From NCBI RefSeq assembly GCF_030845175.1, contig NZ_CP132542.1, positions 2,019,501 to 2,083,500 on the forward strand: 64,000 nt of DNA, in the 5' to 3' direction. This document shows, in pieces, positions 1 through 64,000 of the stretch (position 1 is its first letter; each line of letters opens with the position of its first letter). The stretch is from Coralliovum pocilloporae. GTDB lineage: Bacteria > Pseudomonadota > Alphaproteobacteria > Rhizobiales > Cohaesibacteraceae. The position numbers were made by a program, and so were the translations under genes. Below the pieces are notes generated by a model, which saw nothing but the letters and a program-made list of their open reading frames with translations, was not told the origin of the DNA and did no database searches.

Positions 1-1073
1 CCCTTGTCGGCGGTCTTGAGCTGTTTTTCCTCATCCGTCAGCCGGGCGAGGATTTCGCTGTTCTCGCTGGCAAGGCTTTCCTCACGCTGGATGTCATCCT
101 TCAGCTGGGCAATCCGGCGATCAAGTTCTGTCAGGCGCTCCTGCACCCGCTTGTCTTCGCTTTCAAGCTCCCGTTCTGCCACTTTCAGGCGCTGCAGAAT
201 AGCGGCCGCTGCAGCTTCTGCCTGCCTCAGGGCAGGGAGCTTGTGGGCGACAACAGCCTGATCGCGAGCGGTCTTGCCCTGCTGTTCCGTACGCTCTGCT
301 ACAAGCCGCATATCAGCAGCGGCGGCATCCTGCGCGGCCTTCAGCGCCAGCCCGGCGCTTCTGTAACGGATGAGAAACAGTGCAGCCTCCGCCTTGCGGA
401 TTTCAGAGGAGAGGTTGCGATAGCGGGTTGCCTGTCTGGCCTGTCGCTTGAGGCTGTCGAGCTGGGCTGTGATCTGGCCGAGAATATCCTCAAGCCGGTC
501 GAGATTCTGCTCAGCCGCCCTGAGGCGTAGCTCGGCCTCATGGCGTCTTGTGTGAAGCCCGGAAATGCCTGCAGCCTCTTCGAGGATGGCGCGGCGCTGT
601 TGTGGTTTCTGGCTGATCAGCTCGCCAATGCGACCCTGGCCCACCATGGAGGGAGAACGGGCACCGGTGGATGCGTCGGCAAACAGCAATTGCACATCGC
701 GGGCACGGCAGTCGCGGGCGTTGATCTTGTAGGCGGAACCGGCTTCCCGCTCGATCCGGCGGGTAATCTCAAGCTGGTCGCTGTCATTGAAGCTGGCCGG
801 TGCGGTGCGCTCCGCATTGTCGGCAAACAGGGTGACCTCGGCTGTGTTGCGGGCCGGACGGTTGGCCGAGCCGCCGAAGATCACATCGTCCATGCCGGTG
901 GCGCGCATATTCTTGTATGAGCTTTCGCCCATCACCCAGCGCAGGGCTTCCACCAGGTTAGACTTGCCGCAGCCGTTTGGCCCGACAACACCGGTCAGAC
1001 CCGGCTCGATCAGGAAGTCGGCCGGTTCGACAAAGGATTTGAAACCAAGGAGACGGAGCCGCGTAAACTTCAT
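1..1073 (-). CDS. smc: Chromosome segregation protein SMC, N-terminal part (cut by window edge)
   Basis: SMC proteins are ATP-driven condensin subunits that organise and help segregate the chromosome. The reading frame is open from the ATG at 1073 to the window edge, giving at least 357 residues. The N-terminus begins [14 protein letters not shown] and carries a Walker A motif GPNGCGKSN at about residues 31-39, followed by the R-loop/head-domain sequence and the start of a Gln/Glu/Arg-rich coiled coil. The Walker B and signature motifs would lie beyond the window. It is downstream of the dsbA-like and dciA genes on the same strand, a common alphaproteobacterial grouping. The family call is secure; only the C-terminal completeness is unknown. 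Confidence 0.95.
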
Positions 1074-1131
1074 GACGCGACCCCATGGGTCAGACTAAAA
1101 ACGGAAGAGCGGGACTCGGACTCTCTCTGTT

Positions 1132-1151
1132 CCGGATCCCGCAGGATCCGG
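1132..1151. terminator. Perfect 8-bp hairpin between dsbA-like gene and smc
   Basis: CCGGATCC and GGATCCGG flank a four-base loop just after the dsbA-like stop codon. No T-tract follows in either direction, so it may be a transcript-stabilising hairpin or weak attenuator rather than a full intrinsic terminator. Confidence 0.4.
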
Positions 1152-1163
1152 GCGGGGAAGGCT

Positions 1164-1793
1164 CTACTTGAGAAGCTCCTCAAATGCCGCAAATGAAATT
1201 GCCCCTTCTACCTTCTCTCCGTTCACGAAGAAGGTTGGCGTTGACCTGACGCCAAAATCCCTCTGGCCACGATTTTTCACTTTGTTAATCCCGTCGAGCA
1301 GTGACTGATTCGTCAAGCACTTTTCAAAGGATTCCTGTGTAAAACCGGCCTGTTTGGCCACATTTTGCAGTCCCTGGAGCGGATTTCCACCGGTCCACTG
1401 CCTTTGTGTCTTGAACAGAAGGTCGACCATTTCGAGGTGTTTTCCACCCGGTGCGCAGCGCGCCAGCATGAAGGCGGCTGCCGAGAACGGGTCAAACGGG
1501 AACTCGCGGAAGACGAAATAGACCTTGCCGGTTTCCACATAATCCTTCTTGATCTGCGGCCATGTTTCAGCGTGGAAGCTGGCACAGTGCGGGCAGGTCA
1601 TGGAGGCGTATTCAATCACCTTGAACGGCGCATTCTCGTCACCAAGGGTGAGTTCGGGAAGCGGGCCGGGCTCCATCAGCTTGTCCACATCAACCGACTG
1701 GGCCTGAGCGTCTGTGGCAAAGCCACCCGCAGCCAGTGCGGTAAGGGATACGGCACCTAGGCCTTCCAGAATTTGTCTGCGCGTTGCGTTCAC
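1164..1793 (-). CDS. DsbA-family periplasmic thiol:disulfide interchange protein
   Basis: A 209-residue thioredoxin-fold oxidoreductase that forms or rearranges disulfides in exported proteins. The active-site CPHC is at about residues 67-70 within the segment YASMTCPHCASF, as in DsbA/BdbD-type proteins. I choose the GTG at 1793 because AGGAGA lies just upstream and the protein then begins with a signal peptide. That peptide contains TRRQIL followed by a hydrophobic stretch ending in AQA, which looks like a Tat or Tat-like signal. A longer open frame upstream to 2072 has no domain support. Its position between dciA and smc matches many alphaproteobacteria; mutY, often in this group, is at 15.4 kb here. 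Confidence 0.9.
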   Translation of the reverse strand: MNATRRQILEGLGAVSLTALAAGGFATDAQAQSVDVDKLMEPGPLPELTLGDENAPFKVIEYASMTCPHCASFHAETWPQIKKDYVETGKVYFVFREFPFDPFSAAAFMLARCAPGGKHLEMVDLLFKTQRQWTGGNPLQGLQNVAKQAGFTQESFEKCLTNQSLLDGINKVKNRGQRDFGVRSTPTFFVNGEKVEGAISFAAFEELLK

Positions 1794-1953
1794 CGGAATT
1801 CTCCTGACAAAAGATGTTTGTTGCCTGATAGCAAAATCTGGGCGGGTCTGAAATCGGATATTCCTCAAAAGAGGCTGACCAATTGACACATGCAGAAATT
1901 TACATGGGAAGAAGAGTGGGGCGGTTTTGTGATAATTGCGACCGGGGTTGTCT

Positions 1954-2472
1954 TCACGTTTTCTTGAGTGGAGAACGGATGCCGCGACCAAGCCGCGCCA
2001 GAGCCTCATGCAGGCCTTTGTCCTCAATCCCGGCCAGGTCATCCTGAAGAGATGCTTCATCGCTCTGGTCAAGACTGGGTGCTGGGCGACGAAGGGGTGC
2101 TTTCGGTTTGCTGACCGGGCGCTGGATCAGGCGGATACGGCCAATGGCACTGTAACCGAACATGGCATTGACCCGGTCAATGATCTGCGGAATCTCATGC
2201 TGGAAAAACAGGGCCTGCGCCCCCGAAATCCGCACATGCAGTGTGGCGGGCTCGAACTGTTCTACCGTGTCTTCCTTTTGCTTGGGCCAAGCAATACGAT
2301 CCGGCTCGCTGCAATCCGCATAGCGCTCGCCGACAATATCAGGCCACCAGGCCACAATATCGGCAGTGGCAAAACCGCGCTTTCGGCAGACCGGGTCGAC
2401 AATATCGCCGATAAGATCTGCGATGGGTTTGCCCACGGGCCGCTTGCGATAGGGGCGGGAATAGGATGCCAA
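1954..2472 (-). CDS. dciA: DUF721/DciA-family protein
   Basis: A 172-residue member of the DUF721 family, whose characterised members (DciA) help load the replicative helicase DnaB in bacteria lacking DnaC. The conserved part spans roughly residues 10-110 (segments such as ADIVAWWPDIVGERYADCSEP and ATLHVRISGAQALFFQHE), followed by a Pro/Arg-rich C-terminal tail. The likely start is TTG at 2472, preceded by CAGGAG at good spacing. The frame is open further upstream to 2658 but that extension runs through the terminator hairpin and is unlikely to be translated. An ATG overlapping this site is in another frame. The assignment to the family is confident; the DnaB-loading role is by analogy. Confidence 0.8.
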   Translation of the reverse strand: MASYSRPYRKRPVGKPIADLIGDIVDPVCRKRGFATADIVAWWPDIVGERYADCSEPDRIAWPKQKEDTVEQFEPATLHVRISGAQALFFQHEIPQIIDRVNAMFGYSAIGRIRLIQRPVSKPKAPLRRPAPSLDQSDEASLQDDLAGIEDKGLHEALARLGRGIRSPLKKT

Positions 2473-2823
2473 GGCATACTCCTGAAGCACAGTAATAAGT
2501 CTGTGTGAATTTATGGCTCTGAAGCTTAATATCCCGGCTCTTGTGCGGCAAGGGGCGGTGTGAAACGAAAAAAGAGGCTCCGACGTCTCGGAGGCCTCTT
2601 TTTTAGGCGTTGACGAGCCACTGTCACATGATCGTCTCTGGAGATCAACCGATGACACGTGTCAGAACCGGCCCGGCTGGTTCGATGTTGGGGTGCGTTT
2701 CGAGCGCCAACCGGGCTGTCTTCCCATCGGTAAATCTGATATGGGGATGCCAATATTCACCTTCAACTGACATATCCGTGTGGGGGCATTGACAGCCTCT
2801 CCGGGAACACAAGGGCACATCAG
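2473..2823. other. Intergenic region with terminator and nested stems; no protein gene seen
   Basis: This 351-bp divergent gap between dciA and ytoQ holds a strong bidirectional terminator hairpin at 2568-2604 and several pairing segments beyond it: ACCGATG (2648-2654) with CATCGGT (2725-2731), GCCCGG (2671-2676) with CCGGGC (2711-2716), GTTGG (2687-2691) with CCAAC (2707-2711), GATATG (2738-2743) with CATATC (2771-2776), and the palindrome TGACACGTGTCA (2653-2664). A terminator lying upstream of both flanking genes suggests a separate short transcript, most simply on the minus strand from about 2800 to 2568. I cannot assign an RNA family. Confidence 0.4.
2568..2604. terminator. Bidirectional intrinsic terminator
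   Basis: A 16-bp arm starting with six As (2568-2583) pairs with 2588-2604, which ends in six Ts, with one bulged base and a four-base loop. Both strands therefore end in a U-tract. It is not downstream of any annotated gene, which implies an unannotated transcript in this gap. Confidence 0.8.
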
Positions 2824-3276
2824 ATGAACTGGTCCGTATACCTGTCTGGCGAGATCCACACCAACTGGCGCGAAGAGATTGAAGAGGGCGTGAAGGCTCT
2901 GGACCTGCCGGTTGTCTTCCACGCTCCGGTCACGGATCACGCGGCATCAGATGATTGTGGTGTCCACATTCTGGGGCAGGAAGACAAGAAATTCTGGCAT
3001 GACAACAAGGGTGCCAATGTCAATGCCATCCGCACCCGCACCCTGATTGAGCAGGCCGATGTGGTCGTGGTCCGCTTTGGGGATAAATACAAGCAGTGGA
3101 ATGCCGCTTTTGACGCGGGCTATGCAGCAGCGCTTGGCAAGCCGATCATCGTTATGCACGGGGATGATCACCAGCATGCCCTGAAAGAAGTGGATGCGGC
3201 GGCGCTGGCGGTAACAGAGACCCCGGCTCAGGTGGTTGATATTCTGAACTACGTGATCAATGGAACGCTGCGGTAG
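2824..3276 (+). CDS. ytoQ: YtoQ family protein
   Basis: A 150-residue protein of the YtoQ family, related in fold to nucleoside 2-deoxyribosyltransferases; the biochemical role is not established. Recognisable segments are MNWSVYLSGEIHTNWREEI at the start, the central DNKGANVNAIRTRTLIEQAD, and a C-terminal part with GKPIIVMHGDDHQHALKE. The length is typical of the family. It ends two bases before the convergent remnant of an AsnC-type regulator gene. Confidence 0.85.
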   Translation: MNWSVYLSGEIHTNWREEIEEGVKALDLPVVFHAPVTDHAASDDCGVHILGQEDKKFWHDNKGANVNAIRTRTLIEQADVVVVRFGDKYKQWNAAFDAGYAAALGKPIIVMHGDDHQHALKEVDAAALAVTETPAQVVDILNYVINGTLR

Positions 3277-3277
3277 A

Positions 3278-3966
3278 TCAATATTCAGCCAGAATAATAG
3301 TCGACGCCACTGAGGCGACGTGATCAAGGCCCGACAGGCGGTCGATGAGCAGAGACAGCTCCTCGGCCGTTCTGACGCTGGCAAGCGCAATCGCGTCCAT
3401 CTGCTCCCCGGACACCGAATAACACCGGTCTATCCCCGCGCATGCCGTGATCGCCGTCAGAACTGGCGCGCAGGGTCGTGTGGAGATCCTGATATGCAGA
3501 ATGGCGCGAGTGTTGTCTGCGGTTTCAGCCAGGCGGGCATGATAGCCCGGGGTCAAGACTCATTGCTCACGTCCATTCTGTTCATCAGGGAAGGACAGAA
3601 TGGACAGAAACAAGAGCGCAGGACAGGTGGACCCTATTCAAGCTGTTGTTTGTGGTCAGGCTGCGCTTCCCTGATGAACCCGACGGGCGGGGTCATTTTA
3701 GCGCCCGGCTTTGTTGGAGATCCTTGAAAACCGGAAGGTTTCCTGCGGACCTCCGTCGCGCCGGACAAAAAAATGACCATCGCAGAATGGACGTGAGCAA
3801 TGAGTCTTGACCCCAGAATCAGACCGTCGGTTTCAAGCCGTCTGATACGATCCTGAACAGCCGGGCGTGACAGATGCACAGCCCGCGCCAGATCAGTGGC
3901 TGAAATCCGGGCATTCATTCTGAGTTGTTCAAGAATCTTCCGGTCAATCCGATCAAGTACGCGCAT
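3278..3966 (-). pseudogene. Lrp/AsnC family transcriptional regulator, disrupted by 264-bp element
   Basis: The N-terminal winged-helix DNA-binding part (residues 1-51, MRVLDRIDRKILEQLRMNAR onward through RIRRLETDGLIL) is encoded from 3966 down to about 3814. The C-terminal RAM/ligand-sensing part resumes at about 3549 with GYHARLAETADNTRAILHI and runs to the stop at 3278. The inverted-repeat element at 3550-3813 sits exactly between them. Joining the flanks restores an Lrp/AsnC protein of about 140 residues of the usual architecture. As it stands, translation from 3966 adds about 60 unrelated residues and stops at 3634, giving a DNA-binding domain without its sensor. The gene is very probably non-functional or dominant-negative. 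Confidence 0.9.
3550..3813. mobile_element. 264-bp MITE-like inverted-repeat element, copy 1
   Basis: A non-coding element bounded by perfect 31-bp terminal inverted repeats that begin GGGTCAAGACTCATTGCTCA and end with the exact complement. It carries an internal 14-bp inverted repeat (GTTCATCAGGGAAG at 3580-3593 with CTTCCCTGATGAAC at 3666-3679) and a further nested stem with GGTCATTTT pairing AAAATGACC. It interrupts an AsnC-type gene. A second copy of identical length is at 39937-40200, differing at 20 positions by my count with no gaps. It encodes no transposase, so it must have moved in trans. The flanking bases here (TG and CG on the minus strand) do not form a clean duplication. Confidence 0.9.
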
Positions 3967-3990
3967 GTGTTCAGGCCCTGGCCAGCTTCT

Positions 3991-4034
3991 TTAAAGCACA
4001 AGACCTTTAACCTGAATCGGCGGCGGTGCTTTAA
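3991..4034. repeat. 44-bp palindromic intergenic repeat, copy A
   Basis: The 9-bp arms TTAAAGCAC and GTGCTTTAA enclose a 26-bp centre. In reverse complement it matches 62784-62827 at 40 of 44 positions, including the shared core GCCGATTCAGGTT. It lies just upstream of the disrupted AsnC gene. The function is unknown; it resembles a dispersed bacterial palindromic repeat. Confidence 0.8.
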
Positions 4035-4184
4035 GAGTTTGTTTCTGCGCGTGCTTCTGAAAAGTCTATCAACTTTTCAGAAGCACGCTGTAATCCCGTC
4101 AGATTGCAGGCCCTTCCGTCACACTGCAGGCATCAGGTTTGTCATATATCCGCAGCAATGACACATAACCTGAGGGAGACGGAT

Positions 4185-4496
4185 ATGAAACTCATTGATC
4201 CGCAGGATTTCACCGGTGACTTTGCCTGGCACGCTCTGGATATTGCCGAGATTGACAATGCAACTGTGCGCCTGCACTGGACCAACGAACCCTATATCTG
4301 GCATGTGAACGACGGGCCAGAGGTCTTTGTGGTTCTGTCCGGCGCTGTCGACATGCATGTGCGGGATGGTGAACAGGAAAGGGTGCTCGCCATGTCGCCC
4401 GGACAGATTTTCCATGCGGAGCCGGGCGATGAACATGTGGCTCATCCCCGGGGAGATGCCCGCATTCTGGTGATTGAACAGGCGGGCAGTCTGTGA
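4185..4496 (+). CDS. Cupin domain protein
   Basis: A 103-residue single-domain cupin (small beta-barrel, usually metal-binding). The two cupin motif regions appear in GPEVFVVLSGAVDMHV (about residues 43-58) and MSPGQIFHAEPGDEHVAHP (about residues 71-89). The ATG at 4185 is chosen because GAGGGAG lies just upstream; an in-frame ATG at 4104 has no ribosome-binding site and adds non-cupin sequence. The substrate cannot be inferred. It stands alone between the AsnC remnant and moaB on the opposite strand. Confidence 0.8.
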   Translation: MKLIDPQDFTGDFAWHALDIAEIDNATVRLHWTNEPYIWHVNDGPEVFVVLSGAVDMHVRDGEQERVLAMSPGQIFHAEPGDEHVAHPRGDARILVIEQAGSL

Positions 4497-4518
4497 GTGG
4501 GACCCTCGGGGTCGAACC

Positions 4519-5082
4519 CTATTTGCCCTGAAGTTTGCCCCGTTTCAGATGCTCATCCAGCCGCGGCATGATTTCGACGAAATTGCACGGAAGGTGCCGG
4601 TAATCGAGCTGCTGGGCGAGGATGCCATCCCAGGCATCCTTGCAGGCTCCTGATGAACCGGGAAGGACAAAGATATAGGTGGCATTGGCCACGCCGCCTG
4701 TGGCGCGGGACTGGACTGTCGAGGTGCCGATTTTCTCATATGAAATCCGGTGGAAGACAGCCGAAAAGCCATCCATCTTTTTCTCGAACAGAGGCTCGAA
4801 GGCTTCCGGGGTGATATCCCGTCCGGTAAAGCCTGTGCCACCTGTGGAAATGATCACATCCACATCGTCCCGGTTGATCCAGAGTTTGGCCTGTGCCTGG
4901 ATCCTGTCCACGTCATCGGTAACGATGGCCCGGTCTGCCAGCACATGACCGGCTTTCTCAAGGCGATCAACCAGTGTCTGGCCGGATTTGTCATCAGCCA
5001 GACCACGTGTGTCCGACACGGTCAGAACCGCAATCTTCAGCGGGATGAACGGGCGCTTTTCTGACGGGTCAATCTTGGACAT
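4519..5082 (-). CDS. moaB: Molybdenum cofactor biosynthesis protein B
   Basis: A 187-residue MoaB/MogA-fold protein of molybdopterin synthesis, a family that binds and adenylylates molybdopterin. The signature segment VIISTGGTGFTGRDITPEA is at about residues 77-95, with upstream PLKIAVLTVSDTRG and downstream NATYIFVLPGSSGACKDAWD, as in MoaB. The start at 5082 has AGGAG just upstream. It is a solitary gene here; no other moa/mog gene is visible in the window. Confidence 0.92.
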   Translation of the reverse strand: MSKIDPSEKRPFIPLKIAVLTVSDTRGLADDKSGQTLVDRLEKAGHVLADRAIVTDDVDRIQAQAKLWINRDDVDVIISTGGTGFTGRDITPEAFEPLFEKKMDGFSAVFHRISYEKIGTSTVQSRATGGVANATYIFVLPGSSGACKDAWDGILAQQLDYRHLPCNFVEIMPRLDEHLKRGKLQGK

Positions 5083-5330
5083 GACATGCTCCTTTGGTGT
5101 CAGCTGACCACAGACCTATCCGCTCTATTGGTCAGAGGCATTGCGTTAAGTCAAGCGGTGGATACAGGAAATGCGGCCTCGGATAGCAGCTCAGCCGAGG
5201 GGATAATCTGTTTCATGGTCAGGGGTAAATTAATTCGATTGCCCGAATGCCCGCGCTCACTCAAACTGGATACTCTTTTAAGCCGGATAAATGTCAGACT
5301 GTCGGGAGGCCTGGCTGTAGGGAGAACTGA

Positions 5331-6944
5331 GTGCAGAACGCGGACTATATCATTGTGGGGGCCGGGTCTGCTGGCTGTGTGCTGGCGGACAAGCTTTCGG
5401 CGGATGGCCGCAACCGTGTGCTGGTCCTGGAGGCCGGCGGTCATGACAGCCGCTTCTTTATCAAGATGCCGATTGGCTACGGACGGATCTTCCATGACCC
5501 GACCCTGAACTGGCGCTATGAAGCCGCCCCCGATGATGGTCTGAACGGACGGGCTGATTATTGGCCGCGTGGCAAGGTTATTGGCGGCTCCAGCTCCATC
5601 AATGCCATGGTCTATTTTCGCGGGCTGCCTGGTGATTTCGATGACTGGCGGGATATGGGCAATACCGGCTGGGGCTGGGAAGACGTTAAACCGGCCTTCG
5701 AGCGGTTTGAGACCTTCACTGATGATGAGGGACATGAAACAGGGTCCGGGCCCCTGCATATTTCAACAGGCGTACGGGACCTGCATCCCATGCGGCATGT
5801 CTTTGCCAGGGCCTGTGGAGAAGCCGGATTACCACAGACAGATCATATGAATGGGGATAACCCGGAGGGCTTTGGCACCTATCAGATCACCACGCGGAAT
5901 GGCATCCGCTGTTCTGCGGCAGATGCGTTTCTGCGTCCGGCTCTGAAGCGCCCCAATGTTGAGCTTATGACCAATGTTCATGTCACCCGAATCCTGTTCG
6001 AGGGCGGCAAAGCTGTCGGTGTGGTGGCCAGGCGAGGCAATGACGAGATTGAGTTTCGGACAGCGGGAGAAGTGATCCTGTCAGGCGGGGCCGTGAACTC
6101 GCCGCAGCTGCTTCAGCTTTCAGGCATCGGCCCCGGATCGCTGTTGCAGCGAATGGGGGTGAAGGTCACCTTTGAAAACGACAATGTGGGTGGAAATCTG
6201 CAGGACCATCTCGGGGTGAGCTATTTTTACCGCTCACGCATCCCGACATTGAACAATCAGCTTGCGCCCTGGTGGGGCAAAATCTGGCACGGCCTGCGTT
6301 ATGTTCTGCTGCGGCGCGGTCCATTGCGTTGCTCGGTGAACCAGAGTGGTGGTTTTGTCCGGTCATCATCGGAGCTCGACAGGCCCGACTTGCAGCTCTA
6401 CATGGCCCCGGTCACCTATAATCGTGATCCGATGTCGGAAAAGCGTCGCCTGATGAACCCCGACCCCTGGCCGGGCTTCCTGATATCATTCCAGCCCTGC
6501 AGACCGACCAGCCGTGGCCGCATCGATCTGGCGTCTCCTGATCCGTTCAGCCAGCCGCTGATTCAAAGCAATTCGCTGTCGACCAATCAGGACATCGAAA
6601 CCGTGGTGGCTGGTGGCCATCTCATGCGACGCCTGTCGGAAACTGACGCCCTCCGTTCGGTCACCGAAAGTGCTTATGATCATAGTCTTGCTTCGATGAG
6701 TGATGAGCAACTGGTCGATGATTTCCGCAATCGCTGCGGAACGATCTTTCACCCGGTCAGCACGTGCCGCATGGGATCGGACGCAGCAACGTCCGTGGTG
6801 GACCCGGGCTTCCGGGTAAGGGGTGTTGAAAGCCTCCGGGTGGTCGATGCATCCACGTTTCCTGCTATCACATCCGGCAATACCAATGCGCCAACCATCA
6901 TGCTGGCGCACAGGGCTGCTGACATAATTCTGAGCGCCCGCTAA
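5331..6944 (+). CDS. GMC family oxidoreductase (choline dehydrogenase-like)
   Basis: A 537-residue FAD-dependent alcohol dehydrogenase/oxidase of the glucose-methanol-choline family. The N-terminal dinucleotide-binding motif GAGSAGCVLA is at about residues 9-18, the second family signature PRGKVIGGSSSINAMVYFRG at about 79-98, and the C-terminal FHPVSTCRMG and NTNAPTIMLAHRAADII contain the catalytic His and FAD-contact region. The start is GTG at 5331 with GGGAGA upstream. No BetB or BetI homologue is adjacent, so choline is not implied; the substrate could be any of several primary alcohols. A RIME-like hairpin begins in the stop codon. Confidence 0.85.
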   Translation: MQNADYIIVGAGSAGCVLADKLSADGRNRVLVLEAGGHDSRFFIKMPIGYGRIFHDPTLNWRYEAAPDDGLNGRADYWPRGKVIGGSSSINAMVYFRGLPGDFDDWRDMGNTGWGWEDVKPAFERFETFTDDEGHETGSGPLHISTGVRDLHPMRHVFARACGEAGLPQTDHMNGDNPEGFGTYQITTRNGIRCSAADAFLRPALKRPNVELMTNVHVTRILFEGGKAVGVVARRGNDEIEFRTAGEVILSGGAVNSPQLLQLSGIGPGSLLQRMGVKVTFENDNVGGNLQDHLGVSYFYRSRIPTLNNQLAPWWGKIWHGLRYVLLRRGPLRCSVNQSGGFVRSSSELDRPDLQLYMAPVTYNRDPMSEKRRLMNPDPWPGFLISFQPCRPTSRGRIDLASPDPFSQPLIQSNSLSTNQDIETVVAGGHLMRRLSETDALRSVTESAYDHSLASMSDEQLVDDFRNRCGTIFHPVSTCRMGSDAATSVVDPGFRVRGVESLRVVDASTFPAITSGNTNAPTIMLAHRAADIILSAR

Positions 6945-6983
6945 AGCATGTTGCGTGAATCCTGTTCAGTGCAACCTGCTCCA
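6943..6983. repeat. RIME-like hairpin after GMC oxidoreductase gene
   Basis: AGCATGTTGC (6945-6954) pairs with GCAACCTGCT (6971-6980) with one mismatch, and the inner TGAA with TTCA. It begins within the stop codon. The arm sequence resembles the short palindromes dispersed in many alphaproteobacterial genomes and may also act as a 3-prime transcript stabiliser. Confidence 0.5.
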
Positions 6984-7092
6984 GGCGGACCCTTTATAAT
7001 CCTGAACTTGGTTCTGTGATGAGCAGAGAAGGTGCCGTCATAATTGGCCTGTTCCTTTGGTATAAGGAACAGCGGGCAACAGGAGAGCGGGC

Positions 7093-7521
7093 ATGGACGA
7101 GCGTATTGCACGAGAGGCCGAAGCTGTAGAATTTGGTCAGTCCCTTTCAGGACTGGGGATCAATCTGGTTGTCTCTGACGTGGAGCGGGCTGCGCAGTTT
7201 TTGCAACAGGTCTTCGATATGACCATTTATCGCAGCGATCGGGATTTCGGAGTTATCGGAACCCATGGCACCGTGTTCCAGCTGCATGCGGATCATACCT
7301 ATTCCAGCAATCCGCTTCTGTCGCTTCTGCCGGAAAACGGGGCCAGAGGAGGTGGGGCTGAATTACGGCTTTACAATATGGACCCGGATCTGTGCGAAAA
7401 GCGCGCTCTGGATCTGGGTTATGTGGTGCTCCGCGGCAGTGAGGACAGGCCACACGGGCTTCGTGAGTGCTTTATCCTTGATCCGGACGGCTATTGCTGG
7501 GTGCCAGGCGCGGCTATCTAG
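7093..7521 (+). CDS. VOC (glyoxalase/bleomycin resistance) family protein
   Basis: A 142-residue protein of the vicinal oxygen chelate fold. The first beta-alpha-beta unit starts at LGINLVVSDVERAAQFLQQV (about residues 21-40) and the second ends in ECFILDPDGYCWVPG, the usual end of the fold. VOC proteins include glyoxalase I, dioxygenases and antibiotic-binding proteins; nothing here selects among them. Start ATG at 7093 follows GGAGAG. It is a single gene, convergent with ompW across a terminator. Confidence 0.75.
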   Translation: MDERIAREAEAVEFGQSLSGLGINLVVSDVERAAQFLQQVFDMTIYRSDRDFGVIGTHGTVFQLHADHTYSSNPLLSLLPENGARGGGAELRLYNMDPDLCEKRALDLGYVVLRGSEDRPHGLRECFILDPDGYCWVPGAAI

Positions 7522-7543
7522 ATTTGAACCCTGGATAAAACAA

Positions 7544-7571
7544 AACCGGGCTGCGTTGTCGCAACCCGGTT
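7544..7571 (-). terminator. Intrinsic terminator for ompW
   Basis: AACCGGG (7544-7550) pairs with CCCGGTT (7565-7571), with an inner TGCG/CGCA extension. On the minus strand it is followed by TTTTGTTTT, which suits termination of ompW transcription; the plus strand lacks a T-tract. Confidence 0.75.
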
Positions 7572-7597
7572 CAAGAACAGTTCTGGCGTAAGACGCT

Positions 7598-8236
7598 TTA
7601 GAAGCGATAGCCGAAGCCTGCGCCGATGATCCACGGATCAATATCCACGTCAGCCTGGATCGCACCGTTGATGGTGACATCTGTTTCCAGAAAGATTTTC
7701 TTGACGTCCACGTTGAACAGCCAGTTGTTGCCAAGATCGACATCAATGCCAGCCTGCAGAGCCCAGCCGAAAGCGTCGTCATAATCGATGCTGGTGGCAA
7801 CCCCATCAGGATCTTCGTTGAAGAAGATCGTGTAGTTGATACCGGCACCCACATAGGGACGGAACTTCTCGTTCGGCAGGAAGTGATACTGCAGTGTCAG
7901 GGTCGGTGGCAGCAGCCAGACATCGCCGAGGCGACCAACGACAGTTGAAGACACATCATGCGGCGTGGTTGCAAGAATAAGCTCTGCCGCGATGTGATCG
8001 GTGAAGAAATAAGTGATATCCAGTTCCGGAACAAAGGTATTGTCGATATCGACGCCACCGCCGATCGTTCCGACCTTTGCGCCTTCATCTGGAACAACGA
8101 AGATACCGCGAACGCGAACCTGCCACGGGCTGTCGCCTTCTGCAGCCTGGGTTGCATCAGAAAATGTTGTCGCTGCGAATACCAGTCCGGTGAGCAGTGT
8201 GCAGGCTTTCAAAGCCTGTTTGATTTTTGCCGTCAT
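7598..8236 (-). CDS. ompW: OmpW family outer membrane protein
   Basis: A 212-residue small beta-barrel porin of the OmpW family, which forms an eight-stranded channel for hydrophobic molecules in the outer membrane. There is a Sec signal peptide (about residues 1-31, ending SDATQAA), then WQVRVRGIFVVPDEGAKVG, the family motif PPTLTLQYHFLPNEKFRPYVGAGINYT (positions 102-128 approx.), and a C-terminal phenylalanine (GAGFGYRF) typical of outer membrane barrels. The ATG at 8236 is chosen because it begins the signal peptide. The upstream region contains a perfect Fnr-type box at 8322-8335, consistent with the oxygen regulation known for ompW in enterics. Confidence 0.9.
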   Translation of the reverse strand: MTAKIKQALKACTLLTGLVFAATTFSDATQAAEGDSPWQVRVRGIFVVPDEGAKVGTIGGGVDIDNTFVPELDITYFFTDHIAAELILATTPHDVSSTVVGRLGDVWLLPPTLTLQYHFLPNEKFRPYVGAGINYTIFFNEDPDGVATSIDYDDAFGWALQAGIDVDLGNNWLFNVDVKKIFLETDVTINGAIQADVDIDPWIIGAGFGYRF

Positions 8237-8244
8237 AAGCCTAA

Positions 8245-8261
8245 CCCTATAATTTATAGGG
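8245..8261. promoter_or_regulatory. 17-bp perfect palindrome in ompW leader
   Basis: CCCTATAATTTATAGGG has 8-bp perfect arms around one central base and lies 9 bp upstream of the ompW start. Its location fits an operator or a leader hairpin near the transcription start. The binding protein is unknown. Confidence 0.5.
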
Positions 8262-8321
8262 GAAAATCCGTATGCTCTGATTTGCCCCGCTGCAAACTGA
8301 CTCCAACAGCAGTGAATGGGT

Positions 8322-8335
8322 TTGATTTGAATCAA
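8322..8335. promoter_or_regulatory. Fnr/FixK-type binding site
   Basis: TTGATTTGAATCAA matches the Fnr/FixK consensus TTGAT-N4-ATCAA exactly. It lies about 86 bp upstream of the ompW start and 154 bp upstream of the divergent EamA gene, so ompW is the likelier target. The regulator gene is not in the window. Confidence 0.8.
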
Positions 8336-8488
8336 AGATCTGGGAAAAGTTGTAAAAGGTGCAAAAATGCCGCAGATGACCCGGCTTCCAGAGCACCTAT
8401 CCGCATTATTGCTTGCCTGGGTCGCCATATCGCGTTAGCGCGGTAAGAGTGGAAAACAGTCAATGGTGTCGTGGAAGGTGCCCGGTTA

Positions 8489-9379
8489 ATGTCCAGTTCC
8501 CCCTTGAAAGCAGCGGCATGGATGATGGGTGCTCTGACATCCTTTCTGGCCATGGCGATTTCGGGGCGGGAACTGTCATCGGACCTGACCACGTTTCAGA
8601 TTCTGTTCTGGCGTAGTCTCTCGGGCCTTCTTGTTTTAAGCCTGCTGCTGAGTGTGATCGGATGGCAGCGCATAGCCACCAGGAGACTGACATTCCACGG
8701 GGTGCGAAATGTCATTCATTTCGGTGGTCAGTATGGCTGGTTCCTCGGTTTGAGTCTTTTGCCGCTGGCGGATGTGATCGCGATTGAATTCACGACGCCG
8801 GTCTGGTCTGCGCTGCTGGCCATGCTGCTTCTGGGCGAACAGCTCACAAGGGCACGCATGCTGGCAATCGGATTGGGTTTCCTGGGCATTCTGGTGATTT
8901 TGCGACCGGGTGTCGAGGTTCTCAGTGCTCCGGCTCTCATCGTCCTGGGCGCGGCGATCTGTTACGCGGCGACCTATATCAACACCAAGATTCTGGCAAA
9001 GACCGAATCCGTTATCGCCATTCTCTTCTATATGTGTCTGATCCAGCTCCCCATCGGGGCTGTCCCCACCCTGTTGAACTGGGTGACGCCGTCATCATCC
9101 ATGCTGTTCTGGATTCTGGTGGTGGGCTGCAGCGGATTGTCCGCCCATTACTGCCTGACCAGAGCGCTGTCTCTGGCGGATGCAACGATTGTCGTGCCGA
9201 TGGATTTCATGCGGCTGCCGCTGATCAGTCTTGTGGGGTTCTGGTTCTATCAGGAGGGCATTGACCTCTGGCTCCTGTTTGGAGCGGGCCTGATTGCCTT
9301 CGGGACCCTGATTTCCCTGAGGGCAGAACGGCACAGGAATCGCCAGCTTGAAGGGCTGAAAGAAGAAGGCCGCCCGTAG
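8489..9379 (+). CDS. EamA (DMT superfamily) transporter 1
   Basis: A 296-residue inner-membrane protein with ten predicted hydrophobic segments arranged as two EamA repeats (about residues 7-137 and 148-280). Characteristic segments are YGWFLGLSLLPLADVIAIEF and TTPVWSALLAMLLLGEQLTR in the first repeat and RALSLADATIVVPMDFMRLP in the second. Such proteins export metabolites, amino acids or drugs; the substrate here is unknown. ATG 8489 with AAGGTG upstream is preferred over the GTG at 8471. It is one of four EamA genes in this window. Confidence 0.85.
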   Translation: MSSSPLKAAAWMMGALTSFLAMAISGRELSSDLTTFQILFWRSLSGLLVLSLLLSVIGWQRIATRRLTFHGVRNVIHFGGQYGWFLGLSLLPLADVIAIEFTTPVWSALLAMLLLGEQLTRARMLAIGLGFLGILVILRPGVEVLSAPALIVLGAAICYAATYINTKILAKTESVIAILFYMCLIQLPIGAVPTLLNWVTPSSSMLFWILVVGCSGLSAHYCLTRALSLADATIVVPMDFMRLPLISLVGFWFYQEGIDLWLLFGAGLIAFGTLISLRAERHRNRQLEGLKEEGRP

Positions 9380-9406
9380 GCGGCCAACAACAGAGCTTTT
9401 TTCAGT
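9369..9406 (+). terminator. Hairpin at the end of EamA transporter 1
   Basis: GGCCGCC (9369-9375) and GGCGGCC (9380-9386) form a 7-bp stem that includes the stop codon in its loop, and six Ts follow 14 bases later. The spacing to the T-tract is longer than usual, so terminator activity is uncertain. Confidence 0.4.
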
Positions 9407-9414
9407 TCACCGGT

Positions 9415-10743
9415 TTAGCTGTTTTGCGGTCCAACCGTGGTGACCAGAATATCTGATCCGAACACACGCTTGGCAGCCCGTTTGACATCCTCAATCGTGA
9501 TCGCCTCGATCAGACTGTTGCGCTGGTCGATATAGTCGATGCCGAGATCCTCGATCTGGATGCCCAGCAACTGGCGGGCAATCTTTGAGGAGCTGTCAAA
9601 GCGCAGAGGATAGGAGCCGATAAGGAATTTCTTGGCCTTTTCCAGCTCTTCCTCGGTCGGACCTTCTGCTGCCATGCGATCGATTTCAGCACGCACCACA
9701 TCAATGGCCTGTTGAGCCTGATCGGCGCTGGTGCCGAGACCGCCAAAATAAAGGGCTGTGTGATCATAGGGCAGCAGGGTCGTGAAAACGGAGTAGACCA
9801 GTCCGCGTTTCTCCCGCACTTCATTGTAGAGCCGGGACGTGAAACTGCCACCGCCGAGAATATGATTGGCCACATGAGCGGCCAGATAGTCCGGGTCCTT
9901 GCGCTTCAGACCCTTGCCGCCGAACTGAATGGTAGTCTGCGGCACATCCAGGGTGCTGGTGATCAGGCCCGCTTCAAGTTTCGGCTGCACCTGATCCACA
10001 CTTGTAACCTGCCCTTCAGCAGGAAGGGACACGAACAGGGTGTCGAGAACCTCTTTCAGTTCTTCAGCTGAAATCGCACCGACAACCGAAACGGTCAGAT
10101 GATCACGGGTGAAAACCCGCTTGTGAAAATCAACAAGATCGTCTCTGGTGATTGCAGTAACGCTGTCTTCTGTACCTTTGGACGGACGCCCATAGGGATG
10201 ATCTGGAAACGCCGTCTGGAACCAGCTTCTTGATGCGATGGCATCAGGGTTTTTGAGATCAGAGCGAATGCCGGAAATGATCTGCGCCCGGATGCGGTCG
10301 ACCGCATCCTGATCGAACCGCGGTGATGTCAGGGCCTGGTTCACCAAAGCCAGTGATTCGTCCTGATTCTGTTTCAGCAAACGGACCGTGCCGTAGAACC
10401 AGCCCCGTCCGACGGAATAGGACATTTTAAGGGCCTGTTCCTGCATCTGCTGCTGAAAATCCCGGGCAATGGTCTCACCGGACCCCTCGTCAATCAGCGC
10501 CGTTGTAAGATTGGCAAGACCTTCGCGGCCTGCCGGATCATGAGCGCTGCCGCCACGAAAGGCGAAATTGATCGCAACGATGGGAACTGAATGCTCTTCA
10601 ACCAGCCAGGCTTTGATACCAGACGCGCTTGTCACTTCCTGAATGTCGGCTGCCTGTGCCATTCTCGGCATCATCAGAACAACCAGCAGCACAATCGCGA
10701 GTGTGAAATGCGTGAAATGACGGTGGATCATGTGATCAGACAT
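9415..10743 (-). CDS. M16 family peptidase-like protein lacking the zinc motif
   Basis: A 442-residue insulinase-family (M16) protein with an N-terminal signal peptide (hydrophobic segment ending MAQA). Where active members have HxxEH, this one reads RGGSAHDPAGREGLANLTTA, without the zinc ligands. It is therefore predicted to be the non-catalytic partner of a heterodimeric periplasmic protease, with the upstream gene giving the catalytic half. The C-terminal half contains the usual GGGSFTSRLYNEVREKRGLVYS segment. I take the ATG at 10743, which overlaps the previous gene by 8 bp and implies translational coupling; a GTG nine bases upstream is possible. Confidence 0.88.
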   Translation of the reverse strand: MSDHMIHRHFTHFTLAIVLLVVLMMPRMAQAADIQEVTSASGIKAWLVEEHSVPIVAINFAFRGGSAHDPAGREGLANLTTALIDEGSGETIARDFQQQMQEQALKMSYSVGRGWFYGTVRLLKQNQDESLALVNQALTSPRFDQDAVDRIRAQIISGIRSDLKNPDAIASRSWFQTAFPDHPYGRPSKGTEDSVTAITRDDLVDFHKRVFTRDHLTVSVVGAISAEELKEVLDTLFVSLPAEGQVTSVDQVQPKLEAGLITSTLDVPQTTIQFGGKGLKRKDPDYLAAHVANHILGGGSFTSRLYNEVREKRGLVYSVFTTLLPYDHTALYFGGLGTSADQAQQAIDVVRAEIDRMAAEGPTEEELEKAKKFLIGSYPLRFDSSSKIARQLLGIQIEDLGIDYIDQRNSLIEAITIEDVKRAAKRVFGSDILVTTVGPQNS

Positions 10744-12142
10744 CTTTGTCACTCTTCTTCAAATAACCGGTAACGGAACGGCGTTTGTCCAGCCAGCGGG
10801 AGGCCGCTTTCCGCACATCTTCAACAGAAACCTTGTTGATGGCTTCCGGCCACCCCTGAACGGCTTCGATGGTTTCGCCGGACGTCAGTGAGGCGCCGAA
10901 GATCCGGGCGAGGGACGTCTGGCTGTCCTGCGCATAGATGGTATCGGCAATCAGGCTGCGTTTGGCCCGTTCCACATCGTCTTCGGTCAGGCCGGATTTG
11001 ATGAACTCGGCGAGAGTCTCGTCGATGGCTGCTTCCACCTCGGTCAGGGTCTTGCCCGGCAGGGGGACGCCATAAAGACCGAATGTTGTGTCATCATAGG
11101 CCGATGAGCCATACCAGCCGCCTGCCGTTGCGGCGATTTTCTGCTCGACGACGATTTTCTGATAGAGATAGCTGGTTGCTCCGGCGCCGAAAACCTGGCC
11201 CAGAACATCAAGTGCTTCTGCTTCGCCATCCGCTGCATTGGCATAGGACGGCACCAGATAGGACCGGCGGACCATCGGCTGGTTGACCCTGTCATTGACC
11301 ATGGTCACCGTGCGTGCAGTGCGAGCCGGGGGCTCCTGCGGACGGACACGTTCTCCCGGCTCTGCTCGACGGGCAACCTTGCCATAGGTTTTTTCTGCCA
11401 GACCTTTGACGTCTTCAGCGGTAACATCTCCTGCAACCACCAGAATGGCATTGTTCGGCGTGTAATAGCGGTCATAGAAAGCAAGAGCATCTTCTCTGCT
11501 CAGCGTTTCCATCTCATGTCTCCAGCCGATGATGGGGATCCCGTATCGGTGATTCTGGAACAGAGCCGCGCTGATTGCCTCTCCAAGCTGGGCACCTGGG
11601 CTGTTTTCAATGCGCTCATTGCGCTCTTCCAGAATGACCTTGCGTTCCGGCAGGACCACCTCATCGGTGAGAACCAGATTGGACATCCGGTCCGCCTCCA
11701 GCTCCATCATCAAGCCGAGATGCTGTTTGGCAACACGCTGGAAATAGCCTGTATAATCATAGGACGTGAAGGCGTTTTCCTGACCGCCCAGCTCCGCGAT
11801 CACCTTGGAGAAATAGCCGTCCGGATGGTTGGATGTGCCCTTGAACATCAGATGCTCAAGAAAATGCGCAATGCCGGACTTGCCTGGTGGCTCATCGGCG
11901 GAACCGACCTTGTACCAGATCATATGGGTGACCACCGGCGCGCGACGGTCTGGAATAACCAGAACCTGAAGGCCATTGGCAAGCGTGAAGCTCTTCAGAT
12001 TCGCAGCGATGGTTGGCAGGGTGGTTCTGGCCTCGGCCTCGGCAATGGAAACACCCATCTGGGCAAAGCCAAGGGACGGAATTGCAACCGTCAACGGCAG
12101 AACAAGTGCGGTTGTCGCAAGAATGTTCCGGAATGCGGACAT
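10736..12142 (-). CDS. M16 family zinc metallopeptidase, catalytic
   Basis: A 468-residue periplasmic M16 peptidase. After a signal peptide (residues 1-27, ending GFAQ) the inverted zinc motif HFLEH is at residues 93-97, with the third-ligand region ELEADRMSNLVL about 75 residues later. The C-terminal domain has GAGATSYLYQKIVVEQKIA. Start ATG 12142 has GGAGAC just upstream. It forms a two-gene operon with the zinc-less M16 protein that follows. In many alphaproteobacteria such a pair follows lspA and the BamF-like gene; here they are about 8 kb apart. Confidence 0.92.
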   Translation of the reverse strand: MSAFRNILATTALVLPLTVAIPSLGFAQMGVSIAEAEARTTLPTIAANLKSFTLANGLQVLVIPDRRAPVVTHMIWYKVGSADEPPGKSGIAHFLEHLMFKGTSNHPDGYFSKVIAELGGQENAFTSYDYTGYFQRVAKQHLGLMMELEADRMSNLVLTDEVVLPERKVILEERNERIENSPGAQLGEAISAALFQNHRYGIPIIGWRHEMETLSREDALAFYDRYYTPNNAILVVAGDVTAEDVKGLAEKTYGKVARRAEPGERVRPQEPPARTARTVTMVNDRVNQPMVRRSYLVPSYANAADGEAEALDVLGQVFGAGATSYLYQKIVVEQKIAATAGGWYGSSAYDDTTFGLYGVPLPGKTLTEVEAAIDETLAEFIKSGLTEDDVERAKRSLIADTIYAQDSQTSLARIFGASLTSGETIEAVQGWPEAINKVSVEDVRKAASRWLDKRRSVTGYLKKSDKDV

Positions 12143-12512
12143 GAACAGGTCTCCGGGCACGAACAAATCAAGATTTATTCAAAATAGAAAGGGCTTGGGC
12201 GAAACCCTAATGAAAAGTCTGTAATGTTTTCGTCACCATGGGCACACGCTCCACGGGAGCGCCCATCGAGCAGCCCATTGAGCCACCCAGGGAGTCATGT
12301 TGACGCGGCTTAAGGGTAATTACGGTCAGGATTCGACATCTTTCCTATCGCAATTTGGCCTATTGTTCGTTGATTTTCACTAAAAATATATATTTTTCAA
12401 TATGTTATTGTATTTTTAAGCTGCCTTGACACTGTCTTGGACGGCAATTATGGTGCGCGCGGTTCTGCTGGGGACCCGGTGACTTGAAACCCTTTGGGAA
12501 AGAGCTCTTCAA
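12143..12512. promoter_or_regulatory. Divergent promoter region between M16 pair and ATP synthase operon
   Basis: This 370-bp gap holds no gene. It includes an AT-rich stretch (about 12375-12420) unusual for this GC-rich sequence, then the promoter described at 12426-12454. The part near 12143-12300 presumably carries the M16 promoter, but I see no clear boxes there. Confidence 0.5.
12426..12454 (+). promoter_or_regulatory. Probable sigma-70 promoter of the F0 ATP synthase operon
   Basis: TTGACA (12426-12431) and TATGGT (12449-12454) are separated by exactly 17 bp and follow an AT-rich upstream segment that could serve as an UP-like element. The predicted start is about 50 bp before atpI. 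Confidence 0.6.
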
Positions 12513-12899
12513 ATGGGTGATCGCGACACCAATGACAATCCTGCAGAAAACGGCACCGGAAGCCCGGATGCGGATCTTGAAAGCCGGCGGCACAGACTTG
12601 GACAGGCTATTTCCGAGCGCCGTACGGTAGAAGACAAGACCGTGTCTGACGCATCTTCCGGGATTGCCGGTCTGGGGCAGGCCTTGCGTCTCTCCACCGA
12701 GTTTATCGCCGGTGTGGTTGCCGGGGGTGCTCTTGGCTGGGGGATTGATCAGTGGTTCGAAACCGCACCTTGGGGGATGATTGTCTTCCTGCTGCTTGGT
12801 TTTGCCGCTGGTGTTCTGAATGTGATGCGCTCCGCTGGCGTGGTCAGCGAACAGGGTGCAGGACTGCGCGGAAAGTCTGATAACGAGCCGCGCAATTAA
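12513..12899 (+). CDS. atpI: ATP synthase protein I (AtpI)
   Basis: A 128-residue AtpI-family protein, thought to help assemble the c-ring. A charged, disordered N-terminal part (about 60 residues) precedes two hydrophobic segments, STEFIAGVVAGGALGWGIDQ and WGMIVFLLLGFAAGVLNVM. The segment with GWGIDQWFETAPWGMIVFLL is typical. It is the first gene of the F0 operon, 107 bp before atpB. Confidence 0.85.
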   Translation: MGDRDTNDNPAENGTGSPDADLESRRHRLGQAISERRTVEDKTVSDASSGIAGLGQALRLSTEFIAGVVAGGALGWGIDQWFETAPWGMIVFLLLGFAAGVLNVMRSAGVVSEQGAGLRGKSDNEPRN

Positions 12900-13006
12900 T
12901 TGAGACATTCGGTGGAATGTCTGTTAAACGAGGTCCGGGCGCAGCGCCCGGTTTACGAATTCAGGCAGCGTCTGCTGCCGAAAGGCAACGATAAGGACTG
13001 TACGCG

Positions 13007-13756
13007 GTGGCAAACGATCCGATCCATCAATTTAACCTGTCCAAGGTTGTGCCGATTGAGGTCGGCGGAATAGACGTATCGCTCACCAATTCAGGCATCT
13101 TCATGATCGCAACCGTTGCGACGATTTGCCTGTTTCTGATGTCAGCAACCCGTGGCCGTGGTCTTGTGCCGGGCCGCTGGCAGTCTCTGGCTGAAATGTC
13201 CTATGAATTTGTGGCCAGTACGCTCAGAAGTTCCGCGGGCAGCGACGGAATGCGCTTCTTCCCGCTGGTTTTCTCCCTTTTCATGTTTGTTCTGGTTGCC
13301 AACCTGTTTGGCATGTTCCCCTACTTCTTTACGGTCACCAGCCACATCATCGTGACGTTTGCGCTGGCCATGATCGTGATTCTGACAGTGGTTCTGGTTG
13401 GTTTTGCCAAGCACGGCCTCGGCTTCCTCAAGCTGTTTGTGCCGAGCGGTGTGCCGGCTGCCCTGATCCCGCTGGTGACGGCGATTGAAGTGATTTCCTT
13501 CCTGTCCCGCCCGATCAGCCTGTCAGTTCGTCTGTTCGCCAACATGCTGGCCGGACACATCACTCTGAAAGTTTTTGCCGGTTTTGTGGTCAGCCTGTCC
13601 AGCCTGGGCGCAATCGGTGTTGTCAGCGCAATCCTGCCGCTGGCCATGACGGTCGCTCTGACCGGTCTCGAGTTTCTTGTAGCCTTCCTGCAGGCTTACG
13701 TGTTCACGGTTCTGACCTGCATGTATCTGCATGATGCGCTGCATCCGGGTCACTGA
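13007..13756 (+). CDS. atpB: F0F1 ATP synthase subunit a
   Basis: The 249-residue proton-channel subunit of the F0 sector in the inner membrane. Family features are several membrane helices, the segment [19 protein letters not shown] with the essential Arg (about residue 172), and [20 protein letters not shown] near the C-terminus. The start is GTG at 13007. It is followed by atpE after a 134-bp gap. Confidence 0.96.
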
Positions 13757-13890
13757 TCCGGCCACATGTTTCCTGCATCGGGCCTTGCTCGGTACAGGTT
13801 GAGAATACGCCAACACGATCCGAGGGGACATAGTGTCTCCAAAGATCAGACCAAACACTGACTATTGCTTGAATCTAAAGGAGCAAGACT

Positions 13891-14118
13891 ATGGAAGCAG
13901 AAGCTGCAAAGCTCATTGGTGCAGGTATCGCATGTCTCGGCATGGGTGGTGCTGGTATCGGTCTCGGCCAGATTTTCGGTAGCTACCTCGCAGGCGCTCT
14001 GCGTAACCCGTCTGCCGCTGATGGCCAGTTCGGTCGCCTGATCTTCGGCTTCGCCGTGACTGAAGCTCTCGGCATCTTCTCGCTGCTCGTCGCACTTCTC
14101 CTCCTCTTCGCTGTCTAA
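13891..14118 (+). CDS. atpE: F0F1 ATP synthase subunit c
   Basis: The 75-residue proteolipid that forms the rotating c-ring. It is a two-helix hairpin: helix 1 contains [18 protein letters not shown], the polar loop is ALRNPSA, and helix 2 has [20 protein letters not shown] with the proton-carrying glutamate. AAAGGAGC lies upstream as a strong ribosome-binding site, fitting the high synthesis rate subunit c needs. Confidence 0.96.
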
Positions 14119-14191
14119 TCTGACACGACGAGTTAAAGTTTGCCGGTTGTCACCCGCGTGGTGACGACTGGCTTCTATTGGAGAGACGTCG

Positions 14192-14734
14192 ATGGCGAGC
14201 GAGACAACGCATACGGAAACCCAGGTGGCCGCGGATGCAGCCCATTCCGGTGCTTTCCCTCCGTTTGACCCCACTTCCTTTGGATCTCAGCTTCTCTGGC
14301 TGGCGATTACATTTGGCGTGCTGTACTACGTCATGTCGAAAGTCGCTCTTCCACGGATTGGTGAGATTCTGGAAACCCGTCGTGACCGGATTGCAGGTGA
14401 TCTGTCTGAGGCAGAGCGTCTGAAGCGGGAAACGGATGAGGCAATTGCGTCTTACGAGCAGGCACTGGCAGAAGCCAAGGCCAAGGCTCACGGCATTGCC
14501 CAGGATGCACGGGAACGGGTGAAAGCCGACATTGATGCACGGAATGCCGCAGCAGGTGATGAGCTTGCGGGCAAGATGGCTGACGCAGAAAACCGCATCA
14601 GTGCCATGAAGACAGAAGCTATGGCGGAAGTTGGCAGCATTGCTGAGGAAACCGCAGCAGCTATCGTGTCAGAACTGGCAGGCAGTGCGGATGCATCAGC
14701 AATTTCTGGTGCCGTGAAAGCGGCCGGGAACTAG
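14192..14734 (+). CDS. F0F1 ATP synthase subunit b' (first of two b-type subunits)
   Basis: A 180-residue peripheral-stalk subunit with one membrane helix near residues 33-50 ([20 protein letters not shown]) followed by a long alpha-helical stalk rich in Ala, Glu and Lys. Alphaproteobacteria commonly have two diverged b subunits, and this one precedes the second by 10 bp. The extended N-terminus (about 30 residues before the helix) is typical of b'. The name atpF2 or atpG is used for it in different genomes. Confidence 0.92.
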
Positions 14735-14744
14735 GGAGGGCGAT

Positions 14745-15224
14745 ATGGACGCAACTTTTTGGGCAACCGTCGCTCTCATTATCTTCCTGGCGATCCTCTT
14801 CTACATCAAGGTCCCGGCAAAGATTACCGGTTCTCTTGATGACAGAGCGGACGGCATTCGCAAAGAACTGGATGATGCACGCAAGCTTCGTGAAGAAGCG
14901 CAGGCACTTCTGGCGGATTATCAGCGTCGTCAGCGCGAAGCTGAAAAAGAAGCCGAAGGCATTATCGCTGCTGCAGAACGTGAAGCCGATCTGCTGCAGG
15001 AAGAAGCCAAAGCCAAGATTGAGGATTATATCGCCCGTCGTACCAAGATGGCCGAACAGAAAATCGCTCAGGCAGAAGCTCAGGCCGCGGCCGATGTAAA
15101 AGCTGCTGCTGTTGATCTGGCCATGGCTGCCGCTGAAACGGTTCTGACAAAACAGATTACGGGAAAAGATGCCAGCGCCCTGGTGGATAAGTCCATCGCT
15201 GAGGTGAAGGCCAATCTCAACTGA
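14745..15224 (+). CDS. atpF: F0F1 ATP synthase subunit b
   Basis: A 159-residue peripheral-stalk subunit: N-terminal membrane helix ATFWATVALIIFLAILFYIK, then a coiled-coil stalk. AGGGAGG precedes the start. It is the last gene of the F0 operon, followed by an intrinsic terminator. The F1 genes are not in this window, as expected for alphaproteobacteria, where F0 and F1 are separate operons. Confidence 0.94.
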   Translation: MDATFWATVALIIFLAILFYIKVPAKITGSLDDRADGIRKELDDARKLREEAQALLADYQRRQREAEKEAEGIIAAAEREADLLQEEAKAKIEDYIARRTKMAEQKIAQAEAQAAADVKAAAVDLAMAAAETVLTKQITGKDASALVDKSIAEVKANLN

Positions 15225-15248
15225 GATTGAACATCCCGAAACGCTTAG

Positions 15249-15276
15249 AAGCCGGTCCTTGTGATCGGCTTTTTTG
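15249..15276 (+). terminator. Intrinsic terminator of the F0 operon
   Basis: AGCCGGTC pairs with GATCGGCT (one G-T pair) across a short loop and is followed by TTTTTTG. It lies about 25 bp after the atpF stop. Confidence 0.8.
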
Positions 15277-15376
15277 TTGCCGGGTGGTCTGTGTGATCCG
15301 AATCAGGCTTTGAATCCCCTATAACATCGAAGAACCTTTGGTATGGCATCCTGGATATGAGACGAGAGGTGTTGCT

Positions 15377-16426
15377 GTGATCCTGGCTGAAGCACTGCTT
15401 GACTGGTATGACCGGCATGCCAGATCGTTGCCCTGGCGCGTGAGCCCGGATGACCGCCGTCAGGGTATCGTGGCTGACCCTTATGCGGTCTGGTTGTCGG
15501 AGATCATGCTGCAGCAGACAACAGTTCAGGCGGTGAAGCCCTATTTCGAAAAGTTTCTGTCTCTTTGGCCCACTGTCGCGCATATGGCTGCAGCGGATGA
15601 AGAAGACATTCTGAGGGCGTGGGCCGGGCTGGGATATTATTCGCGAGCGCGGAATCTCCATAAATGTGCCCGCATGATTGCCGCAGAATGTGACGGCCGT
15701 TTCCCCGAGACAGCCTCGGAGCTGAAGAGTCTGCCTGGGATCGGGGATTATACAAGTGCAGCCATTGCCTCCATTGCCTTTGATGAAGCGGTTCCTGTGG
15801 TCGATGGCAATGTTGAGCGCGTGATCACCCGCCTGCAGCGCATCGCAACGCCTTTGCCAAAGGCCAAGCAGGAGGTGAAAGCGTTCACAGCTGACATTCT
15901 GTCTGTAGCCCGGCCCGGTGATTATGCCCAGGCAACGATGGACCTTGGCGCGACAGTCTGTACACCCAAACGGCCTGCCTGCGGCGTGTGTCCCTGGATG
16001 GAGCCCTGTCAGGCGCGCCACCACGGTGACCAGCTTCTCTATCCGGTTAAGGCCCCAAAGAAGGAAAAACCGACCCGCTATGGGCATGTCTTCGTCATTC
16101 TCAACGACCGGAATGAGGTCCTGCTCAGGAAACGACCTGACAAGGGCCTGCTCGCCAGTATGATGGAAGTGCCCGGTACTGAATGGAGAGAAGGTGAGCT
16201 TCTGCCTGTCGCCTACGCCGATGCGCCAGCTGGCACGTCATTCAGAGAGTTGCCGGTCCCCGTGCGCCATACATTTACGCACTTTCATCTGGTTCTGACC
16301 GTCCATGTGGCGGAGCCGGTCAGTCCGGGTAACTCCGTGCCGGAAGGACGCTGGATTGCAAGGGCAGCGGTTGTTGATGAAGCGCTTCCAAATGTGTTTC
16401 GCAAGGTTCTCGCCGCCGCGCTCTGA
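15377..16426 (+). CDS. mutY: A/G-specific adenine glycosylase
   Basis: A 349-residue base-excision repair enzyme that removes adenine mispaired with 8-oxoguanine. Visible features are the catalytic Glu in SEIMLQQTTV (residue 42), the helix-hairpin-helix LPGIGDYTSAAIASIAF followed by the catalytic Asp in VVDGNVERV (residue 143), the 4Fe-4S cysteines C195, C202, C205 and C211, and a C-terminal NUDIX-like domain (from about 225). The start is taken as GTG 15377, with GAGAGGTG just upstream; upstream in-frame codons have no domain support. It is usually near dciA and dsbA in relatives, but is 13 kb away here. Confidence 0.93.
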   Translation: MILAEALLDWYDRHARSLPWRVSPDDRRQGIVADPYAVWLSEIMLQQTTVQAVKPYFEKFLSLWPTVAHMAAADEEDILRAWAGLGYYSRARNLHKCARMIAAECDGRFPETASELKSLPGIGDYTSAAIASIAFDEAVPVVDGNVERVITRLQRIATPLPKAKQEVKAFTADILSVARPGDYAQATMDLGATVCTPKRPACGVCPWMEPCQARHHGDQLLYPVKAPKKEKPTRYGHVFVILNDRNEVLLRKRPDKGLLASMMEVPGTEWREGELLPVAYADAPAGTSFRELPVPVRHTFTHFHLVLTVHVAEPVSPGNSVPEGRWIARAAVVDEALPNVFRKVLAAAL

Positions 16427-16591
16427 AAAAGGCCCGTTCTGATTATTGATTCGGATGGAGCCTACTTTTGCGCATGTTGAAAGTACCTATCAGATACAGT
16501 TCCCTGGCGAATAAACGACCAGAAAACGCACGGTATGCGCTGTGCGGTAGTGCTCATGAAGCTTTTCTGTTGTGCGCCGCGCAGAATGAGT

Positions 16592-16612
16592 ATGATTACG
16601 TATATGAATCAT
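16592..16612. promoter_or_regulatory. Dyad upstream of the binding protein / histidine kinase pair
   Basis: ATGATT (16592-16597) and AATCAT (16607-16612) are separated by 9 bp, about 80 bp before the gene at 16690. It could be an operator; short arms make this tentative. Confidence 0.3.
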
Positions 16613-16689
16613 CTGTATTCAGATACCATGCTGTCTCGACTTGATCCTTTCCCGGACCAAATGCAGACAGCACATCATGAGGGGGCATC

Positions 16690-17448
16690 ATGATACGTTT
16701 TCCGGTACTCATTCTTTTACTTGCAGTATTCGTCGGAGGTCCAACTGGTCCGGCGTCTGCTCAACCCAAATCACTGACGATCGTTGCTGATGACTGGCCG
16801 CCGTATTCCGGCAGCCAGCTTCCCGGCAAAGGCCTGTCGCTTGAATTGATCAGCACTGTGTTGAACCGGGCAGGCTACGAAACCCGTGTTCTGGTGGAGC
16901 CCTGGGCCCGCATCATGGAAGGCGCGCGGAATGGCCGTTATGATATTGTCGGCAGTCTGTTCCTGACCGATGATCTCAAAGAGACAATGGTCTACAGCTC
17001 CGCCTACTACACCACCAAGGTCCGCTTTCTGAAGGCACTGGGCAGCCCGCACCAATACACCACATTGGACGCGCTGAAGCCGTACTCGATTGCTGTCGGG
17101 GACGGGTTTCTATATGCGGAAGACTTCGACAATGCGGCCTTTCTGAACAAGGTGGTCGTGACGACAACGCTGCAATGCGTGCATATGGTGGCCCATGAAC
17201 GGGCAGACCTGACACTGGACAGTGAGGAAGTCATCAAGTTCGCGCTGAACCAGGAAGCACCAGAGCTCAAGAACAGGGTGGAATTTGTTGACAAGCCCCT
17301 GGCGGAACGGGGCATCCACATGGCTATCAGGAAGTCTCTGCCGAACCATGATATAGTTCTGGAAGACTTCAACAGGGAGCTGGATGCAATGCGGGCTGAT
17401 GGAAGCTATGACGCCTTGGTTGCCAAGCATCTGGCGTCGCTTGAATGA
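16690..17448 (+). CDS. Periplasmic substrate-binding protein (SBP family 3)
   Basis: A 252-residue exported protein with a Sec signal peptide (residues 1-24, ending ASA) and the fold of amino-acid-type solute-binding proteins: SLTIVADDWPPYSGSQLPGK at the mature N-terminus, then YDIVGSLFLTDDLKETMVYS and the second lobe. No permease or ATPase genes adjoin it. Instead it overlaps by 4 bp a membrane histidine kinase, suggesting it delivers a ligand signal to that sensor rather than feeding an ABC transporter. The ligand is unknown. Confidence 0.8.
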   Translation: MIRFPVLILLLAVFVGGPTGPASAQPKSLTIVADDWPPYSGSQLPGKGLSLELISTVLNRAGYETRVLVEPWARIMEGARNGRYDIVGSLFLTDDLKETMVYSSAYYTTKVRFLKALGSPHQYTTLDALKPYSIAVGDGFLYAEDFDNAAFLNKVVVTTTLQCVHMVAHERADLTLDSEEVIKFALNQEAPELKNRVEFVDKPLAERGIHMAIRKSLPNHDIVLEDFNRELDAMRADGSYDALVAKHLASLE

Positions 17449-18896
17449 TTGTTGACAGGTTCCTGTCTCATCGACCCAGACTCTGGGGCAACAGGCTTGC
17501 CCGACGACTGATCGTGCTGACGGTGATCTGCAACACGGTTCTATCCCTGTTTGCAACAGGATATCAGCTCTTCCATCGGTATGAACGGGATGTTCAGGAC
17601 ACGATGGAGATCTACGATATTTTCGATCAGAGCTTCAAGGCGTCTCTGGCGAAGTCTGTATGGGAGTTTAATTTCCGGCAGGCTGAGGAGATCCTGAACG
17701 GTCTGGCCAGTCGGCGGGATGTGGTTTTCATTGAACTGCGAACCAGCACCGGCCAGCGCCTGACCCAAGGTCAGCAGCAGAATACCGAGAATGTCCTCAG
17801 CCGCAGTTTTCAGCTTGTCTATGACACGCCGGAAGGCAACCGCCGTCCTATCGGCAAGCTCACTATGGATATCTCACTGGAGCATGTCGAGGAACTGTTC
17901 TGGGACCAGCTTGTTACCATCCTCTCCGCCAATCTGCTGAAGACCTCTCTCGCATCGATTGTGATGTTCGTGCTGTTTTATTCTCTGGTGACGCGTCACC
18001 TTCACCACATCGCATCCTTTGTCGACAGGCCGGACTGGTCGGGGAACCTGACCCTCGACAGAGCGCGTTCGGAAGCCAATGACGATCTGGACAGTGTGGT
18101 TGAAGCAATCAACACCACGTATGACAGGCAAAAGCGTTATGTGGATCGTCAGGACGAGATGAACGAGGAATTGCGACAGAGCAATGCCAAGCTTGTGGCC
18201 AGCAATGAAGAGCTGAGGCAGTTCTCGACCATTGCAGCCCATGATCTGCAGGAACCGCTACGCAAGATCCAGATTTTTGGCGACCTTCTGAGGGATGAAT
18301 ATACCGACGGGCTTGACGAGCAGGGGCAGGGCTATGTGGATCGCATGACCCAGGCTGCGGAACGCCAGAGGCTTTTGATCAAAGATCTGCTCGCTTACTC
18401 GAAAGTCTCGCAGTCAGAACAGCTGTTTGAGCCTGTCCATCTCAATCGGATTCTGAAACAGGTCCTTGCGGAGCATGAAAGCCAGCTGGCAGCCATTGAC
18501 GCTTCCGTTACTGTTGGAACCCTTCCTGTGGTTTCTGGTATTGAGGTCCTCATGACACAGCTCTTTGATAATCTGGTCAGCAATGCGATCAAGTATCGAT
18601 CGCCGGACCGCCCGCTGGAGCTGAATATTTCCGTCATAGACGTGGCGGAGAGCGATGAAGGGTCAATCTGTGCTATCTCGGTATCTGATAACGGCATCGG
18701 TTTTGAAGAAAAATATGCGGAAGTTATTCTTGAGCCGTTCAAGCGCCTCCAGTCCGATATTTCCATCAGCGGAACAGGCATGGGATTGGCAATCTGCAGA
18801 AAGATCGCCCAACAGCATCACGGTGATCTGACGGCTCAAGGGCATGCCGGAGAGGGGAGTGTCTTCACCGTTACGTTGCCCGTGGTCAAGGGCTGA
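17445..18896 (+). CDS. Membrane sensor histidine kinase
   Basis: A 483-residue kinase. Transmembrane helices at about 21-43 and 160-183 bracket a periplasmic domain of about 115 residues. The cytoplasmic part has a coiled coil (about 215-258), the HisKA H-box with phospho-acceptor His 266 (FSTIAAHDLQEPLRKI), an N-box NLVSNAIKY around 376-384, G1 SDNGIGF around 414-420 and G2 GTGMGL around 443-448. The H-box variant AHDLQEPL is shared with phytochrome-type kinases. Its ATG overlaps the stop of the binding-protein gene (ATGA), so the two are translationally coupled. No response regulator gene adjoins it. Confidence 0.88.
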   Translation: MIVDRFLSHRPRLWGNRLARRLIVLTVICNTVLSLFATGYQLFHRYERDVQDTMEIYDIFDQSFKASLAKSVWEFNFRQAEEILNGLASRRDVVFIELRTSTGQRLTQGQQQNTENVLSRSFQLVYDTPEGNRRPIGKLTMDISLEHVEELFWDQLVTILSANLLKTSLASIVMFVLFYSLVTRHLHHIASFVDRPDWSGNLTLDRARSEANDDLDSVVEAINTTYDRQKRYVDRQDEMNEELRQSNAKLVASNEELRQFSTIAAHDLQEPLRKIQIFGDLLRDEYTDGLDEQGQGYVDRMTQAAERQRLLIKDLLAYSKVSQSEQLFEPVHLNRILKQVLAEHESQLAAIDASVTVGTLPVVSGIEVLMTQLFDNLVSNAIKYRSPDRPLELNISVIDVAESDEGSICAISVSDNGIGFEEKYAEVILEPFKRLQSDISISGTGMGLAICRKIAQQHHGDLTAQGHAGEGSVFTVTLPVVKG

Positions 18897-18910
18897 TAAT
18901 CCGGGTGAGA

Positions 18911-18937
18911 CAAAAAAAGAGCGCCCGAAGGCGCTCT
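18911..18937 (-). terminator. Intrinsic terminator of ccrM
   Basis: AGAGCGCC, a CGAA loop and GGCGCTCT form a perfect 8-bp stem. On the minus strand it is followed by seven Ts, ending ccrM transcription. In the plus direction it is followed by TAAAAAG, so it would stop the histidine kinase transcript only weakly. Confidence 0.85.
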
Positions 18938-18982
18938 AAAAAGTTTCGTCTGGAGGTCTGTTATTGTGAAACTTTATCGCCG

Positions 18983-20278
<1,296 letters not shown>

Positions 20279-20295
20279 TTAATTCGGGCTGAATA

Positions 20296-21138
20296 TCAGA
20301 AGGGGTTCAGCTTTGAAAAGAACCCGCCACTCTTTTTCTCAGGGACTTTCGGAGCAACGATCTCACCTGTCTCCGTTCTCGCAGGTTCGCGATATTTGCT
20401 CGGTGGTTCCACTAGGTAGCGACGCTTACCTGTTCTGAAGCTGTTTTCGCTGTAACTGATGGATCCGTCAGCATTCTTGTTGTCACTGCCACCGGCCAGT
20501 TCATTGGGAGACAGGACCGCATTCCGCTCCCCATCACCTGTAATCGCAGCACGCTTCTCGTCATCTGTCCGGTTATCGTATGTATTGCTTTGACCGAACA
20601 GTTCACTTTCAGGCCTGCGGTGCCCCTGCTGGAGTTCCTTGTTGGTCAGAAGTCGGGGGCCATCTGCAGACGCGCCACGGTGTGAACGGAGCGTCTCTTC
20701 ATTAATTGCGCCTCCACGGCCACCTGCTTTCCGAAGACGTGTCACTTCATCAATTGGTGTCAGGCCATCCTGACCGTTTGGATTGGAGAGAACAGCAATC
20801 TTTTCAGCCTCACGCTGTTGTTTCCTGCGTTCCCGGGCCAGTTTATCCGGATCCTGAGGCCAGTTGACGCTGCCGGTCTCGGCATTCTGGCTTGGTGTTT
20901 CCAGACCTTTACCTTTTCCGGGCACAACGAGAGGCGCGCGTTCTGTATAAACAATGGGTTCTTTTTCTTCTTGGGCAATGCCAACCAGACCACTGACAGA
21001 TTCCAGAAGTTGCTGCTCTGTTGTCTGACCTGTTCCGTAAGTCGCGCCGGTGCCACATGCGGCTAAACCGGACAGCAGGGCAACAAGCCCGCTGACTCTC
21101 AGGGCTTTCTTCAGTGAAAGGCGGTCAAGATCAGTCAT
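20296..21138 (-). CDS. Outer membrane lipoprotein, DUF3035/BamF-like
   Basis: A 280-residue lipoprotein with lipobox LAAC near residue 28 and a mostly polar, low-complexity mature part. The segment EPIVYTERAPLVVPGKGKGL resembles the start of the conserved part of DUF3035 proteins, described as BamF components of the beta-barrel assembly machinery in alphaproteobacteria. The position directly after lspA supports that family. The rest, with basic KQQREAEK and a C-terminal KKSGGFFSKLNPF, is not distinctive. The ATG at 21138 is preferred to the GTG at 21147. Lipoprotein nature is confident; the BamF assignment is moderate. Confidence 0.65.
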   Translation of the reverse strand: MTDLDRLSLKKALRVSGLVALLSGLAACGTGATYGTGQTTEQQLLESVSGLVGIAQEEKEPIVYTERAPLVVPGKGKGLETPSQNAETGSVNWPQDPDKLARERRKQQREAEKIAVLSNPNGQDGLTPIDEVTRLRKAGGRGGAINEETLRSHRGASADGPRLLTNKELQQGHRRPESELFGQSNTYDNRTDDEKRAAITGDGERNAVLSPNELAGGSDNKNADGSISYSENSFRTGKRRYLVEPPSKYREPARTETGEIVAPKVPEKKSGGFFSKLNPF

Positions 21139-21193
21139 GATGGTCACCGAGCTCTATCAGGTTACGCAACAGGCGCAGGAATTCCAGCGTGTG

Positions 21194-21709
21194 CTAGTCT
21201 TCGTTTGCGGCATTTCCGTGGCATCCGAAAAAGGAGTCATACAGGAGTCCGATCACGCCCGCAACGATCCAGACATCAGCCACGTTAAATACATACCAGT
21301 CAAAGGAGCCGATATGAAGATAAAAGAAGTCTGCGACCGCTCCATGATAGATCCGGTCGATAATGTTTCCGACAGCTCCTCCGATCACCAGGCCGAGTGA
21401 AACTGCCACAAGTCGGGAATGAGCCCGCGTTAACCAGACCCACAGGCCAATAACGACCAGGCAGGTCACAGCGATCAGAACATAGCGCCCCAGATCGCCA
21501 TCCTGAGCGAACAGGCCGTAGGAAATACCCTCATTCCAGACCAGCACCAGATCAAGAAAAGATGAGACCCGAACCCGTCCCCACTGCTCGATATTGTAAT
21601 GGTTGAGCATCCAGTATTTGTGGCCCTGATCGGTCAGAAGAGCAAACAGGGCCAGAAGGCCGCCGAGGCGACCATAGGGACCAAAAAGGGATGGGTGCGG
21701 ACTTGTCAT
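21194..21709 (-). CDS. lspA: Lipoprotein signal peptidase (signal peptidase II)
   Basis: A 171-residue inner-membrane aspartyl protease that removes signal peptides from prolipoproteins. It has four hydrophobic segments and both catalytic aspartates: D118 in GGAVGNIIDRIYHGAVADFF and D145 in FNVADVWIVAG. It follows ileS by 2 bp and precedes the lipoprotein gene, the classical ileS-lspA arrangement. Confidence 0.95.
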   Translation of the reverse strand: MTSPHPSLFGPYGRLGGLLALFALLTDQGHKYWMLNHYNIEQWGRVRVSSFLDLVLVWNEGISYGLFAQDGDLGRYVLIAVTCLVVIGLWVWLTRAHSRLVAVSLGLVIGGAVGNIIDRIYHGAVADFFYLHIGSFDWYVFNVADVWIVAGVIGLLYDSFFGCHGNAANED

Positions 21710-21711
21710 CT

Positions 21712-24624
21712 TTACTCTGCCGCGGCCTCTGCATCCAGTTCGCGCATTGCGGCAGCATCGCGCGATGAGAGGTCAGGATAATCCGGGTCTGAGCCGATAT
21801 CCGGCAGAACCTTCCAGGAGCGGGCGCATTTGCGACCCTCTGCCCGGGATGGAACCACAGAAATGCCGGAGACGCCTTCAAGGCGAAACGCATCAGCGGG
21901 ACCTTCTCCTTCAACAAGGCTGGCCTGTGATGTGATGACAATCTCGGCCAGATCAGCACCCTTGATGGCGTCGATCACAGCCTCATCAGTCACATGGATC
22001 TGAGGTGCTGCTTCCAGGGAAGAGCCGATCCGTTTTTCGCGACGTTCAATCTCGAGAGCGCCGGTTACAACGCGACGCAGGCGGCGGATATGCTGCCATT
22101 TTGCAGCCAGTGCATCATCACGCCAGTCTGCTGGAGCGGCTTCGAACTGCTCAAGATGAACCGAATGATCCGGATTGCTGAACCGTGACTGCCAGATTTC
22201 TTCCATGGTGAACGGTAGAAGCGGAGCCATCCACTTGGTCAGGTAAACATGCAGACGATCAATCACCTGCAAAGCCGCCTTGCGTGTGGTGCTGGATGGA
22301 GCATCGCAATAGAGCGCGTCCTTCCGGACATCGAAATAGAAGGCCGACAGGTCGAGCGTCATGAAATTGAACAGGCGGGAGACAATCCGCTTGAAATCAA
22401 AGGCGTCATAAGCCACTGTAATTTCACCATCGATAACAGCCAGCTCGTGCAGCATCAGGCGCTCAAGCTCAGGCATGTCAGAAAGCGCGATCTCATCACC
22501 ACGATAATGGGACAGGGTGCCAAGCATCCAGCGGAACGTGTTTCTGAGCTTGCGATAGGCATCCACATTGGTCTTGAGGATTTCCTGACCGATGCGCTGA
22601 TCATCGGAATAATCAGTCGATGCCACCCACAGCCGGAGAATGTCGGCACCGTATTGTTTGATGATATCCTGAGGGGCGATGATGTTGCCCAGTGACTTGG
22701 ACATCTTGCGTCCGTCTTCCGCCATGGTGAAGCCATGGGTCAGAACCGCATCATACGGCGCACGGCCGCGGGTGCCACAACTCTCAAGCAGGGAGGAGTG
22801 GAACCAGCCGCGATGCTGGTCAGATCCTTCCAGATAGAGGTCGGCTGGCCATTTCAGATCATCCCGCTGCTCGAGACAGAACGCGTGGGTGGAGCCTGAA
22901 TCAAACCAGACGTCGAGAATGTCGTCGACTTTTTCCCAGTCGGCCGGATTGTCCACCAGACCATCAAGGAACCGATCGCGGGCGCCGTCAGCAAACCAGG
23001 CATCGGCACCTTCAGCCTTGAACGCGTCCAGAATGCGCTGGTCCACGGCATCGGACTGCAGAATATCGGCGGGGTCATCCTTGCGGATGAAAATGGTGAT
23101 CGGCACACCCCAGGCACGCTGACGCGAGATAACCCAGTCGGGACGGCTTTCGATCATCGACCGCAAACGGTTCTGCCCGGCTTTTGGTACAAAGCGGGTT
23201 TCATCAATCGCTTTCAACGCCCGGCTACGCAGAGTGGTGCTGTCGCCCAGATCCTTGTCCATGGCGATGAACCATTGCGGTGTGTTGCGGAAGATCAGGG
23301 GAGCTTTCGACCGCCAGGAATGCGGATAGGAGTGCTTGACCCGGCCACGGGCAAGGAGCGCACCGCACTCGGTCAGCTTCTCGATAACGGCCTTGTTGGT
23401 CGAGCCATCCTTGCCCTTCCGGTCAAGAATATATTTGCCCTCAAAAAAGGGCACATGCGGATAATAGGCTCCATCTTCCTGCACCGTGTGGGGCACCTGA
23501 TCGGTTCCGCAATCTGCAAACGTGTCACGATATTTGAGGAACATCTCATAATCGTCGGCACCATGACCCGGCGCCGTGTGAACGAAGCCTGTACCGGCAT
23601 CGTCGGTCACATGGTCGCCATCCAGAAGCGGGACATCAAAATCAAAATAGCCGTCTCCACCTTCCGCTCCGCGGAACGGATGGGCACAACGATTGATATC
23701 AGCCGGATTGATGGTGCTGACACGCTCATAGGCATCAACACGGGCTGCCTTGAAAATACTCTCGGCCAGATTGTCGGCAACGATCAGCTCATCACCTGTT
23801 CTGGCCCAGTTTTCGTCCGGAGCATCGGTGACTTTGTAAAGTCCGTAGCTGATGCTGGAATTGTAGCAGATGGCCCGGTTGGCGGGGATTGTCCATGGGG
23901 TCGTGGTCCAGATGATGACATCCTTGCCCATGAGGTCCGCAGGGCCGTCCACTACGGGAAATTTCACCCAGATGGTATGGGATTCGTGGTCGTGATACTC
24001 AACCTCGGCCTCGGCCAGAGCAGTCTTCTCGACAATCGACCACATGACCGGCTTGGAACCCTGATAGAGCTGGCCGGAACGGGCGAATTTCATCAGTTCG
24101 CCCGCGATCAGAGCTTCTGATTCAAAGTTCATCGTCTTGTAAGGCGTAACGAAATCGCCAATCACCCCGAGGCGTTTGAATTCCTCGGACTGGATGCCGA
24201 TCCAGTGGTCGGCGAAGTCACGGCATTCCTGCCGGAACTCATTGATCGGCACAGCATCCTTGTTCTTGCCCTTCTTGCGGTACTGCTCTTCGATTTTCCA
24301 TTCGATCGGCAGGCCGTGACAATCCCAGCCCGGCACATAGTTGGAATCGCGTCCGCGCATCTGGAAGGAACGGGTGATGATGTCTTTCAGGATCTTGTTC
24401 AGGGCATGACCGATATGCAGATTGCCGTTTGCATAGGGAGGGCCGTCATGGAGTACATATTTCTCCCGACCCTTCGCATCATCCCGCTGGCGCTGATAGA
24501 GATTGATCCGGTTCCAGTGATCAATGATTTCCGGCTCTTTCTTGGGCAGGCCTGCCCGCATGGGAAAGTCGGTTTCCGGCAGAAACAGTGTCTTGGAATA
24601 ATCGCGTTCGGTCTTGTCGGTCAT
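21712..24624 (-). CDS. ileS: Isoleucyl-tRNA synthetase
   Basis: A class I aminoacyl-tRNA synthetase of about 970 residues that charges tRNA-Ile and edits valine. The HIGH motif is in [12 protein letters not shown] and the KMSKS motif in [10 protein letters not shown]. The CP1 editing domain (for example [19 protein letters not shown]) and the anticodon-binding domain are present. The C-terminus has no obvious zinc-binding cysteine cluster, as in many alphaproteobacterial enzymes. The start is uncertain: ATG 24624 begins [20 protein letters not shown], which fits the family; an in-frame ATG at 24654 is equally possible, as neither has a strong ribosome-binding site. ribF, often upstream of ileS, is 9 kb away. 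Confidence 0.96.
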
Positions 24625-24937
24625 GGAAAGTGAATCCGGTTCGGTCAATGTCATCTGTCCCGTATGGAGAGGACATGTCGGCATGTGTCATGGGAGGGGT
24701 GAAACGGGACGCGATATCACTCTGCGTCCTTGCACAGCATCTCTATCCCGGTCCTGCGCACCGCGGCTGTCAGAGCCGTGAGGCGAAGGCCGGGCCGCTA
24801 ATTCGTATGCCCTCAAACGGTACCATGACGAAACCCTGCTAAACTCGCCGGTGTTTCTAACAGGGGCAGGGGCAAACAACAAGCGGGAAGATGGGCGCGA
24901 TCCGGTGCTTTAGAGTTCAGACACGTACAGCCGGTGC

Positions 24938-26347
24938 CTAATCCGCTCTCGCATAAGCGTCATCGTAGCGGATGATATCATCCTCTCCGAAGTAAGAGCC
25001 GGTTTGCACTTCTATCAGAATAAGTGGAACAGGCCCTGGATTCTCCAGCCGGTGGATGCTGCGGGCGGGAACATAGATAGACTGATTGGCCGCAAAATCC
25101 CTGGTTTTCTCATCCAGTGTGACACGTGCAACCCCGCCAACAATCACCCAGTGTTCGGAGCGGTGAGCGTGGCTCTGGAGAGACAGAGCTGCACCCGGTG
25201 CTACCATCAGGCGTTTGACCTGAAAGCCGTTGCCCGTCGCCAATATATCAAACCAGCCCCAGGGACGGTGGCTTCGCTGGTGGCTCTTAGCCTGTGGAGC
25301 GCCTTTCTGCTTCAGAATCTCGACGGCGTTTCTGACATCCTGGCTGCGGGACTGATCAGCAACAAGAACTGCATCCGGCATGGCGATAACGATCGTATCG
25401 GTAAGGCCGATGCCGACCAGTTCCAGTTTGTCTGTCTCGGAACGGAGGAGAGAGGTTTCACAATCGATCGCCGTGACTTGATCTGAAGAATCAGGTTGGC
25501 TTGGTACTTCCCGGGCCACGGCGTCCCAGTCTCCGAGGTCGGTCCAGCCTTGCTCAAGTGGTATGGTGACCAGATCAGACCGCTTCTCCATGATTGCGTG
25601 GTCTATGGAGATGGCTGGTACCCGCATCCAGGGTGTTTTTTGGAGGCGAAGGAAGTCGAGATCGATTGTCGCTCCATCAAGCGCTTCAGAGACCGGTTGG
25701 ACTAAGTCAGGGGCGCTGGCTTGGAAGGCCTTCAGGATCGTTCTAACTGAGGCAATAAAGATACCGGAATTCCAGAGGTAGTCTCCGTTAGCTAGCATCC
25801 GCTCTACGTCATCCAGGCCAGGTTTCTCAACAAAACCGTCAACCTCTAAAACATCATCCTTCCTTCTCGTTGGATCAATGCGCAGATAACCATATCCGGT
25901 TTCCGGCCGTGTTGGCTGGATGCCAAGAGTTACGATTCGACCAGCGTCGGCTTGCACTTCGGCTGCTGTCAAAACTGCCCTGTAGGCTATATCATCTGAA
26001 ATCATGTGGTCGGATGGCTGGATCAGCATGATGCCGTATGGATCGTGCGCTTTCAGATAAAGAGCTGCTGCAAGGGTCGCAGGCGCTGTGTTACGGGCAT
26101 CCGGCTCAAGAAGGATAGCTCGTGCTGATCGACCGATTTCATCCATCTGGTCTCTGACAACAAACCGATAGGCTTCGCCAGTCACAATGATCGGGGCGGT
26201 GAAGTCTCCTTCAGGAAGCCGATTGACTGTTTCCTGAAACAAGCTCAACGGCCCGGTAAGTCTGGTGAACTGCTTCGGAAAATCTCTGCGCGAGAGGGGC
26301 CAGAGCCGTTCCCCTGAGCCGCCACAAAGAATGACAGGATAGAGCAT
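24938..26347 (-). CDS. Mannose-1-phosphate guanylyltransferase / mannose-6-phosphate isomerase
   Basis: A 469-residue bifunctional type II enzyme (ManC/AlgA/CpsB family) supplying GDP-mannose for surface polysaccharides. The nucleotidyltransferase begins MLYPVILCGGSGERLWPLSR with the pyrophosphorylase signature, followed by FPKQF. The C-terminal cupin isomerase domain has RPWGWFDILATGNGFQVKRL, SLQSHAHRSEHWVIVGG and RSIHRLENPG. I choose ATG 26347; the open frame extends to 26386 without conserved sequence. No other polysaccharide genes adjoin it. Confidence 0.92.
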   Translation of the reverse strand: MLYPVILCGGSGERLWPLSRRDFPKQFTRLTGPLSLFQETVNRLPEGDFTAPIIVTGEAYRFVVRDQMDEIGRSARAILLEPDARNTAPATLAAALYLKAHDPYGIMLIQPSDHMISDDIAYRAVLTAAEVQADAGRIVTLGIQPTRPETGYGYLRIDPTRRKDDVLEVDGFVEKPGLDDVERMLANGDYLWNSGIFIASVRTILKAFQASAPDLVQPVSEALDGATIDLDFLRLQKTPWMRVPAISIDHAIMEKRSDLVTIPLEQGWTDLGDWDAVAREVPSQPDSSDQVTAIDCETSLLRSETDKLELVGIGLTDTIVIAMPDAVLVADQSRSQDVRNAVEILKQKGAPQAKSHQRSHRPWGWFDILATGNGFQVKRLMVAPGAALSLQSHAHRSEHWVIVGGVARVTLDEKTRDFAANQSIYVPARSIHRLENPGPVPLILIEVQTGSYFGEDDIIRYDDAYARAD

Positions 26348-26523
26348 GAGCCGTAATCTGATCTGGTGCAATACAACCTGAAACAATCATGAGTCGCATA
26401 ATTTTACCAGATTTATATTTCTATGGTTGTGGCGCAGAGAGCCTCGAGGCCATGCTCATGCACCTTTTCCCTTGAAATGATGAAGCAAAAGCCGACATTG
26501 TCAGAAAAACCTGGGGAGGAGCT

Positions 26524-27360
26524 ATGCGGTTCCTGGCGTCGATTGTTTTGTTGTTTCTGGCGGGGCTGATGCCCGGGTCCTTTTTTGCGCCTGTGACGGC
26601 TGCTTATGCCTGCGGGGTCGAAACCGACTGTGTTATGGGCGACAGAACCTACCGTATCCGGATGCCGGAAGGCCATGATGGCAAGACGCGAATTGGTGCG
26701 CTGGTCTTCATGCATGGCTACAAGGGCAGTGCTGCGGGTACGATGCGCAATGCCAATCTGGCTCGGGTGGCCGATGAGCTTGGCGTTGCCCTGATTGCCC
26801 CGAAATCCGCAGGCAACGACTGGGATCTGCCCGGTGTGCCGCGCAATACGAAGTCCACCGGTGAGAATGAGTTCCGGTATTTCGAGGCCCTGATTGCCGA
26901 TGTGAGCAAACATTTCCCCATTGATACAGAGCGGCTTGTGGCAACCGGGTTTTCCGCTGGCGGCATGATGGTCTGGAACCTTGCCTGTCATCGGGGACAC
27001 CTGTTTGCAGGCTTTGCGCCACTGTCCGGTACATTCTGGGATCCGATCCCTGATACCTGTCCAAGTGCTCCGGTTCATCTAATCCACATGCATGGCACCA
27101 GTGATCCCGTTGTGCCTCTGGCAGGGCGCGCGATTGTCGATACAAGTCAGGGCGACGTGCTGGAAGCCATGGCGCTTTTTGCAACAGCCGGTGGCTTTGA
27201 ACGTGAAAGCCCGTCTGACGTTCTGGACCTTAAATGCAAGCGGCGAACCAATGCTGACAAGCGCATTCTTGAGCTCTGCCTGCATGCGGGCGGTCATCGG
27301 TTCAGTGCGGACTATCTGCTGCGCGCCTGGGAAGAGTTCAGAAAGGCTGGTGCCTTGTGA
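26524..27360 (+). CDS. Secreted PHB-depolymerase-type esterase (alpha/beta hydrolase)
   Basis: A 278-residue exported hydrolase with a signal peptide (about residues 1-27). The fold motifs are VFMHGYKGSAAG (oxyanion region), the nucleophile elbow GFSAGG near residue 142, the HGTSDPVVPL segment with the likely acid, and the catalytic His in LHAGGHRFSADY near the end. These match the LpqC/poly(3-hydroxybutyrate) depolymerase-like esterase family. Family members include acetylxylan and feruloyl esterases, so the natural substrate is open. Its GTGA end overlaps the next gene. Confidence 0.8.
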   Translation: MRFLASIVLLFLAGLMPGSFFAPVTAAYACGVETDCVMGDRTYRIRMPEGHDGKTRIGALVFMHGYKGSAAGTMRNANLARVADELGVALIAPKSAGNDWDLPGVPRNTKSTGENEFRYFEALIADVSKHFPIDTERLVATGFSAGGMMVWNLACHRGHLFAGFAPLSGTFWDPIPDTCPSAPVHLIHMHGTSDPVVPLAGRAIVDTSQGDVLEAMALFATAGGFERESPSDVLDLKCKRRTNADKRILELCLHAGGHRFSADYLLRAWEEFRKAGAL

Positions 27361-27863
27361 ATCATTCTGTAGATATCAGGCGCTTGTCAGAGCGCATCGT
27401 GGCGCTGCATGAGGCGGGCGCTCGCTATGACGAAATTCTGTCCATGCTGGTGCAGGCTGGCATGGGTGAAAACCAGGCTGCAATCCTCATCGGAAGTGTC
27501 CTTGATCTGTATGACGAGGCAGGCCGTCTCTATACGCCGAAAACCTGGTTGCAGCGGCACACCCGTATCCGGGCAATCCTGCTGGCTCTGGCGGCTTTTG
27601 CGCTGATGCTGGGCGGGTCTCTGGTGCTGTATGGCATAGGGTTTGGCCTTCGAAACCTCTTCGAGGCTGCAGGACAGTTCACGCTTGCAAAACTGCTGGG
27701 AGGCGTTCTCCAGTATCCGGCAGGCGCGGTTCTCGGTTTTCTGTCGCTGGGGGCTGTGGGTGACTACCGATCCGCAGGCCTCTTTCTTGGCCTCTGGCTC
27801 GGGGTCGTTTGTTATTATCTCTGGCTGTTCGGCTTTCTTGACTGGCTCTGGGCCCTGACCTAA
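27357..27863 (+). CDS. Hypothetical inner-membrane protein coupled to the esterase gene
   Basis: A 168-residue protein of no recognised family. Residues 1-60 are soluble and helical (RLSERIVALHEAGARYDEIL and a following amphipathic stretch). Residues 70-165 hold three or four hydrophobic segments. The start is GTG 27357, overlapping the esterase stop by 4 bp, which indicates translational coupling and possibly a joint role at the membrane. Confidence 0.65.
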   Translation: MNHSVDIRRLSERIVALHEAGARYDEILSMLVQAGMGENQAAILIGSVLDLYDEAGRLYTPKTWLQRHTRIRAILLALAAFALMLGGSLVLYGIGFGLRNLFEAAGQFTLAKLLGGVLQYPAGAVLGFLSLGAVGDYRSAGLFLGLWLGVVCYYLWLFGFLDWLWALT

Positions 27864-27935
27864 GTAATTTAGTCGGTTTTATCAGTTGAGTTGCAGGGCG
27901 GTAAGCTGTCTGAACATTGTTGATTTTCGTCGTAT

Positions 27936-27954
27936 GATTGATTTCAAGTCAATC
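27936..27954. promoter_or_regulatory. Dyad upstream of the 2OG-Fe(II) oxygenase gene
   Basis: GATTGA-N7-TCAATC is a perfect 6-bp dyad about 90 bp before the gene at 28044, flanked by the near-direct repeats CGTATG on each side. It is a candidate operator for that gene or the downstream cluster. Confidence 0.4.
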
Positions 27955-28043
27955 GTATGGCGTTCTTTTGTAATATTGAGCCAGCTTTGCAGGCTCGCTA
28001 CGTTTTCCGCAGATAACGGGATCAACCGAACACGGAAAACGAA

Positions 28044-29045
28044 ATGTCTGACGCCTTGATTGCACAATTGGACGACAAATTGCGTGCCAAACGGGAATCA
28101 TTTGACCGGATCCCGGTGGTGGATCTGGCTCCACTCCTTGACGGCAGTGACAAGATGGCAGTGGCAAAGGCCATGCGCTGGGCTTTGAGCAATGCGGGGT
28201 TCATGTATGTGAAGAACCACGGTGTTGCCGCCTCGCAGCTGGAAGACATGTTCTCGGTGACGAGCCGGTTCTTCGATCTGCCGCTTGAAGAGAAAATGGA
28301 TCTGCATGTAAGCCGGTCCGGCACGGCTATGCGCGGCTATATTGAGATCTTCGGAGAGAACACCGACCCGACCAAGACCAGGGACCTGAAAGAGTGCTTT
28401 GACATCGGGCCGGAAACGCCGGATGACACGACGCCTTTCTTCGGGGCCAATCAATGGCCGGAGAGCCAGCCGGATTTCAGGGCAGTCGCTTATGCCTATC
28501 ATGAGGCGATGGTGGATCTGTCCCGCAAGATGCTGGGCTGCATCGCGCTCAGCCTTGATCTGGATGAAGGCTTCTTTGAGCCGAAGATGACCAGACCGAT
28601 CAGCATCCAGCGGCTGCTGCATTATCCGTCCCAGAGCGGTGTGGTGGATGAGAGTGTCATCGGCATCGGTGCCCATACGGATTACGGTAACCTGACCATT
28701 CTCGCCCAGGATGATGTGGGTGGCCTGCAGGTGATGAACCGCAATGGGGACTGGATCGAAGCACCGCCGATCCCCGGCACCTATGTGATCAATATCGGCG
28801 ATCTGATCCAGCGGCTGACCAATGACGTCTATCTGGCCAATCTGCATCGGGTAATTAATACATCCGGACGGGAGCGCTATTCCATCCCGTTCTTTATTGA
28901 TGCGGATTATGATGCCGAATTTGCGCCTCTTGCGTCCTGTGTTTCTGATGACAATCCGCAGCGTTATCAGCCGGTTGTTTGCGGTGTGCACAAGTTCGGG
29001 CGTTTCGTTGACAGCTTCCCGCATCTGCAGAAGAAATCCGCGTGA
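28044..29045 (+). CDS. Isopenicillin N synthase-like 2OG-Fe(II) oxygenase
   Basis: A 333-residue non-heme iron oxygenase. The N-terminal DIOX_N part reads RIPVVDLAPLL to FMYVKNHG, and the core holds the iron triad H211-x-D213 (GAHTDYGNLTIL) and H268 (LHRVINTSG), with the co-substrate-binding RYS at 278-280. It belongs to the plant-type/IPNS-like branch, whose bacterial members hydroxylate or oxidatively cleave small metabolites; the substrate is unknown. It is followed by a transporter, an alcohol dehydrogenase and an enolase-superfamily dehydratase on the same strand, suggesting a catabolic cluster. Confidence 0.85.
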   Translation: MSDALIAQLDDKLRAKRESFDRIPVVDLAPLLDGSDKMAVAKAMRWALSNAGFMYVKNHGVAASQLEDMFSVTSRFFDLPLEEKMDLHVSRSGTAMRGYIEIFGENTDPTKTRDLKECFDIGPETPDDTTPFFGANQWPESQPDFRAVAYAYHEAMVDLSRKMLGCIALSLDLDEGFFEPKMTRPISIQRLLHYPSQSGVVDESVIGIGAHTDYGNLTILAQDDVGGLQVMNRNGDWIEAPPIPGTYVINIGDLIQRLTNDVYLANLHRVINTSGRERYSIPFFIDADYDAEFAPLASCVSDDNPQRYQPVVCGVHKFGRFVDSFPHLQKKSA

Positions 29046-29116
29046 CGGAATGAGCAATCAGGGATAGGCTCCCGGACAGGTGTTGGCCCTGAGTGTACTC
29101 GGTCTGGGAGGATTGG

Positions 29117-30031
29117 ATGGAGCGGAAGGACCGGATTGATCTGTTCGGTGGCACCGTGCTTGTGGTGTTTTCGGCCCTGCTCGGTCTCAATCAGGTCATG
29201 GTCAAACTGGTCAATGCTGGCCTGCAGCCGGTTTTTCAGGCCGGATTGAGATCGGTTTGTGCCTTCCTGCCCGTTCTTCTCTATGCGCTCTTCATGCGGA
29301 AGAGATTGTCCATATCAGATGGCAGCTTCTGGCCTGGGGTGCTGTGCGGGGTTTTCTTTGCTGGTGAGTTCATGCTGCTGTTTTCAGCGCTTGAGTTCAC
29401 CACTGTCTCCCGGGCCTCTGTTTTCTTTTACACCATGCCGTTCTGGGTTGCTCTTGTCGGGCATTTCATTATCCCGGGCGAACGTCTGACACCCTTGCGG
29501 CTTGGTGGTCTGGTTCTGGCTATTGTCGGGGTCGCCCTGGCTTTGTCGGGACGGTCCGGTACGTTGCCTGAAACCGTGATCATTGGTGACATCATGTGCC
29601 TTCTTGCGGCCTGCGGCTGGGCCGGGATTGCTCTGGTCGCACGAACCACAAGCCTCTCCAGATCATCGCCCGAGATGCAGTTGCTTTACCAGCTTGCTGT
29701 GTCTGCGGTCATTCTTGTACCGGCTTCCCTGTTTTTCGGTGACTGGATCAGGGATATGACGCCGGTTCTGGCCGGTATCTTTGCCTTTCAGGTTCTGGTG
29801 GTGGTCGGCGTCGGTTTTCTGACCTGGTTCTGGATCCTGTCGATCTATCCGGCCTCTGATATGGCGTCATTCAGCTTTCTGGCACCACTATTCGGCGTGT
29901 TGCTGGGCTGGCTTATTCTGGATGAAACCATCACGGGTGCCGTTGCACTTGCCCTGGTGCTGATCTGTTGTGGCATCGTGATGGTGAACTACAAGCCTCG
30001 TGTCAGACCTCCAGTGTCAGCAGATGCTTGA
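29117..30031 (+). CDS. EamA (DMT superfamily) transporter 2
   Basis: A 304-residue inner-membrane protein with ten hydrophobic segments in two EamA repeats, e.g. VFSALLGLNQVMVKLVNAGL in the first and SFSFLAPLFGVLLGWLILDE in the second. GGGAGGA lies just before ATG 29117, which is preferred to the upstream GTG at 29093. It sits between the oxygenase and the alcohol dehydrogenase, so it may move the compound those enzymes process. Confidence 0.85.
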   Translation: MERKDRIDLFGGTVLVVFSALLGLNQVMVKLVNAGLQPVFQAGLRSVCAFLPVLLYALFMRKRLSISDGSFWPGVLCGVFFAGEFMLLFSALEFTTVSRASVFFYTMPFWVALVGHFIIPGERLTPLRLGGLVLAIVGVALALSGRSGTLPETVIIGDIMCLLAACGWAGIALVARTTSLSRSSPEMQLLYQLAVSAVILVPASLFFGDWIRDMTPVLAGIFAFQVLVVVGVGFLTWFWILSIYPASDMASFSFLAPLFGVLLGWLILDETITGAVALALVLICCGIVMVNYKPRVRPPVSADA

Positions 30032-30097
30032 ACGGGGCATATAATGCCCAACATGGATTGAAGAATATCAGCGAAAAAACGCGGTCGGGAGAGATAA

Positions 30098-31189
30098 ATG
30101 GAACAGAAAGTGATGCATGGTGTGTATCTTACAGGCCATGGTGGCTTTGAGGCGTTGTCCTATCAGGATGATATCCCCATGCCGACACCGGCAAAGGGCG
30201 AGGTTCTGATCAAGGTCGGGGCTGCCGGAATCAACAATACCGATATCAACACCCGCATTGGCTGGTACTCGAAAAGCGTAACCGGTGATACCAATTCCGG
30301 TGGCGCGGGCGGGCTCGACAGCGCCGAAGATGATGATGCGAGCTGGTCTGGCGAGCCCCTGAAATTTCCGCGCATTCAGGGCGCTGATTGCTGTGGCACT
30401 GTTGTGGCAGTCGGCGAGGGGGTGGACCCGTCCCGCATCGGTGAGCGGGTTCTGGTCAGAACCATGCAGTCCTATGCAACGGAAACAGATCCGGTAGCCT
30501 GTATCACGCTCGGGTCGGAGCGCGATGGCGGGTTTGCACAGTATATGACGGCGGATTCCATCCATGCGCTGGCAATCAACAGTGACTGGTCCGATGTGGA
30601 GCTGGCTTCCATCCCGTGTGCGTATTCAACGGCGGAAGGCATGCTGCACCGGACTAATGTAGGGGCTGAAACCGTCCTGATCACGGGGGCGTCCGGCGGT
30701 GTGGGCTCTGCGGCCGTTCAGCTTGCCAAGCGTCGGGGGGCAACGGTTATTGCTGTTTCAGGCGCCGCCAAGGCGGATGAAGTGCGTGCGGCTGGTGCGG
30801 ATAGGGTCATTGACCGAGACGCGAACTATCTCGCCGAACTGGGCCCGGATTCCGTTGACGTGGTGGTTGACCTTGTGGCCGGTGATCGCTGGCCTTCCCT
30901 GTTGGATGTACTGCGCCGTGGCGGACGTTACACCACTGCTGGAGCCATTGCCGGGCCTATTGTCGAGCTGGACGTGAGGACGCTTTATCTGAAGGACCTG
31001 ACTTTCTACGGCTGCACCTATCAGGAAGATGCGGTCTTTGAAAATCTGGTCGGCTATATTGAACGCAACGAGATCAAGCCGCTTGTGGCCAAAAGCTATC
31101 CGCTGAAGGATATCGTTGAGGCTCAGACCGACTTTCTCTCAAAGAAACATACCGGCAAGCTGGTGCTTGTGCCGCCACAGGACGACTAG
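30098..31189 (+). CDS. Medium-chain alcohol dehydrogenase family protein
   Basis: A 363-residue MDR-superfamily oxidoreductase. The N-terminal GroES-like domain has KVGAAGINNTDINTRIG and PRIQGADCCGTVVAVGEGV, and the NAD(P)-binding domain has TGASGGVGSAAVQLAKRRGA (about 196-215). The zinc-ADH signature histidine is not evident, so it may be a zinc-independent member. It is 3 bp upstream of the enolase-superfamily gene, so the two are co-transcribed. Confidence 0.85.
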   Translation: MEQKVMHGVYLTGHGGFEALSYQDDIPMPTPAKGEVLIKVGAAGINNTDINTRIGWYSKSVTGDTNSGGAGGLDSAEDDDASWSGEPLKFPRIQGADCCGTVVAVGEGVDPSRIGERVLVRTMQSYATETDPVACITLGSERDGGFAQYMTADSIHALAINSDWSDVELASIPCAYSTAEGMLHRTNVGAETVLITGASGGVGSAAVQLAKRRGATVIAVSGAAKADEVRAAGADRVIDRDANYLAELGPDSVDVVVDLVAGDRWPSLLDVLRRGGRYTTAGAIAGPIVELDVRTLYLKDLTFYGCTYQEDAVFENLVGYIERNEIKPLVAKSYPLKDIVEAQTDFLSKKHTGKLVLVPPQDD

Positions 31190-31192
31190 ACA

Positions 31193-32314
31193 GTGAAGAT
31201 AGCCAGAATTGATGTATTCCAGCGTGACCTGCCTTATTCAGGAGGCGTGTATCTTCTCTCTGGTGGCCGGACCTATGAGAGTTTTGATGCCACCTTCGTT
31301 CGGGTGACCACTGATACGGGGCTTGAAGGGTGGGGTGAATCCACGCCCTTCGGTTCCACCTATGTCGCGGCTCATGCCAGAGGTGTCCGTGCCGGTCTGG
31401 AGGAAATTGCTCCTGGGCTGCTCGGCCTTGATCCACGCCATGTGGACAGGGTGAATGACCGGATGGACGAGCTTCTGATTGGTCATGCCCATGTAAAAAC
31501 TCCGGTGGATGTGGCCTGTTGGGATGTGTTTGGTAAATCAGTCGGTATGCCGGTCTGTGACCTTCTCGGAGGCCGCACCCGGAATCGGATGCCGATTATC
31601 TCATCCATCTATGCGGGCGATCCGGAGGATATGCGGGCGCGGGTTGCCGATCATCGAGCGCGCGGCTATCTGGGACATTCTGTCAAAGTTGGTGCGCTTG
31701 AACGGGAGGGTGGTCCTGCGCTGGACGCTGAGCGAATCAAGGCTTCTCTGGCAGACGCCGTGCCGGGAGAATATTTCATTGTCGATGCCAATGGTGGCCT
31801 GACGGTTGAGCATGCCATGCGCATGTTGCGTCTCCTGCCGCAGGGGCTGGATTTTGTGCTTGAAGCGCCCTGCGCCACCTGGCGGGAACACCTGGCCCTG
31901 CGCAAGCGGACTGATTGCCCGATCATCTTTGATGAATTGGCCGATGGCGATGCGGCGGTTGCCAACATTGTCGGGCTGGATGCGGGCGAGGGGATCGGTC
32001 TCAAGATCTCCAAGAATGGTGGCCTCACACGCGGGCGACGACAGCGGGATATCTGCCTGGCTTCTGGTCTGACAGTCAGTGTGCAGGATACTGTGGGCTC
32101 GACAATTGCCTTTGCGGGCATTGTTCATCTGGGGCAGTCAATCCCGGAACGCTCTCTGCGCTGCGTGCTTGATTGCCGGGATATGGTGACAGTGACAACA
32201 GCCGCCTTTGACTGTCCGGTCGAGAATGGTGGTGTTGTCGCTCCCGACGCGCCAGGGCTCGGTATTAAACCGGATATGGATGTTCTCGGTGAGCCTGTTC
32301 TGACCTTTTGTTAA
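31193..32314 (+). CDS. Enolase-superfamily enzyme, probable cis-3-hydroxy-L-proline dehydratase
   Basis: A 373-residue member of the mandelate racemase/muconate lactonizing group. The active-site layout is visible: K165 in GHSVKVG, metal ligands D198 (VDAN), E224 (LEAP) and D247 (FDEL), and K271 in GLKISKNGG, giving Lys on each side of the barrel. The N-terminal stretch DLPYSGGVYLLSGGRTYESF and the segment WGESTPFGSTYVAAHARGVR strongly recall cis-3-hydroxy-L-proline dehydratases of marine alphaproteobacteria. The superfamily call is secure; the exact substrate is inferred from that resemblance. It is convergent with a GlxA-type regulator. Confidence 0.75.
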   Translation: MKIARIDVFQRDLPYSGGVYLLSGGRTYESFDATFVRVTTDTGLEGWGESTPFGSTYVAAHARGVRAGLEEIAPGLLGLDPRHVDRVNDRMDELLIGHAHVKTPVDVACWDVFGKSVGMPVCDLLGGRTRNRMPIISSIYAGDPEDMRARVADHRARGYLGHSVKVGALEREGGPALDAERIKASLADAVPGEYFIVDANGGLTVEHAMRMLRLLPQGLDFVLEAPCATWREHLALRKRTDCPIIFDELADGDAAVANIVGLDAGEGIGLKISKNGGLTRGRRQRDICLASGLTVSVQDTVGSTIAFAGIVHLGQSIPERSLRCVLDCRDMVTVTTAAFDCPVENGGVVAPDAPGLGIKPDMDVLGEPVLTFC

Positions 32315-32337
32315 AGGCCGGGGCTGAACAGTTAGGT

Positions 32338-33351
32338 CTATCCCAGATCCAGAATGCCCCGTCCGTGCCTGCGGGCCTCGGACGGGGTAATGCCATACTG
32401 GTCCTTGTAGCATTTGGAAAAATGTGACGGGGACGAAAAGCCACAGGACAGGCAGATCTCCGAGATTGAAATACGTGATTTCAGAATCAGGTCACGGGCG
32501 CGCGCCAGCCGCAGTTCCAGATAATACCGGTTGGGCGTCTGGTTGACATAAGTCTTGAACAGCCGCTCAAGCTGGCGCAGGGACACGCCAACGGCTTCTG
32601 CAATATCCTCGCACTGCACCACATCCTCAAGCCGGGTTTCCATAATCTCGATGGCTTTGATCAGTTTGGCATTCGCCACATTCAGGCGCTCTCCAACCCC
32701 GGCACGTTGGGGTTCTGAGGGAGAACGTCCGCCGCGATAGATGGCAATATCAGCAATGGCTGTTGCCACCTGCGGGCCAAGCAGGCTGGTCGCATAGTCG
32801 AGCATCAGCTCGAAGGGGGCCGTGCCGCCGGAACAGGTGCAGATCGTCTTGTCGAACAGATAGATCTGGTCAAGAACCTCGATATCGGGGAACTGTTCTT
32901 CCATCAGCGGACGGTATTCCCAGTGAATGGTACATTGCCGATTGTTCAGAAGCCCGGCGCGCGCCAGAATATAGGCCCCTGTACAGATGCCGATGATCGT
33001 ATGGCCATGCCGATGCAGCGTGTTGATGCCGGAGAGAAAACCTGAAGTCAGAGTCTGATGTTCGACACCATCACCGGCACAGATGAGCACCAGTCCCTTG
33101 TCACCGATTGCGCTGAATGGCTGCACGTCGTGGATCATAAGGCCGTTACTGGCTTCGACTGGTGAGCCGTCAGGTGAATAGAACTGCCAGCGGAAGACCT
33201 CCCGGCCGACGCTCTTGTTGGCCATGCGCAGAGCATCCACAGCCATGCCGAATGCGACCAGTGAAAACTGGTTCACCAGAACAAAATGCACATGGTGCAA
33301 CTGAGGAGGTTCTGTGGGGGTGGAGTCCGCGTGTGTCATACGGCCATTCAT
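32338..33351 (-). CDS. GlxA family AraC-type transcriptional regulator
   Basis: A 337-residue regulator with an N-terminal DJ-1/PfpI-like domain (about residues 15-185; HFVLVNQFSLVAFGMAVDAL and ICTGAYILARAGLLNNRQCT) and a C-terminal AraC HTH pair (about 230-330; ISISEICLSCGFSSPSHFSK). Relatives such as GbdR control catabolism of quaternary amines and amino-acid derivatives. Placed tail to tail with the dehydratase gene, it is a plausible regulator of the cluster at 28.0-32.3 kb. The start is taken as ATG 33351; ATG 33339 is an alternative. Confidence 0.85.
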   Translation of the reverse strand: MNGRMTHADSTPTEPPQLHHVHFVLVNQFSLVAFGMAVDALRMANKSVGREVFRWQFYSPDGSPVEASNGLMIHDVQPFSAIGDKGLVLICAGDGVEHQTLTSGFLSGINTLHRHGHTIIGICTGAYILARAGLLNNRQCTIHWEYRPLMEEQFPDIEVLDQIYLFDKTICTCSGGTAPFELMLDYATSLLGPQVATAIADIAIYRGGRSPSEPQRAGVGERLNVANAKLIKAIEIMETRLEDVVQCEDIAEAVGVSLRQLERLFKTYVNQTPNRYYLELRLARARDLILKSRISISEICLSCGFSSPSHFSKCYKDQYGITPSEARRHGRGILDLG

Positions 33352-33460
33352 TCCGTATTTATTCCGCCTTCGCAAGTGGCACGTCTTGACGATATGGAAA
33401 ACTTCTGTCACGCCTTCGACAGTGACATTCATCGATATCCATCCGGACTCTGAGGCATCT

Positions 33461-34447
33461 ATGTCGAGCGCACGGCATGCGTTTTCCGTAATTCGATCTC
33501 TTGACGCGTTTCCTGCACATCTGCGGGGCGGAGTGGTGGCTATCGGCAATTTCGATGGTGTCCATCGGGGACATCAGGCGGTTCTGGAAGAAGCCAAGGC
33601 GCTGGCCAGGGCTGGCAATGTGCCGGCGATCATGATGACCTTTGATCCGCATCCAAGAACAGTGTTTCGCCCCGACAACCCGGTTTTCCGACTGACGGAT
33701 GAGGCCGGAAAAGCCCGGCTTGCCGAAGCTCTGGGGCTTGATGGTATTCTGAGTTTGCAGTTCACGCGCTCCTTTGCTGACCAGAGTGCGGATTCCTTTA
33801 TCGAGACCATCCTCATTAAGACGCTCGGCGTTCGCCATGTGGTGACGGGATATGATTTCCATTTTGGTCACAAGCGTCAGGGGACCCCGGACTATCTCAA
33901 GGAAAAGGCGTCCGAACACGGCTTTGGTGTGCTGATCGTCGATATGAAATCCGATCGCAGCGGTGATGCTGTCTCATCATCCCGTATCCGTGCGGCCCTG
34001 AAGGACGGGGATATAGCCGGGGCCAATCGCCTGCTCGGTTACAGTTATTTCGTCGAAGGTCCGATTATCCATGGTGAAAAGCGCGGGCGCAATCTGGGGT
34101 TCCCGACGGCGAACATGGCACTGGCCGAAAACAGTGAACTCCGGTGCGGCGTCTATGCCGTGACCATGACACGGGCTGACGGAACAGAATTTCACGGTGC
34201 CGCCAGTTTTGGCCGACGCCCCACATTCGACAATGGTGCGCCGCTGCTTGAAACCCATGTCTTCGATTTCTCTGAAAGCCTTTATGACGAAGTGGTCAGG
34301 ATTGCTTTCCATGGCTGGCTCAGAGGTGAGGAGAAATTCGCCTCCGTTGATGATCTGGTCGCACAGATGAAAGACGATTGCGAGAAAGCCCGGGTCCTGC
34401 TGTCACAGCGGGACATTCAACCTCTGGACCGGGTGCTGGCGGGATGA
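33461..34447 (+). CDS. ribF: Bifunctional riboflavin kinase / FAD synthetase
   Basis: A 328-residue enzyme converting riboflavin to FMN and FAD. The N-terminal adenylyltransferase has IGNFDGVHRGHQAVL (about 26-40) and VTGYDFHFGHKRQG; the C-terminal flavokinase domain has GEKRGRNLGFPTANM (about 206-220). ATG 33461 has GAGG nine bases upstream and begins the conserved part, so the earlier in-frame codons are dismissed. It overlaps the next gene by 4 bp (ATGA). In many alphaproteobacteria ribF precedes ileS; here it does not. Confidence 0.94.
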   Translation: MSSARHAFSVIRSLDAFPAHLRGGVVAIGNFDGVHRGHQAVLEEAKALARAGNVPAIMMTFDPHPRTVFRPDNPVFRLTDEAGKARLAEALGLDGILSLQFTRSFADQSADSFIETILIKTLGVRHVVTGYDFHFGHKRQGTPDYLKEKASEHGFGVLIVDMKSDRSGDAVSSSRIRAALKDGDIAGANRLLGYSYFVEGPIIHGEKRGRNLGFPTANMALAENSELRCGVYAVTMTRADGTEFHGAASFGRRPTFDNGAPLLETHVFDFSESLYDEVVRIAFHGWLRGEEKFASVDDLVAQMKDDCEKARVLLSQRDIQPLDRVLAG

Positions 34448-35385
34448 GCGCCCCGGATCAGACTGCCTCGTCAAATCCCATGGTCGGCATCGGGCTGATG
34501 GCCGCGGCCATGGCTGTTATTCCTCTGATGGATGTTTTCGCCAAGCTGCTCAGCAGTGATCATGGTGCGATCCAGATTGGCCTGGGGCGCTTTATTGGTC
34601 AGGCTGTCATGGCACTGGTCGTTATGGCACTGCTGCGGCAGAAAACAGCCTGGCTGCCGACACGGCTTTCGCTGCATTTCTGGCGCGGAGCCCTGCTGGC
34701 GATAGCAACCCTGTTTTTCTTTGCAGCCCTGAAAACAATGCCGATTGCCAATGCGCTGGCGATTTTCTTTGTGGAACCGATGATTCTGACGGCACTGTCG
34801 GCTGTTCTGCTGAAAGAGCAGGTTGGTCCTCGACGCGTGATCGCGGTGGTCGTCGGTTTCGGTGGTGCTCTGCTGGTGATTAAGCCAAGCTGGTCTGTTT
34901 TCGGTCCAGCGGCCCTGTTGCCGCTTGTTACAGCGACAGCATTTGCGGGTTATCTGCTGCTGACCCGGATTCTGAGCGGTACTGGAAATGTCTGGTCCCA
35001 GCATCTTGCTACCGGGTTGTCAGGCTCATTGATCCTGGGTCTGGCTTTGATCGTAGCGACGGTCTTCGGGTTCGAAGAGGTGGCCGCAAAGGCAATCTCG
35101 TCCACACAATGGGCTTACTATATCGGCCTTGCTCTCGTCGGGGCTGGCGCGCATTCCCTTATCGTGCTTGCCTTCGCAAGGGCTCCAGCTGCAACACTCG
35201 CACCGCTGACCTATCTTGAAATCGTCTCGGCAACGGTCCTTGGTTATCTGGTCTTCGCAGATTTTCCTGACGCACTGACCTGGCTTGGTATTGTCATCAT
35301 TGTCGGCAGCGGGCTTTACATCATGCACCGTGAGCGTATTCGGCAAAGCCCGATTGCAGGTCGCAGGCGTCCGGTCAAGCGATAG
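34444..35385 (+). CDS. EamA (DMT superfamily) transporter 3
   Basis: A 313-residue inner-membrane protein with two EamA repeats (e.g. LKTMPIANALAIFFVEPMIL in the first and HSLIVLAFARAPAATLAPLT in the second). Its ATG overlaps the ribF stop, so it is translationally coupled to flavin-cofactor synthesis. Whether it carries a flavin or a precursor is an open inference from this coupling. Confidence 0.85.
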   Translation: MSAPDQTASSNPMVGIGLMAAAMAVIPLMDVFAKLLSSDHGAIQIGLGRFIGQAVMALVVMALLRQKTAWLPTRLSLHFWRGALLAIATLFFFAALKTMPIANALAIFFVEPMILTALSAVLLKEQVGPRRVIAVVVGFGGALLVIKPSWSVFGPAALLPLVTATAFAGYLLLTRILSGTGNVWSQHLATGLSGSLILGLALIVATVFGFEEVAAKAISSTQWAYYIGLALVGAGAHSLIVLAFARAPAATLAPLTYLEIVSATVLGYLVFADFPDALTWLGIVIIVGSGLYIMHRERIRQSPIAGRRRPVKR

Positions 35386-35398
35386 GCCGAGATGTATC

Positions 35399-35824
35399 TT
35401 AAGCCTCCGGTCGGCGTGGGACAGAGACAATCGCCTCGCCATCAAGAACCAGTCTGTCACCCACATAGGTTTCGCATTTGAGGAAAATCCGTCGGCCCTT
35501 GTCCTGCTTTTCCACAACTTCGACCCGTGCCAGCAGTTCATCACCCAGATAAACCGGCGCACGGAAGTGCAGAGTCTGATCCAGATAAACCGCGCCAGGG
35601 CCGGGCATCTTGGTTCCGATAATAGTTGAATACAGGCTGGCCGACAGAAAACCATGGGCTATGCGTTTCTTGAAAATTGTCTCTGCTGCATAGTCGTCAT
35701 CAAAATGCACCGGGTTCATGTCACCGGACAGCTCACCGAAACTCTGCACATCTTCATCTGTAACAAGCTTGGTGACTTCATCGTGCATACCAGGCTGCAG
35801 ATCTTCATAATAATGCGGCTGCAT
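35399..35824 (-). CDS. MaoC-like hot-dog dehydratase
   Basis: A 141-residue single hot-dog-domain protein of the MaoC/(R)-specific enoyl-CoA hydratase type. The hydratase motif with its catalytic Asp and His appears in FGELSGDMNPVHFDDDYA and the following IAHGFLSASLYSTIIGTKMP. ATG 35824 with GGGAGA upstream is preferred over the in-frame ATG at 35911. It may link beta-oxidation to hydroxyacyl-CoA formation; no PHA synthase is in the window. It is convergent with the EamA gene. Confidence 0.85.
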   Translation of the reverse strand: MQPHYYEDLQPGMHDEVTKLVTDEDVQSFGELSGDMNPVHFDDDYAAETIFKKRIAHGFLSASLYSTIIGTKMPGPGAVYLDQTLHFRAPVYLGDELLARVEVVEKQDKGRRIFLKCETYVGDRLVLDGEAIVSVPRRPEA

Positions 35825-36171
35825 GGCCGTTTCTCCCAAGTGACCAATCCCCGGAATAGCCCGGATTTTCGCCGAGCTTATGGGCGCTCTTGAGGCCCGC
35901 CAATGGGTCATTTGGATAAGAGTAATTCGGATAATACGACTACAGAAAAAATATGGTTTCCAAAGCTTTACTAATTGGTTTCATAGAAAATTAACGAGGA
36001 TTCCAAGTAACGGGTACCCAAGTTAACCTCCTTTTTAAGACCTCGCGTTAGATTGGCTGTAGGAAACGGGGAGGTCGGCGATAAGCCACCTGTTCTCCTG
36101 GAGCGCGTAAAGCGCGAGGCGTAAATGGCCCCTTTGGGGTTGGGGTAGCTGAAAGTGTATGGAGTAAACTG

Positions 36172-36555
36172 ATGGCCCTTGATATGAACATGCCGGTCTT
36201 GGTGGTGGATGACTACAAGACCATGATCCGTATCATCAAAAACCTGCTGAAGCAGCTTGGTTTTTCTGATGTGGACGATGCCGCAGACGGAACCGAAGCG
36301 TTCCAGAAGATGAAAGACCGTAAATATGGTCTGGTCATCTCTGACTGGAACATGGAGCCGATGACTGGCTATGAGCTTCTGAAACATGTCCGTTCCGATG
36401 AGCACCTGAACAAGACACCGTTCATCATGGTGACCGCGGAATCCAAGACGGAAAACGTGATCGCTGCCAAGAAGGCAGGCGTGAACAACTATATCGTTAA
36501 GCCGTTCAACGCCCAGACGCTGAAAGCGAAGATCGACGCGGTCTTCGGCGAATAA
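36172..36555 (+). CDS. cheY: CheY-type response regulator
   Basis: A 127-residue single-domain receiver. The acidic pocket D13/D14, phospho-acceptor D58 (VISDWNMEP), T88 (MVTAE) and K110 (IVKPF) are all present. The sequence NMEPMTGYELLKHVRSDEHL and the adjacent CheZ gene indicate a flagellar-motor-binding CheY. No cheA, cheB or cheR genes are in the window, so the kinase lies elsewhere. It is preceded by a long gap (35825-36171) with a GC-rich hairpin region but no other gene. Confidence 0.9.
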   Translation: MALDMNMPVLVVDDYKTMIRIIKNLLKQLGFSDVDDAADGTEAFQKMKDRKYGLVISDWNMEPMTGYELLKHVRSDEHLNKTPFIMVTAESKTENVIAAKKAGVNNYIVKPFNAQTLKAKIDAVFGE

Positions 36556-36697
36556 GCGTCTTCTCCGGCCATCAAGGCGGCCAGATTGGCCGCCTAACGG
36601 CGGGATACGGATTTCAGGTTGCGTGTGGGGATACGCGCCGGAAAAACGGGGAATAAAAAGGGCGGCAACAAAGAATTGCAGCCCAATGGGGAATGTC

Positions 36698-37387
36698 ATG
36701 TCTCATTATATCTCTACGGAGAATGTCGACAGCATCGTATCCTTTCTCGAAAGGGATCGTGCGGGTGATGTCTCTCTCAATGATGTCATTCAACTCGCCG
36801 AAGTGATGGCAGGATCGCTTCATTCCTATTTTGAATCGCTGGATATCTCTCTCTACGAAGAGTTCAAGGGTATTGCTGACGAGATTTCCGTTATGAAGAC
36901 GGAAGTGGCAAACCTGAGGCCGTCGGACATGCGGGAGAACCGGATTCCGGAAGCCGGGCGCGAACTTGATGCGGTTGTCAATGCCACTGAGCAGGCAACA
37001 GAAACCATCATGGCCGCAGCCGAAGACATCATGGCGACAGAGGCAACGGATCTCGAGAGCTACCAGGCTCATGTCAATGACAAGATGATCGAGGTCTTTG
37101 AAGCCTGCAGTTTCCAGGACATCACCGGGCAGCGTATTTCCAAAGTGGTTGAGACCATCAATCACATTGATGAGCGGATCTCCAACTTCATCGACCGCCT
37201 CAAGGTGGCAGAAGTTGCTGATGCGGAGGTTGAGGAAACCGAAGAGGAACGCCGCCGCCGCGAGTTGATCTTGCACGGTCCGCAGCATGCGGGCGAAGGG
37301 GTTGCGCAAGATGATGTTGATCAGCTTTTTGATGCGGTCGAGGCTGACGGTGTCGATCAGGACGAGATTGACAAACTCTTCGGCTGA
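36698..37387 (+). CDS. cheZ: CheZ-like CheY-P phosphatase
   Basis: A 229-residue helical protein of the CheZ family, which removes the phosphate of CheY-P. The signature CSFQDITGQRISKVVETI is at about residues 137-154, with the catalytic-type Gln 145 in DITGQ and the acidic Asp 141. The C-terminus DVDQLFDAVEADGVDQDEID ending in DKLFG resembles the CheY-binding tail. GGGGA lies upstream of ATG 36698, which I prefer to the earlier in-frame codons. It follows cheY by 142 bp. Confidence 0.85.
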   Translation: MSHYISTENVDSIVSFLERDRAGDVSLNDVIQLAEVMAGSLHSYFESLDISLYEEFKGIADEISVMKTEVANLRPSDMRENRIPEAGRELDAVVNATEQATETIMAAAEDIMATEATDLESYQAHVNDKMIEVFEACSFQDITGQRISKVVETINHIDERISNFIDRLKVAEVADAEVEETEEERRRRELILHGPQHAGEGVAQDDVDQLFDAVEADGVDQDEIDKLFG

Positions 37388-37411
37388 TATCCGCTGACAC
37401 AATTTCAGTTT

Positions 37412-37446
37412 GAACCCGCCCGAGGCTTTACCGCCCGGGCGGGTTC
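37412..37446 (+). terminator. Hairpin after cheZ
   Basis: GAACCCGCCCG (37412-37422) pairs perfectly with CGGGCGGGTTC (37436-37446), 11 bp, around a 13-base loop. No T-tract follows, so it may act with Rho or stabilise the cheYZ transcript. Confidence 0.55.
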
Positions 37447-37635
37447 CTGCTTTGGGATCTCAGTTTTTGGCTCAAATTGGGCGTAATTGGTTTGAAATGT
37501 GGTGGCCGAGGGTGCGTTTCCGGATGTATGTGCGATTTTACCCAAATTATTGAGGTAATATCGCGGAATGCCCTTGTTTTGGACTTATACCGTTTCTAAA
37601 AGCCGTGGAGAGGATCCGGTGAAGAGGGGCGGTTG

Positions 37636-38787
37636 ATGGATCTGAATCAGACGGTTGATTCACTGTATGAAACCATTGTTGAACAAAATGGGTTGCAGGG
37701 TGTAACCGGGATTTTGGCTCGGGCCATGCCTGGTTCCGCTGTCGCAATGCAGCTCTACGACGCTCGTACCAACCAGTGCCATGGTGTCGCGGAAACAGGC
37801 TTTGATCCTGGCAGCCGGGAAGCCTATTTCGAGCATTATGCGCCTCTCAACCCATGGGCCAGAGTCTTCGTTCAGGGGAAACCTGATCAGGTTCTTCGTG
37901 CGGAAGAAACGGTTGCAAGGGAAGATCTGCTCTCTGGTGAATATTACAATGACTGGCTAAGGCCTCAGGGAGATTTGTCTCTGGCGCTCGGATTGGTTCT
38001 CAATAGGTGGGATACGCAGCGTCTGATTCTGACCACTCGCCTTGGTGAGGGGCAGGATGATGTACTGGCAAGCTGCTCGCAGACCCTGCATCAGCTTATG
38101 CCTCACCTCAACCGGGTCAGTCAGATTGAAGCCCTGTTGTCAGAGAGCCGTGACGCGCGGGCCTTCATGAAAGCAGGTTTCCAGTCTATGCGCGGTTGCG
38201 CGGTTCTGGTTAATGGAAGCGGCCGCGTCATTGCTGCCAGCATGGCTGCTGAAGAACTGTTCGAACGCAGAACGCTGTTCAGAATCAATATGAACAACAA
38301 TCTCGCCGGAGCCAGCCTGTCCATTGACGGGACCTTTCGCTCCCTGCTGGGTGATCTGGCACAGCTTGACGACATTACCGGCCCGATTGTCGTGCGTGAT
38401 GAAAACCGCAACGCAGCGGCAGCTCTGATCACCATTCCGGTTCACCCGGATTATGACGGTGTCAAGGGTGCCTTGCTCAGAGGTGCCACGGATCGTCACC
38501 AGCCGGCCAAGCTGGTGGTGGTGATTGAACCGGATCAGCTGGCTCTTCCTTCGCTGGACCTTCTGAAAGCCTTTTTTGATCTCTCCACATGCGAAGCCCA
38601 GCTTGCCCTCGCGGTCAGTGAAGGGGTGACCCTGTCGGATTATGCCAGGAAGAAAGATCTGTCCCGCAATACAGTGCGCAATCATCTGGCTAATATTTTC
38701 ACAAAGACCGGGGTCAACAGACAGGTTGATCTGGTCCGGATGCTTGGCGCATTGGGAGAAGCCCAGTCCAGTCAGGACCAGCTCTAA
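37636..38787 (+). CDS. LuxR-type (GerE HTH) transcriptional regulator
   Basis: A 383-residue protein. The C-terminal 60 residues form a LuxR/GerE helix-turn-helix (CEAQLALAVSEGVTLSDYAR then LSRNTVRNHLANIFTKTGVN). The N-terminal 300 residues look like GAF/PAS-type sensory folds but I cannot name the domain. The ATG at 37636 follows GGGGCGG. It stands alone between the chemotaxis pair and the convergent uracil-DNA glycosylase. The signal it senses is unknown. Confidence 0.8.
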   Translation: MDLNQTVDSLYETIVEQNGLQGVTGILARAMPGSAVAMQLYDARTNQCHGVAETGFDPGSREAYFEHYAPLNPWARVFVQGKPDQVLRAEETVAREDLLSGEYYNDWLRPQGDLSLALGLVLNRWDTQRLILTTRLGEGQDDVLASCSQTLHQLMPHLNRVSQIEALLSESRDARAFMKAGFQSMRGCAVLVNGSGRVIAASMAAEELFERRTLFRINMNNNLAGASLSIDGTFRSLLGDLAQLDDITGPIVVRDENRNAAAALITIPVHPDYDGVKGALLRGATDRHQPAKLVVVIEPDQLALPSLDLLKAFFDLSTCEAQLALAVSEGVTLSDYARKKDLSRNTVRNHLANIFTKTGVNRQVDLVRMLGALGEAQSSQDQL

Positions 38788-38812
38788 ATCTGGAATGCCA
38801 TTCTATTCAACC

Positions 38813-39712
38813 CTATGAAAGGGCCTGTTTGATGGCCAGGAAGTCTTTCCAGGATAGCCGTTTTTCGAGTGGCTGACGCAGCAGGTAGGCTGGATGATAG
38901 GTGGCTATGGCCTTGATCTTACGATTGGGCAGTTCATAAGGCATCCATCGCCCGCGCAGTTTGCGGATACCATCACTGGTGCCGAGAAGGGCCTTAGAGG
39001 ATGCCGCACCGAGAAACACCAGAACATCCGGATTGACCAGTTCGATCTGCCGCTGGATGAATGGCTTGCAGGTTTCGGTCTCTTCCGGCGTCGGTGTCCG
39101 GTTTCCGGGCGGTCGCCAGTAGAGAACGTTGGCGATATAGACAGACTGCCTGTCGAGTTCGATGGCCTGAAGCATCCGGTTCAGCAATTGGCCGGAGCGC
39201 CCGATAAAGGGCAGGCCCTGCATATCCTCATCCCGACCGGGGGCTTCTCCGACAAACATCAGCCGGGCATTCGGGCTGCCATCCGAGAAGACGGTGTTTT
39301 TCGCCGTGCGTTTCAGATTACAGCCGTCGAAAGCCTGAACAGCTTCATGCAGGGCCTCAAGGCTGGTGGCAGATGCTGCCAGATTGCGAGCGGATTGCAC
39401 CACATCGGCGGAGCCGGGAATGACTGGCTGCGGCATATGGCGTGCAGGTGCGTCTGGTTCCGGAGACCGCTCCCGGGGGGCTCCTGGTGCATGAGAAGGG
39501 GCGGCCTGTGCCTGCCTTGCAGCTTGAGGTGCAGTCGGAGCCCGGCGTGCGGCTTTTGCCTGGGCTTGTGCTTTTGCCTGAATTTCTGTTTCTGCGAACC
39601 GGTCCTGCGGGGTGTCCTCCAGAACCCAGTCCACGCCCATATCCGCATGCCAGCGGAGGGCTTCTATCAGCGCAGCGCGCGTCTGTCCGGAGGTGGGTGA
39701 GGAAGATGTCAT
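38813..39712 (-). CDS. Uracil-DNA glycosylase, family 4
   Basis: A 299-residue UDG that excises uracil from DNA. The catalytic core is in the C-terminal 200 residues: GEAPGRDEDMQGLPFIGRSG (active-site motif A), NVLYWRPPGNRTPTPEE, and motif B YHPAYLLRQPLEKR. Cysteines in AFDGCNLKRTAKN and EETETCKPFIQRQ fit the family 4Fe-4S cluster. The N-terminal 100 residues are a low-complexity Ala/Gln/Pro-rich linker, common in alphaproteobacterial members. ATG 39712 is chosen. Confidence 0.93.
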   Translation of the reverse strand: MTSSSPTSGQTRAALIEALRWHADMGVDWVLEDTPQDRFAETEIQAKAQAQAKAARRAPTAPQAARQAQAAPSHAPGAPRERSPEPDAPARHMPQPVIPGSADVVQSARNLAASATSLEALHEAVQAFDGCNLKRTAKNTVFSDGSPNARLMFVGEAPGRDEDMQGLPFIGRSGQLLNRMLQAIELDRQSVYIANVLYWRPPGNRTPTPEETETCKPFIQRQIELVNPDVLVFLGAASSKALLGTSDGIRKLRGRWMPYELPNRKIKAIATYHPAYLLRQPLEKRLSWKDFLAIKQALS

Positions 39713-40332
39713 GACGGCATTATATACAGGAAACACGCATGTGCGTCTGGTTTAATCGACAAAATCGAATGCCACAAACATGTCGTTACGACAAGATGCT
39801 GATGAGCTGGCTGCATGGTCCATAATTGGGTCCATAATTTGTATGAAATCTGCTCAAAATGGCGAAAAAGGACAAGAGACGCGCGCTCTTGGCATTGCCG
39901 GAGGCATTCTGATCCCTTAAGAAACCTGTTGGCTTAGGGTCAAGACTCATTGCTCACGCCTACTCTGTTTATCAGGGAAGAGCAGAATGGACACAAACAA
40001 AAGCGCAGGACAGGTGGATCCTATTCAAGCTGTTGTTTGTGGTCAGGCTGCGCTTCCCTGATAAACCCAAAGGGCGGGGTCATTTTACCGCCCGGCTTTG
40101 TTGGAGGCCCTTGAAAACCAGAAGGTTTCCTGCGGACCTCCGCCGCGCCGGACGAAAAAATGACCATCGCAGAATGGATGTGAGCAATGAGTTTTGACCC
40201 TAGGAAAATGGGCGACTGCCGCCGGAACAGATTGCCCGCCTGAAGAATAAATAGGCAATAAACGGGTTTTGAAAGCGTGACATATGCTGGTTAACCGGAA
40301 CCGGTCGGGACGTCACGCTGTGGGAGAAACAG
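39713..40332. other. Divergent intergenic region carrying the second 264-bp element
   Basis: This 620-bp gap between udg and etfQO holds the MITE-like element at 39937-40200. The bases before it (39713-39936) and after it (40201-40332) show no gene; the latter must hold the etfQO promoter, though I see no clear boxes. Confidence 0.7.
39937..40200. mobile_element. 264-bp MITE-like inverted-repeat element, copy 2
   Basis: Same length as copy 1 (3550-3813), about 92 percent identical by my count and gap-free. Both ends have TA immediately outside the GGGTC/GACCC termini, which fits a TA target duplication as made by IS630/Tc1-mariner-type transposases. The internal 14-bp stem reads GTTTATCAGGGAAG (39967-39980) with CTTCCCTGATAAAC (40053-40066), so the base pair that differs from copy 1 has changed on both arms. 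Confidence 0.88.
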
Positions 40333-42009
40333 ATGTCTGACGCGATGGAGCTTCCTGAACGCGAAAGCATGGAATTCGATGTGGTGATTGTCGGTGCAGG
40401 CCCTGCTGGCCTGGCTGCTGCTATCCGTATCAAGCAACTGGCCAATGACAAGGGTGAAGACCTGTCAGTCGTTGTTCTGGAAAAAGGCTCCGAAGTCGGG
40501 GCGCATATCCTGTCCGGCGCTGTTGTCGATCCGATAGCACTTGATCGCCTGCTGCCGGAATGGCGCGAGGAAGACACGCCGCTGAAGACGGAAGTGAAGG
40601 AAGATATCTTCACCTTCATGGGTCCGGCCGGCTCCATCCGCCTGCCAAACTTTGCGATGCCGCCGCTGATGAACAACCACGGCAACTATATTGTCTCTCT
40701 GGGCAATGTCTGTCGCTGGATGGCTGAAAAGGCTGAGGCTCTGGGCGTTGAAATCTATCCGGGTTTTGCCGCCGCTGAAGTGCTCTATGGCGAAAACGGC
40801 GAAGTCATCGGCGTAGCCACCGGCGACATGGGCGTCGGCAAAGACGGCGAGGTGAAAGACACCTACATGCGTGGCATGGCGCTGCTCGGCAAATATGTGC
40901 TGATCGGTGAAGGCGTCCGTGGTTCTATCGCCAAGCAGCTGATTGCCAATTACAAGCTGGATGAGGGCAGGGAGCCTGCGAAGTTCGGCATCGGCATCAA
41001 GGAATTGTGGGAAGTTGACCCGTCCAAGCACAAGCTGGGCCGCGTGCAGCACTCCTTCGGCTGGCCGCTGGACCTGAAAACCGGTGGTGGCTCCTTCCTC
41101 TATCATCTGGAAGACAATCAGGTGGTTGTCGGCTTTGTGGTCCACCTCAACTATTCCAATCCGTGGCTGTCACCGTTCGAGGAGCTGCAGCGCTTCAAGA
41201 CCCATCCGGAAATCCGCGATGTGTTTGAAGGCGGCAAACGCCTTGCCTATGGTGCTCGTGCGATCACCGAAGGTGGCTATCAGTCCGTGCCGAAACTGTC
41301 CTTCCCGGGTGGCGCGCTGCTCGGCTGTTCTGCCGGTCTCGTCAACGTTCCGCGTATCAAGGGCTCGCACAACGCCATGCTGTCTGGCATGCTGGCTGCT
41401 GAGAAAGTGGTGGAAGCGCTTGCCGATGGCCGCACCAATGATGAGCTGGCCGCTTATGAAGCGGAATGGCGCGACACCGATATCGGCAAGGACCTGAAGA
41501 AGGTCCGCAACGTCAAGCCGCTCTGGTCCAAGCTTGGGACCATTGGCGGTGTTGCGCTTGGTGGTCTCGACATGTGGACCAACACATTTGGCTTCTCACT
41601 GTTCGGCACCCTGAGCCATGGCAAGCCGGACCATGCCTATCTGAAGCCTGCCGATCAGTGCAAGAAGATCGAATATCCGAAGCCGGACGGCAAGCTGACC
41701 TTTGACCGCCTGTCCTCTGTCTTCCTGTCCAATACCAATCATGAGGAAGACCAGCCGATCCATCTGAAGCTGAAAGATGATGCGCTGCAGATGTCATCCG
41801 AGCTGAAGGTCTTTGCCGGCCCATCCAACCGTTATTGTCCGGCTGGGGTTTATGAGTGGCGGAAGGATGATGAGACCGGTGCCGACAAGTTCGTCATCAA
41901 CAATCAGAACTGCGTCCACTGCAAAACCTGTGACATCAAGGACCCGAACCAGAACATCAACTGGACGGTGCCGGAAGGTGCAGGCGGACCGAACTACCCG
42001 AATATGTAA
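40333..42009 (+). CDS. Electron transfer flavoprotein-ubiquinone oxidoreductase
   Basis: A 558-residue membrane-associated enzyme passing electrons from ETF to ubiquinone, linking fatty-acid and amino-acid oxidation to respiration. The FAD-binding motif VGAGPAGLAAAIRI is at about residues 20-33, the quinone-binding segment is central, and the C-terminal 4Fe-4S domain has CPAGVYEW and NQNCVHCKTCDIKDP. The length and C-terminal WTVPEGAGGPNYPNM are typical. It is commonly next to udg4 in this group, as here. Confidence 0.96.
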   Translation: MSDAMELPERESMEFDVVIVGAGPAGLAAAIRIKQLANDKGEDLSVVVLEKGSEVGAHILSGAVVDPIALDRLLPEWREEDTPLKTEVKEDIFTFMGPAGSIRLPNFAMPPLMNNHGNYIVSLGNVCRWMAEKAEALGVEIYPGFAAAEVLYGENGEVIGVATGDMGVGKDGEVKDTYMRGMALLGKYVLIGEGVRGSIAKQLIANYKLDEGREPAKFGIGIKELWEVDPSKHKLGRVQHSFGWPLDLKTGGGSFLYHLEDNQVVVGFVVHLNYSNPWLSPFEELQRFKTHPEIRDVFEGGKRLAYGARAITEGGYQSVPKLSFPGGALLGCSAGLVNVPRIKGSHNAMLSGMLAAEKVVEALADGRTNDELAAYEAEWRDTDIGKDLKKVRNVKPLWSKLGTIGGVALGGLDMWTNTFGFSLFGTLSHGKPDHAYLKPADQCKKIEYPKPDGKLTFDRLSSVFLSNTNHEEDQPIHLKLKDDALQMSSELKVFAGPSNRYCPAGVYEWRKDDETGADKFVINNQNCVHCKTCDIKDPNQNINWTVPEGAGGPNYPNM

Positions 42010-42039
42010 GGGCTGGAGCAAGGTTCTCTGAAAAATTGG

Positions 42040-42082
42040 AACAGGCCTCGGAGCTGATCGCTTCGGGGCCTGTTTCTTTTTA
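42040..42082 (+). terminator. Intrinsic terminator of etfQO
   Basis: AACAGGCCTCGGAG pairs with CTTCGGGGCCTGTT (two G-T pairs) and is followed by TTCTTTTT. Confidence 0.85.
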
Positions 42083-42124
42083 CCTGTCATCCCTGCAGAA
42101 AGTGTGTCCATATACAGGACAACT

Positions 42125-42227
42125 GGAGCATATTCCCGAAAAGTGTGTGCGGTTTTCGGATAAGAATATGCTTGAAAACAAAGAGATAGAGCATTTTGAG
42201 TGACTTTTTTTCACACAAAATGCTCTA
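42125..42227. repeat. RIME-like two-hairpin intergenic repeat
   Basis: Hairpin 1: AGCATATTC (42127-42135) with GAATATGCT (42164-42172), inner CCGAAAA with TTTTCGG. Hairpin 2: TAGAGCATTTTG (42187-42198) with CAAAATGCTCTA (42216-42227), 12 bp perfect. The connecting bases AACAAAGAGATAGAGC and the motif GTGTGCGGTTTTCGG closely resemble Rhizobium-type RIME mosaic elements. It ends 20 bp before the MAPEG start. Confidence 0.8.
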
Positions 42228-42247
42228 GGTCAACGGGGGCTTGTGCC

Positions 42248-42652
42248 ATGCAGTTTGAAATCTCCGGCCTCTATGTGGGATTGCTCGGTCTGTTCATGGT
42301 TGTGATTGCGTTCCGGGTGCCTCTGCGCCGACGGTCGGAAAAAATCGGATTGGGCACCGGTGGAGACAGTGAACTGACCACCCGGATACGGGTGTTCGGC
42401 AATTTCATCGAATATGTGCCGATGGCACTGCTGATGCTAGTCCTGCTTGAGAACCGCTCTACACCTGAATGGGCATTACATGCTCTGGGGCTGACCCTGC
42501 TGGGAGCACGTATTCTGCATGCTGTGGGTCTCAGTGCGACCGATTATGGGAAATGGCGGCTCAGAGCCCGTTTTTACGGGGCGCTTTTGACGTTTATTAT
42601 TCTGCTGATTGAAGCGCTTTGGCTGATTTCTGGTGCTTTGGCAGGGGTTTAA
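42248..42652 (+). CDS. MAPEG family membrane protein 1
   Basis: A 134-residue four-helix membrane protein of the MAPEG family (eicosanoid and glutathione metabolism relatives). Family features are the conserved RIRVFGNFIEYVPMALLMLV and ARILHAVGL segments. The ATG at 42248 is chosen as it begins the first helix; earlier in-frame codons run through the RIME-like repeat. The substrate is unknown; bacterial members are often glutathione-dependent. Confidence 0.85.
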   Translation: MQFEISGLYVGLLGLFMVVIAFRVPLRRRSEKIGLGTGGDSELTTRIRVFGNFIEYVPMALLMLVLLENRSTPEWALHALGLTLLGARILHAVGLSATDYGKWRLRARFYGALLTFIILLIEALWLISGALAGV

Positions 42653-42667
42653 GGCCATTTCTCACAT

Positions 42668-42685
42668 GCTTACGTTCACGTAAGC
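42668..42685. promoter_or_regulatory. MerR-type operator palindrome
   Basis: GCTTACGTTCACGTAAGC has perfect 8-bp arms around two bases, about 100 bp before the membrane protein gene at 42784. The core ACGT-N2-ACGT resembles sites of MerR-family regulators such as LiuR, which contact this type of palindrome. Confidence 0.55.
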
Positions 42686-42783
42686 TCAAACGCGCGTCAT
42701 AACCGCGTGTTCACGGTTGCACTTTGTCTCTCCACGCCACACATCCGGTGCACAATCAAGTTCAGGAGAACGGAGCAGCACCG

Positions 42784-43293
42784 ATGAAAGCGCTTATTGA
42801 AAATCTTCCGCCGCTGAATGCCAACACAGCCATGACCATGCTTCTGGCTGGTGCATCTGCCCTTGTTGCCTTTGATCTTTTCGGCCAGAGTCTCAGCCCT
42901 CTTTTGGGGCAGGCCCGACTGGCTCCGGTTCCGCTTGCCAACAGCGTGATCAAGACGCTGACGGGAGAAGGCTATGCTCCGGCGGCTCATCTTATGCATT
43001 ATATGGCTGGCCTGGTCGCCTATCCGCTCGGCTGGATGCTGATTGCCCGGCCTCTGGCGCAGCGGGTCATGCCAAGTCTGCACTGGTTGGTTTCATCAAC
43101 GCTTTATGGTGTAGCGCTCTGGGTGTTCGCTCTCTATTTCATGGCGCATCTCGTGGCCGGAAACCCGCCATTCCTCAACTTTGGCAACATCACCTGGGTC
43201 GCTCTTGTGGGGCATGTGGTTTATGCGGTCGTTGCTGCTGCGGTGGTGCAATGGCGAGAAACGGGCGAGAGAATCGCCTATCAACCTGGTTAA
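42784..43293 (+). CDS. Hypothetical multi-pass membrane protein
   Basis: A 169-residue protein with about four hydrophobic segments (MTMLLAGASALVAFDLFGQS, HLMHYMAGLVAYPLGWMLIA, SSTLYGVALWVFALYFMAHL, VALVGHVVYAVVAAAVVQW). I do not recognise the family with confidence. Ribosome-binding site GGAG precedes ATG 42784. A MerR-type palindrome lies upstream and an intrinsic terminator follows, so it looks like a separately regulated single gene. Confidence 0.7.
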   Translation: MKALIENLPPLNANTAMTMLLAGASALVAFDLFGQSLSPLLGQARLAPVPLANSVIKTLTGEGYAPAAHLMHYMAGLVAYPLGWMLIARPLAQRVMPSLHWLVSSTLYGVALWVFALYFMAHLVAGNPPFLNFGNITWVALVGHVVYAVVAAAVVQWRETGERIAYQPG

Positions 43294-43319
43294 ATCCGAC
43301 CATACAGGGAATAAGAATT

Positions 43320-43341
43320 GGTCCGCTCCGGCGGGCCTTTT
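43320..43341 (+). terminator. Intrinsic terminator
   Basis: GGTCCGC and GCGGGCC (one G-T pair) flank a TCCG loop and are followed by TTTT. It ends the membrane protein gene at 42784-43293. Confidence 0.75.
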
Positions 43342-43506
43342 CGTATATTGGGTTGAAAACAGGGCGAATTGTCGCAAAGCGGTCGATAAACCGGCGGTAA
43401 CCGTGGCAAAATCGGGACAAGCTCTTGCAAATATGCTACGGGCGCGCCAAGTTTCTCATTCTGACTCGAGCCGGATGGGCGAGCGCAAACGATAAAGGAG
43501 CCAAAG

Positions 43507-44523
43507 GTGGGCGTTGTCGTCTCTTTGGAAGATAAAAAAAAGCAGCTTAGCACCATTCAGCCGCTGCTCGATCTTGTCCATGCCGACATGCAGGATGTCA
43601 TAGCCATTCTGGATGAGCGTGTCCGCTCCCATGTTGAACTGATCCCCGATCTGGCTAACCACTTGATTTCACTAGGCGGCAAGCGCCTCAGGCCGATGAT
43701 GACAATCACCGCAGCCCAGATGTGTGGCTATGAAGGCGATGGTCACATAAAACTGGCTGCTGCCGTTGAGCTGATGCATACGGCTACTCTGCTGCATGAT
43801 GATGTGGTCGATGAAAGCGACATGCGACGCGGCAAGCCTGCGGCCCGCCTTGTCTATGGTAACGAGCGTGCGGTTCTTGTGGGCGACTTCCTGCTTGGTC
43901 AGGCATTCAAGCTGATGGTTGAGGTCGGGTCGCTCGATGCGCTTGATATCCTCTCAGATGCGGCTGCTGTTATTGCGGAAGGCGAGGTCTGGCAGCTTGA
44001 GGCGGCCAAGAATCTGACCACAACGGAAGATGAATATCTGAATGTCATTCGTGCCAAGACGGCTGCCCTGTTTACCGCTGCAGCGGAAGTCGGGCCAATT
44101 GTTGCCGGTAAGGGCCGGGCCGAACGCGGAGCATTCAAGTCTTATGGTACCAATCTTGGTCTGGCCTTCCAGCTGATTGATGACGCGCTTGATTATGGCG
44201 GCTCCGCCAGCCAGCTCGGTAAGAATACCGGTGATGACTTCCGCGAAGGCAAGATCACTCTGCCGGTTGTCCTGACTTACAGGCGTGGCAATGACGAAGA
44301 CCGGGCGTTCTTTGAGCGGACCCTGCAGCGTGGCGAGGTTGAAGAGGGTGATCTGGAACACGCCATGGAGTTGATGCAGGCGCATAATGCGCTGTCAGAC
44401 ACGGTTGAGCGTGCCCGTCATTATGGTGCTATTGCCCGTGATGCGCTGGCAACCTTCCCGGATACTCCACACCGCGCAGCCCTGTTGCAAGCGGTTGATT
44501 TCTGCATCAGTCGGGTTTCCTAA
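43507..44523 (+). CDS. ispB: Polyprenyl diphosphate synthase (quinone side chain)
   Basis: A 338-residue long-chain trans-prenyltransferase making the ubiquinone side chain. The first aspartate-rich motif is LLHDDVVDES (D98, D99, D102) and the second is QLIDDALDYGG. The segment SLGGKRLRPMMTITAAQMCG binds the pyrophosphate. The start is GTG 43507 with GGAG at good spacing. The chain length (octa- or decaprenyl) cannot be read from the sequence. Confidence 0.93.
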   Translation: MGVVVSLEDKKKQLSTIQPLLDLVHADMQDVIAILDERVRSHVELIPDLANHLISLGGKRLRPMMTITAAQMCGYEGDGHIKLAAAVELMHTATLLHDDVVDESDMRRGKPAARLVYGNERAVLVGDFLLGQAFKLMVEVGSLDALDILSDAAAVIAEGEVWQLEAAKNLTTTEDEYLNVIRAKTAALFTAAAEVGPIVAGKGRAERGAFKSYGTNLGLAFQLIDDALDYGGSASQLGKNTGDDFREGKITLPVVLTYRRGNDEDRAFFERTLQRGEVEEGDLEHAMELMQAHNALSDTVERARHYGAIARDALATFPDTPHRAALLQAVDFCISRVS

Positions 44524-44571
44524 AGCGCGTTGCGCCAAAGTGGGAACCGGTTTGGCGATAACAACTCGCTT
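44523..44571. repeat. RIME-like hairpin after ispB
   Basis: AAGCGCGTTG (44523-44532) pairs with CAACTCGCTT (44562-44571) with one mismatch, inner GCCAAA with TTTGGC, and a central GTGGGAACCGG. This is very close to the common RIME hairpin of Rhizobiales. It starts within the ispB stop codon. Confidence 0.75.
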
Positions 44572-44577
44572 CAGTCC

Positions 44578-44820
44578 CTAAAGTGCGATCCTCAAAGCCA
44601 GATAGGGTGAGAGGTTCAGAAGCAGAATGCCGATCTTGTAATGCGCAAGATAGGCAAAGTAGCTGCGTTTTAGTGTGTCCCGGTCAAGACCAAACTGGCG
44701 GCTGTGAAGGCGTGCTGCCCAGTCGCCACAAAACACCAGGGTCAGACTGGATAGAACCAGCAAGCTGAGATTCAGCACAAGACTCCATCCGAGCATGGTT
44801 TGAAGCAGTTCGGCTGACAT
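44578..44820 (-). CDS. Small membrane protein, DUF6868-like
   Basis: An 80-residue protein with two hydrophobic segments around a central GDWAARLHSRQFGLDRDTLK, ending KIGILLLNLSPYLALRIAL. This pattern matches a family of uncharacterised small membrane proteins (DUF6868-like). Start ATG 44820 precedes the convergent ispB repeat. The function is unknown. Confidence 0.7.
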   Translation of the reverse strand: MSAELLQTMLGWSLVLNLSLLVLSSLTLVFCGDWAARLHSRQFGLDRDTLKRSYFAYLAHYKIGILLLNLSPYLALRIAL

Positions 44821-44892
44821 GACCTTCCCCCTCTCGCAGTCTCACTAACTTTCATATGGGGATGAGTGCGTTTCCGCGCAAAGGGGAGGCCG

Positions 44893-45198
44893 TTATCCGA
44901 GGAGGCTGGTCCAGCTCGCGCCCAGAACCACGGCTGCAGCAATCGCCAGGATGTGGTTGCCACTCAACAGGGTAACCAGCACCGCAAGCGCTACGGCTGA
45001 TATTTCTCTGAGACCTCCGGCTGCCAGATTGCTGGCCACAATGGCGACGAGAACGGAAACGGCCATGGATCTGAGAGCGGCGCGCAGGCGCGGGGTCAGG
45101 GGAACAAAATGCATCAGTTCCGTTCCCACAAGACGGGTGAAGAGCGTCACAAATGCCGTAATGAGGATAACGAGAACTGCAAATGTATCAGCGGACAT
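44893..45198 (-). CDS. azlD: AzlD family branched-chain amino acid transport subunit
   Basis: A 101-residue membrane protein with three hydrophobic segments. It is the small partner of AzlC, and the pair exports branched-chain amino acids in characterised cases. Segments such as FVTLFTRLVGTELMHFVPLT and RAALRSMAVSVLVAIVASNL are typical. ATG 45198 overlaps the end of azlC by 11 bp, indicating translational coupling. Confidence 0.9.
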   Translation of the reverse strand: MSADTFAVLVILITAFVTLFTRLVGTELMHFVPLTPRLRAALRSMAVSVLVAIVASNLAAGGLREISAVALAVLVTLLSGNHILAIAAAVVLGASWTSLLG

Positions 45199-45919
45199 CG
45201 GAATGCTCCGACCCGTCATTGCTTGTCATCAGCCCGCCGATCAACCCGCCTGCAAGGGCCGCGACCACAATGTTCCAGCCAGGTGGTAGCCAGTAGAGGC
45301 CCGCGATGGCTGTAACGGCTGCAGCAAGAGCTGGCAGAACGTCCGGTTTTCCCTCCCATTGTTTGACCAGAAGTCCGGAAAATAGCGCCAGGATCACCAC
45401 ATCCAGACCAAAGACGCTGAGATCCCCCAGGGCCTGGCCCGCATAGGCTCCAATTCCGCTGCCTGCAACCCAGGCAATCCACATGGTTATGCCGTTTCCA
45501 AGCAGGCGGCCTGCATCAAGCGGTTCTGTTCTGAGCCGAACCATGGTGTCGCCGAAATTCGGATCGCTGGTAAAGCACATTGCAAGCCAGCGTTCCCACA
45601 ACGGAAGCCGGTTCAGCCATGGAGCCAGTGCTGCCCCCATCAGAATATGGCGGGCATTGGCCGCAAAGATCGTCAGGACCAGAGTGACAAGCGGCAATGG
45701 CTGATGCCACAGATCAAGGGCCGCAAATTGTGCAGCGCCGGAAAAATGCAGAGCACTCATCAGCAGTGCATGATCCGCAGACATGCCCACTTCAACTGCT
45801 GTTGCTCCAAATGCCAGCCCGAACGGCAAGATAAAAAGACAAACGGGAATAAAGGCAATCATTCCCTTGCGCACACCCTGAAGGCTGAGCACGATGACAG
45901 GCGAAGCAGACTGATCCAT
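45188..45919 (-). CDS. azlC: AzlC family branched-chain amino acid permease
   Basis: A 243-residue inner-membrane protein with multiple helices. Conserved pieces include FGLAFGATAVEVGMSADHAL, the following SALHFSGAAQFAALDLW, and a central NARHILMGAALAPWL. It is the large subunit of the AzlCD exporter. ATG 45919 has GGAGAG upstream and fits the family N-terminus; the frame extends upstream without homology. Confidence 0.92.
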   Translation of the reverse strand: MDQSASPVIVLSLQGVRKGMIAFIPVCLFILPFGLAFGATAVEVGMSADHALLMSALHFSGAAQFAALDLWHQPLPLVTLVLTIFAANARHILMGAALAPWLNRLPLWERWLAMCFTSDPNFGDTMVRLRTEPLDAGRLLGNGITMWIAWVAGSGIGAYAGQALGDLSVFGLDVVILALFSGLLVKQWEGKPDVLPALAAAVTAIAGLYWLPPGWNIVVAALAGGLIGGLMTSNDGSEHSDVR

Positions 45920-46185
45920 AAAGCGATGGACTCTCCGGTTGGACGTAATGTGAGAGGGGGTGAGCATTACACAAGTCTGACTGCAGTCAACGATTTCCGT
46001 TCACCGACCTATCACAATCCCAACAAGCCCTTGCCTTTGACCTGCAAATCGCCCCATTCTGTGCCTAGATGACCAGCGACCGATACCAAGGGATGTCAAC
46101 GCGGGCCTGTTTGATACACGCCCGGGGCAAGTTTGAAATCCATTGGTGTTAACCGCACCCGTTTCGATATCGACAGGCAGGCTTC

Positions 46186-47961
46186 ATGACACTTCGACAG
46201 GCAACCCGTTCCATGCGCCGGAAAACTGCATTGGCTCTATGTGCAGCCACCCTGATGTTGGGTGCCAATTTCGGGATGCAGCCGATCAGCGCTCATGCGG
46301 CTGCGGAAGAGGACGATATCGGGCTGCCTAATCTGTCGGGCCGCTATCTGGCCGCGATTGTCGCCAATCGGGCGCAGGATGCCGAACGGGCATCACGATA
46401 TTTCCGTGATGTGATCTCCCTTGACCCGGAGACACCTGAACTAACCCATTCGGCTTTTATCTCCCTGCTGACCAATGGTGAAATACCGGATGCCGCCAAG
46501 CTGGCGAAGGAGCTGATGAAGCGGGAAAATACCGGCTGGTTCCCGCGGTCCACTCTGGGCGTGGTAGCTTTGCGGAAGCGGGCTTACAAACAGGCGCAGA
46601 AATATTTCTCTGAAGGCGATCAGGGGGATCAGGTCACGCGGCTGGTTTCAGGCATTCTCAATGCATGGAGCTTGCACGGAGAGAAGAAAACAGATCTCGC
46701 CATCGAAACATTGGGTCAGCTGGAAGGCCCCGGCTGGTACGACCTGTTCCGCAGCTATCACAACGCGCTGATGCTCCATCATGTGGGGCGGAATGAGGAA
46801 GCCCGCAAGGAGATGGAAAAGGCGCTGGAAATTGACAGCCGCTCCGTGCCGATGGCTGCGACCTATGCCCGTATTCTCTCCCGCCTTGGTGATGACAAGG
46901 CCGCACTGGATCATTTGCGCCCGCTTTACAGGCAGGCTCCGGGCAACCGCATTCTCGGCTATCTTGTTGGGGAGCTGGAAAAAGGGCGGTCACTCAAGCC
47001 CACTGTATCGTCTGCCCAGTCCGGTGCCGCCGAGGGGCTCTACGGCATCGGAACTCTGCTGGCGCGGGAAGGGGGCGCGGAGGCAGGCTCCGTCATGCTG
47101 CGTCTGGCGCTTCATCTGGATGAGGAGCATGAGCTGGCTATCATGTCCATGGCGGATCAGCTTGAGGCCGTGAAGCAATATGACAAGGCGAATGCTCTTT
47201 ATGCCCAGCTTGATAACGAGTCTGTCCTGCAGCCTGTCTCGGTCATTCAGACAGCACTCAATCTTGAACGTCTTGAGAAAACCGATGATGCCATCGGGCT
47301 GCTTGAGGAATTGATAAAGACCGAGAAGAGCAATCTGTCTGCCATCAATACACTGGGTAATCTTCTGCGGTCCAAGGAGCGCTATGAAGACGCCGCGCTG
47401 GTCTATAGCAAGGGTATCAGCACTATTCCGCAGCTGCAGCCAGGGCACTGGTCCATCTACTACACACGCGGCATCGCCTATGAACGTTCCAAGGACTGGC
47501 CGAAGGCGGAAGCGGATTTCCGGAAAGCGCTGGACCTGTCTCCCGACCAGCCCCTTGTGTTGAACTATCTTGGTTATTCCTGGGTTGATCGTGGTGAGAA
47601 TTACGATGAAGCACTGGATATGATCAAAAAGGCCGTCGAACAGCGGCCGCAAGACGGGTACATCGTCGACAGTCTTGGCTGGGTCTATTACAAGCTTGAG
47701 CGCTTTGAAGAGGCCGTCCCGCATATGGAACGTGCTGTTGCACTGAAACCGGCGGACCCGATTATCAATGACCATCTGGGCGATGTTTACTGGAAGGTGG
47801 GGCGCAAGCGTGAAGCGATGTTCCAGTGGCAACATGCGCGGGATCTGAAACCGGATGAGCCGGAAGTTCTCGAACGGGTTCTGAAGAAAATCGAGCATGG
47901 TCTGGACAAGGTGGAGCTTGAAGAGGCAAAGGCCGGGAAAGACGACACCGCATCGAACTGA
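46186..47961 (+). CDS. Exported tetratricopeptide repeat protein
   Basis: A 591-residue protein with a signal peptide (about residues 1-38, ending AHA) and many TPR-like helical repeats through to the C-terminus, e.g. GHWSIYYTRGIAYERSKDWP and PQDGYIVDSLGWVYYKLERF. TPR arrays mediate protein-protein interactions, here in the periplasm. It directly precedes ispE, as in many alphaproteobacteria, but a functional link is not known. Confidence 0.9.
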   Translation: MTLRQATRSMRRKTALALCAATLMLGANFGMQPISAHAAAEEDDIGLPNLSGRYLAAIVANRAQDAERASRYFRDVISLDPETPELTHSAFISLLTNGEIPDAAKLAKELMKRENTGWFPRSTLGVVALRKRAYKQAQKYFSEGDQGDQVTRLVSGILNAWSLHGEKKTDLAIETLGQLEGPGWYDLFRSYHNALMLHHVGRNEEARKEMEKALEIDSRSVPMAATYARILSRLGDDKAALDHLRPLYRQAPGNRILGYLVGELEKGRSLKPTVSSAQSGAAEGLYGIGTLLAREGGAEAGSVMLRLALHLDEEHELAIMSMADQLEAVKQYDKANALYAQLDNESVLQPVSVIQTALNLERLEKTDDAIGLLEELIKTEKSNLSAINTLGNLLRSKERYEDAALVYSKGISTIPQLQPGHWSIYYTRGIAYERSKDWPKAEADFRKALDLSPDQPLVLNYLGYSWVDRGENYDEALDMIKKAVEQRPQDGYIVDSLGWVYYKLERFEEAVPHMERAVALKPADPIINDHLGDVYWKVGRKREAMFQWQHARDLKPDEPEVLERVLKKIEHGLDKVELEEAKAGKDDTASN

Positions 47962-47984
47962 TCTGATCCCAGGAATTTCAGCGG

Positions 47985-48872
47985 ATGCAGATCACGGAAT
48001 TCGCGCCAGCCAAAATCAATCTGGCACTGCATGTTACGGGCCAGCGGGCAGATGGATATCACCTGCTCGACAGCCTTGTCGTGTTCGCGGATGTGGGTGA
48101 CAGTCTTCATGTCCGACAAGCGGAGCACCCGGACTTCTCCATAGTGGGGCCTTTCTCGATTGGCCTGCCTGTAACAGGTGACAATCTGGTCCTGAAAGCG
48201 CTGCAGGCAATCGCTGGGCGCGTTGAGGGCAGCGCTATGCCCCTGGCTGTGACGCTTGAAAAGAACCTGCCCGTTGCATCCGGTATAGGCGGTGGTTCTG
48301 CTGATGCCGCTGCCATGGTGCGTGCTGCCAACACCTTGTGGGGACTCAAATATTCAGAAAAGGACCTTTGCCAGCTAGTCGACCGTCTGGGCGCGGATTT
48401 GCCTATGTGTGTTCGCTCTCGGCCACTAAGAGCCCTGGGGGTCGGTGATCAGCTGTCAGATGTGCCTGATGTTCCGGATCTGGCTCTTGTGCTGGTCAAT
48501 CCAGGTATCCCTGTCTCAACGCCGCCTGTTTTCAAGGCGCTTGCTGTCAGGAATAATCCGCCGCTTGTTCTGCCGGAGTCTTTTCCTGAAACGGCTGAAG
48601 GCTTTGCCGACTGGCTTCTGACCACGCGGAATGACCTTGAAGAACCAGCCCGGCGTCTGCATCCGATCATCAGTCATGCACTGGATATGCTGACCGGATC
48701 AGATGAATGTCTTCTGGCCCGTATGTCCGGATCAGGGGCGACCTGCTTTGGTCTTTATCCCACCCATGCGGCAGCATCTGAGGCTGCCGCGTCCATTGCT
48801 CTGGAAAAATCTGAATTCTGGTGCCGGGCCGCGCGTTTGTATTCGGGTCTTTCGCAAGCCGGGGAAGTTTGA
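47985..48872 (+). CDS. ispE: 4-diphosphocytidyl-2-C-methyl-D-erythritol kinase
   Basis: A 295-residue GHMP kinase of the MEP isoprenoid pathway. The ATP-binding motif PVASGIGGGSADAAAMV is at about residues 90-106, the catalytic Asp is in LGADLPMC, and the N-terminus EFAPAKINLALHVTGQRADG is typical. It supplies precursors for the polyprenyl synthase 3.5 kb away. Start ATG 47985. Confidence 0.95.
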   Translation: MQITEFAPAKINLALHVTGQRADGYHLLDSLVVFADVGDSLHVRQAEHPDFSIVGPFSIGLPVTGDNLVLKALQAIAGRVEGSAMPLAVTLEKNLPVASGIGGGSADAAAMVRAANTLWGLKYSEKDLCQLVDRLGADLPMCVRSRPLRALGVGDQLSDVPDVPDLALVLVNPGIPVSTPPVFKALAVRNNPPLVLPESFPETAEGFADWLLTTRNDLEEPARRLHPIISHALDMLTGSDECLLARMSGSGATCFGLYPTHAAASEAAASIALEKSEFWCRAARLYSGLSQAGEV

Positions 48873-48914
48873 TAACCGAAGAACACTTTGTGTGGCAGTG
48901 AGCGCGTATAATCC

Positions 48915-49145
48915 ATGGATGAACTGATCAAGACCAACGATATGGTGGTAATTTCCTTCGTGGAAGCGCTGCTGAAAGATGCCGGTATTCCCTATCTGAC
49001 GGCGGATCAGAACATGAGCATCGTTGAGGGGTCACTCGGAATTATCCCTCGCCGCATTCTGGTTGAGAGCGATCATCTTCAACAGGCGCGCCGCATCCTG
49101 AGAGAGGCCGAGATTGGTCACGAACTACCAGAAGAAAAGCCGTAG
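48915..49145 (+). CDS. DUF2007 domain protein
   Basis: A 76-residue protein of the DUF2007 family (putative signal-transducing protein), with ELIKTNDMVVISFVEALLKD and GSLGIIPRRILVESDHLQQA. It is 3 bp upstream of the TrmN6-like methyltransferase gene, a pairing seen in other alphaproteobacteria. The molecular role is unknown. Confidence 0.85.
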   Translation: MDELIKTNDMVVISFVEALLKDAGIPYLTADQNMSIVEGSLGIIPRRILVESDHLQQARRILREAEIGHELPEEKP

Positions 49146-49148
49146 GCC

Positions 49149-49916
49149 ATGTCCAACACCACCATAGATGCCTTCCTTGGCGACGGGCTTGCAATTGAGC
49201 AGCCCAGGAATGGCGCCCACCGGTCAGGGATTGATGCGGTGCTTCTGGCTGCAGCTGTTCCCGCAAAGCCGGGGGATGATGTGGTAGACCTTGGCTCTGG
49301 TGTAGGGGTTGCCGGTTTGTGTGTGGCGGCGCGGGTCGGCCAGGTGAATCTGACACTTGTCGAGCGGGATGCAGACGCAGCATTTCTGGCGCGGAGCAAT
49401 CTTGAGAGGTCTGAGAACAGCCGGCATCTGCGATCAGCCCGGGTGCTGGAAACTGATGTTACCCAGCGCGGCGGCGCGCGGGAAGCCGCGGGCCTTGTGC
49501 CGAAAATGGCGGATCACGTCCTCCTCAATCCACCCTATTATAGACCGGGAGAGGTTCGTCAGTCTCCCAATGAAGCCCGCGCCCGCGCACATGTGTTGAC
49601 GGATGAGGGTATTGAGCCGTGGATACGGACCGCTTGTGCATTGCTCAAACCCCGCGGGACAGTGACGGTGATTTTTCGGGCTGATGGTCTTATGGATCTG
49701 GTCTCCGCTTTGTCTGGCCGGGTGGGAGACATCAGGGTCCTGCCGCTTCATCCCGAACCAGGGCAACCGGCCTACAGGATTATTGTGCATGGCATTCAGG
49801 GAAGCCGGGCACCCTTGTCACTGTTACCTGGCTTTACGCTCCATGAGGGCGCGAATAAAACCTTTGTCAAACGTGCTGATGATATCATGCGGTTCGGAGC
49901 CCGCCTCTCTTTTTAG
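49149..49916 (+). CDS. tRNA1(Val) (adenine37-N6)-methyltransferase-like protein
   Basis: A 255-residue class I AdoMet-dependent methyltransferase. Motif I is VDLGSGVGVAGLCVAARVG (about residues 45-63), and the N6-adenine/exocyclic-amine motif NPPYYRPGEVRQ is at about 130-141. These match the TrmN6 (YfiC) family, which methylates A37 of tRNA-Val. The specific target is inferred from family membership. It is co-transcribed with the DUF2007 gene. Confidence 0.85.
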   Translation: MSNTTIDAFLGDGLAIEQPRNGAHRSGIDAVLLAAAVPAKPGDDVVDLGSGVGVAGLCVAARVGQVNLTLVERDADAAFLARSNLERSENSRHLRSARVLETDVTQRGGAREAAGLVPKMADHVLLNPPYYRPGEVRQSPNEARARAHVLTDEGIEPWIRTACALLKPRGTVTVIFRADGLMDLVSALSGRVGDIRVLPLHPEPGQPAYRIIVHGIQGSRAPLSLLPGFTLHEGANKTFVKRADDIMRFGARLSF

Positions 49917-50287
49917 TCGTAGCCTGGCGCGAATCACTGAGTGTGAAACGACATGTTTTCAATGTTTAAGACGCTTCTTCCACGATTTATCAAAAAAAGT
50001 GAACGTGAAAAATCTGCGGCGGAATGGCTTGAAAAAGACTTGGAATAATCACCTGAAAAGGACTCAGATTAGAATGATTTAGACTCTCTGAGCCACCTTC
50101 TGATACCGGCCATTTTGGGGGGATTTGAGCGCAATGCTTGTGAAATCCAGGTCGTGCCAATCGCCTTATTTAGTTGTGTTTTTTCCAGTTTTTGATAAAT
50201 AGTTTGTTAAGGAATATTGGCATTTGGCACTTAGGTTATGTCGTCATGCGCAGGGGCAGCTATGGCGTGTGACATCAGGAGGGGCGC
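49917..50287. other. 371-bp gap before the coiled-coil gene, with one possible small ORF
   Basis: The region is AT-richer than its surroundings. Apart from the possible 31-residue ORF at 49953-50048 I see no gene. The part from 50100 to 50287 presumably holds the promoter of the crescentin-like gene. Confidence 0.5.
49953..50048 (+). CDS. Possible 31-residue small protein
   Basis: An ORF encoding MFSMFKTLLPRFIKKS followed by a charged helix EREKSAAEWLEKDLE. The composition (hydrophobic/basic start, acidic end) resembles small alphaproteobacterial proteins of the DUF3563/DUF1127 kind, but no family match can be claimed. The ribosome-binding site is weak (GTGAAA). Confidence 0.3.
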   Translation: MFSMFKTLLPRFIKKSEREKSAAEWLEKDLE

Positions 50288-51700
50288 GTGATTAAGCTTT
50301 TTTCTAAAGATCATTCGAGTAAAAAGAGCGTCAAAACTGAACAGGCGACTGATAAGGAGACGGTAACGGAAGCCATTGAAACACCTGTGCCTGCCGCCCT
50401 CGAACGATCTTCCATGGCAGCACAGAATGAGGATACCTCTCCTCTGGCCCTGAAACTTCAGGAAAAGCAGCGCCAGCTTGATTCCCTCAAAATCAGGGTA
50501 GCCGAGCTTGGAAACTCCTTCCAGGAAATGGAAAGCCTTGCCGGGCAATCAACCCGCAGCATTCGGCACCTGTCGAACTTCCTGAGCGATGCCAAGGTCA
50601 ATCTTGAGACGGAAATCCGACTGAAGAGCGAAAATGCCAAGCTGACCACAGAAAAGCTGGATCTGGCGCATGAGAAGGATCTCACGCAGCAGAAGCTGCA
50701 GGAGAGCGAAGCCATGTGCGCGTCCCTGCGTCAGCGTGGTGTGGAAACCAGAACAGCCCTTGAAACCGCTCGTGATGATATCATCCGTATCAAGGAAGCC
50801 CATGACAAACTGGATGCGGCTTACCACAACGATATGGTGGAGCTTGCCAAAAAGACGGCTCAACTTGAAACCCTGCAGGACAAGTTCGATACGCTGAATG
50901 ATCGCTATTCCGATCTTGAAGCGCAGCGGGAGCAGTTGAAGGGTGATCTGGACAGCCAGTCCAAGATCGGTGTTGAGAACAAGAAGACCCTCTCCGAAAA
51001 GACAGTTCTTCTGGAAGAAGAGATTTCAAAGAACTCACAGCTCTCCGGCAATGTTGAAGCGCTGAAGCGAGAGATCGCTGAGCTGCGCGCCCAGTCCATT
51101 GAGCACAAGTCCATGCTGGATGAGACAACAGAAGAACTCAGCTATCACAGGAATACGCTTGAGGAAGAGCGCCGCAAGCACGACAACGAAGTTTATGCGC
51201 TGAAATCCGAGATCGACAATCTCAATTCGCAGCGTCGCGTTCTGACCCAGTCTGTTCAGGAATCCAATACGGAAGCCAAATCATCCAAGAACCGTATCCG
51301 GTCTCTGACATTGCGCCTGCACGAGATGGAAGACCAGATCGAGAAAGTTCAGTCATCTCATGATGGTGACAAGCACGAGATGGAAAACCTCAATATCAAG
51401 CTCCGCGAAATGGGGCTGCGTTACAATTCCATCCTCACTGACCTCAACCATGAGCGCAGTCAGAACAGCAAGCTCAATCAGTCTATTCAGAACATGATTG
51501 AAGAGAACAAGTCTCTGCAGAACATGAAGATCAAATACGAGACATCTCTTGATCAGATCCGTGAGCTGAAATCCCTGATCACCAATTATCAGATGGTCAT
51601 TAGGGAAAATGACGATTCGATCGATCAGTTCATGCCGGACCCTGCCGTCGATGAGAAAGACGACAAGGTGGTCGTCTCGATCAAGAAGCGTCCTGAATAG
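50288..51700 (+). CDS. Long coiled-coil protein, crescentin-like candidate
   Basis: A 470-residue protein. Residues about 1-55 are polar and basic (MIKLFSKDHSSKKSVKTEQ), and residues about 56-445 form an almost unbroken heptad-rich coiled coil without prolines (Leu/Ile spaced by charged residues, e.g. LQDKFDTLNDRYSDLEAQRE). An acidic tail follows. There is no signal peptide, ATPase or membrane segment. The architecture, length and basic N-terminus recall crescentin, the intermediate-filament-like protein of Caulobacter (about 457 residues). This is an inference; any long cytoplasmic coiled coil could look similar. It is a single gene with a strong terminator. Confidence 0.6.
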   Translation: MIKLFSKDHSSKKSVKTEQATDKETVTEAIETPVPAALERSSMAAQNEDTSPLALKLQEKQRQLDSLKIRVAELGNSFQEMESLAGQSTRSIRHLSNFLSDAKVNLETEIRLKSENAKLTTEKLDLAHEKDLTQQKLQESEAMCASLRQRGVETRTALETARDDIIRIKEAHDKLDAAYHNDMVELAKKTAQLETLQDKFDTLNDRYSDLEAQREQLKGDLDSQSKIGVENKKTLSEKTVLLEEEISKNSQLSGNVEALKREIAELRAQSIEHKSMLDETTEELSYHRNTLEEERRKHDNEVYALKSEIDNLNSQRRVLTQSVQESNTEAKSSKNRIRSLTLRLHEMEDQIEKVQSSHDGDKHEMENLNIKLREMGLRYNSILTDLNHERSQNSKLNQSIQNMIEENKSLQNMKIKYETSLDQIRELKSLITNYQMVIRENDDSIDQFMPDPAVDEKDDKVVVSIKKRPE

Positions 51701-51737
51701 GATTCTTTCGGGCTCACACTAATCGTTGAAATTCTGA

Positions 51738-51769
51738 GGGGTGCTGGCTATCAGCACCCCTTATTTTTT
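51738..51769 (+). terminator. Intrinsic terminator of the coiled-coil gene
   Basis: GGGGTGCTG and CAGCACCCC (9-bp perfect stem, GCTAT loop) are followed by TTATTTTTT. Confidence 0.93.
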
Positions 51770-51879
51770 GGGTTTTGTAAGCTGGAACAAGCTGCTTGAT
51801 CTGAAACTCGGATCATGTGTTTTGGCCATGGGGGCTAAATCGCGTATTATGAATGCCCTACTGGCACGAGGCGTGACCG

Positions 51880-52098
51880 ATGACCGAGAGATGCTCGATG
51901 ATCGCCCATGGAGAGGCGCATTCAACCTTCATCATTACCCATGCGGATGGGACGCATTCTGTCGTCCGTTATCTTGATGGCGCGGAGGTTGGACGGCAGT
52001 CACTTGGGCCCGATCATTCCCATGAGAATGTGGTGGATCAGTTCCGGTCAGACAGCGAACCCGTCGTTGACGGGATCTGCCCTCAGGCGACCTGCTGA
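51880..52098 (+). CDS. Hypothetical small protein
   Basis: A 72-residue reading frame whose middle part (HSTFIITHADGTHSVVRYLD then GAEVGRQSLGPDHSHENVVD) reads like a folded beta-rich protein rather than chance sequence. GAGG lies before ATG 51880; ATG 51898 is an alternative. No family is recognised. Confidence 0.5.
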   Translation: MTERCSMIAHGEAHSTFIITHADGTHSVVRYLDGAEVGRQSLGPDHSHENVVDQFRSDSEPVVDGICPQATC

Positions 52099-52181
52099 CT
52101 GAATGCGTTCCAGTCACGAAGAACCAGCGTCACACACAAGATGGGACGCCGGTTTTAAAAATGAGATGTAGAGGGTGGCGA

Positions 52182-52571
52182 TTATCCGATCAGTGTGAGC
52201 AGAATGGCTGCCATGGCAAACCACCCCGTGGCGAAGCTGAGTGTGCGTCCGAACGGTACGCCGCTCACATAGGCAATCACATGAGCCAGACGGGCCCAGA
52301 AATAGACGGTGGCAGCCAGCGCGGTCGTATCATTGCTGACACCGGCAAGATGCGCGGTGATAACCAGTGCGGCAAATGGCACAAGGTTCTCGACTGCATT
52401 GTAATGTGCTCTTTTCAGACGTTCCGCCCACGGTGCGTTTGGCTTGTCATCAGCCTTGTAGGTCAGCGCATCCATCAGGCCATACTTGCCGATAAAGGAC
52501 AGGATATAAGGAACCCAGAGAACCATGGTCAGGGCAGCTGTCCAGGTCAGCATGGTAAGTTCGGTGGTCAT
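52182..52571 (-). CDS. MAPEG family membrane protein 2
   Basis: A 129-residue MAPEG protein with four helices. The family segment RLKRAHYNAVENLVPFAALV and the following HLAGVSN are conserved. ATG 52571 follows TGGAG. It differs from MAPEG 1 at 42248, so the window holds two diverged members. Confidence 0.85.
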   Translation of the reverse strand: MTTELTMLTWTAALTMVLWVPYILSFIGKYGLMDALTYKADDKPNAPWAERLKRAHYNAVENLVPFAALVITAHLAGVSNDTTALAATVYFWARLAHVIAYVSGVPFGRTLSFATGWFAMAAILLTLIG

Positions 52572-52758
52572 CGTCCAACTCCATCTTGGTACAGGGGTAC
52601 GCAGGCAAACTATATGCGCACATTCGCATATATGCATAATTTCGATTTTTCTAAATTAATCAAGACCCCCACGAGAATTTGACCTGCGGCTTGAAACCGC
52701 AGCCCAGATACGCCACTTATGCGTCAATCTATATGAAGCAAGACCGGAGATTTCATAA

Positions 52759-53613
52759 ATGCGTGACTGGCTTTCCCGTTTTCTGCCAAAGAAATGGCGT
52801 AAAACAAGTCCGGTGATCCCGGTCATCCGCATGACCGGCCCAATTGGTCTTGGCGGTTCTCCACTGAAGTCCGGCTTGTCTCTGGCAACCATTGCCGGTC
52901 CGCTTGAAAAGGCGTTCTCGCACAAGCAGGCTCCGGCTGTGGCCATCAGCATCAATTCTCCCGGTGGGTCTCCTGTTCAGTCACGGCTGATTTTTGAGCG
53001 TATTCGTCAACTGGCGGAAGAGAAGGAAAAAGACGTCTTTGTCTTCGTTGAGGATGTGGCTGCTTCCGGCGGTTACATGATCGCCCTGGCCGGTGATGAA
53101 ATCATTGCGGATCCGTCTTCTGTTGTGGGTTCCATTGGCGTGGTCTCTGCAGGGTTTGGTTTTGTAGACGCAATCGCCAAGCTCGGGGTTGAGCGCCGGG
53201 TTTACACATCCGGTACCCGCAAGGCGGTGCTGGACCCGTTCCGCCCGGAAAATGAAGGCGATATCGAACACCTCAAGGCGCTGCAGTCTGAAGTGCATGA
53301 GATCTTCATCGAGATGGTCAAACTGCGCCGCGGTGAGGTGCTGGCCGATGATGAGGACCTGTTTTCGGGTCTGTTCTGGTCAGGCAAAAGCGGTCTTCAG
53401 TTGGGATTGGTGGATCGCCTGGGTGATATGCGTAGCGTCCTCAAAGAGAAATTCGGCAAGGATGTCAAACTGAAGCTGGTTGAGGCATCAAAGCCGTTCT
53501 TTGCCCGTCGACTGGTTGGCCAGATGACTGGTCTGCCCAACTCAGACACCATGGCGCGCGATCTGGTCGCAGTTGCTGAGGAACGGGCTCTGTGGCAACG
53601 TTATGGCTTCTGA
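52759..53613 (+). CDS. S49 family peptidase (SppA/SohB-like)
   Basis: A 284-residue ClpP-fold serine protease of the signal peptide peptidase type. SINSPGGSPVQSRLIFERIR is at about residues 55-74, the nucleophile Ser is in VEDVAASGGYMIALAGDE, SSVVGSIGVVSAGFGF follows, and the general-base Lys is likely in TSGTRKAVLDPFRPE. It lacks a long N-terminal membrane anchor. It is upstream of glyQ in the group order seen in relatives. Confidence 0.9.
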   Translation: MRDWLSRFLPKKWRKTSPVIPVIRMTGPIGLGGSPLKSGLSLATIAGPLEKAFSHKQAPAVAISINSPGGSPVQSRLIFERIRQLAEEKEKDVFVFVEDVAASGGYMIALAGDEIIADPSSVVGSIGVVSAGFGFVDAIAKLGVERRVYTSGTRKAVLDPFRPENEGDIEHLKALQSEVHEIFIEMVKLRRGEVLADDEDLFSGLFWSGKSGLQLGLVDRLGDMRSVLKEKFGKDVKLKLVEASKPFFARRLVGQMTGLPNSDTMARDLVAVAEERALWQRYGF

Positions 53614-53646
53614 TCTGATCAGAAACACAGGACTGTGGAGCGCATC

Positions 53647-53832
53647 ATGATTCAGCTTCTGCCTGCAGCATTGATCGGTGCCGCCGGATATCTGGCCTAT
53701 AAGGCCGTCAGGAAAGAGATGAAGAGGGTTGGTGATGAGATCCGCGAAGCGGACCGGAAAGCCAATCATATCCCGACCCTTGAACGTGATCCTGAGACGG
53801 GCATCTATCGTCCACGGGATGACGGGTCCTGA
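53647..53832 (+). CDS. Hypothetical small membrane protein
   Basis: A 61-residue protein: an N-terminal hydrophobic helix (LLPAALIGAAGYLAYKAV), a basic helix (RKEMKRVGDEIREADRK), and a conserved-looking tail LERDPETGIYRPRD. GGAG precedes ATG 53647, which I prefer to the GTG at 53635. It follows the S49 peptidase gene by 33 bp and is probably co-transcribed. The function is unknown. Confidence 0.65.
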   Translation: MIQLLPAALIGAAGYLAYKAVRKEMKRVGDEIREADRKANHIPTLERDPETGIYRPRDDGS

Positions 53833-53876
53833 GGTGCAGGCCAGTCGATGTTATATTTGAGCCCCCGGTTAATCTA

Positions 53877-54071
53877 TCAGGAAGTCCATGCCCGGATCTT
53901 GTAGCCACGGATACCTTTGTCCGGTTCAACGGTGCGAATCTCCAGAGTTTCTTTCAGGCTGAGCGGGGCAATCTCCAGGTCTGATGTGAGGATAGGGGCC
54001 ATCAGTGCCAGGCTTGCGATCAGCACTGTGTAGGCCTGTAACAGATGAAAGATGATGTGTTTGATATGCAT
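53877..54071 (-). CDS. Hypothetical small exported or membrane protein
   Basis: A 64-residue protein with one N-terminal hydrophobic segment (IIFHLLQAYTVLIASLALMA) and a short polar C-terminus. ATG 54071 is chosen, with GAGGGGC upstream; the frame extends to 54269 without support. No family is recognised. Confidence 0.45.
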   Translation of the reverse strand: MHIKHIIFHLLQAYTVLIASLALMAPILTSDLEIAPLSLKETLEIRTVEPDKGIRGYKIRAWTS

Positions 54072-54267
54072 CTGTCTGCCCCTCGCTGATCTTCCCTTAG
54101 GCCCTTTGGCCTGTCCCGTATCAATGGGTCGCGGCTGGAGGGGAAAAGGTTCAAAGCGATTGGAGTGGAGAGAAGATACGTGGCTTGCTTGACCGGGCTC
54201 TGTTGTGTTTGTAGTGTCCGCGCCGACCCTTTTGCGCCGTGGGCGCTTCTGATTTCCGGACAGACAC

Positions 54268-55236
54268 ATGACTGCAGAGACCTTGCCGCCGCATATGCGC
54301 CCTGAAAATTCCTTTCAGGGACTGATCCTGACCCTGCAGCGCTACTGGGCTGACAAGGGCTGTGTCATCCTGCAGCCTTACGACATGGAAGTTGGTGCGG
54401 GCACGTTTCATCCGGCAACAACATTGCGCGCGCTCGGGCCTCGCCCCTGGCGGGCCGCTTATGTGCAGCCTTCCCGTCGTCCGACGGATGGGCGTTATGG
54501 AGAGAACCCGAACCGGCTGCAGCATTACTACCAGTTTCAGGTTCTTCTAAAGCCGTCTCCCAGTGATTTACAGGACCTTTATCTCGGTTCGCTCTATGCC
54601 ATCGGGATTGATCCGACAGTCCATGACATCCGTTTTGTGGAAGATGACTGGGAAAGCCCGACCCTGGGGGCCTGGGGGCTTGGCTGGGAATGCTGGTGTG
54701 ACGGGATGGAAGTCTCCCAGTTCACCTATTTCCAGCAGGTATGTGGCATTGAGTGCTCGCCAGTCTCTGGAGAACTGACCTACGGACTTGAGCGTCTCGC
54801 CATGTATGTGCAGGGCGTTGATAATGTCTACGACCTGAACTTCAACGGCCAGGACGGGGATGCCCGGATCAGCTATGGAGATGTGTTCCTGCAGGCAGAG
54901 CAGGAATATTCACGGCACAATTTCGAGCACGCCGATACCGAGATGCTGTTTGCCCATTTCAAGGATGCGGAAGCCGAATGCCGCCGCCTGCTGGCTGCTG
55001 GCGAGGCCGCCCGTAATGGTGATGAGACAAAGCCGCATCAGGTGGTGCTCCCAGCCTATGACCAGTGCATCAAGGCATCCCACGTCTTCAACCTGCTGGA
55101 TGCGCGCGGCGTGATCTCTGTCACCGAGCGGCAATCCTATATCCTGCGGGTGCGCGAGCTGGCGAAGGCCTGTGGTGAGGCCTTTGTTCAGACCGAAGCC
55201 GGTGGTTTCGGATATCAGGCCGCCGCAGCGGAATAG
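54268..55236 (+). CDS. glyQ: Glycyl-tRNA synthetase alpha subunit
   Basis: A 322-residue class II catalytic subunit of the alpha2-beta2 glycyl-tRNA synthetase. Typical parts are [57 protein letters not shown] and [20 protein letters not shown]. The beta subunit gene lies 3.6 kb downstream rather than adjacent. Confidence 0.97.
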
Positions 55237-55281
55237 ACCCGCTGCGATGCAGCTCTGTTTCAGGTCAGACCCTGTTTTCTC

Positions 55282-55914
55282 TCAGGCCCTGGTTTTTCTT
55301 AGGCCATAGACAAATGCCCCCATATTCTGGCCGGGCAGATGATCTCCATAGGCTTTATGGAAAAGGGTACAAGCGCCGCTCTGCAGCAACTCGTCCAGAT
55401 AGGCTTCGTAATGCGGGTCTTTCAGAGCCTTGTCATTCAGGGAAAAGACCAGAACGCCATCCGGTTCCAGCACATCAAGCCCTCGCTTGAGGGCAGACAC
55501 GGGAGCGTGCCCCGGATTGATGACGCCAGCAGCGACAGCTCCGTGATAAGGCGCTTCGGGTGGGGTGATTGGTTCTGAGAGATCAGCCGTTGCCAGATGG
55601 CGGTAAAGACCGTCCTTCTTTGCAGCTTCTGCAAGCATCTCGGCGCTGAAATCCAGACCGTCTATGGTCTTGAACCCCTGATTGCGCAGGGCAAGACCGG
55701 CAAGGCCTGTACCGCATCCCATATCAAGAATGGCGGCAGACGGATCAACGCCGGCTTCGGCCAGCACTGCTGCACAGCGACCCGGCGTCACATAGCCATT
55801 CTGCGCGACAACCTCTTGCTCATAAGTTGCCGCCCAGTCGCCGTAGAATGTCTCTGTAGCTCCCGGCGCGCTCAGGTCATAGACGTTATCCAGAAAACCT
55901 GTTTTAGGGGTCAT
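55282..55914 (-). CDS. Class I SAM-dependent methyltransferase
   Basis: A 210-residue methyltransferase with motif I ILDMGCGTGLAGLALRNQGF (about 67-86) and DGLDFSAEMLAEA for motif II. The substrate is unknown. ATG 55914 follows AGGAGGAG. It is convergent with glyQ and is the first gene of the segment separating glyQ from glyS. Confidence 0.85.
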   Translation of the reverse strand: MTPKTGFLDNVYDLSAPGATETFYGDWAATYEQEVVAQNGYVTPGRCAAVLAEAGVDPSAAILDMGCGTGLAGLALRNQGFKTIDGLDFSAEMLAEAAKKDGLYRHLATADLSEPITPPEAPYHGAVAAGVINPGHAPVSALKRGLDVLEPDGVLVFSLNDKALKDPHYEAYLDELLQSGACTLFHKAYGDHLPGQNMGAFVYGLRKTRA

Positions 55915-56088
55915 GACTACTCTCCTCCTGTAAGGAAGGATCGGAGCAGGCGCTCCTTCTGTCAAGTTCATGGCGCTGACATCGGGGAACAGTTTGTTGA
56001 ACCTTCCGGACCTGTCGTTCCGTATCAGGAAGGCCTATCATGCTGAGAGGACGTTGAAATCTGGCACGACAACAAATGGAGAAACAGA

Positions 56089-56328
56089 ATGAGTGAGCCG
56101 GTTATCGCGCAGAAGTCGCCGATCCCCGTAGAAGTGGAAGAGGGAAAGTCTTACTTCTGGTGCACCTGTGGTCAGTCTTCCAAGCAGCCTTTCTGCGACG
56201 GGTCCCACAAAGGCAGTGACTTCACACCGATGAAATGGACTGCTGAAACCTCAGGTCGGAAATTCTTCTGCGGTTGCAAGATGACCGAGGGAAAACCAAT
56301 GTGTGATGGGACACATAAATCCCTCTGA
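56089..56328 (+). CDS. CDGSH iron-sulfur domain protein
   Basis: A 79-residue protein with two CDGSH-type 2Fe-2S motifs: CTCGQSSKQPFCDGSHKG and CGCKMTEGKPMCDGTHK. This tandem form is the bacterial class relating to human MiNT/CISD3 and is likely involved in iron-sulfur or redox handling. It is a single gene. Confidence 0.92.
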   Translation: MSEPVIAQKSPIPVEVEEGKSYFWCTCGQSSKQPFCDGSHKGSDFTPMKWTAETSGRKFFCGCKMTEGKPMCDGTHKSL

Positions 56329-56349
56329 ACTGTTTCTGACATCCTTTGA

Positions 56350-56374
56350 GATACGGAGATACAATCCCCGTATC
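56350..56374. other. Hairpin in the gap after the CDGSH gene
   Basis: GATACGG and CCGTATC form a 7-bp stem with an 11-base loop, with no T-tract. Its role is unclear. Confidence 0.3.
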
Positions 56375-56510
56375 GCTCTCATCGAGACTTGTGTAAGCTA
56401 TGAGGTAACCCGGATCTCATCGCTGTACACAGAGGCCGGGCTGACCCGTCCAGCCTCCTGTCGGCCGTTGACCAGGCCGGTCGGGAAAACGGGCGGGTCA
56501 CCACATTTCT

Positions 56511-56526
56511 TCTGAGTCTTGACCCT
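56511..56526. repeat. Short match to the end of the 264-bp element
   Basis: TGAGTCTTGACCCTAATA contains the terminal bases of the element's inverted repeat followed by TA, as in copy 2. Nothing else of the element is recognisable nearby, so it may be a remnant or chance. Confidence 0.25.
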
Positions 56527-57070
56527 AATAGGTCCTGACCCTGGTCTCAAAGGCCTGCACCAGTGCTTCCAGTTCAGCTGCACGGGCCGCGTCGGTAATC
56601 CGGCGGGCGTCCACATCCACCACATCCTGGAAACTGCCAAGGCTGAAAGACCCGGTAACATCAGCACCCCACCAGGGCATCAGGGTTGTCACCATATCAA
56701 GATTGGTCTTGCCGCCGCCCTGGCCAGGAGATGTGCTGAGCAACAAAACCGGCTTTTCCTGAAAGATCTTGCCGCCCATGCGGGACAGCCAGTCAATCAG
56801 GTTCTTGAAGATTGCCGGCATGGAACCATTGTGCTCCGGTAGAGCAATGATGAAACCATCATGATCACTCAGAAGAGCCTTGAACGCAGAGGCCTCATCA
56901 GGAAAACCGTCAGACTGCTCCAGATCGACTGAGTAAATCGGCAATGGATAGTCACGAATGTCAACAAAGGTGAAATCTGTATCAGAAAGATGATTGGCCG
57001 CAGTTTCAGCCAGAATGCGATTGATTGAGCGGGCAGAACTGCTGCCTGAAAAGGCGAGGACTTTGGTCAT
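56525..57070 (-). CDS. NADPH-dependent FMN reductase family protein
   Basis: A 181-residue flavodoxin-fold oxidoreductase. The N-terminal FMN phosphate loop is VLAFSGSSSARSINRILAE, the conserved segment is ALPEHNGSMPAIFKNLIDWL (about 96-115), and STSPGQGGGKTNLDM is near the flavin-binding part. It is upstream-oriented with cytochrome b561 and is probably co-transcribed, following it by 39 bp. Its partner substrate may be a quinone or azo compound. Confidence 0.88.
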   Translation of the reverse strand: MTKVLAFSGSSSARSINRILAETAANHLSDTDFTFVDIRDYPLPIYSVDLEQSDGFPDEASAFKALLSDHDGFIIALPEHNGSMPAIFKNLIDWLSRMGGKIFQEKPVLLLSTSPGQGGGKTNLDMVTTLMPWWGADVTGSFSLGSFQDVVDVDARRITDAARAAELEALVQAFETRVRTY

Positions 57071-57109
57071 GGGAAGGCTCCGGAAAAGATCGTGAATTGG
57101 TTGGATCAG

Positions 57110-57679
57110 TCAGGTCATGGTGGACAGAACATCATGTTCCGGCCTGTCAAAGAAACGATGCTTCAGGGCCCCGCCAATATGGGCGACAAGGACGGCAATC
57201 ATGCCGTATCCAACCCATTTGTGCAGGGTGATGAAAAACTTGGTCGTGTCGTAGTTCTTCTCTACAGGGAACAGCGGCAGCTCGAGGCCAAAGAACCAGA
57301 TGGACTGCAGGGGTGAAATGCCTGGGAACTCAGGCAGTGCTGAGCTTGCGATGTAGCCGAACAGAGGCACGGACAGCATGGCTGCATAGAGGGCGATCTG
57401 GGCGAGTTTTGCGCCGATCCGCTCATACCATGGCATCGTGTCTGGCAAAGCTGGTACCCGGGATTTCAACCGAACCACCAGGCGGAGAATGACCAGAAAG
57501 AAAGCCAGCATGCCAAAGGCGCGATGAAGCGGATAAAGATCCCACTTGTTCGGTGCCTCAAGCGGGATGTTCTGGATATAGAGACCCAGCGCCAGAAGGC
57601 CTATCAAAAGAAGAGCCATGCTCCAGTGCAGAACCCGCATGGCGAGCGGAAATCTGGCTTTTTGTGTTGCTGCGATCAT
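57110..57679 (-). CDS. Cytochrome b561 family protein
   Basis: A 189-residue membrane cytochrome with four hydrophobic helices. Heme-ligand histidines lie in RVLHWSMALL (helix 1), YPLHRAFGML (helix 2), TLHKWVGYG and VAHIGGALKH (helices 3 and 4). ATG 57679 follows AGGAGAG. It passes electrons between the membrane quinone pool and a periplasmic or soluble partner. It leads the unit ending in the FMN reductase, and is divergent from a LysR gene. Confidence 0.88.
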   Translation of the reverse strand: MIAATQKARFPLAMRVLHWSMALLLIGLLALGLYIQNIPLEAPNKWDLYPLHRAFGMLAFFLVILRLVVRLKSRVPALPDTMPWYERIGAKLAQIALYAAMLSVPLFGYIASSALPEFPGISPLQSIWFFGLELPLFPVEKNYDTTKFFITLHKWVGYGMIAVLVAHIGGALKHRFFDRPEHDVLSTMT

Positions 57680-57794
57680 CTTGCTCTCCTGGCTTCGAGG
57701 GCTTTCATTTCTGTTTCTATCAAGGCGTGTGCTGGCCAGCAGCGCCGTCTTCACCAACAGATATGCCTTTTCTGTTTGATGATTAATATGCGAT

Positions 57795-57815
57795 ATGGAA
57801 AGCCATTGTTTCCAT
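57795..57815. promoter_or_regulatory. Probable LysR-type operator between LysR and cytochrome b561 genes
   Basis: ATGGAAA-N7-TTTCCAT is a perfect 7-bp dyad 17 bp upstream of the LysR start, which is divergent from cytochrome b561. It has the T-N11-A geometry expected for a LysR regulator. Confidence 0.7.
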
Positions 57816-57832
57816 TTGATAGGTAATTGACC

Positions 57833-58720
57833 ATGCTGGATGGGCTCGACAGCTTTGTGAAAGTGGTGGAAGCGGGCAGTTTCAGCGCCGCTGCCGAGGA
57901 ATTGGAGAGATCAACCTCCTTTGTCAGCAAGGAGGTGACACGGCTCGAAAACCGGCTTGGAACACGGCTTTTGAACCGGACAACCCGATCCATCAGTCTG
58001 ACCGAAGCCGGGCGGCTGTATTTCGAGCGGTGCCGGGATATCGTCTCAGAGGCGGAGCAGGCTGCCCTTGCCGTCATGGAATGTGACAGCGCACCACGCG
58101 GGCGATTGAAGGTCAGCGCTCCGGCCAGCTATGGGCATGTGCATCTGGCAAAGCTCCTGCCGCAGTTCCTCAAGGACAATCCGGCCATAACTCTTGATAT
58201 CAGCTTCAGCGACAGCCGCGTTGATGTGGTGGCGGATGGTTATGATGTGGTGCTGCGGATCGGGGCTCTGAAGGATACGAGTCTGATTGCCAGGCGGCTT
58301 GCGGTCTCCCCTGGCTGGCTGGTCGCATCGCCGGATTACTGGGCCACCCATGGCATGCCTGAACACCCCTCTGACCTGGTGCATCATAAAGCCATTGTCT
58401 ATGCGCTTACTGACAATCCCGGGCGCTGGGACTTCAGCGATGGAAAGGGTGGCCGGATCAGCGTGGATGTAACAGCCCGGGTTATCTGCAATACAGCAGA
58501 GCTTGAGAGAGATATGGCGCTGGCCGGGCTCGGTGTCTCGCGCATTCCCTACTGGGCCTGCCAGAAGGAGATTGAGGATGGGCGTCTGGTCAAGGCGCTT
58601 GATGACTTCGCTCTTGAACCGGCAACCATCTATGCGCTGTATCCGCACAGACGTCACCTCTCGCCGAAAGTTCGTGCCTTTGTGGACTTTCTAAGCCGGA
58701 ATCTGCCTGAGCTTGTCTAA
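57833..58720 (+). CDS. LysR family transcriptional regulator
   Basis: A 295-residue LTTR with an N-terminal winged HTH (LDGLDSFVKVVEAGSFSAAA, SFVSKEVTRLENRLGTRLLN) and a C-terminal substrate-binding domain from about residue 90. The subfamily resembles the YhjC/AaeR type (VDVVADGYDVVLRIGALKDT). ATG 57833 is taken. It is divergent from the cytochrome b561/FMN reductase unit with a dyad between, so it very likely regulates it. Confidence 0.88.
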   Translation: MLDGLDSFVKVVEAGSFSAAAEELERSTSFVSKEVTRLENRLGTRLLNRTTRSISLTEAGRLYFERCRDIVSEAEQAALAVMECDSAPRGRLKVSAPASYGHVHLAKLLPQFLKDNPAITLDISFSDSRVDVVADGYDVVLRIGALKDTSLIARRLAVSPGWLVASPDYWATHGMPEHPSDLVHHKAIVYALTDNPGRWDFSDGKGGRISVDVTARVICNTAELERDMALAGLGVSRIPYWACQKEIEDGRLVKALDDFALEPATIYALYPHRRHLSPKVRAFVDFLSRNLPELV

Positions 58721-58854
58721 GTTGGGTAGTGGCTGAAAAGGACGGGCAGGCGGATAAACGAGGCATCAGGGAGCAAACTGCGTGACATCCCCCCTCTGCC
58801 TTGCTAAATGCTGCACAGCATTATTTTCCATCGACAAACTATCCCGGACACACC

Positions 58855-60918
58855 ATGCCTGATCTTCTGCTTGAACTCTTCTCGGAAGAAATCCCAGCGC
58901 GGATGCAACGCCGTGCTGCCGATGATCTGAAAAAGCTCATCACGAACGGTCTGGTCGATGCCGGTATTACCTATGATGGTGCTCGGGCCTTTGTTACCCC
59001 GCGGCGTCTCGCCCTGCGGGTGGATGGTGTTCTGGCGAAAGCGCCGGACTTGAAGGAAGAGCGCAAAGGCCCCCGCGTCGGAGCGCCGGAAAAAGCACTG
59101 GAAGGTTTCCTGAAAGCGGCTGGCCTGACCTCTGTTGATGAGGCTGAAGTGCGGTCTGATCCCAAGAAGGGCGAGTTCTACGTGGCCCTGATTGAAAAGC
59201 CGGGCCGCAATGCTGAAGACGTGATCCGCGAACTGGTGCCGGATGTGATCCGCAAGTTCCCCTGGCCAACCAGCCAGAAATGGGGCGCATCATCCCTGCG
59301 TTGGGTGCGTCCGCTGAAAAATATTCTCTGCACTTTTGGTCCGGAAACCGAAGAGCCCGCCCATATCACCTTTGATGTGGAAGGGGTGACCTCGCTGGCG
59401 GAAACACGCGGTCATCGGTTCATGGGGCCGGATGCTTTCGCCGTGCGCCGGTTTGATGATTATGCCGCCGGCCTTGAAAAGGCACGGGTGGTGCTGGACC
59501 TCGATCGCCGCAAGGACATGATCCTGACAGATGCCAAGAACCTGGCCTTTGCGCAGGGGCTTGAGCTGGTACCGGACGAGAAACTTCTGGAAGAAGTGGC
59601 GGGTCTTGTGGAATACCCGACCGTTCTGATGGGGGCGTTTGATGAGCATTTCCTCGAAATGCCGGATGATGTGGTTCGCCTGACCATCCGCGAGCATCAG
59701 AAGTGTTTCGTTTTGCGTGATGCGACAACCGGCAAACTGACCAACCGCTTTATTCTCACATCGAATCTGGAAGCCAGCGATGGCGGTGCCACGATTGTCG
59801 ATGGCAATGAGAAAGTGATCCGGGCGCGCCTGTCTGACGCGAAGTTTTTCTGGGAAACCGACCTCCAGACACAGCTCGAAGACCTGTTGCCGAAGCTTGA
59901 TAATGTGGTGTTCCACGAAAAACTCGGCAGCCAGTCTGAGCGTATCCGGCGTATCGAAGCCCTGGCCGCCGAAATCGCGCCACTTGTGGGTGCTGACAGT
60001 GAGAAAGCCCGGGAAGCCGCACGCCTCTGCAAGGCCGATCTGGTTTCCGGCATGGTTTATGAATTCCCGGAACTGCAGGGCCAGATGGGGCGCCGCTATG
60101 CAGAGCATCAGGGTAAGGATGCCTCTGTGGCAGCTGCCATTGAAGACCACTACAAGCCGCAGGGCCCTTCCGATGATGTGCCGTCCGACCCGGTCGCGAT
60201 CTCGGTTGCTCTGGCAGATAAACTCGACCTGCTCACCGGTTTCTGGGCAATTGATGAGAAGCCGACCGGCTCGAAAGATCCCTTCGCGCTCCGCCGCGCG
60301 GCGCTCGGCGTCATCCGCACGACACTGACCACGGAACAGCGTCTGCCTCTGCTCAAGCTCTTTAACGCGTCACGGGACGGTTTTGCAGAAGCCGATGACC
60401 TGCTGTCCTTCTTTGCGGACCGTCTGAAAGTCCATCTGAAAGACCATGGTGCCCGTCACGACCTGATCGATGCGGTCTTTGCCCTTGGCGGTCAGGATGA
60501 TCTGCTGATGGTCACCCGACGGGTTGAGGCTCTTGGGGCGTTTGTTTCCTCTGAAGATGGCCAGAACCTGCTTCAGGGCACCAAGCGCGCCGCCAATATC
60601 CTCCGGGCTGAGGAGAAGAAAGATGGCCATGCCTTTGACGGCGCCATCGATCCGGCTCATCTGGTTGCAGAAGAAGACAAGGCACTGGCCACAGCCATCA
60701 GCGAAGCCGAAGCCAGTGCTGCAGATGCCATAAGGGCTGAGGACTTCGAAGCAGCAATGACGGCTCTGTCCAGACTGCGCGCGCCGGTCGATGCCTTTTT
60801 TGAAGCGGTGCACGTGAATGACGAAAACCCGGCCATTCGTGAAAACCGCCTGAACCTCCTCAACAGCATCCGCGCCGCGACCCGTACAGTGGCCGATTTC
60901 TCCCGGATTGAAGGGTAG
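58855..60918 (+). CDS. glyS: Glycyl-tRNA synthetase beta subunit
   Basis: A 687-residue beta subunit of glycyl-tRNA synthetase, needed for tRNA binding. The start is [20 protein letters not shown] at 58855, typical of the family, with [20 protein letters not shown] and the C-terminal anticodon-binding domain ([20 protein letters not shown]). Upstream in-frame sequence to 58801 has no support. It is 3.6 kb from glyQ. Confidence 0.96.
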
Positions 60919-61097
60919 GGTCAATGAGACAGGGCCGGACGGATCTCGATTGTGATCTGGATGGCACGCTCACTGGCCTTGCGGTAATCAGTCTGGGTTT
61001 TGTTAAGTTTGTTATCTGGTGAAAATGTTTATTTAAGGTTGTGGTTCCGGGTGCATGAGGTAATTTATCGCCATTGTCTGTTTCAGGGGTGATTATC

Positions 61098-61829
61098 ATG
61101 TGTCTCAGGTTGCGATTGTGTGTGCTGATCTGTCGTCTGGCGTTTGGCGTACTGGCCATTCCACCTGTTTTTATTACGGATATAGCAAAGAGCCATGCAG
61201 CCAGCCTGGATGAACAGACTGAAAAAATCGTCGCACTTATGGAGAAAGATTTCCGGATATTTGGAATTGTATTTAAAACTTATCCGGATGAACGGAGGAA
61301 GGCCAAGCGGCAAGCTCGGCGAGCGCTGAAGAGTAAATCTGCCAGTCAACGTTCCAAGATTATGAGAGACTATGGGCTGGCAGTCAGCAATAAGTATTTT
61401 CACAGCTCGGTGCAGGCAGCTAAAAACAGTAAACTGTACAATTATATGAAAGTAGAGTTGCAGACTTCTAAGGCGCTTAGGCGAAACCCTCGTGTGTGTT
61501 TGAAATTTATATTTGGCAAAGGCCTTGCCAGAAATGATTTGTCTGGTTCCATGATCAAAAGGATATCAGATGCCAAAGCGGGCGTCATTGAGTCCGCATT
61601 GAAGCACCCGCAAAAAAGAGTGCCAAATGTTTCGGATGACCGCTTGGGCGAGTTGCTCCGAAAAGGATATAGCCGGATAGGCGTGCCGATTGAGAACATT
61701 TTGCTTGTTGAAGAGGCTGAGAAAAAGGTTTCGAAGGAACATTGTCAGGCGATGATCAATTTTCAGAAGGCAGTCATTGCGTTAGGTCGCAAAGAAGGCG
61801 TGGACCTCTATAAATTCCTTGCTCGATAA
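61098..61829 (+). CDS. Hypothetical exported protein of divergent composition
   Basis: A 243-residue protein with a signal peptide (about residues 1-33, ending SHA). The mature part is basic and helical (YPDERRKAKRQARRALKSKS), with CLKFIFGKGLARNDLSG in the middle. Codon use is AT-richer than its neighbours (many AAA, GAT and TTT codons), suggesting recent acquisition. No family is recognised. ATG 61098 follows AGGGGTGA. Confidence 0.6.
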   Translation: MCLRLRLCVLICRLAFGVLAIPPVFITDIAKSHAASLDEQTEKIVALMEKDFRIFGIVFKTYPDERRKAKRQARRALKSKSASQRSKIMRDYGLAVSNKYFHSSVQAAKNSKLYNYMKVELQTSKALRRNPRVCLKFIFGKGLARNDLSGSMIKRISDAKAGVIESALKHPQKRVPNVSDDRLGELLRKGYSRIGVPIENILLVEEAEKKVSKEHCQAMINFQKAVIALGRKEGVDLYKFLAR

Positions 61830-61841
61830 ATGAGGGTGGTG

Positions 61842-62729
61842 CTAACCGGCCTCAAAAGCGGATCCGCCAGCCCGTGCCCGCCTCATCAGGGCCTGCAGGC
61901 AGACGGCCGCGAGGACAATTGCTCCACCCAGCAGGACGAAGGCTGAGGCATCCTCACCGAGAAACAGCCAGACCCAGAGCGGGCCAAGCACGCTTTCAAA
62001 CAGCACCAGAATGCTGACCTCTGCTGAAGGCAGATAGGCAGACCCCCAGGTGACAAAGGTCATGCCTGCGCCGATAGCAAAAAAGCCCATGAAAATGCAG
62101 AGCGCAATATCGTAGGTGCTGGCCTCAAGCCCGTTGAACAGGGTGAGGGCAAGAATCGCGTTCAGGATCAGGGCAAACAGGCCGCCGAAAAACGTACCGC
62201 CCAGCACATCCTCCCGTTTGCTGCGCCGGACAAAACCCAGCATCAAGGCAAAGCAGAAGGCCGAGGCGAGGGCGAACAAGTTACCTGTCAGGTGCCCGGT
62301 CGAGAGACCGTCAACCACCATCAGCAACACACCCAGTGTTGCCAGAGCCATGGCAGCCCAAGTGATCCTGTCGGGCTTCTCGCCATTCCAGACCCAGCCG
62401 ATAATCGCCGCAAAGAAGGGTGCTGCAGACAGAAGGAACAGCGTATTGGCCACAGTCGTTGCCATGATTGAAAAGATGTAGAAGCTGAAGGCAAGCCCGA
62501 GGAACAGTCCCATGATCGCATCTGTTCGGTCAAGGGAGCGGAGGAATTGAAGCGGGCTGACCCTGCGACGCAGAGAGGCAATCAGTATGACGACAAGGCA
62601 GATTCCGATGGACCGGTAGACAAGAACCTGGAAATTGTCTGCTGCCTCAAGAAGGCGGATCAGCAACCCCATAAAGCTCATACAGGCCGCGCCAAACAGA
62701 ATGATTCCGGCTGCTGCTTGTCTGGTCAT
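61842..62729 (-). CDS. EamA (DMT superfamily) transporter 4
   Basis: A 295-residue inner-membrane protein with ten hydrophobic segments in two EamA repeats, e.g. FGAACMSFMGLLIRLLEAAD, then AITATTVANTLFLLSAAPFF-like helix pairs and WGSAYLPSAEVSILVLFESV. It is convergent with the exported protein and followed upstream by the 44-bp repeat. The substrate is unknown. Confidence 0.85.
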   Translation of the reverse strand: MTRQAAAGIILFGAACMSFMGLLIRLLEAADNFQVLVYRSIGICLVVILIASLRRRVSPLQFLRSLDRTDAIMGLFLGLAFSFYIFSIMATTVANTLFLLSAAPFFAAIIGWVWNGEKPDRITWAAMALATLGVLLMVVDGLSTGHLTGNLFALASAFCFALMLGFVRRSKREDVLGGTFFGGLFALILNAILALTLFNGLEASTYDIALCIFMGFFAIGAGMTFVTWGSAYLPSAEVSILVLFESVLGPLWVWLFLGEDASAFVLLGGAIVLAAVCLQALMRRARAGGSAFEAG

Positions 62730-62783
62730 CAATTCATCCGCTGGTTCTGTCTTCAGATAAAAGCTCGCGCAGAAACAAACTTT

Positions 62784-62827
62784 TAAAGCACCTCCGCCGA
62801 TTCAGGTTTGAGGTCTGGTGCTTTAAT
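62784..62827. repeat. 44-bp palindromic intergenic repeat, copy B
   Basis: The 10-bp arms TTAAAGCACC and GGTGCTTTAA enclose a centre with GCCGATTCAGGTT. It matches the reverse complement of 3991-4034 at 40 of 44 positions. It lies between the EamA gene and nadC. Confidence 0.8.
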
Positions 62828-62886
62828 AGGATCATGCTCCACAAGAGGCGTCCAATAAATTTACGACCGTTTCGGACAGGAAAGGG

Positions 62887-63747
62887 TCAGCTCTGAATTG
62901 AAATGTCGAGGCCGAGATCAAGAACCGGCGCAGAATGGGTTATCCAGCCGGTGGAGATCATATCGACACCGCTTTCGGCAATCGCCTGAACGGTTTCAAG
63001 GGTGACGCCGCCAGAAGCTTCAGCCACGGCTCGTCCATCAATGATTGCGACGGCCTCTTTCAGAAGGTCTGGCCCCATATTGTCGAGCAGAACAGCATCC
63101 GGTGAGGCGGTCATGGCGTCTTTCAACTGATCAAGCGTGTCCACCTCGATTTCCACCTTGACCAGATGGCCGACAAAAGCACGGGCGGATCGAACCGCTT
63201 CGGCCACACCACCAGCGACCGCAATGTGATTGTCCTTGATCAGAACCGCATCATCCAGACCGAACCTGTGGTTCATGCCGCCACCACAGCGAACGGCGTA
63301 TTTCTCAAAGGCGCGCAGCCCGGGTGTGGTCTTGCGGGTGCAGCAGACTTTCGCCTTCGTGTGGGCAATGCGATCTGCGAACCGGGCTGTGGCTGTGGCA
63401 ATGCCGGAAAGATGCCCGAGATAATTGAGACCAACGCGCTCCGCCGACAGAAGTTCTCGCGCCGAGCCGGACAGGTGGGCGACCACATCACCTGGACCAA
63501 CCCGGTCACCATCGGATTTCTCAAACTCCACCGTCACATCGCCACCAATCTGCCGGAACGCGGCAGTGACGAAGTCCAGGCCGGCCAGGCAGCCATCCTG
63601 CCGCGATGCGATGACCGCACGGGCTGTCGCACCCTCGGGAATGGTTGAGAGTGTGGTGATGTCTCCGGCGCGTCCCAGATCTTCTCTGAGCGCCATGGAA
63701 ACCGCATCATCAATCAGCGGCTGGGGAAGGGTGAAACCGGGTTTCAT
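62887..63747 (-). CDS. nadC: Nicotinate-nucleotide pyrophosphorylase (carboxylating)
   Basis: A 286-residue quinolinate phosphoribosyltransferase of NAD synthesis. Typical parts are ARELLSAERVGLNYLGHLSG, VCCTRKTTPGLRAFEKYAVR and the C-terminal DAVLLDNMGPDLLKEAVAI. It overlaps nadB by 4 bp (ATGA) and is translationally coupled. Confidence 0.96.
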   Translation of the reverse strand: MKPGFTLPQPLIDDAVSMALREDLGRAGDITTLSTIPEGATARAVIASRQDGCLAGLDFVTAAFRQIGGDVTVEFEKSDGDRVGPGDVVAHLSGSARELLSAERVGLNYLGHLSGIATATARFADRIAHTKAKVCCTRKTTPGLRAFEKYAVRCGGGMNHRFGLDDAVLIKDNHIAVAGGVAEAVRSARAFVGHLVKVEIEVDTLDQLKDAMTASPDAVLLDNMGPDLLKEAVAIIDGRAVAEASGGVTLETVQAIAESGVDMISTGWITHSAPVLDLGLDISIQS

Positions 63748-64000
63748 GAGGTGGTGCGATCCTTGGTGTCGCGATCAATGGTCTGGCGTATTGTCCGGTC
63801 CAGACTTGCGAGGGTCCAGTAGCTGCGCCTGGCCTGTGCCGGGTCTGTTTCGGTGCAGTCGCTCCGGTAATGACCGCCGCGGCTCTCGGTTCTGAGAAGA
63901 GCGGAGCCCGTCACGATACGGGCCGCGAGCGCCATATTGCGGAACCGGTCGTTGAAATTTTCAGCCGTCAGCCTGTCGATGGCGGACAGGGCGTCAAGCA
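63744..64000 (-). CDS. nadB: L-aspartate oxidase, C-terminal end (cut by window edge)
   Basis: The visible 85 residues end the protein. The sequence RFRNMALAARIVTGSALLRT, ESRGGHYRSDCTETDPAQAR is the conserved C-terminal region of NadB, which makes iminoaspartate for quinolinate synthesis. The catalytic FAD domain lies outside the window. Confidence 0.9.
   Translation of the reverse strand, partial: LDALSAIDRLTAENFNDRFRNMALAARIVTGSALLRTESRGGHYRSDCTETDPAQARRSYWTLASLDRTIRQTIDRDTKDRTTS

Follow-up and report, generated by a model that had tools for sequence, protein, structure and literature searches.

A 264-bp gene-less mobile element of Coralliovum pocilloporae and a family in which the fold seems to be the preserved feature

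The element and its copies in the genome

The window (the whole 64,000-bp stretch of C. pocilloporae DNA that was analysed) contains two copies of a 264-bp mobile DNA element devoid of any protein-coding gene (Table 1). Both extend beyond the 14-bp inverted repeat to which the earlier note had drawn attention and carry terminal inverted repeats (TIRs) of about 30 bp; the ends of copy 1 are GGGTC...GACCC. The genome harbors 18 full-length copies of this type (type A), each of 263-265 bp, together with five copies from two diverged subfamilies, and fragments. Fourteen of the 18 are flanked by TA on both sides and three depart from this pattern by one base on one side; copy 1 of the window is flanked by CG/CA, not TA.

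Copy 1 splits an Lrp/AsnC-type gene, and deletion of 264 + 2 bp at this site regains a single frame of 140 aa; this restoration, observed in one gene, requires a 2-bp target duplication. The element is short and multi-copy, contains no transposase gene, and has TIRs and a target duplication: it is a miniature inverted-repeat transposable element (MITE) with a TA target. We found no published description of it. No Rfam model matched over the element at gathering scores (tRNA and narK matches fall outside the elements) and a search below gathering produced matches only far under these scores, so its identification as a known structured RNA was rejected.

Table 1. Coordinates of the two element copies in the window, their predicted stems and the interrupted gene
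Feature	Position	Strand	Description	Basis
Copy 1 of the element	3550..3813	+	GGGTC...GACCC; inside Lrp/AsnC-type gene	R1 model match 3677-3784, 96.6 bits
Copy 1, P1 left arm	3550..3579		Left TIR; partner 3784-3813	Single-strand fold; family covariation
Copy 1, P1 right arm	3784..3813		Right TIR	Single-strand fold
Copy 1, hairpin P2	3580..3679		3580-3617 with 3642-3679, tip 3621-3639; contains the 14-bp repeat	Fold; covariation
Copy 1, mini-hairpin P3	3680..3686			Fold; helix 6 of family alignment
Copy 1, hairpin P4	3687..3783		3687-3699 with 3770-3783; 3703-3723 with 3747-3766; tip 3726-3743, motif CTTGAAAACC..GGTTTCCTGC	Fold; model match; covariation
Lrp/AsnC-type gene, C-terminal part	3278..3547	-	Split by copy 1	AsnC_trans_reg match; frame restoration
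Lrp/AsnC-type gene, N-terminal part	3814..3966	-	Split by copy 1	HTH_AsnC-type match; frame restoration
Copy 2 of the element	39937..40200	+	TA at 39935-39936 and 40201-40202	R1 match 40064-40171, 97.4 bits
Copy 2, hairpin P2	39967..40066		Cited pair is the T-A version	Exact repeat; copy comparison; fold
Copy 2, hairpin P4	40074..40170			R1 model match; fold

The fold of the element is far beyond chance in both copies: copy 1 has a fold energy of -150.8 kcal/mol, compared with -87.5 for shuffled sequences (z -11.8), and copy 2 has a z of -12.5, with 0 of 200 shuffles reaching the native stability in either case. The 14-bp inverted repeat is exact in copy 1 (GTTCATCAGGGAAG at 3580-3593 with CTTCCCTGATGAAC at 3666-3679) and in copy 2 (GTTTATCAGGGAAG at 39967-39980 with CTTCCCTGATAAAC at 40053-40066), and the nested stem GGTCATTTT/AAAATGACC is present in both (starting at 3691/3770 and 40078/40157), all as previously described. 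The two copies differ at one base pair of this repeat, a change that had been attributed to both arms having changed together. The 18 full-length copies do not bear this out: the pair is C-G in 12, T.G in five and T-A in one (copy 2 of the window), i.e. the left-arm T occurs in six copies, of which five keep G opposite, and the right-arm A is confined to copy 2. The cited change is therefore weak evidence for the fold and does not carry the inference drawn from it.

In the internal stems of the genomic copies, both-arm changes stay at chance level: one Watson-Crick change of this kind was observed and 0.45 were expected (p=0.41, 18 copies). An excess of such changes was found only in the terminal stem P1 (4 vs 0.59 expected, p=0.002). 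Stem positions of the resident copies do change independently, which had been named as an observation against the idea: paired positions carry 50 single-copy changes, and 41 of these lead to a wobble or a mismatch. The frequency of single-copy changes is equal at paired and unpaired positions (50 per 192 and 19 per 76, respectively). Resident copies thus decay freely, and their use by the host is unlikely.

Conservation of the fold in related elements

Relatives of the element were assigned to 20 families in other orders of Alphaproteobacteria, in which both the length of about 264 bp and the fold are kept; the same applies beyond the class, to elements that share 30-41% identity. The shared architecture comprises the terminal stem P1, hairpins P2 and P4, and mini-hairpin P3. 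Occurrence is patchy: at E<=0.001, a DNA search of 150 genomes gave matches in 11, and a model search covering 385 genomes from the class gave them in 21, this genome being counted in both.

The median identity among family elements is 50%. In an alignment of 23 sequences, pairing is present in 90.5% of cells; both-side changes number 418 vs 127 after shuffling, and they occur at 80 of 100 pairs (the structure being taken from the same alignment). For P4, 209 cells show both-side changes vs 69 in shuffled data, and pairing is 89.1% vs 69.4% (structure derived from the same alignment); for P2, the values are 121 vs 35 cells and 85.7% vs 68.8% (structure from one of the 23 sequences). In one set submitted to a covariation test, all 11 significant pairs lie within the fold, and compensating changes across subfamilies and orders are present in every variable helix. 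A further set (type1), narrow for covariation testing, yielded two significant pairs, both in P1 (n=37); after thinning at 90% identity (n=12), the sole significant pair falls outside the fold. A pattern scan of named genomes with the end sequence gave no matches, and loci were gathered by the P4 tip pattern. The invariance of helix 9 is uninformative, because the 80 loci concerned (shown out of 109 stretches) were selected by the P4 tip pattern and carry the tip by construction.

Among distant matches recognized by P3-P4 alone, the outer stem was in place in 18 of 27 (no shuffled control) and, in a second such set, in 29 of 38; outside the class the count was 22 of 30. The cut-off in this second set was the maximum of 114 shuffled controls (14.0; their mean 6.7). 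A good outer stem was absent from 9/27 and 9/38 matches, in some cases for lack of flanking sequence. Distant loci were placed by model coordinates, the core motif having failed at 26 of 28. Lengths refer to untrimmed counts, since cutting elements back to an internal TA reduces the numbers; one locus outside the class (L364, 248 bp), which passed the outer-stem test, was left out of the later counts of length and of G.U and A.C cells.

P2 resembles an inverted P4 at 6/28 and 9/29 loci, as judged from model matches. The strict P2 tip motif GCAGG..CAAG is found in 21 of 23 elements in this genome and is rare elsewhere (6/66 and 3/18), so this resemblance is drawn from the model matches only. 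Enrichment in GANTC (CcrM sites) was not observed outside the copies of this genome. No plasmid record matches the window element. Three match a related locus, L101, for which no phage match was found. L336 has counterparts in four Vibrio plasmid records, of which that of Vibrio campbellii alone matches within the element and the other three in the flank, and no matches in E. coli. One Aeromonas record matches L352, in the flank only, and three partially match L342.

Taken at family level, these comparisons suggest that the fold, rather than the sequence, seems to be the preserved feature. The proposal of the earlier note that the folded form matters, and not only the ends, is thus supported for the mobile lineage, given the cross-order covariation and the kept length and architecture; for the resident copies it lacks support. 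G.U and A.C cells are about equally common in the three sets analyzed (28:30, 80:68 and 62:53), so an RNA from one fixed strand is not indicated, nor is it favored by any other evidence.

Terminal sequences and candidate transposases

TA-flanked ends of IS5-family elements (NCBIfam IS5_3) found in relatives match several of the MITE end types. (The comparison of TIR base pairing between MITEs and IS elements is in part a matter of construction, since the elements were chosen by palindrome score.) Genome G009 contains one IS and one MITE that both have GGCTCAGGAC. An IS end of G002, which belongs to the same family as this genome, GGGTCAAAACTCATTG, equals several MITE ends here over 16 bases, and the agreement is 15/16 for the IS of G008 and 14/16 for that of G003. 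The IS end GGCCGTAAACTCATAAA of G013 is the same as that of MITE L089. These matches make it likely that an IS5-type helper acts in trans on the MITE.

A search of this genome gave no TIR-matched transposase, only five copies of one IS5 with a different TIR, GGTTCAATCGACATTCAG. Among the other 47 genomes in which ends matched, 19 lack such a transposase at E<=1e-10, and a properly spaced end pair was not seen at 10 of 25 IS loci of relatives. The TA target also suggested a helper of the IS630/Tc1-mariner type, whose genes (DDE_3) are present in 57 of 150 relatives. This candidate was rejected: there is no DDE_3 (PF13358) gene here and the end-matched ISs are of the IS5_3 type, the comparison of ends having covered elements other than the PF13358 elements of relatives.

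Propagation of the element and comparison with known repeats

MITEs are usually regarded as IS leftovers with a freely drifting interior. Here, an interior fold and a length are kept at 30-41% between-class identity, with ends that match different candidate helpers. The explanation we favor, at about an even chance, is a non-autonomous MITE moved by IS5-type transposases, with the fold selected during propagation as single-stranded DNA of either strand. The transposases would recognize the terminal repeats and move the element to TA (YTAR) sites. Selection would act during propagation and not while the element is resident in a genome, and the active form would probably be a single strand of either polarity, e.g. 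at a replication fork. Folding of P2-P3-P4 may draw both ends together, and P1 may make a double-stranded terminal repeat available for transposase binding. As IS5 transposases are generally taken to work on double-stranded ends, the internal fold may not be required; that no TIR-matched helper was found in this genome also counts against this explanation. More tentatively, the elements may constitute a very old, phylum-wide mobile lineage defined not by sequence or gene but by a length of 264 bp and a fold of four stems in which the tip hairpins form an inverted pair. Such a lineage would switch ends to use different IS5-type helpers while keeping its folded body, and its movement or maintenance would proceed through a single strand, of either polarity, in folded form.

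Two other explanations appear improbable to a similar degree. Read-through transcripts of either orientation might fold and be processed, protected or terminated, rendering an insertion less harmful. The fold is indeed very stable and alike on both strands, P3 is CCC-TTCG-GGG in some elements, and the stem-loop RNA of NEMIS in Neisseria has been proposed as an RNase III substrate (excerpt of PMC2229807). However, G.U is not commoner than A.C, which argues against one fixed transcribed strand though it is compatible with the use of either; moreover, resident copies show no selection signal and Rfam holds no family matching over the element. The co-changes could also be only apparent, if template switching or gene conversion copied one palindrome arm onto the other. 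Wobble cells without strand preference are expected of such a DNA process, both-arm changes do occur inside single copies (in the terminal stem), and the element is near-palindromic, with P2 like an inverted P4 at some loci. On the other hand, the both-arm excess of resident copies affects P1, with 200 bp between its arms, and is not seen in P2 or P4, in which the arms are close; most single-copy changes at paired positions stay uncorrected, and the near-constant total length is left unexplained.

We consider it very improbable that the element is an ordinary MITE with an unconstrained interior and a fold merely inherited from a palindromic ancestor. Near-palindromic structure is common among MITEs and the resident copies decay freely, but at the median identity of the family pairs should break, and the pairing and both-side changes in the 23-sequence alignment disfavor this. 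Domestication by the host as a regulatory or chromosome-organizing repeat is as hard to credit: some genomes are rich in end matches and the P4 tip motif is conserved (partly by construction), against which stand the patchy occurrence, the disruption of a gene by one copy and the neutral decay of copies.

The conservation of the fold raises the question whether DNA or RNA folding plays a part in the life of a transposon whose presumed transposase cuts double strands; natural variants for testing this are supplied by the family. A caution also follows: a single compensating pair between two copies is no evidence, whereas a family-level comparison is.

REPINs, which consist of GTAG-type REP hairpins, are shorter, rely on a Y1 transposase (RAYT) and have neither TIRs nor a TA duplication; the TIRs of the present element, by contrast, match IS5_3 elements, and its GG...CC ends with TA presumably differ from REPs. 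What it shares with REPINs is an inverted hairpin pair dispersed as a miniature mobile element (excerpt of PMC3116915). The Rickettsia palindromic element was rejected as an identity, since it inserts in frame with the host protein preserved, and copy 1 interrupts the Lrp/AsnC frame. Correia/NEMIS repeats have TA ends, TIRs and a structured transcript in common with the element, but are listed for Neisseria in 107- and 155-bp forms, with a four-stem interior unmentioned in the excerpt (PMC2229807). The CIR repeat of Caulobacter likewise occurs in Alphaproteobacteria and has a conserved fold, its two arms being connected through a linker; it is about 110 bp long, lacks a 5′-3′ terminal stem and has a conserved GANTC (excerpt of PMC2229807). 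Identity with CIR was rejected in view of the 264-bp length, the long terminal stem and the missing GANTC in 43 of 66 elements. RUP, paired with IS630-Spn1, is also small and gene-less, with TA ends, a stable stem-loop fold and a TIR common to an autonomous IS (excerpt of PMC2229807). The candidate helper here is of the IS5_3 type, that of RUP is an IS630, and the lengths are 264 bp and about 100-200 bp, respectively (same excerpt). The element further differs from RUP in that its interior fold is kept by compensating changes across wide divergence, at a nearly constant length.

Structure and insertion sites of the element

The two exact inverted repeats reported in an earlier note were positioned correctly, and each forms one stem of a larger, 264-bp gene-less element (a MITE; GGGTC...GACCC), located in the window at 3550-3813 (copy 1) and 39937-40200 (copy 2). 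The fold of either copy is far more stable than that of shuffled sequence (z -11.8 for copy 1 and -12.5 for copy 2; 0 of 200 shuffles as good in either case). The predicted fold comprises four helices (P1-P4), and the further nested stem of that note was located in P4.

Elements and related loci (G000, this genome; C1, its contig)
Feature	Location	Remarks
P1		terminal stem of ~30 bp (terminal inverted repeats); fold of window copies
P2		long hairpin containing the 14-bp repeat; fold of window copies
P3		mini-hairpin; fold of window copies
P4		long hairpin containing GGTCATTTT/AAAATGACC; fold of window copies
~90- and ~125-bp sub-elements	G000:C1 67.6 kb, 746.4 kb, 3140.5 kb (L021-L023); 1349954, 3273945	TA sites (one: TG on one side)
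~23-bp remnants	G000:C1:2617425, 2974904, 3759097	GGGTCAAGACTCATTGCTGACCC and near versions
L046	G000:C1:1349945-1351040	~0.9-kb gene between two element-derived fragments
IS5-type copies (L260-L264)	G000:C1 402535, 1156477, 1220579, 2176511, 2788539	
IS loci with GG(G/C)TCAGGAC-type ends	G009, G076 (x2), G098, G059 (x2), G049, G133, G101	
L241	G059:C1:2496800-2497800	internally deleted IS5 copy; two transposase frames merged into one shorter frame

The genome (3.92 Mb, single contig) belongs to an alphaproteobacterial order, Hyphomicrobiales in NCBI, since an exact stretch is common to G060, a genome of the same order, and a Stappia sediminis record. It contains 18 full-length copies of 263-265 bp, identified by pairing end matches, and five additional copies that have other ends and fall into two diverged subfamilies. 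Fourteen of the 18 are flanked by TA on both sides, in the context YTA..TAR. Three others have a single-base departure at one flank, and the flanks of window copy 1 are CG and CA. This copy splits a gene, whose minus-strand frames on either side match HTH_AsnC-type and AsnC_trans_reg. Since excision of 264 bp plus 2 bp restores a single 140-aa frame, and excision of 264 bp plus 0, 1, 3 or 4 bases does not, the inserted unit is 264 bp with a 2-bp duplication.

Shorter derivatives are also present. Three fragments of ~90 bp end at a common internal GACCC (GATCC in one) followed by TA, and two of ~125 bp begin at GGGTCATTTT preceded by TA, as if internal look-alikes of the element end (GACCC/TA, TA/GGGTC) had been used. 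The ~23-bp remnants are as expected of a deletion between the TGAC repeats of the two ends. One of the L046 fragments is a 53-bp mini-palindrome between TA sites.

Decay of the resident copies

The earlier note had proposed that both arms of the 14-bp repeat changed together, from C-G in copy 1 to T-A in copy 2. Across the 18 full-length copies this pair is C-G in 12, T.G in five and T-A in window copy 2 alone; the left-arm change is common to several copies and the right-arm change is private to copy 2, where random dealing would place it opposite a T with a chance of 6/18. Both-arm Watson-Crick changes number 1 versus 0.45 expected in the internal stems (70 pairs; p=0.41) and 4 versus 0.59 in P1 (29 pairs; p=0.002). 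Of the changes confined to one copy, 50 fall on paired alignment positions (192 in total) and 19 on unpaired ones (76). The former yield 9 Watson-Crick pairs, 14 G.U, 13 A.C and 14 other mismatches, i.e. stem positions do change independently. The copies residing in this genome therefore decay without sign of selection for pairing.

Conservation of fold and length over wide divergence

At the DNA level, 11 of 150 genomes (this one and its relatives) had matches at E<=0.001. Scanning named genomes for the P4 tip retrieved 109 stretches; the 80 listed belong mostly to Hyphomicrobiales or genera thereof (Stappia, Roseibium, Nitratireductor, Hongsoonwoonella, Anderseniella and others), and no palindrome was found at a match labelled Christensenellaceae (L147). 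Many tip matches (L114, L130, L136 and others) lie on short metagenome contigs, and several are close to a contig end; assemblies may therefore break at such repeats. These and further loci yielded 66 distinct elements, any identical copies having been discarded without a count; 24 additional tip matches had no adequate palindrome. The length is 260-265 bp in 63 of the 66, in a search open to roughly 150-360 bp. The ends vary widely among elements, yet the two ends of one element agree. In an alignment of 64 of the 66 with 23 elements of this genome, the lowest identity is 35% and the median 50%.

Covariation was assessed on two sequence sets with a custom test modelled on R-scape, which uses a tree and parsimony, re-deals substitutions among columns and scores pairs by a G statistic with average-product correction. 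In type2 (25 sequences at <=90% identity), 11 of 33,670 pairs were significant (P1 six, P2 four, P4 one); all lie in the alignment-based fold and 10 also in the fold of one sequence alone. With 44 sequences, 9/9 significant pairs were in the fold. Type1 gave a single significant pair, outside the fold, with 12 sequences, and two, both in P1, with 37; an earlier run gave 8/8 in the fold and the same type1 outlier. For P4, with 36 sequences and a structure derived from their own alignment, 89.1% of cells are paired (69.4% shuffled, <=49.1% slid) and 209 are both-side cells (69.3 shuffled, <=52 slid). The values for P2 (23 sequences, a single one of which supplied the structure) are 85.7% (68.8% shuffled) and 121 (34.7 shuffled, <=54 slid). 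In the whole element, with the structure taken, as for P4, from the alignment itself, both-side changes occur at 80/100 pairs and 90.5% of cells are paired (72.0% shuffled); invariance of the P4 tip in this set is by construction, because most loci were fetched by it.

A covariance model of P3 and P4 alone (R1; its E-values are rough) had matches in 21 of the 385 genomes sampled from the class: this genome plus 20 more, which all belong to other orders and each to a different family. Among 398 genomes drawn from the phylum 48 matched; besides this genome they comprise 3 from its order, 12 more from the class and 32 from other classes. P1 and P2 serve as a test of these matches, since neither is in the model. 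The outer stem was found where expected in 18/27 class-draw loci (total 252-270 bp; no shuffled control), and four of the nine misses have little flank on one side or lie in a contig end region. Of 40 phylum-draw stretches 38 were scorable, and 29 have the outer stem (26 of these 250-275 bp); 114 shuffled-flank controls had a mean score of 6.7 and a maximum of 14.0, the same value as the cut-off. Outside the class the proportion is 22/30. For 21 of these 22 elements, untrimmed length is 263-269 bp in 15 and the P4 tip ([C/T]TTGAA-hairpin-TCCTGC) is kept in 6; elements outside the class have quite different ends (e.g. GGGCCTGTT.., GAGCCTGTCTC.., GTGTCC..) and 30-41% identity to window copy 1. 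DNA searches matched part of L336 to a Vibrio campbellii record, at 69.5% across 73% of the query, and part of L342 to three plasmids, two from Azotobacter chroococcum and one from Pseudomonas aeruginosa. In 6/28 and 9/29 loci R1 has a further match, to P2 on the opposite strand. P2 thus appears related to P4 in inverted orientation, and the element would then be nearly a two-fold palindrome with P3 at its centre.

Candidate helper and proposed role of the fold

In relatives, the transposase of the IS elements spans two frames (DUF4096 followed by DDE_Tnp_1), and we take it to be of the IS427 group; the second frame matches NCBIfam transpos_IS5_3 above cut-off. Apart from this genome, 47 genomes have matches to the ends; at E<=1e-10, 28 of them carry such a transposase and 19 do not. 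Among 25 IS loci of relatives, 15 have an end pair at the right distance (839-865 bp), usually TA-flanked. Nine of these 15 have ends as in many MITEs (see table), some with single-base departures, and in G009 IS and MITE share the same end variant. The G013 end, GGCCGTAAACTCATAAA, recurs in MITE L089; that of G002, from this genome's own family (GGGTCAAAACTCATTGAT), agrees at all of 16 bases with several MITE ends here, to which the ends of G008 and G003 have one and two mismatches. The ends of G060 and G099 have no counterpart among the MITEs seen. In G033 and G144 the two ends are separated by 1.65 and 1.1 kb; a single end is present at five loci (G025, G056, G044, G070, G097), and at G078, G016 and G030 none was seen. 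The element is a MITE whose helpers are most likely of IS5 type. The five IS5-type copies of this genome, equal in every reported score, have other ends (GGTTCAATCGACATTCAG), seen on no MITE; its elements therefore look stranded.

What is unusual is that interior fold and length are kept over wide divergence. To this extent the earlier suggestion that the folded form matters is supported, but not for resident copies, whose pairing shows no sign of selection; their free decay implies that selection operates on the lineage as it propagates. An RNA acting from one strand should leave more G.U than A.C among imperfect pairs. The counts (28:30 and 80:68 in two sets, and 62:53, counted differently, on single folds, in 46 more distant elements) reveal no strand preference, in agreement with DNA pairing or with RNA read in either orientation. 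We consider it unlikely that the fold acts as such an RNA, and Rfam models gave no match over the element. That pairing is kept by arm-to-arm copying also seems unlikely. We favour a step involving folded single-strand DNA, in which the interior would bring the ends together and P1 would form one double-stranded end.

No description of the element was found in the literature searched, in which subscription papers are sparsely covered. CIR identity was rejected: by the definition in PMC2229807, CIR repeats are nearest to the element in shape and disagree with it in size, terminal stem and GANTC.
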